Below are positions 1 to 55,531 of a DNA stretch of 55,531 nucleotides, piece after piece. The stretch's first letter is position 1. The number at the start of each line of letters is the position of its first letter. The position numbers and the translations under genes were made by a program. The notes below the pieces were generated by a model, which saw nothing but the letters and a program-made list of their open reading frames with translations, had not been told where the DNA came from and searched no databases. Source of the stretch: Scenedesmus sp. ARA3 (lineage: Eukaryota; Chlorophyta; Chlorophyceae; Sphaeropleales; Scenedesmaceae); the NCBI GenBank assembly GCA_004335835.1, contig RWJK01001947.1, positions 1 to 55,531 of the forward strand, given 5' to 3'.

Positions 1-730
1 GTAGCGGAGGGGTAAACGGTGGAAGTTAGTGATTCTGCTTGCACAGCTGTGTTGTACGTGGTTTAAAGGGGCCAAATCAACATAGTGGAAAAATAAACTT
101 CTGCTAACTCCCAACTTCCATGACTTTGGGCTCTCCCAGTGGATTGTACCTCCTGACTTCCTATTGAAAGCCTCATTTCAGGAATGTAGGGGAAGTTAGT
201 GACACAAGCCAGGAAGTTAGTACTTGCCAAGCCACTAGTGTTATCTGACATCTTTTCCAGGGCGCAGGCTCCTCTCACCACCGGCTTAATTGACGGCAAT
301 TGCCCATGCCCAGCCCTTTGTGTCTTACCCACGCTGCAAGTGTTGACTCATGGCACAAGCCTTGTGCGGCATGATGAGCTTTTGAAGCCACCAGTTGCCA
401 CGATACACCATGCAGACACCCCAAGGAGGGGTCCAGGGGACCTCTGGCAGTTACAGGTGCCCAATCCGTGCATTGAGCAGCTAACTCCCCTAAATCCTTG
501 GCTGTCTGCTCTTCCTGCTTTTGCCTTACCACTAAAACCCACTAGCTCCCAACTTCCCCGGTTTTAGCCCTGCCCACTGAAATTTACCTCCCAACTTCCG
601 CTGATTTCCCACCCTTTTTGGAAAATGTTGGGAATTAGTGGAAGTTAGCAAATAGACATCCCTCTGAGGCATGTAGAAATATTACTGTCGTTCCACATTC
701 ACTAACTCCCATCATTTACCCCTCTGCTAC
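1..730. mobile_element. MITE-like non-autonomous DNA transposon with terminal inverted repeats
   Basis: Positions 1-32 and 699-730 form an inverted repeat with 4 mismatches in 32 bases; both ends begin GTAGC.GAGGGGTAAA when read inward. Inside, the decamer GGAAGTTAGT (or a one-base variant) occurs at 21, 191, 212 and 640. Its complement, in the form CTAACTCCCAACTTCC or close variants, occurs near 104, 543 and 586. Repeated subterminal motifs of this kind are typical of transposase-binding sites. No ORF in it resembles a transposase, so it is non-autonomous. The left end coincides with the window edge, so the inverted repeat may extend further and a target-site duplication cannot be checked. 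The superfamily is unknown. Confidence 0.75.
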
Positions 731-810
731 AAGGGGTGTGACAGGATTTAAGGGGAGTCAGAGCCCCCTTGTTGAGCCTCTCCGCCGGCCGCTACCAACA
801 CTCACACAAC

Positions 811-1405
811 TTAAAAGCATCAGGATGCAGGTCTCCACGCTTGACAAACTGCCAAATAGTCACTCTGGGCGTGCAGGTAGAGTAGGTGTGTTTCTCAGGG
901 GCTGGACAAAGCCCCGCCGCCAAAGTTTGCAGCGTCAAACGGCAGCGCCTACTCCTTCCTGCTCCCTGCTCCAATGGACTTGCCATTCAAAACACGACTT
1001 AACAGCATCAGGATGCAGGTATCCACGCTTGAAAAACTGCCAAATAGTCACTCTGGGCGTGCAGGTACAGTAGGTGTGTTTCTCAGGGGCTGGACAACAC
1101 ACTGATGGGCTCCTGTGGGGCGCGGGGCCGATGGCGTTGATAAAAAAATGTGATAGCCTGCAGCACACCGTAACCTGTAAATTACATCGCATGCAGGTTA
1201 CACCGGGCACACCCTCCCATATAAAGTAAGCTATGGCTTGATGGGTAACATGATGAGGAGGGGCTGGACAAACCCCGCTTTGCAGCGTCAAACGGCAGCG
1301 CCTACTCCTTCCTGCTCCCTGCTCCAATGGACTTGCCATTTAAAAACACGACTTGACAGCATCAGGATGCAGGTCTCCACGCTTGACAAACTGCCAAATA
1401 GTCAC
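811..1405. repeat. Two-module diverged tandem repeat
   Basis: Module X (core AGCATCAGGATGCAGG, then ACGCTTGACAAACTGCC) occurs at about 816-870, 1003-1058 and 1355-1405. Module Y (GGCTGGACAAA..CCCCGC through TGGACTTGCCATT) occurs at about 900-1000 and 1260-1356. The order is X-Y-X, a spacer, then Y-X. Copies differ by a few bases and small indels. No coding potential is conserved between copies. Confidence 0.8.
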
Positions 1406-1990
1406 GTTCATTGTGACAAACCAAAAGTGTGCACGTGGTTGCTGTGGCAATCTGACGTGATGGTGACCATGCACCAGATGCTGCACGCAGTCGGCCCGGC
1501 TGACACCTCAGTGAGGCCGCCAGTTGATGCAAAATGACGAATTATAGACAAAGACAACAATGATGCTATGGCTTGATGGGTAACATGATGATGATGAGTG
1601 AGGCCGCCAGCAGGGCGGCAGCAGCATGCTGGGGTGGCGGCTAGGTTATCAAGTTGCAGTTGACACACGGGGGCATGGTTGAGAATGTAGGTTGGGTGCT
1701 TGCTGTGATGTAGCCTATCTTACGGCCGGGCTATCCAATGACCATGTGCATCACACTCCATAACTTGTTGTCTATTACAGATGCTGAGGTGAAGGTGAAG
1801 CGGTTTGTGTCGGATGATGCTGGGGGTTCTGTTAGGTTACTAGTGTCTAGGTTCATTGCTGATTTTTTTGAAAAGGCTTGGGGTGTGCGTAATGCTTGCA
1901 AACACGAGGGTGTAGTTGCCGCTCCATTGGGGCGCGGGGCCGATGGCGTTGATGCTATGGCTTGATGAGTAACATGATGATGATGATCAT
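1117..1990 (+). repeat. Dispersed short repeat (GGGGCCGATGGCGTTGA / GGCTTGATG.GTAACATG)
   Basis: The block GGCGCGGGGCCGATGGCG is present near 1118 and 1931. The block GGCTTGATGGGTAACATGA, followed by ATG triplets, occurs near 1232, 1568 and 1957. Near 1929-1980 the two blocks are joined, while elsewhere they are separate, which suggests fragments of one larger repeat. Function unknown. Confidence 0.65.
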
Positions 1991-3344
1991 ACTTCATACT
2001 CATAGACGGTTACAGCTGGGCGATGTCAAGTATTCAAGAAGTTGTGCAGCAGGAATTGCCGTGCTCTTGCATGCGACAGGCCACAGTCAAAATGACAATG
2101 AATGCCGACACCACACGTACAGCATACCAGCCTCAATGCAGTGATTGCATCATGCATGTGTCACAGTCACGAAGATACCTAGAAGAGATTTGCCAGGTCT
2201 GCGCCACCTGCTACTGCAAGCAAAAACATCACATCAAGACGGCAGCAAGCAGCACAAGTTACTGTTGTGGGCCTACTTGCACTTCTCCACCTGCACAGCA
2301 GTTGCAGCTGCTGGGCAGCCGCATACAGGAGCTTCACATAACCTCAACAAGCCGCTTTGTTCAACTCCAAGATCCTTCAAGACTGCCAATGGATGCATTA
2401 AACTACCGCACATTCTTTCACTGCTGTGCACCTGGCGCAAGTGGGGTTGCGTTTGAGGCAGCCCCGCTGAAAATGTGATGCATACATAGCTGAAAATAGA
2501 TCTCAAAACAGGATCAATCAGAGCTGCGTCCCCAACACAACTGCTGAAGGACAGCAAGCCGCAATCTCTGCAAGGGCATGCACAGTCTGGTGGAAAACCT
2601 TCTTTCAAACATAATGGCCGTGCAAAAATGCAATCCCGCAAATCACACGCGCCAGTCCCGGTATCATGCAACAATCATACAACTCACAACTGCAAGCAGT
2701 GATCCACAAGTACAACTGCCAGTCAAGCATATCCTGTCGGCATAGCCAAGGCCGCAGCTGCTGCACTGGTGCACCTCAAGGCTGACAACAGTGCTGCGAC
2801 CAGCAATGATGTGCACCGTGCGAATGCAGCGCTTTGATTGCAGACAGCTTGGCAGCAACCTGCGGCAACTCCGCTCAACACCATGCCCAAACATGCAGCA
2901 GCTGTTGGGTGCTGTGGGATCAGGGCCCAAACAATAACACAACCACCCCACGTCCGCGTGAAGCAGGTGTGAAGCTTCCCGTCCAGCCAACACTGCACGG
3001 CATAACAGCAGCCTAGCCTCTAGCCGGGCAGTCCAATCTACCCTTGGTCACCAGCCACAGTCGACACAGCTCACACTAGGTCCTCTCATACTGCAAACAG
3101 CGCACAGGCAGTACACAAGCTGCTGCGTCATATCTCACAGGTTTGCGCTGGCGTCGCCCATCACACCTCCTGCTCCTGAGTGACAATGTAACAATGAGTA
3201 ACGTAACGATACACAGCCACATGCTGCAGAAATGGCTGCAAGCTGCCAAGCCAGTTGAGTGTGCTGGCGAGAATGCCGGCACACTTCCAGGAGGAGCGAA
3301 TAGGAGGGAGCTACACAGTTCATACTGGCTGGCAGCAGCGTTGT

Positions 3345-3436
3345 TGTCTGTTCTACAAGCTGCATCAGCTGCACCAGCCACACACGCAAATGTCTGTTCT
3401 ACAAGCTGCATCAGCTGCACCAGCCACACATGCAAA
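3345..3436. repeat. 46-bp perfect-period tandem duplication
   Basis: The unit starting TGTCTGTTCTACAAGCTG is present at 3345-3390 and again at 3391-3436, with one difference (CACACG versus CACATG). It lies outside any gene. Confidence 0.9.
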
Positions 3437-5464
3437 TGTCGCGGTCCTGTCGCATCTCACTACACACTGCATCATCGCAGGAATGCTGCTGTTGCTGCCG
3501 CTACTCGTGCGCAGCAATGTTACGCACAGCCGCAGCCGGCACAGCGCAACATCACAGCAGTGGATGCATCCGAAGCTCCCCACCAAAACTCCCTGACAGC
3601 ACCAGGTATCACCAAGCTGCACCCCTTTCCACTCCAGCAGCTCAGTCAGCACTGCTGCGTGGGTTGTTGTGTTGTTCCCGTGCCGTAACCAAATGCGCTG
3701 CAATCCGTGCCGTGACAGCACAAAAGATGTGCGCTGCAATCTACCCTGCCTGCAGCCCAACCTGCCGCCGAACCTGCCAAGCCCTGCGCACCGCTGCTGC
3801 ACCTGCCCAACCCTCCTCACCCTGCACACCCCTGCTTTGAGGATCCAACCGTGCATCAACGGCGGCCGCATGCAAACCACGCTGCTTGATTCAGACTGGC
3901 CTCGCATAGATGCATGACCCAGCCAACAGTACATGAATCATGCTGGGCAAGAGGACACAGCCCTTTAACGCTGCCGCTGCTGTGCGTTGACCCTAGGTTG
4001 ACTCTGCAGAGCGAGGCAAGAGCCACACTTGCTGCAAGCAGCCTCACAAGCTGCGTGAGTGCCTCCTGCTGCTGGCTAGCTGAGGAACGACTAGCTGATG
4101 GGTGCGTCAAGCGCCTTGGCTACGCCTCAGATCTCCTGCACTGTGCTGCTGGACTCCCGCACCAGCTGCTGCAAGCTGGGCTGCCCGCCTGCGGCAGCGG
4201 CAGCGCAGCAGGCACACAAGATGTCAACCCGAGCTTATCAATAGCCTGCTTACATGCAAACATGTCACGTGACATGCAACTGACTGCAATCTCTCTGTCA
4301 ACAAGAGCAGCGGGCGTGCAGCACACAGTGCATCAGCCTGAAGACGAGCACACACCAGACAGCCCAGTAGAAGAACAATTCAGGTTAACTTAATGTAGCC
4401 ACAGTGCACTGCGCTGGCAATGAGACTGCCTGATGCTTGCAGGCGCATGGGGTCTGCCTGAAACAGCAGACAAGCAGCCCTAAGAGTAGCCCTTGCGAGT
4501 TGGTGCCTGCACAGCAGCGCAACAGCAGATACTACTAACGCTGCATGTTGTGCTCACCTTGGCTGCCGCCTGCTGCTGCCGCGCTCCCTTTCCGCCGCTG
4601 CCACCAGCCAAACAAGCCCGGGCTGCTGCTGCTGCTGGTGGCGTCACTGCTGCTGCTGCTGCTGCTGTCGCTGCTGCTCAACCATGCAGCAGGCAACCGC
4701 CAGCCATACCCCGAGTCAGCTTGAGCTTCTGCACATACAGCGGGAACATTCCTAGGGTGTCAGCACAACACTTGGATACATCTTTGGTCGACCGCTTCGG
4801 TCAAACGCTCTGTATGCATAACGCAATATCGCTGTCAGCAGCAGTGCGGCATGCCAGGAGCAGTGCTGCCAGCTGCAGTTGCAACCTGCTGCGGCCTGGA
4901 TACCTGCCTAACAGCAGCATTACATGAACACACTGGCAACTGCGTTGCAGCACAGCAGCTGCTTAGACTTGCTGAAGGCAACTGCGATGTGCAGCTGCAC
5001 AGCAGGTTGACTGCTGCTTTGGAGTGCTGGGTACTGTCACGTGCACAAGAGGGCGCTGCACATGCTGCTACCACCAGAAGCCCATCCTACAACTACTACG
5101 TGTCCTCAGCGTACCTTGCTGCTCCAAACTTTGCTGCAGCTCTGTTGCGTACTGGAAAAAGTCATCCAGCATCTGTCCGAGGGTTGCTGCAAAGGCTGGG
5201 TTCAGCGCAGCATTCGCAAGGTCGTCATGCCTGTTGCAGGAGAAGGTGTGCGTTGTCAGCAACAGCAGCAGCAACCTCACTCTGCAGTGCTGCAGCAGCA
5301 AAGGCAGCAGCTGCAAGCGTGACAGACATAGCAGAGAGGTGCAGCTGAATCCAGGGGCTCACCTGCTGCTGCTTGAGCAGTGCATGCCAGTGCCATAAGG
5401 CCGGACATGTGTGCTGGTGCTAGACTCTACCATCTCCTTCTGCCTGCACGATGGGCGACAGCAG

Positions 5465-5997
5465 TCAGCATGCAGCGCAATTCCGCGGAGCTGAAAACAG
5501 CAAAACGGCGACGCACCCGTCTGCACAAAGCCTGAAGCGTTCTACCAGCTCTTGACACCGGATGACTGACACCCCATCTATCTCGTCAACGTAGCAGGTC
5601 TCCTGCCGAATCGTTTGGGTCTGCTCCCTGTCAGGCTGCCGTGGTAACCGTCTCTCTGCTGTTGCCTGCAGCCAGGCTGGTAAGCGAGGCAGGCGAGCAA
5701 CAAAGGCGTGCTGGAACAGAGTAGGGTCGTAAGACGACATGGCGAGCAGCACAGCTGTGAAACACCTTTGCACTTTACAGAATGCCGTGATGCTTGCGCA
5801 AGCGGCACAAGAGGGGGAATGCACGCAAGTGGCAGGACCTTGTCATCGCAGGGTTTGAGCACGAGGACCTTTTGCCCCTTGACCACAACTATCTGGACGA
5901 AAAAATGCTTCAACTGTATAATTGTCTTGGTGTCTGCAGTTGTCAAGACGGTGGTACAAGACATGCAGTTTGATTGGATAGTGACTGCACAAACCAA
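5465..5997 (-). other. Possible relic of a protein-coding gene, frame broken
   Basis: Two overlapping minus-strand reading frames have ordinary amino-acid composition, unlike the Cys/Ala/Gln shadows around them. Frame A (5997 down to about 5770) includes the stretch KHFFVQIVVVKGQKVLVLKP. Frame B (5824 down to 5465) includes MSSYDPTLFQHAFVARLPRL and ETCYVDEIDGVSVIRCQELV. They would join only by a frameshift or a short intron near 5770-5824. A degenerate transposon ORF is one reading, but I recognise no family. Confidence 0.25.
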
Positions 5998-6666
5998 GTG
6001 CTACACAGCGCGATCAATCAAGGAAAGTAACTTGTTAAACGCGTGGGTTCGGGCCGACACCTTCGCAACAGGTGAGCAGTGGTCCACCTCAGCAGAGTGG
6101 GGGCGGGTTGTCCCGTTTCAGCCTTCGCCACAAGCAAACAATTAGGATTAAAGGTTGACAAGGTGCAAGCGTGCCTGATCACATGGCTGGACAGCTTGCT
6201 TTCGCCACCAGGTCCCTGGGCGCGGCCTTGGCAGTGTATCGGCTGTAGTCGCACGCAGCATTGCTGCTTTCACCTGCTGCTAGCTATGGTCATATCGGAC
6301 TGACAGCGGCAGCCAGCGCACCCTGTAGGTGCGGGTCAACCATCAATCACCCGCGCGCCTGCGTGTATCACTAGTGGCGAGAGCTAGAAGGGCAGTGCCA
6401 CGCACGCGGTGCCAGGTGCTTGAACTTGTGTTGAACGCCGTCGGACGCGCGGTGCGCATGCCCACGTGTGCCTTCCGTCTCGCCTGCAGCTGGCGTTGTT
6501 GAAGCGGTCAGGGGTAGTCTCGGACGCTCTGCAACGTGCGCTCCAGATCGCATGGCTGCTTGTAGATTTGCATCATGGGTTTCGGGGGCGCTCTTTCTGC
6601 TGTGCTGCAGCTCTGCTGACGCGCTGCTCCTGCTGCTGTGCCTGCCTCTTGCTGTGTCACCTGCAG

Positions 6667-6776
6667 GTGAAGCAGTTGGCAGCTAGCAAACCAGCGGACA
6701 GCCGAGGCCCTTCGCTGGATGCTCTAAAAGAAGGTTCAACTAGCATAAAGCGTACAACGCAGTTAGCAGCAAGGAG
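6667..6776 (+). other. Candidate upstream exon of the SAND/ePHD gene
   Basis: An acceptor-like CCTGCAG at 6660-6666 is followed by an open segment reading VKQLAASKPADSRGP. The segment ends at AAGGAG with a donor-like GTGAGC at 6777. No homology supports it, and its phase relative to the exon starting at 7252 is unverified. It could belong to a 5' UTR. Confidence 0.2.
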
Positions 6777-7251
6777 GTGAGCCGAAGCATGGGCCTGCTG
6801 CTCCACATACAGAACAGCAGCAGCTCCACGCTGCAACCCAGCCCTGCTACAGCAGCAGCACAGCAGCACATGCTGCGAGAGCCAAGCAGCAAAGCCGCAC
6901 CATCTGCATCTCTTGCAGCAGTGCCCTTGCAGGAACAGCGGCAGGAGCAGTGTGTAGCGGCAGGTGTGCGTCTGCATGATCACCTTCCTTGCAGGACAAC
7001 CGCAGACACACTGCAACGCCAGTGCCACACAGTGTCGGACTTGCCAACAGCCCAGTACAACCACCTAGATGTTCTGCTGACATTTACCTGGCTGCCTTTT
7101 CAGGGAACGAGAGTGCTGACAACCCCAGCTGTGCCACTGCGCAGGGCAACTGCCTCGTGCATGCTTAAAACGCCCTTTGCACCCACACACAGCCACACAC
7201 ACCCAGCCCACCCAGCCCGGCTGATATCCTTCCTTTTGTCCACTGCCGCAG

Positions 7252-8129
7252 GGATGACCTCTTTGCAGCAACGCCCGCTGCCGCAGGCCACAGCAGCAGC
7301 AGCAGCAGGTGCCGATAGCATCACACCTAGCGTCCTCAACGTCTCCTGCAATGGCAACGCTGGCCGCTACCTCCTAGAGGAGCGAGTGGTGCAGTGCCTG
7401 TGCCAGGCCTGCAGCAGCAGGGGCAGCAGCAACGGCAGCAGCAGCACTGGCTGGACGATGTCTCCTACTGAGTTTGAGCGCCACAGCGGTATGCCAAGCG
7501 CCAAGAAGTGGCGGTTAAGGTGCGGCGCATGCTGGTGTGCGAATGTTACGATTGGGACAAGTGTTCTGCACATCGCATTGGCCTATAATGCAATCTTTGG
7601 CCTGTTTTCAGCCCTGCTGCGCAGCTGTGATGCTTGCAAGCTGGTGATCAGTGTGCTGCTGCTGTGCCGCTGCTGCTGCCTGTTTTTTTGCATGGCTTGC
7701 AGCATCCGCGTGGCTCACCAAGGCCAGCCTGACATAGATGATATGTTCTGTTTACTGGGAAACGGCTTCGTTTGCAACCTGTGTGCTGCTTTCAGCCCCG
7801 CTGCACAGCTTTGATGCTTGCACACTGATTACCTACCTAGAAGTAGTCACCTAAAGGGCTACTGCTGCTGCCGCCGCTGTCCTGTTTGCATGGCTTGCAG
7901 CATCCGTGTTGCTCATGAGGGTCAGCCAGACATGCCACTTGGCCGCTGGCTGGACATGAAAGGGCTCTCACCCAAGGCGCCAGCAGCAGCAGCAGCAGCA
8001 AACAACGCAGCAGCTGCTGCAGAAACCGGCAGGGATGCAGGCAGCTCCCACCACCAGCAGCAGCAGCAGCAGGATCAGCTGAGCCACTCTGCAAAGCAGC
8101 TGGGGCAGTTGCTTGCAATGCACTACAGG

Positions 8130-8161
<32 letters not shown>

Positions 8162-8910
8162 TGCGCCTGGCAGCAGCGCAGCTGCTATGGCAGCGCAGCA
8201 CCAGAGGGAAGCACTCACAGCGGAGCGACCCTTGTGCAACAGCAACAGCAGCGCACAGCAGCACCGGCAGCAGCAGCAGCAGCGGCTGCCGTGTGTGAGG
8301 CATGTATCGCCTGCAGAAGCTACTAGCAGCGCTCTTGCAGTGGCAGCAGCAGCAGCAGCTGGCCTGCCCATTGATGTGTCAGGCCCTGTGGAGGTCATCA
8401 CACCCCAAGTGGCGCAAGCAGCAGGGCAAGAGAGTGTTCCTGCAAGCGTTCCTGCAAGCGCTGAGGCGGCAGCAGAAGCTTGCAGGACAGCGGTGAAGAT
8501 GCAGCTGGAGGCGCGGCCTTCAGCCAAGGCAGCAGCAGCAGCAGCTGCCTGCGAGGCAGCAGCAGAAGCAGAGGCAGCAGCAGCAGACGCATCCGGCCGC
8601 GCATACCAGCAGCAGCAGCGGCAGCAGCAGCAGCAGCACGGCCTGCGCGTGCCGCCTGCGTGCCTGCAGATCCCTGCAGCAGGCATGAGTGGTGCTGGGG
8701 CCCCAGTGCCGCTAGAGGAAGCAGCAGCAGCAGCTGCGCGTGGCGATGATAGCTTATGGCTCCGCTCCCCGGTGCGACGCACACCCCGCAGCTTACTACC
8801 GGCAACACAGCAGCTGCCAAACTTACAGCAGGGGCTAGGCGGCAGCAGGCGCCCGGGTGGCGCGCAGGAGGCAACAGCAGCAGAGATGCTGCGGCGGCTG
8901 CTGGGCGACG

Positions 8911-8944
<34 letters not shown>

Positions 8945-11900
8945 GACGCAGCAAGCTGACGCAGCAAGCAAGCAGGCCTCACCCACAGCAGCAGCAGCAG
9001 CAGGGTCGGGTGATGATGAGGAGGGTATTGCAGTAGGGCCGCAGCACCAAGCTGAGCTGCCGCTGCTGCGGCCGCTGCCGGCGCTGGCTGCTGCTGCTGC
9101 GCTGATGGATCTGCGCAAGGCTGGGCGACCCGGGCCGCCACAGCAGGAGGCGCTGGCGATTGCCATTGAGGTGCGAAAGCATCAAACACGTTTGCTGTGC
9201 CCTTGATGTGACACCGCGTGTTTTAGCAGGCAGTTTCCTCTTGCGCGCGCTGACCTGCTGCTCTAAAACGCCGCCGAGGATGTTCGGGAGCTCACTGCAT
9301 TATATGAGCAAACTTGCCCAAATCATGCTCCGTATTCTGAACCTATTTCCCTTGCAGGAGAGGGCGCGCACAGACCTGCTGCCAAGGGGCACAGTTGAAA
9401 ATGTTTGGGAGCGCACCAGCAGTTGCACCACACTCGCAATAAAAGGAGCCCCCAGGCAGCACACTGCCTCTCAGCAAACCCATTATTTAAACTCATGAAC
9501 TCTTTTCCTCTTATCCTTTGTGATTCTTGCAGGAGAGGGCACGCGCCGACCTGCTGCCTCGTAATGCAGTCAAAGATGTATGGGAGCGCACCAGCGGCTG
9601 CACCACACATGATTTGTCACAACACACTGAAACCCCAGCCTTTCACCCGTCTTTCAACCCTTGCAGGAGCGTGCGCGTGCAGACCTGCTGCCAAGGGACG
9701 CTGTGGAAGATGTTTGGGAGCGCACCAGCGGCTGCACCACGCTTGCCTTAGAGCGCGCCCCCAGGCAGCGCAGAGCGCCCGTCTGGCAGACCGGCTTTGT
9801 GGACCCCCTAAAACCTGGCAGCCTCACAGGGGCAGCAGCAGCAGCAGCGGCGGCAGCAGCAGTGGCTGGCGGCAGCCCGATTTCCGGTGGGGAGGAGGGC
9901 AGCGACAGGCAGCAGCAGCAGGATGCGGCGGTATGTGGCGGCAGTAAGGCAAGGAAGCGGAGCGCGAGTGCAGCACGCGAGGATGCTGCTGCAGCTGGGC
10001 CACATCAGGGTGGCAACAAGCGTGCACGCAGCGCAAGTGGAGATGCAGCAGGGCGGCCCGGCGCCCGGCAGCCGAGCCGCAGCAGCATCGACGGCACAGC
10101 CAACAACGCAGCGGCAGGCGGCAACGTGCAGCGCGGCAATCAGCCCTGCAAGTGTGGAGACTCCCATTGCCCCATCAACGCAGCAGCAGCAGCAGCAACA
10201 GTGGGCCAACAGCAGCACCCATCTGGCCTACCCCCAGGCCCCCCCGGAGCTGCAGCAAACGCAGCAAGCACTGGCAGTTTCCTGCAGCCGCTGCTGCCGC
10301 CGCTGCCTAGTGGCTGGGCTCAAGGCTCAGGCCTGTGCAGAACCCCAATCGGACCCCAGCTGCTAAGCTGGCTGCTGCTAAACCCTGCTGCAGCACAGCA
10401 GCAGCAGCAGCAGGCAGCTAGCGGCAGCGGCAACAGCCACCAGGAGCCTCTGGCATCACGTGCAGGGTCAGAGACGCCTACTGCTGCCACTGCTGTTGCC
10501 GGCGGCACTGCTGCTGTGCGGTCCGGTGCTGCAAGTCCTGTCAATGATGCACCACCAGCAGCAGCAGCAGTGAAGCAGGAGAGTGCTGCATCGCTGCCTG
10601 GCTCTCCAAGTTCAACAGCAAGCCATGCAGAGTGCGACACAGCAGCTGCTGCACTTGCGTCGAAGGGCGGTAGTACTTGCGGCGCCGACAGTGCAGCGCA
10701 GTCGGCTGGCGCGGGCGGCAGCAACACTGCGAGCCCTGGTGAAACCAAACCAGCAGCAGCAGCAGCAGCAGCCGCTGGGCCTGCAGACATGCAGGTAGAA
10801 AGGGTGGGCCCTGGTGACTCAGCCGCTGTGCTGCTGCCTGACAAAGCTGCAGCAGGAGTTGTCACCGCCATCACCAACAGCAGCAGCAGCAGCAGCACGC
10901 GGGGTGTGGTGGAGGTCCGCATTCTGCTGGATGGCTGCGTGTTTGTGGGGCAGCTTCAGGAGGTTGGCCGGTTGGAGCTGGCTCGCTCGCGCGTGCCTGC
11001 AGCACTGGCACCCATTGCAGAGGTGAGTTGCTGTTGCATTTGGCGTCTGATGTGCATGATCAGGTTGCGTGGTGCAGCTGCCTGTGGTTGTGTGCAAGCC
11101 ATGCAACATGTGATTAGCGAGCAGCAGGGCTGGCACTACATAACCTTGTTTGGTGAGTGCGTGACAAGTCCACTGTAGTAAACACAGCCTGCTTCGGCAA
11201 GAGCCTGATGTTGGCCACGTGCACATCATGCACACCAGTAACAGACACGCTGCCTGCTGGCACTCCTGCTGCACAAACCACATCTCAACACTCCTGTGCC
11301 CTGCCGCTTGTTTCGCATTGCCTGCAGGCGGAGGTGCACGAGCCTGCTCCACCTGGTACCCGCTGCGCTCTCTGCAACGGCACAGAAGCACCCGGCTGCC
11401 ATGCTGACCAGGCCAGTGCTGCACCAGCCACAGGCATGAGCAGGCAGGGCCTGGGGCCACTTATGCCTGTCAGCATGGGCCAGCAGCAGCAGCAGTCCCA
11501 GCAGCAGCAGCAGCAGCAGCAGGAGGAGGGCGTGGTGTGGGTGCACCGGCAGTGTGCGCTGTGGAGCCCTGAGGTGTACCCAGACAGGCGCAGCATGCTG
11601 GTGAGTGAGGATGAATGAAAGTGTGAGGATGTTTGAGGGAGAAAGAGTGAGTGTGCACAGTCAAAAGAGTGAGGCTGAGAAAGTGTGACAGTGGGATGTT
11701 GCGCTGTGGAGCCCTGAGGTGTACCCAGACAGGCGCAGCATGCTGGTGAGTGGCTGTGTGTGCCAATTCATGACGGACACATGAGCAAGCAGAGGGTAGA
11801 TGTAGCACAGGATGCATGATGCATGGCGGGACCCAGAAATTTGGCAATTAAAGTTTCAAAATAATCAGCGGGATGTAGCACAGGATGCGTAATGCACGGC

Positions 11901-12152
11901 GGGAGCCAGGATGTTACACAGCAGCAGTGCAGTACATATAGACAGGCTGACACATCCCCTTGCTGTGCTGCAGTGCAGCATGTGCTAGCTTGCAGGCAAT
12001 GGCCTGCTCATGTTGTGCACAGCCACCACTGCATGCAGCTGTCTTGCACCTCTTACCACAGCCTCTGCCACACTTTATATCTGCTCCCATGCCTTCCATG
12101 CAAAATTTTCGCCATACAGATGGACTTGTCGAGCACTGTCACCAACCTGACA

Positions 12153-12189
<37 letters not shown>

Positions 12190-13025
12190 AGATGCAGATG
12201 CAGATGCACCTGCCCAGCGCCATCCAGCGCGGCCGCGCCACGCCTGCATGCCACTTGGCCGCTGCACCTCACTGCTGCTGTACCTCACTGCTGCTGCTGC
12301 TGCTGCTGCTGCCGCTGCAGATGCACCTGCCAAGCGCCATCCAGCGCGGCCGCGCCACGCGCTGCAGCCGCTGCGGCGAGGCGGGCGCCAGCCTCAAGTG
12401 CGCGCAGCGCGCCTGCTACTGCCACTTCCACCTGCCCTGCGCACGGCTGGCGGGCTGCACGCTCATCGTGAGTAGCTTGTCACATTTGGATCAGGTTCGG
12501 TCTGCGCGCACCCGAGTGATGCTGAATTGTTGCTCATGGCAAGGTGCCAGTTGGGCGCTGCTGGTGCATGTTGTATGTTGTGCTCCTTTGCATGTGGTCT
12601 ACGAAGATTGGCAGCAGAGGTTCCCAGTCTCGTGCTTCTGCGCAACTTTGGTAGCAGTTGCATCTGGCCCCATGGTCCCGTTGTTTCTTGTTTTCTTGCT
12701 TTCAAACTTCCCTGTCCCTGCTGCGGTTGTTGGCTGCTGTGCTGCAGGCTGAGCCCTACTTTCCTTTTGCCTTCCCTTGTACTGCTAGCGGTCTAAATGA
12801 GTGCTGTGTGATGCTGCTGCTGTGCTGCAGGCTGAGCCCTACACGGTGACCTGCCCAGCACACAAGCCGCAGCAGCCAGAGCCACAGCAGCAGCAGCAGC
12901 AGCAGAAGGTGCAGCAGCAGCAGCAGCCTCTGCCAGAGCCCAAGCTGCAGTGCCGCACCACAACACACACAGGTGGCAGGCTGGATGCAGCAGCAGCAGC
13001 AACTGGCACGCCTGTGTCTGCAAAT

Positions 13026-13057
<32 letters not shown>

Positions 13058-14722
13058 GTGCAGCCCCATGGATGTTGACACAGTGGGATTTGAGAGTGAT
13101 GTGACACCTACTGCTGCTGTTGCAGCAAGAGGCAGCTGGGCAGGCGGCAGCGCCAGCAAGCTCGGCACAGGTGGTGCTGCTGCTGCTGCTGCTGGTGGTG
13201 GGGGTGGGGATGATGAGGAGATGGAGGCAGCAGCGGCGGTGCTGCTGTCTGGCTTCAAGCGTGCGCGTGGCGGGCAGGTGGGTAACCAACTATGTGATGT
13301 CAAGTGTCTGACGCATTTGCTTCTCTAGCCTGCGTGTTTGCCGCACAACGGTGGTATGCAACTACTGCTCTCTTGGGTGCTGGCCGAGGCAGCTGTGCAT
13401 GCGTCCTGCTTTGCTGCTGTAAAGGGTGTGGTTTCTAGCAATTCCCACCTGGATGCTCTGTATATGCTTGCTGACGGTATTAATGCGCTGCGTGCTGCCG
13501 CGCCGCTGCCTGCCTGCTGCAGTCGCGGCTGCAGCGCCAGAGCAACAACGCCAACAACAGCAGCCACGAGTGCTGGGACAACAACAGCTACAGCCACCAG
13601 CAGCGTGCTGCTGCAGCAGCAGCAGCAGCAGCGCAGCACGGTAGCCCCGACGACACCTGCCAGGACCAGCAGCAGCGAGGAACGCCAGAGCCCACCACCC
13701 TGCAGCAGCAGCAGCAGCACGATGCGGCAGGACACACGGCTGGCGCTGGAAACACCTCTGCCGGCAGCGGCAGGAGCAGCAAGGGAGGCTCACGGGGCAG
13801 GAGGGGCAGCAAAGGCGTCGGCAACAGCAGGGGAACCGTTGCTGCCGCCGCCGCGGCCGCTGCTGCTGCTGCCGCCGCCAACAGCAGGGGCTCGTTTGGT
13901 GCGCAGCAGGCGCATGACTCGCGCGGACGCTTCATGAGTCATGCTGCTGTTGCTGCTGCTGTCGGCCGGCACAGCTCCGACGGCAGCGCACCTGCTGCTG
14001 CTGCTGCTGGGTTTGCGGCCGTCATGGCAGCGGCAGCAGCAGCAGGGCTCAGCTGCAGCAAGCTGCGAGAGCAGCAGCAGCAGCAGCCTGGCGGGAATTC
14101 TGGTGCTAACTCCCCGTGGCTCAGTGGCCAGGCTGGCTCTGGTCCTGACAGCCTGACAGCAAATCAGGGTCCTGATGGTGGTCCTGACGGTGTGTCCAGG
14201 CTTGACCTAGGAGGCTCTGCACTGGGAGCAGCAGCAGCGGCGGCGGCTGCGCTCGCGCGCTGCAGCGAAGATGGCACTGCATCTGACGCGTCTGCGGGGA
14301 GCCTGCCGCCGCTGACGATTGCGGAAGATGGTAGCGTAGTGCTAGGGGGTACCACAGGGCAGCCTGGCAGGGCCGGGCGCTGTGCAGTGTGTGTGGTGCA
14401 GCGGAAGGGCAAATGCGGCACCGAATCCGCGCCGCGGCGCTGCCTGCGGCGGCAGCTGCAGCAGCAGCGCAAGCAGCAGGCGCTGGCGCTGGCGGCCGCC
14501 GCGGCGGCTGCTGGGCTGCAGCAGCAGCAGCAGCAGCAGGAGGGGCATCAGCTGCAGGAGCTGCAGCAGAAGCTGTCGAAGCAGCAGCAGCAGCAGCAGC
14601 AGCAGCAGGGGTTGACAGATGACGGAGAGACGCCTGTGGTTGGGGAGGGTGGCGGCTCCGCTGCTACTGCCTTTTTGCATGCGCTTGCGGCTGCTGACAG
14701 GGCAGAGGAGCAGGCGTGCTGA
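7252..14722 (+). CDS. ULTRAPETALA-like SAND + ePHD-finger chromatin protein (about 1,650 aa)
   Basis: Exons: 7252-7513, 7901-9170, 9667-11022, 11328-11600, 12321-12467, 12831-13277, 13523-14722 (TGA). All phases close and give 1,650 codons from the ATG at 7254; upstream exons may exist. Residues 29-105 form a SAND-like domain with CLCQAC, SPTEFERHSG, AKKW and IRV...PLGRWL. This is closest in my memory to plant ULTRAPETALA1, a trithorax-group factor. Residues 975-1113, spread over exons 4-6, form an extended PHD finger: CALC, WVHRQCALWSPEV, SAIQRGRATRCSRCGEAGA, CHFHLPCA, TCPAH. Such modules read histone or DNA state in the nucleus. Residues 1538-1558 hold an unassigned Cys motif. The rest is Gln, Ala and Ser runs. 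No SET domain is visible, so it is probably not itself a methyltransferase. Confidence 0.85.
7609..7745 (+). repeat. Acceptor echo of exon 2, SAND/ePHD gene
   Basis: At 7703 the acceptor GCATGGCTTGCAG and the exon start CATCCG.GT.GCTCA repeat those at 7901 and would read IRVAHQGQPD before diverging. The duplication also includes about 90 bp of upstream intron (7609-7645 matches 7791-7827). The copy that continues into PLGRWLD at 7901 is taken as the real exon because it completes the SAND domain. Confidence 0.85.
9351..9615 (+). repeat. Two acceptor echoes of exon 3, SAND/ePHD gene
   Basis: CTTGCAG + GAG.G.GCGCG starts at 9358 and 9533, repeating the real exon start at 9667. Each echo keeps about 75 nt of exon (RADLLPRDAVEDVWERTSGC in the real copy), with point changes that keep the frame open for most of the stretch. 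They then run into unrelated intron. Confidence 0.9.
11699..11746 (+). repeat. Donor echo of exon 4, SAND/ePHD gene
   Basis: The last 45 nt of exon 4 (WSPEVYPDRRSML, ending 11600) and its GTGAGT donor are repeated nearly exactly about 144 bp downstream. The echo encodes the ePHD histidine/tryptophan segment but has no acceptor of its own. Confidence 0.9.
12181..12246 (+). repeat. Acceptor echo of exon 5, SAND/ePHD gene
   Basis: A CTG run, then CAG, then ATGCACCTGCC.AGCGCC, repeats the real exon start at 12321 and reads MHLPSAIQRGRAT. It diverges before the CSRC zinc ligands. A second CTG run separates it from the real exon. Confidence 0.9.
12735..12765 (+). repeat. Acceptor echo of exon 6, SAND/ePHD gene
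   Basis: GCTGTGCTGCAG + GCTGAGCCCTAC precedes the true acceptor at 12830 by 83 bp. Only about 16 nt of exon are copied. Confidence 0.75.
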
Positions 14723-14814
14723 GGTGCTGTCTGGCGGCGGGTCTACAAACTGTATCAATATGAACCGCAACCAAATGTTAGATTGGGAATGGCTGCAGCA
14801 CCTTGCTGTGCCAG

Positions 14815-14851
14815 GCTGCTGACAGCGCGGAAAAGCAGGCGTGCTGATTTG
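14815..14851 (+). repeat. Echo of the stop-codon region downstream of the SAND/ePHD gene
   Basis: The coding end GCTGCTGACAGGGCAGAGG..GCGTGCTGA (14689-14722) is repeated about 125 bp downstream with three substitutions, including the stop codon and the following GGTGCTG/TTTGCTG. It lies in the 3' UTR or intergenic DNA. Confidence 0.8.
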
Positions 14852-17800
14852 CTGTTTGCAGCTGCGGACGTGGTGGACCCTATATGACAGGCCAGGCCGC
14901 GCAGGGTTGATGTAGCGGGCTGTTGATGGGGTAGGTCAGCAGCAGGTGCGGCGTTGTGTGGTGAGGTGTGGGACCAGGAAACCTCATAGGCTGGAAGGTG
15001 CAGGTTTTGTGAAAAGCAGGGGTGACTGCAGCAGTGAACTGTACCAAGTGCAGCAAGCCCACTGGGCTGCGCACTTGCTGTGCTGGCAGTGCATGAGGCT
15101 GCGGGGACAGGGCAAGGTTCTGTTTGCAATGCGCATTGGTACACTGTGCATGCGCATGAGTCATGATTGCATTCCGAAGAGGTATCTGTGCATGTGACCA
15201 GCATCACACTGCATGGCATGATGCTGCGTGGGGCACGAGGCAATGCATGCGTACTTGTGCACGGGCTGCAAGCGCATCTACGATACTGCTGAAGGAAGTG
15301 CAAATATATGACTGTTTTAGCAGGGGAATGGCGCGGCCAGGCGCCTCAGCGCAAGCACATCGACGGTACTGCTTGCAGAAGTCGGTGTCATGGCAGCAGT
15401 GGGAGTCTGCAGAGGGTTTCCCAATGTGTTTCTGTGCTGCTGTTGCATCTGCGCTGGCACTGCTGCTCAACGCCTGGCCTGCCAGCTGCACCTGTGAGTC
15501 AGCAGATCATGTGTGTGCGCTGCTCGTCTTGTGAAAAGATTTATTGGCGGCGACGGAGCTTTGTTGCCTTGGGTGACTCTCTGTTTCGCTAGGGCACTGG
15601 CGTTCCTCGCATGGGTGTGTGCACTCTGCTGCACTTGTGCACTCACGCTGCGCGCATGCCTGCCCCTCAAGCAGCGTATGCTGCTTGGTTTTGGTTCGAG
15701 GATGGGCTGGTGGATCTATTTCAGGCGCAAGTGTGGCGCCTTGCATGCCTTAAAGGCGGCGTGCGGATCAATACCCTTACGAGCCGTAGCTTGGCTCGCC
15801 TTTGCATTTTGCTGTTTGTCGAGCCATTTTCAAGAAACTGCCTCAACAAGCAAGGTTGGAGTGTCCAGCAAACGCCTGTGATTACGCCTTGCAGCTGTTT
15901 TTGCAGCCACGGCCGGCACGCTGCCATGGCAGCCGCGGATGGCGGAACATGCGTGTACAATGCGATCAGTCTCTTGTGTGTGCACATATCTGTCATGTGC
16001 ATGCTGCGCACACGTGCATGGTGTGCGCTTTGCGTGTGTGCCCTGTATACCAGGCTGGCAGTGTGGTGTGTGTCCTGGGTGTTATCTCTGCACTGCATTT
16101 TGCCGGGGGCTGCAATGCTCCCGGCCGCGTTAGAACCTGTGCACGCCTGAAAGCTGTTTGTGCCTGGAGTATGTACGCTTCTGTGTTCACTTCTACTCCT
16201 GATCATGTACATTGTAGCGGAGCATGTGGTGTGTTTCCTCGCAGCGCCAAGTACGCTTGGTCATTTGATACTACTGCATGCAGTGTAGATTTGTGTACTG
16301 CGTGCACTCTGCGTGACGTGTTGCGTCAACGCGCCTGCAGGCCTTCTGCAGTGTCCTGAGCAGCACCTGCCTTGGATTTTGACTGCAGACGGTGGTGCTG
16401 GCACAGCCGCACTATCCTCGCGATGTATTGGCTCAGCCTGACCACGGTATGGCATGCCTGCATGGTTGGATTGTTCTGCTCTGTGACTGCCTGGATGCTG
16501 TCCCAACTCTACACCACTGTCTGCACTTGATGGCTGCAGCTTGCCGGTGCTGCAATCACAATTGCCGGCATAGCAGCGTCCCGCATTGCCTGCACTGAAT
16601 AGTAATCACCCGCATCAACTGCTGCATGTTGCCCCGCTTTTGTGTGGGCGGCGTTGCATTTTGCTTGCTGTGTCAACACAGCAGGTGGACAGCGTGTGAT
16701 GTGCCACGGGTGCTTGCCTGCAGGTCTTTGCCTTACAGCTGGCTGAATTTGCTTTGCTTCAGATCCCACTGAGCAGCGTTGCTGGGACGCAACTTGCGAT
16801 GTGTGTTTTAGCGTTGAGGCCTCGCTTTGGCCTATTGCTTTGGGTGCCAGTGCGCAGGCGACGCCTGCTGCAGCGGCACAGTACAGCGCCTTTTATGACT
16901 GACTGGACGGGAAAAACACTACAACTGCAGGTATTGCAGCGTGTGATGTGGCGGTGGGCTCACCCTGCAGTTTTCCTCCTTACTACTGGCTGAACTTGCC
17001 TTGCTTTGGCTACTACTGACCTGCACTGCTGGGTCAAAATTTGAAATCTGCATATTAGAGTGCAGGTCCCAACCTTGTTCCGTGGCGTGGGTGCTAGCGT
17101 GCAGGCAACGCCTGCTGCATTGGCAATGTGCAGGGCATTTTCTTGGCGCGGACCTGACTAGATTTGCACGCATTGCAAGAGCATGGGCTCTCTTTTGCAT
17201 GAGCATGACGACGCAATATTGCCGGGATGTGCACATTGATGTTCACTGTCCTTTCATGCTGCAGCAGTGCATGCCGCTGAATGCTAGCATGTTTGCGCGC
17301 GTTTTTTGCAGCCATTTGACCAACGGCTTTCAATTGTGACTCTCTTTTCAACGTGCATGGATCCAGCAACGGCACATACGCTGTCTGCTTGTGCTGTGAC
17401 GTGACTAAGTACTGTTCTAGCATGGCAACTGAACCATGCTTGTTTTGTTTGTACGCGGCGTGCCACACCTGCTCTGTGCAGTTTGTGCGTGCCCTTTTAG
17501 CTGCGGGCGCGCGCTTTGGCAGCGCCACCAAAACACTGCATATTTTCGCACTGCGAGCTCACGCCTGTTGGTGTGCGTGGCTGCTTTGGTGCGGCAGATG
17601 GTCCGGCAGCCGCAGCAGATGCGTTGCAGCTGGCTTTGGCTAGCAGGTGTGTTGTTCACCCTCAACGCTATGTTCGTGTTCCTGCAGTACTGCACATGGC
17701 GCACGCAAATCTGCGTGTGTGCGGTCAACTAGCGTGCAGAGGGGACAGGAGAGGCGGCGGCAGTCAGCAGCGCGGGTGGAGCAGGAGTATCAGCGGAGGG

Positions 17801-19328
17801 TTGCTGCAACGCGATGCACTGCTATGCACGTTGCATGCAATAGTAGGAAACGAGAGGCAGGTGCTTGCTGAGCGCGCTGCCTGCTTTGGCAGCAAGTACT
17901 GCACTGGAAAAGAGGACGCATGCAGCCTGCTGTCCTGCAGTGGCTTTGTACTATAAGTGGTATTTGCGGCCGCACACCGCGACACGCGGAGGCTGGGTGT
18001 GCCGGCTGGCACTTGCCCAGATGCATTGGGATATGAGGCAGCTAAGTTTCTGTGCTGTGGACTGCATCTTGGTTGATCCTGCTGCTGTGCTTGACGGCAA
18101 GTGTGGCAATGCAAGCACGCACAGAACTGCAGCAACGGTGTGCGCATACGCCCCATCCATACGGCTGACTGGTGCTGGTTTGCTTGACAGCGCTGCTTGC
18201 GTGTGTGGCAGTGTAAGCACGCACAGAACGGATGCAGCGGTGTGTGCATACGCCTCATCCATACGGCTGGCTGACTGGTGGCAGCCGGGGCGCGTCTCAT
18301 GGTTGTCATTAGCGTGACGGCATTTCTTGCAGTTGACAAACCTGGTGGTGCGGTTATGGCGGCGGCAGCAGCAGCAGCAACTGCTACGCTTCCCTTGTGG
18401 TGGGTGCAGGAGTCGTGCGTGCTGTGTTTGTGTTTGTGTGTGCAGCTCACCACCAGTCTCTGTACATGTGTTTGCGCAGCGTTGCGAACGGCTCAATGGG
18501 CGTTGGTTTTCATTTTAATTGAGCAGTGCGGCCGCCAAGGATTGCTTTGCATGACTGTTATTTTGTCATGGTGGTTCACAACAGATCATACTTGTCACAG
18601 TTGTACACAGTGACGTAACCACTGCGCATGATGTAGCGCAGACTGTTTTATGAGGCCGCCTGTCAGCATGTTGTGCGTGTAATGTGTTGGTATGGCCATG
18701 GCCAGCTGGCCAGCGTGCACACCAAGTGTGCATCCTGCAACTCTCTCCCCACATGTGCGCTGCTGCAGCAGCTGGTACGGCACATGCCATGTAACAACTC
18801 CAAGTGCAGCGACCCGGCTGCTGCTGACTCCATTGCAATGGGGCCTGGGCCCAGGCAGCTGCAGCACTGGCTTTTTTACCAGGGGAACGACATTGTACTG
18901 GCGAGTTACACGCAGCAGTCAGGCGAGCCTGACTGCAGGGGACATAAACCTTGAAGGCGTTGCCTCCACCAGCAAGACACGTCCAATACCCCAATATTCA
19001 TGAAACAGTGGGGGGTTCTGGTTGAGCATTGCTTGCAAGTGCACAGTTGTGCATTCACTGCAATGCGCCATGCCTAGTACCATGCCTGAAACTGTCAGTT
19101 TACAGGAGGTGCCCAGCACTCGGATCGAGCAGATGAGTTGAACCCACACACCCTTGATGCGCTACAACTCAATTGCATGCCGCACGTGCGCACACGCCCG
19201 ACCAGCGCTGGCTTTCACTTCAAAAAGGGCAATGAACTCCCACCGGCTGGCCAGAACGCAAGCAGCTGACACGGCTGATTGCGCTTCATCAGAATGATAG
19301 ACGGCATAGCAAGAACGAAATGATGCCA
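14852..19328. other. Intergenic DNA between convergent genes
   Basis: About 4.5 kb with no ORF I can support. The top strand is rich in TGTG, TGCATG and TTTG, unlike the CAG-rich exons. Diverged pieces recur: for example, a block around CTGGCTGAA.TTGC.TTGCTT with CAGGC.ACGCCTGCTGCA appears near 16740-16873 and 16986-17117. It probably includes the 3' UTRs of both flanking genes. Confidence 0.55.
18101..18280. repeat. Diverged tandem repeat of about 100 bp, two copies
   Basis: GTGTGGCA.TG.AAGCACGCACAGAAC through CATCCATACGGCTG occurs at 18101-18173 and 18203-18280, with scattered substitutions. It is intergenic. Confidence 0.85.
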
Positions 19329-19440
19329 AGCTAGCGGACGCCCTTGCGTGCTGGCACTGCCGCCCTGCTAGCGGGCTCAGGCCTCTCTGCGCGCAGCATC
19401 TGGTGATGGCTCTCCACACGTCGCACACCTGGCAGCTGGC
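19329..19440 (-). repeat. Echo of the 3' end of the 864-aa gene
   Basis: This segment repeats 19490-19600, the last ~110 nt of the coding exon. Shared blocks include CGCAGCATCTGGTG, GGCTCTCCAC and GCAGCTGGCC-like ends on the plus strand. It lies just past the stop codon and is diverged by substitutions and short gaps. It matches the stop-codon echo of the SAND/ePHD gene in kind and position. Confidence 0.75.
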
Positions 19441-19489
19441 CAGCAGTGACCAGCTTACTGGGGCAACTATGTAGCAAGCAAAGCTCAAT

Positions 19490-21442
19490 CTAGCGGCCAC
19501 CCTTGCCTGGTGCTGCTGCTGCCGCCCTGCTGGCCGGCTCGGGGCTCACTGCGCGCAGCATCTGGTGCAGGCTCTCCACGCGCCACACCCCGGGCAGCTG
19601 CGCAGCCGCCACCACGCTGCGCACCTGGCGCACCGCCTCAGCAGCAAACTCAGACATGTCAGCAACAGCGCCAGACGCTGGCGCTGGCTGCTGCTCTGCT
19701 AGCCCTGTGCTGAGACTCTTGGCAGAGCTTGCCGCAGTTTTGCTGGCAGCCCCTGCGCCTGCCAGTTGCGCGGCTCCCCGCTGCTGCTGCTGCTGCTGGC
19801 CTGCTGCGCTGTGCCGCTGCTGCGCGCCGTCGCTCATCACAGCAGCAGGCACCAGCTGCGGAAAGTCAGACAGGAAGTCCAGCGCGCTGCTGCTGCCCTC
19901 TGCAGCAACACCCTCATTATCACCAGCCGCATCATCTGCTGCAAGCCCAGCAGCAGCTGCACTTGCCATGCTATCCAAGCTGTCCAGACCCTCGGCAACT
20001 TGCATCGCAAGCCCCTCCACTGCACTGCCCACTGAATCAAGTGCATCCTGTACTGCCTGGATGCCCCAGCCCCCGCTGCTGCTGCTCTTGGACCTGCTGT
20101 CCACACCACCATCCTTGCTGCTGCTGCTGCTGCCGTTGCCAGCAGCCTTGTCCTGGAGCAGCTTGCTGCTGCTGGGGCGAGCTTCAAAGGCCAGACTGCC
20201 CGGTGCCAGGCGGCCTATCTTTCCGCCGCTGCTGCTGTTGTGTCCAACTGCTGGTGATGCATTGCCGGAGCGCATCGGCGAAGCTTCCAGCCGGGCATCA
20301 TCACGCAGCCGAGCAGCCACCTGCTGCTGCATGCTCAGCCCGCCTGCTGCGCTGCTGCTGGCTGCCGCAACCTGCACCTCATCCTGCTGCTGCTGCTGCT
20401 GGCAGGCGTCTGCGTGTGCAGGGCTAAAGCCGCCGCCACTGCCCCAGCTGCTGCTGCCGCCAGCGCTGCTGCTGGCAGCATGCCTGTCTGTTGGTGTGGC
20501 AGCTGGCTCGCTGCTCAGGGTGCTGACAGGCAGTGCTGGCTCCGCATCTGCTGCTCCTCCTGCTGCTGCTGCATCTACACCATCCTCCCAGTTGCTGAGC
20601 CCTGCCTTGCACCTTGGCAATGTTGAATCGCCCTGCTGCTGCTGCTGCTGCTGAGCTCGCAGCACATGCCTAGGTGGCGGCGATGCAGGCATCGCCAGCA
20701 GCAGCTGAGATGCGGACGCCCTGCCAGCCGGCATCGCATTATGCGGCAGGTAGCTGCCGCCCTGCTGCACCAGCTGCAGCAGCACGTGCAGCGGCTGGAA
20801 TGCTGTGCCTGGAGGCTGCCTGCTGCTGCCGTCTGCCTGCTGCAGCACGCCTGCCACTGGCAGGTGGTCTTCCAGGAAGAAGCTGCAGAACCAGCGGATC
20901 ATCAGCGCTGCGTCGTGCGGGCCTGCAGGGAAAGCACAGCACAGCAGGCAGGCAGGCGCCACATAGTCAGCTAGCAGACCAACGGCCCCTTTGCCAGCAA
21001 AACACTTGCATCTGAACCTGCAAAACCAGCGGATAATCAGCGCCGCGTCATCAGGGCCTGCAGGGCATGCATAGAACAACAGACACCAATAAGAAGCTGC
21101 AGAATCAGCGCATCATCAGCGCCGCATCATGCGGGCCTGCAGGGCAAGACATGTGCAGGCAGGCAGGAAAACTGACAGTCAATCAGAGTTGGAGTGCGTG
21201 GCCATGGAGTGCCTGCAATAACTCATCATATCTCATTGTAATGACTCAAGCTGCGTGCGCACAGGGGCCGCAACTGCTGTAGCGCAGCAGCACACCAAGC
21301 AGCTTGATTGCACGCCCACCTCGCACGCTGCCTCCCTCCTCCAGGTAGTACCAGTCAATGCTGGGGGCCTGCAGGGTGGTCGCCGCACCAGAGAACAGCC
21401 GCGCTGCTGCTGCCACCTCTGCTGCGCTATGCTGTGCAGGAT

Positions 21443-21475
<33 letters not shown>

Positions 21476-22840
21476 CATCTTCTGCGAGCGGGTGTGTGTC
21501 TGCTGGCTGCAGCTTGACAGACCCAGCTGGTGTTGTGGGAGTCTGCAAATAGCCGCCTGCATTGTTGCTGTTGCTGCTGTCTTCACTGCCACTTGCACCT
21601 GCCACTGCTGCAGCTGCCGCTTCCTCTGCTGCCGCTGCTGGAACCTCTACTGCAGGATCCTGGCAATTACTGCTGCTGGTGCTGCTGCTGTGGTCTGTCA
21701 GCTGTGCATCCTCCCCGCTACGGCTGGGTGCACCTGTCATGCTGCCAAACGCTGTTGTCAGCTGCCACTGCAGCAGCGACAGGTCAGCAGCCACTGCCGG
21801 CTCACGCTGAGTCAGCTGCTCCACTAGCCGCTGCAGCTTGGCTGCTGCTGTCAGCAGCACTGCTGCAGAGCCGGCAGACACGCCTGATGCCTTGGCCCCA
21901 GCGTCTACGCATCCTGCATCATGTTCAGCTACTGTTGTGTCCAGCTGCTGCACTGGCTCACCTGCTGCTGCTTGCTGCAGCAATGCGGAGTGGTCTGAAG
22001 CAGCGTCAGCTGCTACCACAGCAGCCTCAGCATCTGCACATGCATCTTGCAGGAGCGGGATTGGACTGTCTGGCCTAGAGGGTCTGTCGGCTTGGTCCAG
22101 CTGAGCTGGCTTTCCTCGCCTCTTTGGGCTGCCATCTGCTACCAAAGGCACATCATCCTGCAGCTGCCCGGCTGCATCTTCTCCAGCACCCTCCTCGCCG
22201 ACTCCTGCAAGCTTCAGCTTCAGTGCTGCCGCAGCTGCAACTGCTGCTCCATTGCTGCTCTGCTGCTGCTTGACCTTGAGCTCGAGCGCTGCCTTGTGCG
22301 CAAGGTGCTGCAGGAGCGAGGCGCGCACCACCGACAGCTGGTCCTGCAAGCGGCGTACCTCGCGCTCATGCTGCTCGCGCAGCTGCCACAGCTGGCGTGT
22401 CTTGGCAGCACATTGGACCTGCGTTGACAGGAAATGCACTTCAGGTTGGATTTGTGAAGTTCGATCAGGTGATTACTGCTATGATTATGTGGTTTTGGTT
22501 TGAGTTGAAGCTGCAGGATGCTGCATCAGCACAACACAGTGGGCTGCATGTGCAATGCACAGATGGTTCAGCAAGAATCACAGTCACGCTCAAAATGGCA
22601 TTTAAAGTCTACCAGGGTACCGTAAGATTGCTGCAAGGCTCATGGCAACAACAAGCTGAATGCACACTTTGTTGAAAAGTCCAGCACGCAAGTGGGTGAT
22701 GCAGCAGCAGTACAGCAGTGGTAGATGCAGAGCTGTTGAACCACCAACAGCGGGGAAAAGCGTGCAGCCTTGCTTACTTCGTGCTCCTTTCTCGCCGATG
22801 TTTCAAGCTGAAGCTGCGAACGCAGCACCTCAAGCTCCAT
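19490..22840 (-). CDS. Uncharacterised 864-aa protein, N-terminal coiled coil and low-complexity body
   Basis: Exons: 22840-22778, 22418-21320, 20922-19490 (TAG). Phases close at both junctions. The ATG at 22840 has an in-frame TGA immediately upstream, which supports the start. Residues 1-75 are heptad-like and charged (MELEVLRSQLQLETSARKEH, then REQHEREVRRLQDQL), a likely coiled coil. A long Ala/Ser/Gln-rich middle follows. Exons 2 and 3 join inside a compact hydrophobic segment (SIDWYYLEEGG, then DAALMIRWFCSFFLEDHL and FQPLHVLLQLVQ), the only stretch that looks like a folded domain. The C-terminus has SEFAAEAVRQVRSVVAAAQL. I recognise no family. It is transcribed in the same direction as, and just downstream of, the clathrin gene. 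Confidence 0.75.
21017..21143 (-). repeat. Two acceptor echoes of exon 3, 864-aa gene
   Basis: On the minus strand CCTGCAG + GCCC.CA.GA.GC.GCGCTGAT is present at the real exon start (20922) and again at 21057 and 21137. The first echo reads GPDDAALIIRWFCRF. The second has a stop (ATGCGCTGA) in the same frame. Both lie upstream of the real exon, as in the other genes. Confidence 0.9.
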
Positions 22841-23808
22841 TCAAAGCCCTTCAACGTTCCTATCTCTCTCTGCGTGGTGATAGTGTCCCATGCATCCTGC
22901 ACATCTTCCGAAATAAAATTTATTACTGCAAGTAGTGTTTTGGTATGTGTGTTTGAGTGTTCTGCTCAGTGGGCACCAGGCTTCGGTTTTCAAAAGAGCG
23001 TTTTTCTTGCTTGAACCTGGACGCCATGTGCATGCTGCGTGCATGATACACGTAATCCAATTATCAGTGGCCAAGCACAACATAAATGTTCAAGCGAGTG
23101 AAGGTGCGTCAAGCCCTAGCCTCAGCATGGTCTGACCTCCCACTGCGCCAGCCCTCCAGCCTTGATCATTATAAAATTGCTACAACGTGCAAGCAGGTCC
23201 ATCATTGCAGGTCAATCATTGCATGCAACATGATGCGTACTCACATAGCAAGAAGGGGCCCCCCAGGACCAGCATGGCTACTTCAACTTCAATGTTGTGG
23301 TGCTGATCAGCCCACACACACTGCCTGATGGTCTCAACGCTTACATCCGCGCCAGGAAGCGCTTTGAACACACAAAAGCATGTCTGCACCTGATGATACT
23401 GTGCCCCTGCTGTGCAAGCAGCTGCTGTGCTACTTCAGGCCTGTCCTCCCGACAGGCACTCCACACAGCGCTGACATCAGCTGCTTGCATGCCCCACCCT
23501 CAGCGCGTAACAACAAACAGGTGCTCGAGCTGCTCGAATAACATGCAGCACTACCCTGCACGCAATGCAGGCAATGCACGTCCCAAATATCACCTGCCAC
23601 CCTCTGCCCAAAAGTGCTGCTGGCCTGCTCATCGCCAAAACCCGGCACAGCCCATCACACCCAACCTGCTGCCTAACCCCTTGCAAGGCACAGCAGCTAC
23701 TGCTTCGTGCAGCAGCAGCAAGCCATGCCTGCCACACAGCTGTCACCGCTGTGTGCTCCCTTGCACACTGCTGCTCACGCTAGCAGCGGCGCCCCATCTC
23801 CCCACTGC
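22841..23808. other. Intergenic: clathrin 3' flank and promoter of the 864-aa gene
   Basis: About 970 bp separate two genes in the same orientation. No supported ORF. On the minus strand TGTAA, the usual chlorophyte polyadenylation signal, occurs at 23345-23341, about 465 nt past the clathrin stop, so a long 3' UTR is plausible. Confidence 0.5.
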
Positions 23809-24206
23809 TCAGTACCCGCCGCCATACCCCGGCTGCCCTGTGAACCCTGCCGCTGCGCCGCCAAACCCTGCTGCAGGGTGCATGCCGTAGCCTGCCGCTG
23901 CTGCTGCTGCTGGGTCTGCCGCGGGCGCAGGCAGCGCCAGCGGCATCAGCATCTGGAAGCTGTTGGCCTGCGCCTGCGCCTGCTTCATGGTGTCTGCCTG
24001 CGCCTGCACAGCCTCCTTGGCCTCCTTGCGCTCCGACATCAGCAGCTCCACCTGCAGGTGCAGTGAGGGACACACAAAGGTTCGTGAGCTGCCAGAGCTA
24101 TGCCACATGCGCCAGAATGGGGGACGCATGCAGGCAAGGTGCCAACCAGGCCTCCTAGCGATGTGACATCTGCAGCTCCATGTGTATGGCGACAGAGCTA
24201 TGGCGC

Positions 24207-24238
<32 letters not shown>

Positions 24239-27200
24239 CTTGGTGTGCAGCAATGGCAGCTACCACCCTGAAAGCTACTGGTCAGTATCACTAGCAGCCG
24301 CACCTTGCCGCTGTACTCCTTGACAGCCATGATCATGTAGGGCATGGCGTAATCCATCAGCTTGTGCATCCGCGCCACGCACAATCTCAACCTTTAAACC
24401 CTTGGCCATACACATCTTAAACCTCGACAATGTGACATAAAAACCTGAACCGCACCTTGCCGCTGTATTCCTTGACGGCCATGATCATGTACGGCATGGC
24501 ATAGTCCATCAGCTTGTGCATCCACGCCACCTCCAGCACCACGTCAGGCCGCAGCAGCTCGTAGCAGCTGTACAGGCACGCCGCAAAGCACTCCGGCTCG
24601 TTGGCGCCCACAAACCAGCGCAGCAGCTCCTCCGCCAGCTCCGGGGAACCGCTGACTGCCACGGTCTCCATGGCGTCCTTGTACAGCCTGTAGGGCAGCA
24701 CAGGCATAGCACAACAGAGCCAGATGAAAGTGGCGTTTCAGGTCAAATATAACACATGTCAGCAGGTGCATGGGCAAATGCCAATGTCTGCATGGCGTCC
24801 GCTTGTACAGCCTGTATCAAAAAGGGACGCATGAATAAAGCAAGGTGGACGAAGCAAGCATGTCAGCAGGCACGCGCATTGCAGGCAGGCCCCAACAGCA
24901 TGCAGTTTGGACAGCATATGCACCCCTGATCAGGTGGTCGTGCCCGCCACACAATTGCCTTGGCCCGCTCATTTCTTGCACAAGGCCCGCACCCTGCACT
25001 GTCTTTCATTATGCATTTGGCGCAACATATGCACCCCTGCCAATAATGTTATGCCTGCCACGCACTTGTCTGCCTTGGCCAGCTCCACGGCCTTCTTCCA
25101 GCGCAGGTTCTTCTTGTACACAAAGGCAGCCAGCCGCCGGAACTCCAGCAGCTCGTGGCGCTCCAGCCGGCTGGCCAGGCCCACCTGCGACAATGAAGCA
25201 CATTTGATTGTTACATCTATGTCGTGCTATTGCAGTGAATGTGACATATTGGCATGAACTCCAGCAGCTCGTGGCGCTCCAGCCGGCTGGCCAGGCCCAC
25301 CTGCACACGCAGCACGTGCAACATAACCGGATCAACATCAACAGCAGGAGTGCATAGCTCCACCAACTGGCAGCACCAGCAGGCACGCAGCATCGCCAGT
25401 GTAGGCAGCCTTCACCATACAGTGATGGCATGCAGTTCTTGTTCTGGTCCACTGGCAGACACACCAGTCGGCTGCTGCGCCACGGTGCAGTCCTACAGCA
25501 TGCAGCGGCTGCTTGTTTCGTGCCATCCGTGTCCTTTGTTTTCACCGCACCTGGTCAAAGTTGTCGTGCGTGGTGATGGATGAGCGCAGGCCCTCAAAGT
25601 CCTCCTCATCAATCAGCAGCTCGTTGACCGCCTCATTGACCTGCGGAACAAACATAAGGTCAACACACGTCAGCAACATGCAGAACGGTGGATTGTACAG
25701 CAGGCCCTCAAAGTACTCATCAATCAGCAGCTCGTTGACTGCCTCGTCGACCTGCAACATTCAATGCAGACCACAAAAGCAGCCACGGCACGTCAAGCCG
25801 CATGTGTATACCAAGAAGAAAAGAGGCAGCGGCAACCAAGGCAGGGTGGCGCGGTAAACCAGCACGCACAGCTCTGCAAATGCGCGTTGCATTCTCGCAT
25901 GCGGACATGACCGTTTCTCATATGACGACAGTTCAACTTCAGGACTGCCGCGCACGCACCTCCAGGATGTTGGTCTTCTGCACGTTCATGAGGTAGTCCT
26001 TGATGAGCGGCAGCGCGCCCTCCTTGCGGAACATGAGCACCACGCGCGCGTGGTCCAGCCGCACCTCCATCGCCTTCATCACGTCAGCCAGCAGCTCGGG
26101 GTGCTCCTGCAGGGATAGGGCGAAAACAACAAACAAGGAAAGTTGAGACCAGAGTTAACAGCAGTTGGGGTACAACTGCTGCAAGCTGCCTTCGCCTTCA
26201 TCACGTCAGCCAGCAGCTCGGGGTGCTCCTGCGGGACGAAGCCCAGACAGACACACATGTGAAAACAACATTCAAAGTCGAGTATATTGAACACAACTGC
26301 ACACAGCTGATGCGGCCATTCAGTCAAGAAAACAGTCTCAGGTGCGCGCTTTGCAACAGTCTCAGGTGCGTATCGGATGGGCGCAGTTTGTAAAGCAACA
26401 AATAAATGTCAGGAACACTTGATGCGTGTACAATGCAGCACCGATATCGCTTATGTAATTCAAAACACTCCACACAAACACCGCACCTGCAGGTAGAACC
26501 TGATGCCCTTGTAGTACACGTCCACGTTGGAGACCTTGATGGCCACGTCCTTGAAGGTCACGTGCTCCCACGCCACCGGGCTGTGCGCGATCATGGCGTG
26601 AGCAGCGTTGTCGTACTCGTCGTACTGCGCACACACGACAGCAGCAGAGCATGCAGTGGCTGAGCCATAGGTGGTTTGCTTTCTGGCCACTTTTTCCTAC
26701 AGCTGAAGCTACTGAGAAATACAGCCCATACAAATGGCCTGCGGGTTGGTCTGCAAGGTGACGTTAAGTGGCACACATGCGGCTTTCCCTGCACCTGGAT
26801 GTACAGGTGCACCAGCTGCTCTGCAGTCAACCAGAACAGCAACCAATGATTTGCCTTGCTTTGACTAGTGAGCTACAGCTACAGCAAGCAAAATTGCAGG
26901 TATCTGCAGCTTCACCCCACCTGGATGTACAGGTGCACCAGCTCCTTCCAGTGGCCCTGCTCCTCGCAGACCCTGATGAGCCGCGGGATGTTGAGCCGCT
27001 TGCCGAAGAGCTTGAGGTGCTCCATGAGCTTGGCGGGGCGGAACTTGGCGTACAGCAGGCCCAGCTCCGTGAAGATGCCCATGTGCGCGCGCTCCAGGCC
27101 CTGAATGTAACAGCAAAGTAACAACGTGTTACATCTCAGGTGTTGAAAACGTGTGCTGAGTGTGAATATGTGCTTGGCGTACAGCAGGCCCAGCTCCGTG

Positions 27201-30200
27201 AAGATGCCCATGTGCGCGCGCTCCAGGCCCTGAATGTAACAGCAAAGTACCAACGTGTTACGTCTCGGGCGTTGAAAACGTGTGCTGAGTGTGATTATGT
27301 GCTAGGCGTACAGCAGGCCCAGCTCCGTGAAGATGCCCATGTGCGCGCGCTCCAGGCCCTGCGTGGGAGTGTGTCAAAATAAGTACAATGACACGACAAT
27401 GTTCTCTGACGACTGTAACTCAGCGATTGTACTCATTTATGACTTGCCTGGACTACATGAACTGTTATGGTTTGAGGCAGTTTGTTCACAGTTAGCACAC
27501 AAGGATGTGCATGTAAAACCGCCGGGATCAGCAGGCCGCTACCATGATCGTATAGTTCCCTGGCACTGCAACTCAGCAGTACACAATCACAAGCAAGCAG
27601 CAGGACAGAGATTCTAAGAACAGCGCAAACTCACCAGGCCGGACTCCATGAGGCTCATGAGCTGCTCGAAGTGGCCGCGGCGCTGGTAGAACTCTGACAC
27701 CTCGTCCAGGTCGTCCGCGTTCACGATGATGTTCAGCCCGCACAGCTGGCCCAGCTTGAACTCACCCTCCTCCACGCACGCGAAGCACACCTGCGGCACA
27801 TGGCATCGTCCAGGAAAGCACAGCGGAAACGTGTATCAGATGCTGCTGTGTTTGCTCAATGGCTGCCCAGCTGGCTCAGCTGGCAGCCGCTTTCTTCCAC
27901 AACCGCAAAGCACACCTGCAGAGCAACATGCAGCAGGCGTTTGTATGTAAGACTGAATGTTCACGATGCTGTTCAGCCTGGACAGCTGCCCCAGCTTGAA
28001 CCCGCCCTCCTCGCAAAGCACACCTGCAGAAGGACAAGAAACAGAGGTGACCGTGCAACACAAGTGGGTAACAGGGACTGCGTTGGCTGATGAGCTGCAC
28101 AGCTGGCCCAGCTTGAACTCGCCCTCCTCCACGCACGCAAAGCACCTGCAGAGGGACAGGAAGTAGGAGACCAGAAGTTGCCGCAAATACTGTAAGAGGG
28201 ATTGCGTTGACTGATCAGCCGCACAGCTGGCCCAGCTTGAAATCACGTTCCCTGCCTTATGTGAAGCCCACTTGTGGAGCAGCACAGACGATAGAAGACG
28301 GCAGACAGATGTGGCTAGAAGCGCAGCAGGTACGTTTGCAAATACCCTGTGTGACACAGGAAGGCGATGGCGCGTGTTGAGAGCACGAGCCACTACCAAA
28401 CCTTGACACATGCATTCGTGCAGAGGGACATGCGCAGACACATGCACGCAAGCACACAGGCACCCTAGGGTATTGGCCGCACCTCCTTCCAGGTCTTGGA
28501 GCTGTTGGCCTTGCGCGCTCCTGGAAGCGGTGCAGCGTACGATCACATCCTCACAAAATTGAACACCCCTCAACCTTAAACCACAATCACCAGCAGGGTT
28601 CAAGCCGCACCTCCTTCCAGGTCTTGGAGCTGTTGGCCTTGCGTGCTGCGTCCACTGCCTCCTGGAAGCGGTGCAGCCGCACAACCACAAAATCCCAAGC
28701 TGAAAACTCCAAATCCTCAACCACCAGCACCAGCAGGGTTCAAGCCGCACCTCCTTCCAGGTCTTGGAGCTGTTGGCCTTGCCTGCTGCATCCACTGCCT
28801 CCTGGAAGTGGTGCAGCTAATCGACCCGCAAACCTAAAAAAACATGAACCCCAACGGTCAGCAGCACCAGCAATGTCAAAACCGCACCTCCTTCCAGGTC
28901 CAGCTGTTGGCTTTGCGCGCTGCATCAACCGCCTCCTGGAAGTGGTGCAACCTAAACAACATGCAGCACAGAACCCCGAAATACTGAACCCCGCACCTCC
29001 TTCCAGGTCTTGGAGCTGTTGGCCTTGCGCGCTGCGTCCACCGCCTCCTGGAAGCGGTGCAGGCGCACCAGCGTGGACGCCAGGCGGCCCCAGTTGGGGA
29101 TGTGCGTGAACAGCAGCCGCGCGGCCTCGTACATGCCCTCGTCAAAGCACCTGCAAAAAAGGCGAATCAACAATAAGGAAAGAGGCCATAAGCAGATGCA
29201 TGTGGAAAGATGTGTTGAACAGCAGCCGCACCGCCTCGTACATGCCCTCGTCAAAGCACCTGTTGGATAACGGAGAAAATAGCAACAAGGCGGTCAAAGG
29301 ATGGGCAACAGGCGGCCGAAAGCAGCCATTCAAAGGAATGCACGTGAACAGCAGCCGTGCAGCCGCGTACACGCACTCGTCACATCAACGCCACACTCTG
29401 CACGCCCAGCTTCAACGCAACACAGAAGCAGCACAAACAGGCTCGAGGTGCCAAGAACAGTTAATCAGTTGCAGCAGCAGCAGCAGCAGCGGGCCGCACC
29501 TGTCTCCCACGCTCTGCAGGTTGGCCTGGTGGCTGGTGTGCAGGAAGGCGTCAATCTCCCCAAGGTTGTTCACGCGCGCGTACGCGTACAGCAGTTCGCT
29601 GTCCACCTTGGACTCCTTCACCTTCTTGCGCACCTGTGGGGTGTGAAAATGAGTGTGAAGTTGATGTGAACTCTGTGAGTGTTAACGTTGCCAGTGTGAA
29701 GATTGATAATTAATGTGAGCGTACGCGTACAGCAGCTCGCTGTCCACCTTGGACTCCTTCACCTTCTTGCGCACCTGCAGGGTGTAAACATGAGTGCGAG
29801 GTCAGGCACGAACTTTGTGAGTGTGAACCTTTGAAAGTGTGACGATTATTGCAGGGTGCGCATACGCGTACAGCAGCTCGCTGTCCTCCTTGGACTCCTT
29901 CACCTTCTTGCGCACCTGCGGGAGGGTGTGAAGATGGGTGGGAAGTTGAGTCTGAAGTTGACGGTGAATTTGAGTATGCAGCTTTGATAGCAGGCGCCTG
30001 ACATGCTGTTGACACAGAGTAAGCATTGTCTGCATGTAGGCCTACCGACCGAGGTGAGCTTCGATATGATCCCCTAGACCATGCACTTTGTACCCAAGAA
30101 CCCAAACACAAGCCGCCACGCACCATGAGCAGGTACTTGACCAAGTCCTCGTAGCACCCCGCAGCTCTGCATGCCTGAATGACTGCCAGGTAGCGGCTGC

Positions 30201-31493
30201 TGTCGACTCCGCAACACACCCTAAACCCAAAACCACAATCCGTTGAACCCTAGACCATGCACCCATGTACGCTAGACCCTAAACACAAGCCGCCACGCAC
30301 CATGAGCAGGTACTTGACCAATTCCTTGTAGCAGCAGCAGCTGTGCAGGCCTTGATGAGTGCCAAATAGCGGCTGCTGTCAAGCCCGCAACACCCCCAAT
30401 TTCCAAATCCAAACCCCTTGAACCCTCGACCATGCACCGGTGTACGCTAGACCCTAAACCGACCGCTTACCATGAGCAGGTACTTGACCAAGTCCTCGTA
30501 GCAGCCCGCAGCTGTGCATGCCTCGATGACTTGCAGGTAGCTGCTGCTGTCGCTGCTGCGCAGGTAGGACGCGATGGCATCAGGCACCTGGCCAGCCTCC
30601 AGGTACGCATGGCCCAGCTCACTCCACACAGGCGCCTCATCAACCTGCAGCCATTGCATAATGTGCAGTATGCGTTGACCAACTGCAACAAGCTAATGCG
30701 AAGCATCTGGCCACTCCATACAAAAGCGTGGCCCAGCTCGCTCAACACAGGCGCCGCATCAACCTGCCACCCAGTACATCCATGCAAGTGCAGCACGCGC
30801 CGCACCGGGTCAGAGCTCTTCCTGTCTGTGCCCAAACGCCAGCTTGACATAAGGTGTCAGGGTTCTGATTTATGACATAAATGTAACCCCTCACCTTGTT
30901 GGCGTAGTCGTGCGCCCTGTCCAGGTCCTTGCAGTGCGTGAGCAGCACCTGCACCGCCTCCACCTTCTTGCCAAACTTTTTGTAGATCTCAAACGCCTCC
31001 TCGTACTGACCAAACTCAATGGCCTGCAGCAGCAGCAGCAGCAGCACGCAGCAGTCATCCAAGGTGCGTGGCTGGCAAAAAAAGATGCATGCAAGCTGCA
31101 AGTCAGCATGGCAGCTGCATGATAAGAGGACGGGGCAGCCAGGAACGCATTCCGGCAAGCAGGTTGAATCTGCAATCCAGGCAGCAGGCACTGCATACTT
31201 GTTCATCAACGGTCAGAAATCTCCAAACAGCAGTCGCTGCATGGGTGCAACATCACAGCAGATCTTGGCACTTGGGCCCCACCTCCGCTGCCACCATACC
31301 ATCGTAGATCCCTGCCAATGCTAGTCATGCTGCAGCTGCAGTCACAACCCAGGGACCAACAGCTGTGTGCTGATTTATAAATAATAACATTTTGCTATTT
31401 TGCGCCGCACCTTCTCCGCCACCGCGGGGCCGTCGAAGTTGTCCAGCCTGTAGATGTAGTCCTTCACGCGGCTGGGGTCAGCCTTGATGGCCT

Positions 31494-31527
<34 letters not shown>

Positions 31528-31991
31528 CGCGGTGTATCTCAGCACATAACACAAGCACCATCTCAACTCAACTCAGCGCAAGTGCATCGCAGCATGGACT
31601 ACCAGCACCTGGCATGTAAGAGTGGACAAACAGTCATCAGGCACGTTGTTGCAGCTGCTTGAGCAGGCTGCTGCAACGCCTATCTCAGCCTTGCACACGG
31701 CAGCAAGAGACGGAACGAGCCTGCCGGCACTCAACACGCAGTTTAAATGTGCAGGTGCGTGCACATGCTGTGGACAGGACCAACAGGTGGGAACTGCGTG
31801 TCTCTCACCGTGAGGATCAGCAGGTTCTGCAGGTTGGCGTTGCTGCTGAAAGCGGAGTTGTTGAGCACGATCTTCTCCAGCAGCTCGATGAGCTCCGCCT
31901 GCAGCTCATGCCGCATGAAGGCCTTGACCGTCACGCTGACCTGCTCCGGGTTGCGGCTCTCAGGCAGTGCCGTGCTCACCACCTAGACACG

Positions 31992-32023
<32 letters not shown>

Positions 32024-35000
32024 TGAGTTACAGTGGCATGAAGGCCTTGACGGTGACGCGGACTTGCTCCAAGCTGCGGCTTTCAGGTAGCGCAGTGCTG
32101 ACAACCCAGCAGCAGCAGCAACAGCAGCAACAGGAAGTAGGCAAGCAGGCACCGCCAGGTGTGGTAGGTAGTCAGTCGGTCATAGAGGCGCAGTAAGGCT
32201 TTGACCTGACCAGCTTGCGAGGGCGGCTCTCCACCCGTTTCTGACGCTGCTGCCAACAGATACACGTCTAACGTTTGCGCCGCACCCGGTCAAACATCTG
32301 CCGTTGCACAAGGTGCTTGTTAGAAGCATGCCAAAAGGCATCACCCAAAAGCACCTTGTACAACAGTGGCTGGTGCCTAACATCAACCTTGACAACTCAT
32401 TACTCTGGCGTTTATTGCAGCGCCGCACCTGGTCAATCAGCTGCCGCCAGAATGCCCTTGTCCCACAGCGGCTGGTCGCCCCGGTCTACAGTCATGACTG
32501 CAACATCACATACTCCACACAATTTGAATATTTGAAAACTGAGTTCGGACTGGTAAGAACGCCGCACCTGGTCGATCAGCTGGCGCCGGAAGGTGTTCTC
32601 CTCTCCCAGCACCTAGCCCCACAGCGGCTGTCGCCCCTCGTCCAAACACCGCTTGAAAACCCAAAGCATTCAAAATTCCTTGCATTCCAATGATTTCATT
32701 CCAATTCAAAACCGCACCTCGTCGATCAGCTGCCGCCAGAGAGTGTTCTCACCTTTGAGCACGTTGTCCCACAGCGGCTGGCCGCCCTTGTCCATTAACG
32801 CGCCCCCCATAAAAACATTTGCAGCGCACCTGATCGATCAGCTGCCGCCGGAGGATGTTCCTCCCCGAGCACCTTGTCCCACAGCGGCTGGTCGCCCCTG
32901 TCCACAGTTACAACTGCATACTCAAATAATCCAAACACACCTTTGAGTTACAATTTGAAAGCAGCCCCGCACCTGGTCGATCAGCTGCCGCCGGAAGGTG
33001 TTCTCCTCCCCGAGCACCTTGTCCCACAGCGGCTGGTCGCCCCTGTCCACGATGTAGCGCGCCTGCAGCTTGAAGAGGCTGTTGCGGTTGGTGCACTCAA
33101 TCAGCGCGTCGTCGCAAGAGCCGCGCTTGTAGGCCACGCAGGCCAGGTTGGGGTCGCGCTTCTCCGCGTACTTGCCCACCACCTGTGCGGCAAAAACAAC
33201 ATGACAATAATGTAAGGCAAATAGCTATGGCAGCACAGATGCTTTCAAGTGCCAGGTTGGGGTCGCGCTTGTCCGCGGAGCGGCCCACCACCTGCAGAAT
33301 GGTGCCAGATGAGTTTCAGCACAGGTCATGCATACGCACACCAGAAGCACAGGTCATGCATACGCACAGGTCATGCATACGCACACCAGAAGCACAGGTC
33401 ATGCATACGCACAGGTCATGCATACGCACACCAGAAGCACAGGTCATGCATACGCACAGGTCATGCATACGCACACCAGAAGCGTGCGACGCACAGCATG
33501 TGTCGCACCATAGAGAAGCAGCATATCTTGCAGCGATATGCTTGTAGGCCGCATCAGGCTGTTGTGATGGGAGATGGTGGCCAGCTCGTGCATGTATGAA
33601 GGCAACAGTAGACAGCAAAGAGGACAGAGAAGGCAGGCTCACCAGGCTGTTGTAGTAGGGGTTGGTGGTCAGGAAGTGCTCTGGGTTGTTGTTGGTGTCG
33701 ATGATAATCTTGCCCAGCGCGTCGTGCACGTGGCTGTCCTGGCTGCCCTCGCGGATGAGGTGCTCCAGGAAGGGCGTCAGCAGCTTCAGCCTGCATGTGT
33801 TGTGACAGAAATAACACATGTTATGAGCAAGTAACACATTGTATGTCACAATGTGGATGCCCTAGCAGATGAGGTGCTCCAGGAAGGGCGTCAGCAGCTT
33901 CAGCCTGCGGGGTGAACAACAGTTCATAGGATGTTAGGAGCGAAGTAACACAACGTATGTAACAGGTCGGCTGCCCTCGCGAATGAGGTGCTCCAGGAAA
34001 GGCGTCAGCAGCTCAGCCTGCGGGGTGAACAACGATTCGTAACGTGCTACAAGCAAAGTAACACAATGTATGTGACAATGTGGATGCCCTCGCAAATCAA
34101 GTGCTCCAGGATGGGTGTCAGCAGCTTCAGCCTGCAGGGCAGAGAATGATTGAACACCACAGCTGAAACACAGCACAGCAGACGATTCAGCACATTGCAG
34201 CACACAAACATAGCACTTTGTTACGCAGAAACCTGCCTTGTGCAGCGCCTGTTGCGCTGTGCTACCTACTTCACCAGCCCGTCCACCTCACAACGACAAT
34301 GCAGCGTCACACTTATAGTTCTGCCAAACGTTCCAACAAGCGTCCCTCCGCACCTGTTGCGCTTCTCCACCGCCTCCACCAGAGCATCCACCTCACCAAC
34401 CAGGCCACGTCACACAAAGCGTTCCACCAAACGTTCCACCCAACGTTTCGACAAGCGTTCCGCCGCACCTGTTGCGCTCCTTCACCTCCTCCACCAGAGC
34501 ATCCACCTCACCAACCAAGCCACGTCACACAAAGCGTTCCACCAAGCGTTCCACCCAACGTTTCAACAAGCGTTCCGCCGCACCTGTTGCGCTCCTCCAC
34601 CTCCTCCACCAGAGCATCCACCTCACCAACCAGGCCACGTCACACAAAGCGTTCCACCAAACGTTCCACCCAACGTTTCGACAAGCGTTACGCCGCACCT
34701 GTTGCGCTCCTCCACCTCCTCCACCAGAGCATCCACCTCACCAACCAGGCCACGTCACACAAATCGTTCCGCCAAACGTTCCGCCAAACGTTTCAACAAG
34801 CGTTCCGCCGCACCTGTTGCGCTTCTCTACCTCCTCCACCAGAGCATCCACGGGCAGCAGGCTGCGCACGCTGAGGATGAGGTTGTTCACAAAGTCATCT
34901 GGGGCCTCGCAGTCCAGCAGCGCACCCACCACCTGCAGAACAATAGAAACAACAGCAGCCAGAAGAATGAATAGCATTAGTAGGAGTGCGCACGCTGAGG

Positions 35001-38000
35001 ATCAGGTTGTTCACAAAGTCGTCTGGGGCCTCGCAGCCCAGCAGCGCACCCACCACCTGCAACCGAAGCAAACAAGCAGACAGAGAACATGACAACATTT
35101 GAGTGCCCATGAACATGGGTGCTCACAAGGCCGACCAGGCGCCTCGCAGTCCAGCAGCGCACCTACCACCTGCAAAACAGGGCAGCCGGAAGCCATCGCA
35201 AAAGGATGAGTAGGGTTGCGGACGCGCAAAGCAAGGTTTACACCAAGTCATCAGGAGCTTCGCAGACCAGCTGCGCAGGGCGGCACGCAAGCAACCCAGG
35301 AAAGACATGTCACTGCGTGCACATGTGCGCATGTGTGTGCATGCGCAAGTGTGAACATGCCGCACAGCCATTGCCCTGTTGATGGCGCATTGCATTGCTG
35401 ATGACAGCTGATTGAACAAGAGCATGTTGAGTCTTGACGCTGTCCACGCTGACCATGCTAACAACCACCTGCCTCGCGCCTGTGGCGAGACCTTCTGCAC
35501 GCAGCCCTCAATGTACTTGGGCAGAATTGTGTGTGACCAATAGGTGTCCATCCGCGTAACAACAAAACCCTCAGCGCACCTTTGGCGTCTTCTGCGGCGA
35601 CACCTTCTGCACATAGCCCTCGATGTACTTGAGCAGGCTGGCGTTGTACAGGAAGGTGGTCAGGTCCTCCACAAGGTCGTGCCTGCAGATGCAGCAGCAA
35701 AGACCTTTGATCCTAAGGGAACAGTGAACTGTGCGAGAGCAGGCTGGCGTTGTACAGGTAGGTGGTCATGTCCTCCAACAGGTCGTGCCTGCAGGTGATG
35801 CAAAAACACATTAGGCGCACAACCAGCACACTATTCCAAAGGAGGAGGCCCTCACGCGCCCAGACTTGAACCCCAAGCCCTACACCCCTGAAAACAGGCT
35901 ATGGAGCGTATCTCGCACCTGTCGCACACGTTGATCAGCGGGCGCGCGTCAGGCAGCTTCGCCTCCACGCGGAACGCCTTCACGCACCCAGACTTGAACC
36001 CCAAACCCTACGCCCCAAAACAACAGCTATGGAGAGCAGCACACACCTGTCGCACACGTTGATCAGCGGGCGCACGTCAGACAGCTTGGCCTCCATGAGG
36101 AACGCCTTCACGCGCTCCGGGGGTAGAAGGCGCTCCACCTCCTTGATCCCAAACCCAAAACCTGAAGCCTACATCTCGAACACACCACGGCTGCACATGT
36201 GTTTTGCAGCCGCACCTGTCACGAGTGCCGATCGGCGATGACTGCTCGTCTGAAACAACACACGAACCCGAGCCTCCTAACCCACCTGTCACACGTTTCA
36301 GCGGGCGTGCGTCAGGCAGCTTTGTCTCCATGAGGAACGCCTTCACGCGCTCCAAGGGGTAGAAGGCGCTCTCACGCTCCACCTCCTTGATCCCAAACCC
36401 AGAGCCTGAAGCCTAAACCTTGAAGACACCACGGCTGTACATATCGTTTGCAGCCGCACTTGCCACACATTGACCAGCAGGGCGTATGCATTTACGTACA
36501 CTCTGAACCCCAAACACACCTGTCGCACACGTTGATCAGCGGGCGTGCATCCGGCAGCTTTGCCTCCATGAGGAACGCCTTCCTGCACCCAGACTTGAGC
36601 CCCAAACCCACGTCAAAAAACAACAGCTATGGATAGCAGCACGCACGTGTCGCACGCGTTGATCAGCGGGCGTCCGTCAGGCAGCTTTGCCTCCATCTGG
36701 ACGGCCTTCGCGCACCCAGACTGGCAACCCCAAACCCACGCTGAAAAACAACAGCGATGGATAGCAGCACACACCTGTCGCACACGTTGATCAGCGGGCG
36801 CGCGTCAGGCAGCTTTGCCTCCATGAGGAAGGCCTTCACGCGCTCCGGGGGGTAGAAGGCGCTCTCGCGCGTGGCGCGCTCCACCTCCTTGATCTGCCCG
36901 GTGCGTGCTGCAGCCTCAATGTACTTGTAGTGCTCCTCAGGGTCCTCACTGCAGGCGGTACAATGGGAGCCAACAGCGCAGACAGAACAAATGCAGCAAA
37001 CAGTTAAAAACGTGCACAACACTATCAAGACATGATCTGCCTGTTGCGCGCAGCGGCCTCAATATACCTGTAGTGCTCCTCAGGTCCTGGCTGTAGGAAG
37101 TACAATTTCAGCAAAAGACTATTGTTGAATTATCAACAAACCTGCCTGCTGCGCGCAGCTGCCTCAAAGTGCTTGTAGTGCCTTAAGATTTCAAGTCTTC
37201 GGTGCTCCTCACCTGAAAGCGATGCGCCAGCCCAGGTACAGGCACAGCCCGGGGTAGCTGTTGTAGCTCTCCAGGACTTCAAAAACTGAAGGATACATTT
37301 TGCCTTTGAACAGCCACATTCAAACACGCTCCTCACCTGAACGCGATGCGGCTCCCCAGGTACAGGTACAGCCCCGGGTAGCTGTTGTAGCTCTCCAGCA
37401 GCTCGATGATCTTGCCGCTGCCCAGCTGCTCCGTGTACTCCTTGGCAATGTTGACCACCAGCTGCAGGTTGGCCTGCGGGTGTTGAGATACAAAAGTTGC
37501 GGGAAACAGATGCATGGCAAGTTCAGCAGCATGAGTTGTGAAGGTCCTGGCTGGGTTGACCACCAACTGCAGGTTGGCCTGTTTGACCGGTCAACACTTA
37601 CTGGTCTCAGTGTAAGCGCTACTGAATTTGGTCGAAAGCCAGCATTTTTCTGCTGCAGGCGAGCAAAAGCACAGCTGCTCATGCGGCACGGCATGTCTGC
37701 ACCAGCTGCGCTTCACACGACCAGCAGCCAAGCAAGAGCCAAAGCAGCTACAGCTACGCGCCAAGCAGCATGCACCCGACAGCAGCACCAGCAGCAGCAG
37801 TGAGAAACAACGCACCTGCATGTTGGTCAGCAGCAGCTCCTTGAGGCACTCCAGCGCCCAGTCAGCACTCAGCGTGCCGAAGAACTCCGTCAGCGCCTGC
37901 AGCAGCAGCAGCAGCAGCGGCAGCAGCAGCGCAGCACATGTTTAAGAACATTCTACCGTACACAGCCTCAACACAGTGCAGTGTAAGCTTACATGTACAG

Positions 38001-39686
38001 GCAGCCAGGGCATGACAGTAGGCGTGCTGTGTGTGCAATGTGAGCAGGGACCTTGAGGTCAAAGCACGACACGGTGCAGACCTCCACAACACGCAATATC
38101 TATCAGTCCATACAAAATCATCCCACCTGCGGGTCGATGGCGTGCGTGTTGACAATGCTGCGCTTGAGGTCCTTGAGGTCGGTGTAGTGCTGCAGCGCGC
38201 GCATATACAGCCCCGCCTTCTCACACAGCTGCGCGATGCGCGGCCTGTCGTAATGAGTCAGCGTGCCGTTGGCCAGAATGGCGTCTGCAACCTGCAGGGG
38301 TAAACAGGAAAGTAAGATTAGATGGTTTGTGATGCTGTCTACAAGCGCATCTGCCTGCAGCGGCCCGTTCTCAACAAAGTCACAATTGTGCTGCGAAAAA
38401 GGCAATTGAAGATGTCCATCATCAAGTCTCATGCTTCACCAGCCGTGTAACAACACAGTGCGCACTTGCGGGTTGGTGACCAGGTTGATCTCCAGCAGCT
38501 TAGTCTGCAGCTACCTCTCCCCAACAAAGTAACAACTGTGCATAACAAAATAACACGCACCTGTGGGTTGGTGACCAGGTTGATCTCCAGCAGCTTGGTC
38601 TGCAGCGGCCCCTCCTCAGGCTTGTCGCCAGCCAGCGCGTCCAGCAGGAAGGCAGTGCCCTCACGCACCATGTTGCGCTGCAGGTACAGAACAAATGGAT
38701 TTGCACTTGAGTCAATCAGGCTACAAAGTAAGCTAGCAACACCATAGTAAGCACAGTGAAGTTTCGCCATTGGCATTGCAGCTGCTGTTGCTGCTGCAAT
38801 GCAGCTAGCCTGTCCCACTGCTTCTGTGCCCCACGATCACTCAAGCCCTCCGCTAGCTGCGCAACCTGCTCCTTGCACCCCCTGCTGCCACCATCCTCAC
38901 TCCCCTCAGCCACCGCAAGCTTTGCTTCCTATTCCTTGCAAATCGCTACAAGCTCCCACCTGCGAGAACAGGTCTGCCAAGCAACTCAGTTCCACACGAT
39001 CTGTTCAATGCAACGCCTCCAGCTGCCTCCCCCCTGCCCCTCCCATGCATCCCAACATACCTGCAGGAACAGGTCTGCCATGGTGTTCACATCCACAGGT
39101 GGTGGGCTCTGCTTGGCCACCATCTTGGCCAGGCTCACAGCACCGCTGGGGTTGTTCATCATCAGCTGCTGCAGCAGCTGCAGGTAGTTGAGGCTGCCGC
39201 CGCTCTGCCCGGTGTACGCCTGCAGCGCTGACATGTCGCCCTTCTCGGCGAGGGCAACAATGACCTGCAGCAGCAGCAGCGGCGGGGGCAGAAGTAACAG
39301 TTGATAACACGCCTGCAGCGCTGACATGTCGCCCTTCTCGGCAAGCGCAACGATGACCTAGATAGAAGGGAGCGGCGGCGGCAGCAGGACCATCAGCAGC
39401 AGAAGCAGCAGGAGTGATCAGATGTAGGCCTGCAGCGCTGACATGTCGCCCTTCTCGGCGAGCGCAGCAATGACCTGCGGCGGCGGCAGCAGGACCAGCA
39501 GCAGCAGAAGCAGCAGGAGCGATCAGACGTAGGCCTGCAGCGCTGACATGTGGCCCTTCTCGGCAACCGCCACAATGACCTGCGGCAGCAGCAGCAGCAG
39601 CAGCAGCAGCAGAACCAGCAGTGATGAGCGGATGTAGGCCTGCAGTGCTGACATGCCCACCTTGTCGACAAGTACCACGCTGACCT

Positions 39687-39721
<35 letters not shown>

Positions 39722-42030
39722 GGAAGATAGGAAGATAGAGTGTCGCAGCATGTGATGTCATTCCATCCGCCACAGCGGGTTGAAAAGCTGCTGGAGCGTA
39801 CGCTGCAGCAATATTAAAGCCGCCGTGGTGCTGAAAATGACATCCCATGCTGCCAACCTGTCAATTCAACACAGCGCACGCACACAAAACAACAGCACTC
39901 CTCGCCTGCACCCAGCACGCAGCACACACAGCTGCAGCAGCAGCAGATCTGGTGGCGCAGCCGAAATGAACAAACACGTCATGCCGCTGGTGCCGCACAG
40001 CTGGTACATCTCCAGCACAAGGTCCTTGCCCTCGGCTGGCCTTACAGACGATTGCAGCAGCAGCCATTACTGACACAGCAACCACAGACATAACAGCGAC
40101 ATGAAGCACACCTTGCCGCTGGCGCCGCACAGCTGGTAGATCTTCAGTGCCAGGTCCTTGTCGCCCGCTGCGCTGAGCATGTCTCCCAGCTCCTCACTGG
40201 CCTCCAGCTTGCCGTCGTTCCACCAGTTGACCAGCAGCTCCTTCTTGTTCTGAGCCAGCACCAGCCTGCAGGAAATTACAAGCACAACAGACAGCGAGCA
40301 AGATCAGCCACCACAGTTGTTCCACCAGTTGACCAGCAGCTCCTTGTTCTGAGCCAGCACCAGCCTGCAGGAAATAACAAGCACAACAGACAGCGAGCAA
40401 GGTCAGCCACCACAGTTGTTCCACCAGTTAACCAGCAGCTCCTTCTTGTTCTGAGCCAGCACCAGCCTGCAGGAATAGCAGCACAATAGTGCAGTCAGCT
40501 TGCCGCAGTGTGATAACACGGCTGCACCATGCTCCATGCTGCTGCTGCAAAACACAACTGCTACCCCAGCTGTACCCGCCGACCACACGCAATGCACCAG
40601 CTCCGCGCTCTTCAGCGTGTTTAGCCCCGCTGCTGCTGCTGCTGCCCGCTGCTGCCGCCACCCAAACCACCCTGTCCTGCAGTCCACCGCGCCAGCTCTG
40701 CACTCCTCAGCCCATTCGGCTTTGCCGCCCTACTGCTGCTGATGGCCATGCTGCTGCTGCCGCTGCCCAAATGTGCGCCTCAAGCCCCCTCCCAGCAAAT
40801 TGCCACGCCAGTTTCTCGCACCCCAGCGCATTCAAGCCTGCTGCTCCTGTTGCTGCTGCAAGAGCTGCTGGACCTGCCCCTACTGCTATTTACAAACCGT
40901 CCCGCAACTCACCGTGCCAGCTCCGCGCTCTCCAGCGCGTTGAGCTTGCCTTTCTGCAGCAGCACGCCCAGGTACACCAGCATGGCCGGCTTCTGGCCCG
41001 GGCTGGGCGGCACGCCCTTGAGCCGCTCCAGCACCTCACGCGTGCGCAGCAGGCCCTGAAAGTGATGACACAACGTAAAGCATGTGGAGACGACATAGGC
41101 ACATTGTCAGTTGTTTACGGTGGGCTTGTTGATGAGGCCAGGGGCCACGGCAGGCGTCCTTCCAGACAAGATTGCAAGCCAAGCAATGTGCCTGGCCAAC
41201 CTGTGTGGCAGCTGCTTGCGCACACATGACAACTGCTGCTACAGCCGCTGCTGCTTCTGCTGTCTTCAGGCTGCAACCACACGCTGTGCAAGACTCGTGC
41301 CCCCAGAGCACCTGTGGCGACTCCGGTGCGCACTCTGCTGCCTCCTTGTACTGCCCAGCACCAAACAGCCGCTGAAACTGCTGCAGCACTATTCCCTCTG
41401 CACCCGGCAACCTTGAAACTACACACAAGTACTGCAGCTGCAGTTCACTACCGCAGCCCCAATCACATGACTGCTGCCGCTAGCCCGAGGCTGCTGCCCA
41501 ATAACATTACCTGCTGCTCAACATGGCGCACTCAACACACCCCAACACCCCTTCACACACCTGTGGCGACTCCGCTGCGCACTCTGCTGCCTCCTTGTAC
41601 TGCCCAGCGCCAAACAGCCGCTCAAACTGCTGCAGCACCAGCCCCTCAGCACCCGGCAGGTTGCCGCGCTTGGCCAGCGACAGTGCCAGGTCCAGATTGT
41701 TCAGCTGCTGGCTGACAAAGGGCACCATGGCCGGCTCATTGACTGTGGCCAGCAACACCTGACCNNNNNNNNNNNNNNNNNNNNNNNNNNNNNNNNNNNN
41801 NNNNNNNNNNNNNNNNNNNNNNNNNNNNNNNNNNNNNNNNNNCAGCTGCTGGCTGACAAAGGGCACCATGGCAGGCTCATTGACTGTGGCCAGCAGCACC
41901 TGACCATGCCTGCAGCAGCAGCAGCAGCAGCAGCAGCAGAGAAAGTTGGTGCCAAACTGTACAGCTGCTGGCTGACAAAGGGCACCATGGCCGGCTCATT
42001 GACTGTGGCCAGCAACACCTGACCACGCCT

Positions 42031-42065
<35 letters not shown>

Positions 42066-45000
42066 GAAAGTTGGTGCCAGGTTGTTCAGCTGCTGGCTGA
42101 CAAAGGGCACCATGGCCGGCTCATTGACTGTGGCCAGGAGCACCTGACCACGCCTGCAGCAGCAGCAGCAGCAGCAGAGAAAGATGGAGCCGGGTTGTTC
42201 AGCTGCTGGCTGACAAAGGGCACCATGGCAGGCTCATTGACAGTGGCCAGCAGCACCTGACCACGCCTGCAGCAGTAGCAGCAGCAGCAGCAGCAGCAGC
42301 ACAGCAGCAGCAGCAGCAGCAGCAGCACAGCAGCAGCAGCAGAGAAAGATGGAGCCAGATTGTTCAGCTGCTGGCTGACAAAGGGCACCATGGCAGGCTC
42401 ATTGACTGTGGCCAGCAGCACCTGACCGCGCCTGCAGCAGCAGCCGCAGCAGCAGCGGCAGGGAATGTTGGTGCAAAGACAAGCAGCCGCATTCTGCACC
42501 CCCGACGCGTGCTGTGTTAGCGCTATAAACCAACATCCAGCCACAGATGCAGCATAGAGACAGCCAGCCTCACACCTGTTGATGGCCAGGATATCACCAG
42601 TAGAGTCCGACCCACAAGCCAGGAAGATGGGGTCGGGGCTGATGCGGTTGCGGTAAACCGTTGACACACAAATCATAACACAAGTAACACGTGGCCCTGC
42701 TGGCGTACCTGTTGATGGCCAGGATGCCGCCAGTAGAGTCGGAGCCGCATGCCAGGAAGATGGGGTCCGGGCTGATGCGGTTGCGGTAAACCGCAGTGGC
42801 TGTCTCCAGGTCGTACACAAACAGCAGGCCCAGCTTGGTCACCACGTACACCAGCCCAAAGCGCTCCGAGATCTGCGGGCGAGGAGCAAGCAATGAAAGT
42901 TATGTAGAGGTTAGTGGATAGCTGTTGGAAAGGTAGCAGCACGCTACGGCTGCGTACACCAGGCAGAAGCCCTCCGAGATCTGCAGGCCGATGACGTAAT
43001 ATTGATATGTTCAGCAGATGTGATGCTTGGAGTTGCTACTGAAGAGTCGCGTGGACACACAGTTCCAAACAGCAGTAGCTGCCCTGCTGGTTGGTCTGTA
43101 CAGTAGCTGCCCTGCTGGTTGGTCTGTACAGTAGCTGCCCTGCTGGGTGTTTGCAGGCATAGGGCAAGGTCATGCACACCAGCCGAAGCGCATGTGAGCT
43201 CACCTGCAGGCTGACTGGGAAGTCGTCCGCAAACTCCGCTGGGAAGAACAGCTCAGCGTTGCGCTTGACCGCGCCGCCTGCGGCATCAAATGTGCAGCGA
43301 CAGGTTGCAAGAAATTGGCAAAGTGTCGGGGACATAATGAGGTGTGCGCGCGTAAATGTACAGCAATGATGCTCTACCGCACCCAGCTGCATGGTCTCCA
43401 CCTTCATGCTGTGCAGCAATGCTCAGCAGTGCCACCTGCAGCTCCTTGACACAGCCACTGATGCACTGCAACACACTGCATTGCACGGCCTGGCACGCGC
43501 ATGGTGCACGTCTCCGCTTGCCACATTGCATCGTGCTTACTGCTGTGTGTCAGCTGCCGCTGCTATGTGTGCTTCCAGCCGCACCTAATGCCCCGCCACA
43601 GTGTGCGCTGCGTGCTGAGCTAGCTGTTCCACGCTCAGCTGCCCTGCCCTGTCACGTGCCAGCTGCTTCCGCACGCCTGGCACGCTGACCAACTGTCACG
43701 CACCGTCCAACGTTCAGCTATCCTGTGCTGTACACGCACAGCTGTCCCAAACTGTCCCTCGACCAGCTGCCCCACGCACCTGGCACGCTGCCCAGCTCGA
43801 TCACGTGCAGCTTGGACACCACCTGGCCGTCCTTCAGCGCCTTCTGCGCAAAGCTGATCACAGTGCTGGGCGCGTCGCGGCCGGCAAACTGCAGGCAAGC
43901 GGAAGACACAAGGAAACAAACAGATGAAGCAGGTAAGCAGTTGCACGCTAGTCGCCACTTTGTAACTGCTGCATTTGCTGCTGGTGGCTGCTGTTCCTGC
44001 AAACGGAAGCCGACGCCGCCCCTCACACACGCGCTGCTGCTTCTGCTGGAAGTTGCTCCACTGCCGCGGCAGCTGCTGCCATGACTGCCATTGCTGTGTA
44101 CACAAACCGACATGCCCACAAACGAGTGGTGCAACTACGTGCTGTGGCTGCTGGCATGCCTGCTAACACGCTACTGCTGCATGCTGCCAGCTGCCGCTGC
44201 TGCTTTGAAAGGCCTGCTACCCCAGCTGTGTCAGCTTGTTGTAGTAGCAGCTGCTGCTTCTGGTTGCGAAGCATTGTGCACGTTGACTGTAAAGACCACT
44301 GCTGTGTGCTGCTGCAGGACCGCCGCCCAGCTGCCAGCTGCGCAGCTGCCAAACGCGGCTGGCTGCTATTACATACACAGTGCATTGCACACCTTGACTG
44401 TTGAAAATGCTGGCATGCCGGCTACCAGCCGGCAAATTCTGCTGCTGTGTCATTGCTGCCGCAGCTGCCCAGTCGCTGCTCATCCATCAAAGCAAAGCAC
44501 TGCGCACCTTGACTGTGGAGAAGGCTGCTGCATGCGCCTCCAGCGGCTGGCTCTTCTGTTGCTCAATGGAGAACAGCTGCATCAAGCCGCGCGCAAGCTG
44601 CGGCCTGCAGAAAAACAACAAAACGAAGCAGCAGCACCCAAAATGACAAGGACATTGAACAAGCAACATGAGCCCGCATGAAGCTGGCAGCTTCAACCTG
44701 CAGCATAGGATTGCACACCAGCTGCGCCAGCGTCCAATGCTACTGCTGCACCCCAAAATGCACTGGCATATGCTACAGTAGCAGGGCATCGGCTGGAGCA
44801 GTGCCAGCCAACACTGCAACAACATGTGTGCCACAAAGCAGAGACTCAAAATGCAGCGGCCCTGAATGCTGCAGCAAGCCTAGGTGCAACAAAGCAGTCG
44901 CGTGCAGCGCACTGCACAGACCAGATCAACGGCTGACAGCAGGCAAGTGCAGCAGCTGCGCAATTACCTCTCGGGCGCGCCCTGCGTGATGCCGATCAGC

Positions 45001-46335
45001 ACACACCACTTGCCATCAGGGCTGGTGCGGTAGCTGATGATCTGCGCGCCAGCCAGGTTTGGCGTGCGGTCGAACACCTTGACCGGCGCGTCGCCAGCGC
45101 CCTGCAAGCAAGCACACGCCAGTTAAGTGGTGTGAGGCAGCTGCTGAGTTCAGTATGCGGTCAAACACGCTTTGACCCGCACGTTTGCAGCACTCTGTGA
45201 GGTGTATACTAGTGCATTCACCAGTGTTGCCTATCTGTCTGTTGGCTGCCATGCTGCCACCGACCAGGCTGGCACAATGCGTCATGAACTGCTGGCGCGT
45301 TTGCAGCAGCACCGTTTGCTGCATGAGACACGCACGAGCGCATTGCTATTGATACTCCCTGTGTCTCTGCTGCTGTCACAGGCGCCTGACAATATCCCAG
45401 CACATGTCTTCCTGCACGTGCTGCTGCTCTTTCCACCTGACAGGTACTGTATGCGTTGCTGTTGACCCCTGAAGGGTGCCACTGCCATTCGCAGGAACCG
45501 GCTGCTGTTCTGCTTGTACCAGAGCTCCCCCATCAAGGTCTGCCAGCAGCACCACGAGCACCACCACCAGCAGTACCACCACCAGCAGCAGTACCAGCAG
45601 TACACAGCACAGCAGCAGCGCACCTCGATGTCCCAGTGGTACACTGAGCTGGCTGTGACCAGGCCCAGCTGCGTGGCGCTGATCCACTTCCAGAACTCCA
45701 CAGGCTCTGGCATCTGGTGTGCCTTGAGCTTTGTCTTGGTGTCCAAGTTGAAGACCTGCAGCGCATCGCCTGGCGTGCCTGCTGTGGTGGCCTTCAGCGC
45801 GATGACCTTCTTGTCTAGGCACATCAGCGCGGAGTCTGCTGTGATTTGGCGCCTTGCAGGACTCATTGGTGCTGCCATATCCACGATGACCACCTGGTTC
45901 TGCGCGCCTGTCTCGCGGATGCACACATACTTCTCTGACTCCATGGAGCAGTTCTTGAAGCTGATGAACTCCTGTGCCACTCCAATGGAGGGCAGCTGCG
46001 AGCAGCAGGCAAGAGCAGGGAGCTTGAAGAGACTGGATCATTTGCGAGTAGCTGCTTACTGCCTGCTGAGTTATGGAAGTGCTGCCTCGAGCAGCTGGGC
46101 GGGCCAAACGTTGTGGCCCTGCCCTACAGCAAACTGCAGCTACGTAGGGGCCCTAGGCATCTGCCCCACGACTTTTCATATATGATCCATATTGAATTGC
46201 ACTGGCGTAGGGGCTACTGTGCTCTGCTGGTGACAGGATCGAGGACCTGCTGCAACATACAACGACCTAGTTTGGTGTCCTACAGCTGCGCACCAGGAGT
46301 TTCTCCTGCACCACGAGGGGCGCAGCTGCCGCCAT
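23809..46335 (-). CDS. CHC: Clathrin heavy chain, complete, 34 exons, 1,701 aa
   Basis: Coat protein that forms triskelions on endocytic and trans-Golgi vesicles. Exons: 46335-46294, 45995-45624, 45101-44968, 44604-44508, 43888-43780, 43277-43204, 42872-42709, 41768-41561, 41055-40913, 40265-40112, 39264-39061, 38677-38561, 38291-38127, 37896-37816, 37473-37337, 36948-36775, 35682-35580, 34932-34814, 33790-33643, 33182-32973, 31982-31809, 31491-31411, 31023-30895, 30644-30471, 29633-29500, 29150-28997, 27790-27635, 27100-26921, 26624-26487, 26106-25960, 25640-25551, 25184-25066, 24687-24456, 24051-23809 (TGA). Every junction keeps phase, every donor is GT and every visible acceptor AG. The length matches plant heavy chains (about 1,700). 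Exon 1 ([14 protein letters not shown]) was placed by similarity to plant N-termini. The exon 8 acceptor lies in the N gap. No frameshift or stop was found in the spliced product. Confidence 0.97.
24299..24379 (-). repeat. Donor echo of clathrin exon 33
   Basis: Repeats the last ~80 nt of exon 33 plus the GTGCGG donor. It reads [20 protein letters not shown] with no stop and only a few substitutions, one of them W to R before MHKL. Confidence 0.9.
24784..24985 (-). repeat. Acceptor echo of exon 33 and donor echo of exon 32, clathrin
   Basis: 24784-24816 repeats the start of exon 33 (the GCTGTACAAG...GACGCCATG side). 24913-24985 repeats the end of exon 32 and adjoining intron; GCATATGCACCCCTG is shared with 25026-25040. 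The donor-side echo is diverged. Confidence 0.7.
25254..25304 (-). repeat. Acceptor echo of clathrin exon 32
   Basis: A near-exact copy of the first ~48 nt of exon 32 ([15 protein letters not shown]) with its own CAG acceptor, about 119 bp upstream of the real exon start. Confidence 0.9.
25699..25754 (-). repeat. Acceptor echo of clathrin exon 31
   Basis: Reads [17 protein letters not shown], against [18 protein letters not shown] in the real exon. One codon is lost and the acceptor CAG is kept. Confidence 0.9.
26190..26234 (-). repeat. Acceptor echo of clathrin exon 30
   Basis: Repeats GAGCACCCCGAGCTGCTGG through GTGATGAAGGCGA ([12 protein letters not shown]), with a CCGCAG-like acceptor, upstream of the real exon at 26106. 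Confidence 0.9.
26792..26823 (-). repeat. Donor echo of clathrin exon 28
   Basis: Repeats the last ~28 nt of exon 28 (ELVHLYIQ) and its donor, changed from GTGGGG to GTGCAG. Confidence 0.8.
27176..27362 (-). repeat. Two near-identical acceptor echoes of clathrin exon 28
   Basis: The first ~62 nt of exon 28 ([19 protein letters not shown]) recur with exon starts at 27239 and 27358, 139 and 119 bp apart. The coding part is almost unchanged. The first echo also shares the flanking intron (TGAATGTAACAGCAAAGTA). This is the least diverged array in the gene. Confidence 0.95.
27862..28280 (-). repeat. Four acceptor echoes of clathrin exon 27
   Basis: Copies of the exon 27 start ([17 protein letters not shown]) lie at about 27862-27917, 27959-28028, 28090-28152 and 28213-28280, with increasing damage. 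The third is closest to the real exon. The fourth has lost the central coding part and has only a degenerate acceptor. Confidence 0.88.
28478..28951 (-). repeat. Four donor echoes of clathrin exon 26
   Basis: The exon 26 end ([19 protein letters not shown] + GTGCGG) recurs at 28882-28951, 28745-28818, 28605-28682 and 28478-28537. Each ends with a GTGCGG donor. One copy has lost the SSKT codons and another is shortened in the middle. Confidence 0.93.
29211..29385 (-). repeat. Two acceptor echoes of clathrin exon 26
   Basis: 29211-29264 and 29339-29385 repeat the exon 26 start ([16 protein letters not shown]). The nearer copy keeps [15 protein letters not shown]. The farther one is eroded at the acceptor. 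Confidence 0.88.
29719..29925 (-). repeat. Two acceptor echoes of clathrin exon 25
   Basis: The exon 25 start ([19 protein letters not shown]) recurs at 29719-29780 and 29862-29925 with one residue change (K to E). Each acceptor is followed directly by GTGCGC, which is also the commonest donor class of this gene. Confidence 0.93.
30119..30392 (-). repeat. Two donor echoes of clathrin exon 24
   Basis: 30299-30392 and 30119-30215 repeat the last ~90 nt of exon 24 ([12 protein letters not shown] side). The donor changed from GTAAGC to GTGCGT in both. The duplicated unit also carries intron containing CCATGCACC and TACGCTAGACCCTAAAC. Confidence 0.92.
30722..30773 (-). repeat. Acceptor echo of clathrin exon 24
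   Basis: Reads [14 protein letters not shown] after a GGCAG acceptor, against [14 protein letters not shown] in the real exon at 30644. Confidence 0.9.
32032..32240 (-). repeat. Two acceptor echoes of clathrin exon 21
   Basis: 32032-32107 reads [20 protein letters not shown] but has lost the AG of its acceptor (GGGTTGTCAGC). 32190-32240 is a more eroded copy of the same region. Confidence 0.82.
32280..32905 (-). repeat. Five donor echoes of clathrin exon 20
   Basis: The exon 20 end ([20 protein letters not shown] + GTGCGG) recurs at 32826-32905, 32715-32795, 32562-32645, 32423-32493 and 32280-32365. Erosion generally increases with distance from the real exon (32973). Several have internal deletions or frame changes. 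All but the most eroded keep a GTGCG donor, or one base off it. Confidence 0.93.
33249..33296 (-). repeat. Acceptor echo of clathrin exon 20
   Basis: Reads [14 protein letters not shown] after CTGCAG, against [14 protein letters not shown] in the real exon at 33182. Confidence 0.92.
33328..33483. repeat. Intronic minisatellite, three full 50-bp units
   Basis: A composite unit (CACAGGTCATGCATACG, CACAGGTCATGCATACG, CACACCAGAAG) is repeated nearly perfectly in clathrin intron 19. Unlike the exon echoes it matches no exon. Confidence 0.9.
33549..33585 (-). repeat. Donor echo of clathrin exon 19
   Basis: Repeats the end of exon 19 (TNPYYNSL side) in eroded form: CATCAGGCTGTTGTGATGG on the plus strand against CACCAGGCTGTTGTAGTAGG. 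Confidence 0.75.
33858..34136 (-). repeat. Three acceptor echoes of clathrin exon 19
   Basis: The exon 19 start ([12 protein letters not shown]) recurs at 33858-33910, 33969-34023 and 34083-34136, about 110-115 bp apart. Shared intron includes AGTAACACA and GTATGT. One copy has lost a base in GCTGAAGCTGCTG. Confidence 0.93.
34240..34800 (-). repeat. Regular ~115-bp array: five donor echoes of clathrin exon 18
   Basis: The exon 18 end ([12 protein letters not shown] + AG/GTGCGG) recurs with donors near 34698, 34583, 34468 and 34354, and an eroded copy near 34250. Spacing is 114-115 bp for the inner copies. Each unit is about 55 bp of exon and donor plus about 60 bp of intron carrying several AACGTT/AGCGTT-containing decamers. 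It looks like a satellite seeded from an exon edge. Confidence 0.95.
34985..35280 (-). repeat. Three acceptor echoes of clathrin exon 18
   Basis: 34985-35062 reads [20 protein letters not shown] after a TTGCAG acceptor. 35122-35174 and 35224-35280 are progressively eroded. Confidence 0.9.
35467..35527 (-). repeat. Donor echo of clathrin exon 17
   Basis: Reads [13 protein letters not shown], against [17 protein letters not shown] in the real exon. The donor is eroded to GCGCGA. Confidence 0.85.
35738..35796 (-). repeat. Acceptor echo of clathrin exon 17
   Basis: Repeats CCTGCAG + GCACGACCTG.TGGAGGAC and the TTCCTGTACAACGCC side of exon 17, with a few substitutions. Confidence 0.9.
35917..36710 (-). 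repeat. Five donor echoes of clathrin exon 16
   Basis: The exon 16 end ([18 protein letters not shown] + AG/GTGTG) recurs at 36647-36710, 36525-36585, 36283-36395, 36044-36150 and 35917-35990. Units share intron such as GACTTGAACCCCAAACCC and AACAACAGC.ATGGA. The two longest echoes (36283, 36044) carry over 90 nt of exon. Confidence 0.94.
37038..37182 (-). repeat. Two acceptor echoes of clathrin exon 16
   Basis: 37038-37100 repeats the exon 16 start ([14 protein letters not shown] region) with a lost base in GAGGACC. 37141-37182 is a second copy with [13 protein letters not shown] sequence. Confidence 0.85.
37203..37277 (-). repeat. Donor echo of clathrin exon 15, fully open
   Basis: Reads [19 protein letters not shown] and ends in the same CAG/GTGAGGAGC donor as the real exon 15 ([19 protein letters not shown]), with no stop. 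Confidence 0.93.
37553..37580 (-). repeat. Acceptor echo of clathrin exon 15
   Basis: A short copy of GCCAACCTGCAG.TGGTGGT (ANLQLVV) after AACAG, about 100 bp upstream of the real exon. Confidence 0.85.
38350..38515 (-). repeat. Donor echoes of clathrin exon 12
   Basis: 38461-38515 reads [15 protein letters not shown] with donor GTGCGC. 38350-38400 is a weak second copy sharing CTGCAGCGGCCC and CAACAAAGT.ACAA.TGTG. Confidence 0.8.
38957..38991 (-). repeat. Donor echo of clathrin exon 11
   Basis: GAACAGGTCTGCCA on the plus strand with flanking CCTGCG repeats the end of exon 11 (ADLFLQ) about 100 bp downstream of it. Confidence 0.7.
39311..39690 (-). repeat. Four acceptor echoes of clathrin exon 11 with CTG tracts
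   Basis: The exon 11 start ([17 protein letters not shown]) recurs at 39311-39360, 39428-39477, 39531-39582 and 39637-39690. Each is followed upstream by a CTG/CCG tract serving as pyrimidine tract. Copies differ by single codons, for example GHMSALQAY and VGMSALQAY. Confidence 0.94.
39978..40040 (-). repeat. Donor echo of clathrin exon 10
   Basis: Reads [16 protein letters not shown], against [17 protein letters not shown] in the real exon. The donor has changed from GGTGTG to GCATGA and is lost. Confidence 0.85.
40311..40473 (-). repeat. Two acceptor echoes of clathrin exon 10
   Basis: The exon 10 start ([16 protein letters not shown]) recurs about 99 and 201 bp upstream, with the same CCTGCAG acceptor and shared intron (AACAAGCACAACAGACAGCG). 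One copy lacks a lysine codon. Confidence 0.94.
41309..41415 (-). repeat. Donor echo of clathrin exon 8
   Basis: The longest donor echo: about 105 nt repeating [20 protein letters not shown] through ESPQ, with a GTGCTC donor in place of GTGTGT. Confidence 0.92.
41765..41842. other. Assembly gap, 78 N
   Basis: The gap falls exactly inside the exon 8 acceptor-echo array. It removes the first ~4 nt of the real exon 8 and its acceptor. The missing sequence is predicted to be the CTG/CAG tract that flanks the other copies; the true length may differ from 78. Confidence 0.95.
41843..42437 (-). repeat. Five acceptor echoes of clathrin exon 8
   Basis: Units at 41843-41915, 41961-42034, 42080-42159, 42195-42272 and 42357-42437 each hold a CTG tract, CCTGCAG or CTGCAGG, and about 70 nt reading [20 protein letters not shown]. 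Variation is nearly all at third codon positions (GCC/GCA, AAC/AGC). All remain open and all keep an AG acceptor. Confidence 0.96.
42571..42662 (-). repeat. Donor echo of clathrin exon 7
   Basis: Reads [18 protein letters not shown] then STGDILAIN, against STGGILAIN in the real exon 7, with a GTGTGA donor. It is open throughout. Confidence 0.93.
42951..42990 (-). repeat. Acceptor echo of clathrin exon 7
   Basis: CCTGCAG + ATCTCGGAGGGCTTCTGCC repeats the exon 7 start (ISERFGLVY) with changed codons. Confidence 0.85.
43074..43146. repeat. 28-bp minisatellite in clathrin intron 6
   Basis: The unit starting AGTAGCTGCCCTGCTGG is present at 43074, 43102 and (partial) 43130, identical over the shared length. 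It is not related to an exon. Confidence 0.92.
43658..43700 (-). repeat. Donor echo of clathrin exon 5
   Basis: CGCACGCCTGGCACGCTG with flanking CACGTGCCAGCTGC repeats the exon 5 end region (IELGSVP) in eroded form. Confidence 0.65.
44271..44420 (-). repeat. Two donor echoes of clathrin exon 4
   Basis: 44382-44420 and 44271-44312 repeat the exon 4 end plus donor (plus strand GCATTG.GCAC.TTGACTGT). Both are short and eroded. Confidence 0.75.
45150..45183 (-). repeat. Acceptor-side echo of clathrin exon 3
   Basis: GGTCAAAGCGTGTTTGACCG repeats the VKVFDRTP codons of exon 3 with an inserted base. No intact acceptor remains. Confidence 0.65.
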
Positions 46336-47472
46336 CTTGGGCGTGTTCCTCTCAGGTGAGGCGAATCAAGGCAACGCAACTTGCATGTGGTAAGTGCTGG
46401 AAGTAGCCTCTGCCTGCTGCAAGGCTTTAGGTTCAGCAGCTCACGAAGAAACCAACTCCAAAAGCACTGTGATCACGGGAAGTCCTGAATGTTGTACAGC
46501 ACAAGGACCACTTGTCAAACAAGGGCACAACAGGTGTCTGGAACGCCCTCTACTACTTCTACTTCAGCTTAAAAGCACTCGGAACAAATACTTTTAATCA
46601 GTCATTGATGTTTTTTCAGCACGCTTTACTTGGAAGAAGGTACAAGAGCAACTGCCTGAACTGACAGCACTCTGGTGTGAAAAGCCGATGATCACAAGTC
46701 AGGCGGTCTGCATACCGAAACAATTCCATTGAATAGCCCGACTGCGTGCTGGTCCGCTGCTAGTGCTTGCCCTGCAAGTAGCCAGCTCTGCAGCAGCTGC
46801 AGCAGCTGCAGCCTGGAGTGGAGCAAGCATCAGGTCTTAGAAGGCCATCTTGCAGCCACCCATTGTCTAATATGCGCTACTGCATGCAATAAGACACGGT
46901 TTTCATTGTACTTCATGTGTTGCCCTGCAGACACCCAAGCGTGATCTGCAGTTCACACCACCTCCAGCAGTGCTCATTCAGTTGACATTCCACATTGTCT
47001 GTCACAGCAGTGTGCAGCCATAAGAAGTAAACTAGCAGCCACAATACAGAGGCATTTCCAGGAAGCAGTAGCTGCTGCTGCTGCAGCTGCTGCGGGGCTG
47101 TCACATGCTCATACTCGCCAGCACCTTGCAGTCTACATAGCAAATCACTGAGCTGCAACAGCAAGCAGCAACCTCTACAACCAGCGCCAAGTAGCAAGTT
47201 GACAGTCATTACACTGAATGCAAGTGCCCCCCGCTGCAATGCACGTAGTTCAGCATCCTCGATTCTGTGCACCAACACAGCAGGCGCCTGCTGAGTGACA
47301 CAGCAGCACCCACTGACCTCTGGCCCCTCCTCACCCTGTTGACAGTAGCCTCTACAAGGCACTTCTTAGCTGCCGCAGCACCAGCAGCAGCAACAGCAGC
47401 AGCAGCAGCAGCAGCATGAATGCATAACCAGCCGCAGTAATCGAGGCAGCCGCTAGTTGTGTCAGCCTCCCC
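46336..47472. promoter_or_regulatory. Divergent intergenic region between clathrin and RAD51B
   Basis: The two start codons are 1,137 bp apart and point away from each other, so both promoters and 5' UTRs must lie here. I see no convincing TATA box. AT-rich spots include CTTTTAATCAGTCATTG near 46590. A CAG run lies near 47398-47415, close to the RAD51B start. Confidence 0.6.
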
Positions 47473-48980
47473 ATGGACTTCTACAGCAGCAGCAGCAGCA
47501 GCAGCAGCCTGCTGCTGCGGGACACAGGCCTGGACCCGGGCTCGCTGCAGCTGCTGGCGCAGCACAACCTGCACAGCTGCCAGGAGCTGCTGCTGCTGTC
47601 AGCAGTTGACCTCATGGAGCGGCTGGACGTGCCTTACTCGCGCGCTGAGTGGCTGCTGGCGCATGCAGCCATGCACCTGGCGCCATCTTACACCACGGTG
47701 AGGTGCTGGGTGCACTGCACTGGGTTCGGTGCTGTGTTGCACGCTTTGAAGCACCAATGCGCCTGTGTGTGTATTGAAGCGTGTGTGTGTGTGTGTTGGT
47801 TGCGGCATTTGTGCGCATGTGTAAGTAACTGTAGAGGTTTGTGCAGGACAGCCGACCATGCTCACTGCACTTCTGCACCTGCTTTGCCTGCACCTGCTGA
47901 CGTCAGCATCACGGCTGGCTCGTCATCATGTAACGCCTTCACTCCTCCTTTGCCTTGCTTGCCAAGATCATCTGTCTTACTACAGTTTGTCCTCTATTGG
48001 AATGCTGTGTGCTGCAGGCACTGAAGCTGCACAGCTGGCCACCATTTGGCACCTTTCCCTCCTCCTTGTGCTACCCCTAGTCAACTGTATGTTCTATGTT
48101 GCCATGCTGTGTGCTGCAGGCGCTGGGGCTGCACACGACCTCGCGGCAGCATTCAGTGAGGGTGCTCACAGGCCTCCAGGTGAGGCAGCAGCAGCAGCAC
48201 CAGCAGCAGCACGCACCCACACGTGCACATGTAGATCACTGCCACACACAGCAAGACGTTGCATGTGGCACAGCTGTGCTGTTGTGCTCCATAGTAGGCA
48301 GCAGGATAGCAGTGGGACTATGTGTACATGATGCTGCTAGAGCTGTATGTGCAGGTGACGCAGCGGGTGCTTATACTGACGGCTGCTGATGCTTACAGGG
48401 CCTGGATGCTGCCCTACGTGGCACGTTGCCAGGCAGTGTGATCACCGAGCTGAGCTTGCTACGTTCTGTCTCTGTCTGAGCTCACATCACTGGCACATGT
48501 CTGGTGTTTCCCTGCCAGGCCGGGACACTGCGCTGCGTGGTGGGCTGCCGGCTGACGCCATCAGTGAGCTGGTGGGCCATGCACCTTGCCTTCTGATCAC
48601 TTAGAAGTGCTTGGTTGGTGCTGCTTACAGGGCTTGGACGCTGCGCTGCGTGGTGGGCTGCCGGCTGGCGTGATCACCGAGCTGGTGGGCCCTGCAGGAG
48701 TGGGCAAGAGCCAGACTTGCTACACCATTGCACTGCAGGTAATGCCCATGGTGATTGTTGATAGTCGTGCTGCTGCTGCTGCTGCGGTGGCGGCGGCGGC
48801 GGCGCTGAATGTGTGTGTTTGTTGCTTGTTCTGGTGTGCCTGCACATCAACCATAACACATGTGTTATGTAGCCTGCAGTTGATGCTTGCCATTGCTGTC
48901 AGCATGAACCACCGTCTCAGCGTTGTCAGCGTAGCGGTGCACGCTTTGCGACCGTTCTGCTGGGTTTGTGAGCTCCTGGG

Positions 48981-49019
<39 letters not shown>

Positions 49020-52000
49020 GTCAGGTGGCGCTGCCACGTGCCCTGGGTGGGCTGGAGGCGATGCTGATGTACATAGACACGGAAGGCAAGTTCAGCACAC
49101 AGGTGAGTGCGTATACACATACAAACTTACATAAACACATGCTGATGTACATACACACAGAAGGCAAGTAGTCCCTATGCTAATGTACAGAGACAGGGAA
49201 GGCAAGTTCAGCACACAGGTGACAGGCCGGCTGCGCTACCGTTTGCCGCTGCTTGTTACTTTGGCTCGCCATCCACATCATGATACATTATATGTGCAGA
49301 AGCAAGGCGCAAGGGCCCGTGTATACACATTACGCTGCTGGGTGATGCCTGCAGTTGCGTTGCCCTGATTGTGCGGTGGGGTGAATTGCATGGTGTGTGC
49401 TTGCGCAGACGAGCGGCCTCTGGGGCATTTTGCGTGTGCTGCAACTGGTGGTCGTAATCTCCTGCTGCTGCTGCTGCTGCCGCTGCTGCTGCTGCTGCCG
49501 CCGCTGCTGCAGCGCCTGCTGGAGATGGCCTCAGCGCGCGTGACTGCTGCTGTTGAGTCTGGGCTGCTGCCTGCGCTCAGCGGCTGCCACACAGCTGTCT
49601 ATGAGTCGCTGATTGAGCCGGTGCTTACACGCATGCTGATACTGAAGCCAGATTCTGTGGAGCAGCTGCAGGCGCAACTGGAGGCACTGAAACGAGAGGT
49701 AAGGAGCACTGCTGGCTGCTTGGCTCAATTTGGCGGAGCAGGTGGTACCGCATGCTGGTATAGCTGACCCTGAAGCCAGATTCTGTGGAGCAGCTGCAAG
49801 CACAGCTGGAGGCACTCAAGCGGGAGGTGAGGGATAGCTTGTCTGTGGCTTGCCTGCTTGGATGTTGTGGCTTGTGTGGTGTGAAGCATTTGCTCACGCG
49901 CATGCTGATACTGAAACAGATTGTGGAGCAGCTGCAGGCGCAATCGGAGGCACTCAAAAGAGAGGTGGGTTCCTGTTGTTTGGGCTGCTTAGCTGCATTG
50001 ATGTTGTGTGATGTATGATGTGCAGCATGTGCTCACGGGCATGCTGATCCTTAATCCAGGCTCTGTGGAGCAGCTGCAGGCGCAGCTGGAGGCACTCAAG
50101 AGACAGGTGCAAGCCTGTTGTTTGGTGGCTTGAGCTGACTAAATTTGGCTTATAGTATGTGAGGCTTGTGCTGACGCGCATGCTTATCCTGAGGCCAGAA
50201 TAGGTGGAGCAGCTGCAGGCACAGCTGGAGGCACTCAAGCAAAAAGTGCAGGGGGCCACAGTGTTTATGTTGGCTTCTATTGCATTTTGGGCATCTGAGA
50301 ACCTGCGAATGCTGATTGCGTCACTGGTCCTGTTTTAGAAGAAGGCTCATCTGAGGCTGCCTGCTTGTTTTGTTGTGCGTCCTTCTGTTTTGGTGCACAG
50401 GTAGCGCAACGAGATGCGATGCTTGTGCTGCTGGACAGCGTCGCAGCGCTGCTGCACACCAAGCTGGGCTGCGGCGACGCGGCAGCAGCTGACTTGAAGT
50501 GTCCAATGCAGCTTGTGCTTTGTGCTTGCACAGGTGGCTCAACGAGACGTGAAGCTGGTGCTGCTGGATAGTGTAGCAGCGCTGCTGCGCACCGAGCTGG
50601 GCGGAGGAGATGCCTCAGCACCCGGCCACGTGTTTTCCCAACAGCAGCTTGTGCTTTGTGCCTGTTTCAATCCCTTGCAGGTGGCTCAACGAGACGTCAA
50701 GCTGGTACTGCTGGATAGTGTAGCAGCGCTGCTGCGCACTGAGCTGGGCGGGGGAGATGCCTCAGCGCTGGCTGCGCGCAGGGAGCAGCTGGGCCGGCAA
50801 GCCATAGCTCTGAAGGTGCTGGCTGAGCAACACCGCATACCTGTGGTGGTCACCAACCAGGTGCGAGCTGGGCGAAGCAAGGAGCTGCAATAGCAGGGAG
50901 GTAATTGTGACCAGTGTGGCAACATCATGATGTTGCTGTGCTGCAGGTGGTGCCGTACGCACTTGCTGCCTGCTGTATGCTGCTGTATAGCAGTGATGGT
51001 GGTCACTCGCCAGCTATGAGGGGTTGCGTTGCAGCACGTGGTTGTGATGCCTGAACACCCCTCTAATAGCTGAAACTGCACCTGCACTTGGTGTGGTGCA
51101 GGTCACAGCTCGGCCGACAGGTCCAGCTACACACGCCTTCCAGCAGCAGCAGCGGGGCCTACCCGGCGGCAGCGCTGCGACAAGCAAGGATGGGCAGCTG
51201 TCTGCTGCACTTGGCACCAAGTGGGCTCATGCGGTGAATGTGCGGCTGGTGCTGGAGCGAATCGTGGAAGGGGGAGAGGAGCGGCGCTTCATCAAGGTGT
51301 GAGGGTATCCATTGAAAGTTTAACCTTGACCCCCCTCATAATCATTGAGTGCGTGTATGGCTATTGGCGGTGATGCGACTCTCTGAATGTGCGACTGGTG
51401 CTGGCGAATAGAGGAGGGGGCAGAGGAGCGGCGCTTCATCAAGGTGTGCTGTGCTGCGAGGTTTTGTCGGAGGATGCCATTGATCATTACCTGCAGGGCA
51501 CTGGTACAACCAAGTGCATCCAAGCTGACGCTGATGATTCCCGCCTGTGTTGGGGTGAGAGCCAGGAGTTGCTCCTGACTGCATCACCAGTACCCATGTG
51601 CTGTCTCGTTCCATCGCAGCCAGGCTCAGCAGCGGCAGCTTTGGGTGCACTTGTCAACAGTAGTACTGATGATGCTGTGTCTGCTCAGGCACAACGCCAG
51701 GCTTTCTTTCACAGTGATGCTAGTTGTGCCTTGCGCTGCTGCTGCTGCCGCTGCTGCTGCTGCTTGTGCAACAAATCGCCAAGTCGCCCTTGAGTGCCAA
51801 CCAGGCCTATGAGTACAGGATCAGTTCAGCTGATGCTGATGCTGTTGCACTTGCTGCTGCTGCTGCTGCTGCTGCTGCTGTGGCAGGTCGCCAAGTCACC
51901 CATGAGTGCCAATCAGGCGTTTGAGTACAGGATAACTCCAGGAGGCGTGGTGCAGGTACACGGCACTGTGCTGCCGCAGTCTGTGCAGCAGAGCGCGCTG

Positions 52001-52036
52001 GAGGTGCAGATTGCAAACGAGTACGCCGCTTGGTAA
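47473..52036 (+). CDS. RAD51B: RAD51B recombinase paralog, complete, 8 exons, 393 aa
   Basis: A RecA-family ATPase that acts in RAD51-paralog complexes to promote RAD51 loading in homologous recombination in the nucleus. Exons: 47473-47697, 48120-48179, 48631-48738, 49025-49102, 49513-49698, 50681-50860, 51102-51296, 51887-52036 (TAA). All introns are phase 0. N-terminal helical domain at about 20-70 (LLAQHNLHSCQELLLLSAVD). Walker A GPAGVGKS at residues 115-122. YIDTEGKFS at 147-155. Walker B LVLLD at 227-231. VVVTNQ at 274-279. C-terminal WAHAVNVRLVLE and VAKSP. The assignment to RAD51B over other paralogs rests on GGLEAMLMYIDTEGKFS, the ARREQLGRQAIALKVLAEQ segment, and length (human 350-384). 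The ATG at 47473 sits in CCCCATGG. Confidence 0.93.
48004..48035 (+). repeat. Acceptor echo of RAD51B exon 2
   Basis: GCTGTGTGCTGCAG + GC.CTG..GCTGCACA repeats the start of exon 2 (48120), about 100 bp upstream. Confidence 0.8.
48391..48585 (+). repeat. Two acceptor echoes of RAD51B exon 3
   Basis: 48391-48455 (GCTTACAG + GGCCTGGATGCTGC...) and 48511-48585 repeat the first ~55-65 nt of exon 3 (GLDAALRGGLPAGVITELVG). Both stop short of the Walker A codons. The second has lost a base in GGCTTGGAC. Confidence 0.92.
49138..49223 (+). repeat. Two donor echoes of RAD51B exon 4
   Basis: 49138-49170 and 49177-49223 repeat MLMYIDTEGKFSTQ codons. The first breaks off at AAGTAG. The second keeps FSTQ and a GTGACA donor but encodes YRDREGKFSTQ. 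Confidence 0.9.
49748..50250 (+). repeat. Four donor echoes of RAD51B exon 5
   Basis: The exon 5 end (RMLILKPDSVEQLQAQLEAL + GAG/GTRAGG) recurs at about 49748-49828, 49887-49963, 50031-50107 and 50172-50248, about 140 bp apart. Donors decay along the array: GTGAGG, GTGGGT, GTGCAA, GTGCAG. Confidence 0.95.
50391..50622 (+). repeat. Two acceptor echoes of RAD51B exon 6
   Basis: CACAG + GT.GC.CAACGAGA starts at 50401 and 50534. Both carry about 90 nt of exon 6, including the Walker B codons. The nearer copy reads VKLVLLDSVAALLRTELGGG exactly as the real exon. The farther one reads AMLVLLDSVAALLHTKLGCG. Confidence 0.95.
51384..51450 (+). repeat. Donor echo of RAD51B exon 7
   Basis: Repeats NVRLVLERIVEGGEERRFIK codons with frame-breaking changes (GCGAATAGAGGAGG), then AAG and a GTGTGC donor. 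Confidence 0.9.
51771..51825 (+). repeat. Acceptor echo of RAD51B exon 8
   Basis: Repeats IAKSPLSANQAYEYRI, against VAKSPMSANQAFEYRI in the real exon (51887). The acceptor reads CAACAAATCGCC and has lost its AG. A CTG tract separates the copies. Confidence 0.88.
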
Positions 52037-52976
52037 TCAGTGCATCAATGGGTTGCTGCTTGTTTGTTGTTGCTGAAGTGGTGTCACAGCCGCAGCCCAG
52101 CAGCACTGAGGCATGAGCCGTGCTTGAGGTTCTCTGTACCGAGTATTGAGGTGGCCGAATGAGCCTGTTATTGCCGACCCAACCAGCGGAGGTGACTTTT
52201 GTTACCAACAAACAGTGAGCAGGCACAGCAGGAGCAGCAGCTGTGCCTGCAGCACAGCAGCAGCATGAATTAACTGCCCTGTCCCTGGGCGCAATGAGAT
52301 TTTGTCCCCAGGCTACAAGTGCTGCAATAGGTGTCCTTCAACCCTCATGCATCGCTGGAATATTGTATTGTGCTGTGGTGCTGCTGTGGCCTGACAGCTA
52401 TTGTTGGGCTAGGATGCGCACTGGGTTGATGCAGGCACTCAGTCACCAAGTCTCATGCCAAAATTCACAGCACCGCAAGCCGTGTGATTTGGCAGCTGCG
52501 CGCAGCTCGGTGACGGGACTGCACAGCTGCAGTAGCTGCAGGATGTGGCAGGATTGCGGTTTGGTACCAGTGGTACATTACACAATGGTGCCGGGCACAT
52601 GTGCTGTGTTCATGTGCCACTGCATGGCACAACTGTAGCACAGCCTACTGACTTCGCTGGATGCAACCACGCAGAAGTATTTTTATTAATTGTCATTTTC
52701 AAAATTCAGGGGACATGATCAACTTGCTCTTCCCGACCAACACGTCAGCAGCGGCAGATGACGCCCCTCGATTACTGCCTGCTCTTGAGCGTCAACCTTA
52801 GCGGTCGATGGCCACCCATACCACCAAAAACGTCAGCTCGACTTGTACCTAATGAGAAACTCCATAAACTTTGAAACGCTTACTACTGCTTTGGGCGCAA
52901 CAAACGAGGGCTTCCATCCTGCTTCGCTTCATCTGGTTTCGGGATCACAATCCACGCCTCACCGCACAGTGCCTAT
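52037..52976. other. Intergenic DNA between RAD51B and the secreted-protein gene
   Basis: About 940 bp. No supported ORF, echo or repeat array seen. TATTTTTATTAATTGTC near 52678 is the most AT-rich point. Confidence 0.5.
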
Positions 52977-55531
52977 ATGAAAGAAATAAGTTCGACTATC
53001 ATCAAGTTGTTTGCTCTGTTTTGCGTGCTGTTCTGGTGCAGCAGCGGCACGCAGCAAGTGCTGGGGCTCACAGCAGCATCCTCTGCTGCTGCTGGCAGCA
53101 CTGCTGGTTGCCCTGCAGGGCCGCCCATCGTGATACACGACTCCTCCAAGCCCGTGCTTCTGTTACCAGATAGAAACTACCAGTTCCTGGCTGGCAGGTT
53201 TGTGCTGGCCACCACTCTCACCCTGCAGCCAGGCCAGTCGTGCTGCATCACAGGCAGCAGCAACAGCAGCAGGACCATCCTGCTGCCACCTAAGCCAGCA
53301 GCAGCAGGGGGCAACAGCACAGCACAGCAGCAGCTGCACTTCAGACTCACCGGTGGCTTCCTGGTGCTGCGCAATCTGACAGTGTCAGGCTACGCTGGCG
53401 GCAGCCACAGAGGGGGAGGGGGCGTGCTGATTCAGCGCACAGCAGCTGGTGGTGCAGCTGTTGATGAAGGTGGAGTGACACCTGCCGGCACAAGGGCAAC
53501 GCTGGTGGCTGACAACGTCACCTTCAGGCAAGTGCACGTGCAGGATGCATTGGGGCACTGGTACCGGCGCAGTGGCCACTGGTGCATGCTGCGTCGATCA
53601 TTAAGTACATGGCTGCTGCGCGAACAATTTCTGGGTCCTATCAAAAGTGCTTGGCAATGTCTGCTTGGGAGGATCTACTAAGCTTCATGCACTACACACC
53701 TGATTCAAGTTATCAGCAAGGTGACTGATATGATGTGTAAAACTGATGCTAATTGATCCGCATTGTGCATGATGCATCATCATGCTGAGCTGTGAATCCA
53801 GGCGGTGGCTCTGCAGGTCTCTCCATATGGATGTGCATGCACATAACATGGTCATGGCCTTGGATGAACATTCAACCATCGCCTGCTGCGCTGCAACAGC
53901 TGATTCAACCAGTCACTGAGTTGCGGAACCCTGCAGTTGTGTCCATGCATACGCACGTGCATGCCCAAGGTCTTACGCCTCCACTGCTGCGCTGCATGGT
54001 GTGCTGCAGCCACATCAGCCCCAGGGCAGTGGCCAACATTGACGACACAGCTGCAGCCATCACCCTCAGGGATACAAGCTTCGCGAGCAACAACCACAGC
54101 GGTGTAACCTGCTATGAGGCGAGCGGCTGGGGCATAGGCTTTTCTTGGGACAACTTTCAGTGCTATGTGCCAAGCAACGAGGCGGGTGCGGCAGGTCTGA
54201 CCACGGTGTCCAATGTGACCTTCAGCGGCGTCACCCGGTTTGTGGGCAACACATGGGGAGCGCTGCACAGCAGGTGAGGAAACTTAGCCATGCGATTGCA
54301 GCGCTTCGTATAATATCTTGTAATGCCTTGTTTTGTTGTAAAGGGAGAGTTTTCATTTGGCAACATGTAAGCAGGGCTGAAGCTGGCTCTGGTGCTGAAA
54401 GGCTGTATCCTACTCGGATCAAACGTTTACGACACGCTTGGGTGAAGTACCCCGCTTTCATGTTGTGTGCATTCAGCTGGATAGACAGACGAGTCCCACA
54501 TGCATGTTGTGCCGTATCAGCCTCTTTAACACAGTTTGCATCTGCGACATTTGCCGCATCAATGCACTTCAATCTGGCGGTTGCAGGGGCACCAGCAGTC
54601 GGCCTGTGTGGATGACGTTCCACGGGCCGCTGCTGCTGCTGAGCAACAACAAGCCTGTAAGCTCTTTCACGGTGGATGAGTTCATAGAGCCCTTGAAACC
54701 TGCAAATGCGACAATCATGCCAATGGACGGCGCTGGCATTTGGGCTGTCCACACAACGATGTGGCTCGGGGCAACAGCAACGATCACCGCCAACAATCAG
54801 AGTGCAGTGTACCTAGACTCTGGGACAGCCAGGTTTGCTGCAGTGCGCATGCTGAACAACCGTGCAAACAGTGCTGTGCTGCTGTTTGTCAACTCAAGTT
54901 CAAGCTTCGCTGGCACCTTTGATTGCTCTCAAAACGCCAACCCTACCGACCTTGCTCCCTACTCCCGTGTACAGAGCACAACCTGCGTGCTTGCAGACAA
55001 CTCAAGCTTGAGGTTCAACGCCCCGGCCATTTTTGCGGGCAATGTGCAAAACGGGTCAGTAGTGGCTGTTGCAACTAAACTGGCAGAGTACCCTGCGGGT
55101 GCATACGGGTTCAGACAACAGGTTGCTGCACCGACTTGGGAGAAACAGCGACCCGTGTGCCCTCTTTGCATGGCTCACTAGGACTCCATTGAGATGTCAC
55201 CATGCATGGTGCCCATGTCGGCCTGCTGTGCATACACCTTGGGGCACTTTGTCAGCAACGCTGGCTCTTGGTTTGCGTGCTGAGCAGGCTATCACACCGT
55301 GCACCTGATGCTGCACGTGCCCTCCACATCTCCCTGTCAACATCTGAGCATCCGCCAACACGTGTACATGTACTGCCCACTACATCCAGGTGCCACAGAA
55401 CCCTTGAATGGGAAGGTGGGCATTGCTGGGGAGAGGGCGGTGCTGCAATTGCCTGCTTGAACTCCAACGTATCCATTTTGGGTGAGGCAGAGTTCATAGG
55501 AAATCAGCACCGTAACTTTGAATGCTACTAT
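52977..55531 (+). CDS. Secreted beta-helix-like protein, 5' part only
   Basis: ATG at 52977 begins a typical signal peptide: KEISSTIIK, then the hydrophobic LFALFCVLFWCSSG. The mature part reads as a right-handed beta-helix (pectin-lyase or outer-membrane-repeat type), with stacked Asn/Val/Thr/Phe and Gly-rich rungs: LRNLTVSGYAGGSHRGGGGV, LVADNVTFR, ITLRDTSFASNNHSGV, TVSNVTFSGVTRFVG and GEGGAAIACLNSNVSILG. Likely exons: 52977 to about 53530-53560, about 54006-54273, 54587 to about 55110-55121, and about 55390 onward past the window end. The first and third donors are uncertain because no GTGAGT-like site fits the phase. Probable role is in the cell wall or extracellular matrix; substrate unknown. 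Confidence 0.65.

What the first reader, a model, noticed from the sequence alone, without database searches (positions are those of the whole stretch)
23809..46335. Introns of the clathrin gene are built from tandem 'echoes' of the neighbouring exon edges
Seen directly: 28 of 33 introns hold partial, diverged copies of an adjacent exon edge, about 75 copies in all by eye. Acceptor-side echoes always lie upstream of the real exon, and donor-side echoes always downstream. Each copy spans the splice junction; none holds a complete exon. Copies are spaced roughly 100-160 bp. Inference: repeated tandem duplication with one breakpoint in the exon and one in the intron is a main source of intron length in this genome. 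It leaves multiple decoy splice sites next to most real ones. I know of no named class of element with this behaviour.
Basis: partly seen in the sequence, partly recalled or inferred. Interest (0 to 1): 0.92.

Follow-up and report, generated by a model that had tools for sequence, protein, structure and literature searches.

The report
Introns grown from exon-edge echoes
In a green alga close to Tetradesmus obliquus, most introns of the clathrin gene contain partial copies of the neighbouring exon's edge, and similar repeats recur across sampled parts of its genome; they were likely made by repeated short duplications across splice sites, which would make error-prone DNA copying a major builder of introns here.

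Summary
In the clathrin heavy-chain gene (34 exons, 33 introns) 70 same-strand exon-edge matches lie in 24 of 33 introns; adjacent introns hold none inverted, non-adjacent introns together 2 (inverted), reversed introns none. Acceptor echoes lie upstream, donor echoes downstream, none is a whole exon. Arrays span about 51% of the gene's intron sequence. It is not local: 282.6 kb of other sequence has 187 direct against 4 inverted close repeat pairs in 88 arrays, and crude gene models put 47 of 62 further echoes at splice junctions. Homology of the farthest echoes now usually ends at the splice motif. Intron halves still match more often than chance (14 of 39 and 8 of 29 above the 95th percentile), so duplication across the junction is the best origin. 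Yet exon-half identity does not predict intron-half similarity, and exon halves diverge less than spacers (8.0% against 13.7%). I infer that exon halves are sometimes refreshed from the real exon while intron halves decay by indels. One-off cases are published; I found no genome-wide report in my searches.

The parts
23812..46335 (-). clathrin heavy chain gene, 34 exons / 33 introns (introns numbered from the 5' end)
   Evidence: spliced alignment to P0003, 1700/1701 identical; Pfam PF00637 hits on this contig
42873..43203 (-). intron 6: acceptor echo 42953-42980
41759..42708 (-). intron 7: donor echo 42576-42660; acceptor echoes 42355-42421, 42195-42256, 42077-42143, 41952-42018, 41843-41899; the 78-N run 41765-41842 probably hides the real acceptor
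   Evidence: T. obliquus model P0001 holds four similar units as protein
41056..41560 (-). intron 8: donor echo 41312-41409
40266..40912 (-). intron 9: donor echo 40597-40625; acceptor echoes 40415-40466, 40316-40364
39265..40111 (-). intron 10: donor echo 39982-40028; acceptor echoes 39633-39667, 39529-39579, 39423-39474, 39309-39357
38292..38560 (-). intron 12: donor echo 38467-38523
37474..37815 (-). intron 14: acceptor echo 37555-37578
36949..37336 (-). intron 15: donor echo 37213-37274; acceptor echoes 37142-37181, 37033-37088
35683..36774 (-). intron 16: donor echoes 36648-36713, 36520-36582, 36290-36392, 36047-36148 (split), 35919-35985; acceptor echo 35737-35788
34933..35579 (-). intron 17: donor echo 35480-35524; acceptor echoes 35234-35277, 35117-35169, 34987-35056
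33791..34813 (-). intron 18: five donor echoes between 34249 and 34736; acceptor echoes 34081-34131, 33969-34017, 33854-33904
33183..33642 (-). intron 19: acceptor echo 33251-33291
31983..32972 (-). intron 20: donor echoes 32830-32905, 32718-32794, 32568-32644, 32429-32489 (split); acceptor echo 32036-32105
30645..30894 (-). intron 23: acceptor echo 30703-30763
29634..30470 (-). intron 24: donor echoes 30301-30380, 30124-30205; acceptor echoes 29858-29915, 29719-29774 (acceptor array: exon halves 3.6% diverged, spacers 22.4%)
29151..29499 (-). intron 25: acceptor echoes 29335-29382, 29209-29259
27791..28996 (-). intron 26: donor echoes 28888-28949, 28751-28816, 28611-28682, 28483-28535; acceptor echoes 28212-28246, 28097-28145, 27959-28012
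27101..27634 (-). intron 27: acceptor echoes 27302-27358 (98%) and 27173-27229 (100%)
   Evidence: one unit appears in protein model P0002
26625..26920 (-). intron 28: donor echo 26795-26820
26107..26486 (-). intron 29: acceptor echo 26189-26228
25641..25959 (-). intron 30: acceptor echo 25700-25751
   Evidence: present in protein model P0001
25185..25550 (-). intron 31: acceptor echo 25256-25300, 45 of 45 nt identical
24688..25065 (-). intron 32: acceptor echo 24779-24811
24052..24455 (-). intron 33: donor echo 24304-24378; acceptor echo 24149-24180
49763..50239 (+). array that looks like the same donor-side kind in a neighbouring Rad51-family gene (unit about 139 bp, 3.4 copies)
11555..11752 (+). 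pair of 53-bp repeats, 100% identical, 145 bp apart, ending at GTGAGTG; donor type by its sequence, gene not identified

Best explanation
The introns carry partial copies of neighbouring exon edges, likely produced by recurrent short tandem duplications (roughly 95-170 bp) straddling a splice junction, whose extra copy would be removed with the intron because the splice site next to the intact exon is the one used. Shown: repeats almost only direct, fixed polarity, echoes reaching the splice junction, offset about 118 bp on the acceptor side, intron length rising with echo number, and similar repeats through the sampled genome. Inferred: the duplicating event itself, perhaps repair of staggered breaks by fill-in and end joining. 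Inferred: first copies then breed further copies by duplicating the whole exon-edge-plus-spacer unit. Inferred: intron halves decay fast, mainly by indels, while exon halves are sometimes refreshed by sequence exchange with the selectively constrained real exon; this would make present homology stop at the conserved splice motif.
For: 70 adjacent same-strand matches against 0 inverted, 2 in non-adjacent introns and 0 in reversed introns. Later copies repeat the full unit, spacer included. Intron-side flanks of farthest echo and real junction resemble each other more than mismatched pairs: 14 of 39 acceptor pairs (one of 40 dropped) and 8 of 29 donor pairs above the 95th percentile, Mann-Whitney p 8e-8 and 2e-4. 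One clear two-copy case in a gene related to a glycosidase of the sample (contig C1147): exon half 2 differences in 67 nt; intron half aligns with 46 identities, 3 mismatches and 25 gap columns, 0 of 2000 shuffles as good. Exon part and spacer vary inversely on the acceptor side (r -0.55, p 0.012, n=20) so their sum has a CV of 0.11 against 0.26 and 0.22; on the donor side the trend is not significant (r -0.39, p 0.22, n=12). Decoupling: no correlation of exon identity with intron-side score (rho -0.05 and 0.17); echo-echo exon halves 8.0% diverged against 13.7% for spacers, p 3e-6, spacer higher in 9 of 12 arrays. Echo-private substitutions by codon position 29/28/40, so no sign of coding constraint. 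Echo number against intron length rho 0.65, p 4e-5. Spacers are not a dispersed element: genome searches with three array regions found no other copy (one search also hit one nearby triplet repeat), a fourth matched only exon sequence of a related gene, and 88 spacers gave one cross-array hit.
Against: The homology edge is sharper than decay predicts in some young pairs: of 11 hand-picked pairs with 92-100% exon identity, 4 show no significant intron-side similarity (I14, I27, I28 donor at p 0.06, and W11555 whose 53 bp are 100% identical), and one of the 7 significant ones is a CTG-repeat match. Among single-pair arrays with at least 90% identity, 9 of 11 have a repeat tract only 0.21-0.55 of the offset, where a plain tandem duplication gives about 1 (though gaps can cut such tracts, as in C1147). 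Repeats confined to intron interiors are nearly absent: of 40 intronic direct pairs only 3, all the intron-19 minisatellite, have an arm outside echo arrays (TRF adds a 28-bp repeat in intron 6), though random duplications should hit intron interiors too. Exon refreshment rests mostly on the intron 24 acceptor array and intron 26; in I7, I16 and I18 exon halves and spacers diverge alike. Arrays were found by exon similarity, which biases that comparison. Far-echo acceptors keep a pyrimidine tract almost as rich as real ones (0.64 vs 0.68; other intronic CAG 0.48), which decay should erode.
Confidence: 0.55

Rival explanations
1. Exact exon-edge insertion: an exon-edge fragment ending at the splice site is copied into the neighbouring intron next to a splice-like motif, perhaps through RNA or cDNA, or by template switching on splice-motif microhomology. 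No intron sequence is duplicated in the first event.
For: Sharp homology edge at CAG or GTG (donor edge sharp also); young pairs with unrelated spacers; echo splice motifs look genuine although their flanks differ from the real ones; echo donors score like real donors (medians 10.3 vs 10.4; real higher in only 10 of 28 pairs).
Against: About a third of pairs keep intron-side homology and the C1147 case is a full-unit duplication. Exon part and spacer trade off on the acceptor side, as expected of a unit of limited size. No upstream-exon end attached to an acceptor echo, which cDNA would leave, was noticed in the echo list.
Confidence: 0.2
2. Plain tandem duplication alone: echoes differ in age, and intron halves simply diverge faster because both copies drift and low-complexity spacers suffer indels; no exchange with the real exon.
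For: Full-unit arrays; several arrays with equal divergence of exon half and spacer (I7, I16, I18); far more gap opens in spacers (3.3 vs 0.9 per 100 columns); C1147 fits it.
Against: No correlation between exon identity and intron similarity; intron 24 acceptor array and intron 26: exon halves 3.6-7% against spacers 22-25%; a 100% identical pair with unrelated flanks.
Confidence: 0.17
3. Assembly or annotation artefact: collapsed or mis-joined repeats.
For: A 78-N run sits in the intron 7 array.
Against: Copies differ from each other; echoes occur translated in two separately named T. obliquus protein models (P0001, P0002); repeats recur over many contigs with direct/inverted 187:4.
Confidence: 0.02
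4. Functional decoys: echoes are kept by selection as regulatory splice sites (for instance producing non-productive transcripts).
For: Splice motifs mostly intact and donor echoes as strong as real ones; use of an echo would shift the frame or add a stop in 58 of 63.
Against: Echo-private changes show no coding constraint; acceptor echoes are weaker than real ones in 23 of 30 pairs; the transcript-like P0003 uses none.
Confidence: 0.06

Closest known systems
Tandem genomic duplication crossing an intron-exon boundary (potato RdRp gene; PMC4974935, abstract, introduction and start of methods read)
   Same: A duplication with one end in an intron and one in the adjoining exon.
   Different: One recent event that made a new intron using a cryptic donor; here introns are lengthened, on both sides, repeatedly, in most introns of one gene and in many sampled places of the genome.
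Intron gain by duplication of an AGGT-containing exon segment (Rogers model, ATP2A1 case; as described in PMC4974935)
   Same: Duplicated exon sequence becomes intronic and the peptide is unchanged.
   Different: That model creates a new intron inside an exon; here echoes lie inside introns that the transcript-like protein supports (whether those introns are old was not tested).
Small tandem duplications from fill-in at staggered DNA breaks (53BP1-Shieldin-CST, PMC8355091; passages read)
   Same: Produces short head-to-tail duplications; a candidate mutational source.
   Different: Not tied to splice junctions in the passages seen; studied in mouse and human cells at induced breaks with overhangs of about 43-54 bp.
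Introners / introner-like elements (recalled)
   Same: Mass production of intron sequence.
   Different: Those are dispersed copies of one family; here each echo copies its own exon and tested spacers have no dispersed relatives.

Membership tests
Tandem duplication across an intron-exon boundary | Head-to-tail direct copies, no inverted ones | tested here: met
   70 direct, 0 inverted in adjacent introns; 187 direct vs 4 inverted elsewhere
Tandem duplication across an intron-exon boundary | Duplicated unit includes intron sequence next to the junction | tested here: inconclusive
   Residual intron-side homology above the 95th percentile in 14/39 and 8/29 pairs; not significant in 4 of 11 hand-picked young pairs; clear in C1147
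Tandem duplication across an intron-exon boundary | mRNA unchanged | tested here: met
   Transcript-like P0003 skips all echoes in this one gene; other genes not tested
AGGT-duplication intron gain | A new intron position is created | not tested
   Intron positions were not compared with other species
Introner-like elements | Similar sequence in many introns genome-wide | tested here: not met
   Four array regions searched in the genome: no other spacer copy (the tool skips simple repeats and very common words); one hit among 88 spacers
Tandem exon duplication / mutually exclusive exons | Complete exon with both splice sites | tested here: not met
   No echo covers 90% of an exon
Minisatellite | Repeat expansion independent of gene structure | tested here: not met
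   62 of 70 echo matches begin within 6 nt of an exon edge; true minisatellites occur too, in introns 6 and 19

The most novel reading that the evidence does not exclude
A splice-site-guided copying process, probably working through RNA or cDNA or through template switching on splice motifs, repeatedly writes exact exon edges into neighbouring introns of this alga, so that splicing signals themselves steer where new intron DNA is made.
Probability: 0.15. Interest if true: 0.93.

Novelty: new variant of a known kind. Interest (0 to 1): 0.66.

Why it matters
Where intron length comes from is an old question, and most intron sequence has no traceable source. Here about half of one gene's intron sequence lies in arrays anchored on copies of the exon next door, with offsets of similar size and visible generations. 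Published mean intron length for T. obliquus, 462 bp, exceeds the 230-302 bp of four other green algae in the same table (PMC5966456, Table 1, passages read). The gene is a natural experiment in splice-site choice: dozens of competing look-alike sites beside real ones, with correct mRNA still made. It also warns annotators: two public T. obliquus clathrin models translate echoes as protein.

Tried and rejected
Considered and dropped: (1) recursive splicing as a general requirement: exons after acceptor-echo introns start with GT in 12 of 21 against 1 of 12 others in clathrin (my reading), but in 4 of 19 in the genome sample (my reading). (2) Recombination between diverged alleles or species: flanks are unrelated while exon parts reach 100% identity, and the strain proteins keep nearly the same spacer translation (one residue differs in the intron-30 unit). 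(3) Echo conservation by coding selection: no sign of it. (4) Spacers as a mobile family: rejected. (5) Spacer as a small intron: in the 21 acceptor-echo introns listed the spacer begins with GT in one (I10; I7 is hidden by N).

Led nowhere: a home-made gene finder predicted echoes as exons (30-32 of 34 clathrin exons exact, with many extra), so genome-sample junctions are approximate. An ATM-like gene gave no clearly same-species protein (6 hits). Trinucleotide enrichment at array edges was weak without gene models. One search timed out and one search failed; both were redone. My notes held that first events are not plain tandem duplications; I withdrew that as a general rule after gap-tolerant alignments.

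Papers: searches (no hits); one search was rejected for a character. None of the listings showed a genome-wide report of exon-edge echoes building introns; apart from three papers (PMC5966456, PMC4974935, PMC8355091) I saw listings only. Subscription papers are mostly not held.

Full report
What the window is. The best named protein matches are Scenedesmaceae. The predicted clathrin heavy chain aligns to T. obliquus model P0002 with 1701 identities, no mismatch and 69 gap columns (extra sequence in P0002), and to transcript-like P0003 with 1700 of 1701 identical. The genome has 87.3 Mb in 1567 contigs. The gene runs on the minus strand, 46335-23812, with 34 exons and 33 introns totalling 17,431 bp. 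The acceptor of intron 7 probably lies in a run of 78 N.

The observation. Comparing each exon with all introns (score >= 36) gives 31 matches in the downstream neighbour and 39 in the upstream neighbour on the same strand, none inverted in neighbours, 2 (inverted) in all other introns, and none when introns are reversed. They lie in 24 of 33 introns. Nearest acceptor echoes reach 24-72 nt into the exon (21 introns), nearest donor echoes 26-98 nt (14 introns). Arrays from real junction to farthest echo cover 8,936 bp, 51% of intron sequence; exon-like sequence alone 3,783 bp, 22%. Median intron length is 383 bp without echoes, 357 bp with one or two, 898 bp with three or more.

Beyond this gene. 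Twenty 10-kb contig starts (every 80th contig number) gave 108 direct and 3 inverted close repeat pairs; 16 of 20 stretches had direct pairs. With 50 kb more of contig C250 and the rest of the window, 282.6 kb gave 187 direct, 4 inverted, 88 arrays, with the smallest offset at 100-160 bp in 61 of 88. Extrapolated, that is some 27,000 arrays in the genome, a rough figure because most stretches are contig starts. In 30 crude gene models with 230 introns, 36 introns hold echoes, 47 of 62 matches begin within 6 nt of the predicted exon edge, 2 are inverted, and one random intron of another gene per test held none.

Anatomy. Aligned at the junction, farthest acceptor echoes (n=21) match the real site at 0.90-0.95 for CAG, 0.62 at -4, and near background beyond; donor echoes (n=12) match at 0.83-0.92 for GTG and near background by about +8. 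The genome sample gives a sharp donor edge (n=16) and a softer acceptor edge (n=19, about 0.5 out to -30). Echo splice sites look real: pyrimidine content 0.64 against 0.68 for the real acceptors of the same introns, 0.72 in introns without acceptor echo, and 0.48 for other intronic CAG. Median site scores are 7.2 for echo and 10.2 for real acceptors, 10.3 and 10.4 for donors, with intronic AG or GT in general far lower. On the acceptor side exon part and spacer trade off (r -0.55) so that the offset stays near 118 bp; on the donor side the offset averages 129 bp and the trade-off is not significant.

Origin. Two readings compete: duplication of a unit across the junction, or insertion of an exact exon edge. 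For insertion: nine of eleven single-pair arrays with at least 90% identity have repeats covering only 0.21-0.55 of the offset, and a 53-bp, 100% identical pair ends at GTGAGTG with no significant similarity after it. For duplication: intron-side flanks of matched pairs resemble each other beyond chance (14 of 39, 8 of 29 above the 95th percentile); seven of eleven hand-picked young pairs have p below 0.05, one of them a triplet-repeat match; and a glycosidase relative shows a full-unit duplication with the intron half blurred mainly by indels. Decoupled divergence is seen even in arrays whose spacers are plainly duplicated (intron 24 acceptor side and intron 26), so duplication plus later decoupling covers most cases with fewer assumptions. 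I hold it at 0.55.

Decoupling. Echo-private changes are spread over codon positions 29/28/40, so echoes seem to drift freely. All echo-real differences fall 84/62/149, the excess at third positions fitting changes in the real exon. Between echoes, exon halves differ by 8.0% and spacers by 13.7%; spacers differ more in 9 of 12 arrays. Exchange with the constrained exon would keep exon half and splice motif similar while spacers drift; this is inference, and exon-based detection biases the comparison.

Tolerance. Using an echo site would insert a length that breaks the frame or holds a stop in 58 of 63 cases, so splicing must favour the exon-adjacent site. How is untested; a role of intact exon sequence is my guess.

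Known or new. Duplication across an intron-exon boundary is published for a potato gene and small tandem duplications have a described repair route in mammalian cells. My searches listed no report of introns built this way across a genome.

Noticed in passing
window 41765-41842: A run of 78 N sits at the real acceptor of intron 7, beside five acceptor echoes with GCA repeats; probably an assembly gap in the array.
   Followed up: partly
P0001 and P0002 (public T. obliquus clathrin models): Both annotated proteins contain translated echoes (P0001: four intron-7-like units plus the intron-30 unit; P0002: an intron-16-like piece and an intron-27 unit), so they are likely gene-model errors.
   Followed up: partly
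window 33319-33483 and 43073-43146: Two ordinary intronic minisatellites in introns 19 and 6 (45 bp x 3.7 and 28 bp x 2.6, 100% matches in TRF).
   Followed up: partly
clathrin exons after introns with acceptor echoes: 12 of 21 such exons begin with GT against 1 of 12 after introns without; not echoed in the genome sample (4 of 19). Possibly chance.
   Followed up: partly
window 49763-50239: Array that looks donor-type, with stepwise variants, in a Rad51-family gene on the plus strand.
   Followed up: partly
whole window: Very frequent GCA/CTG triplet runs (TRF); some echo spacers are almost pure triplet repeats.
   Followed up: no
L036 (contig C1147), about 1420-1800: An exon related to the glycosyl hydrolase family 1 gene of contig C250 carries its own donor echo, while the C250 copy carries an acceptor echo: related genes gained different echoes.
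   Followed up: yes
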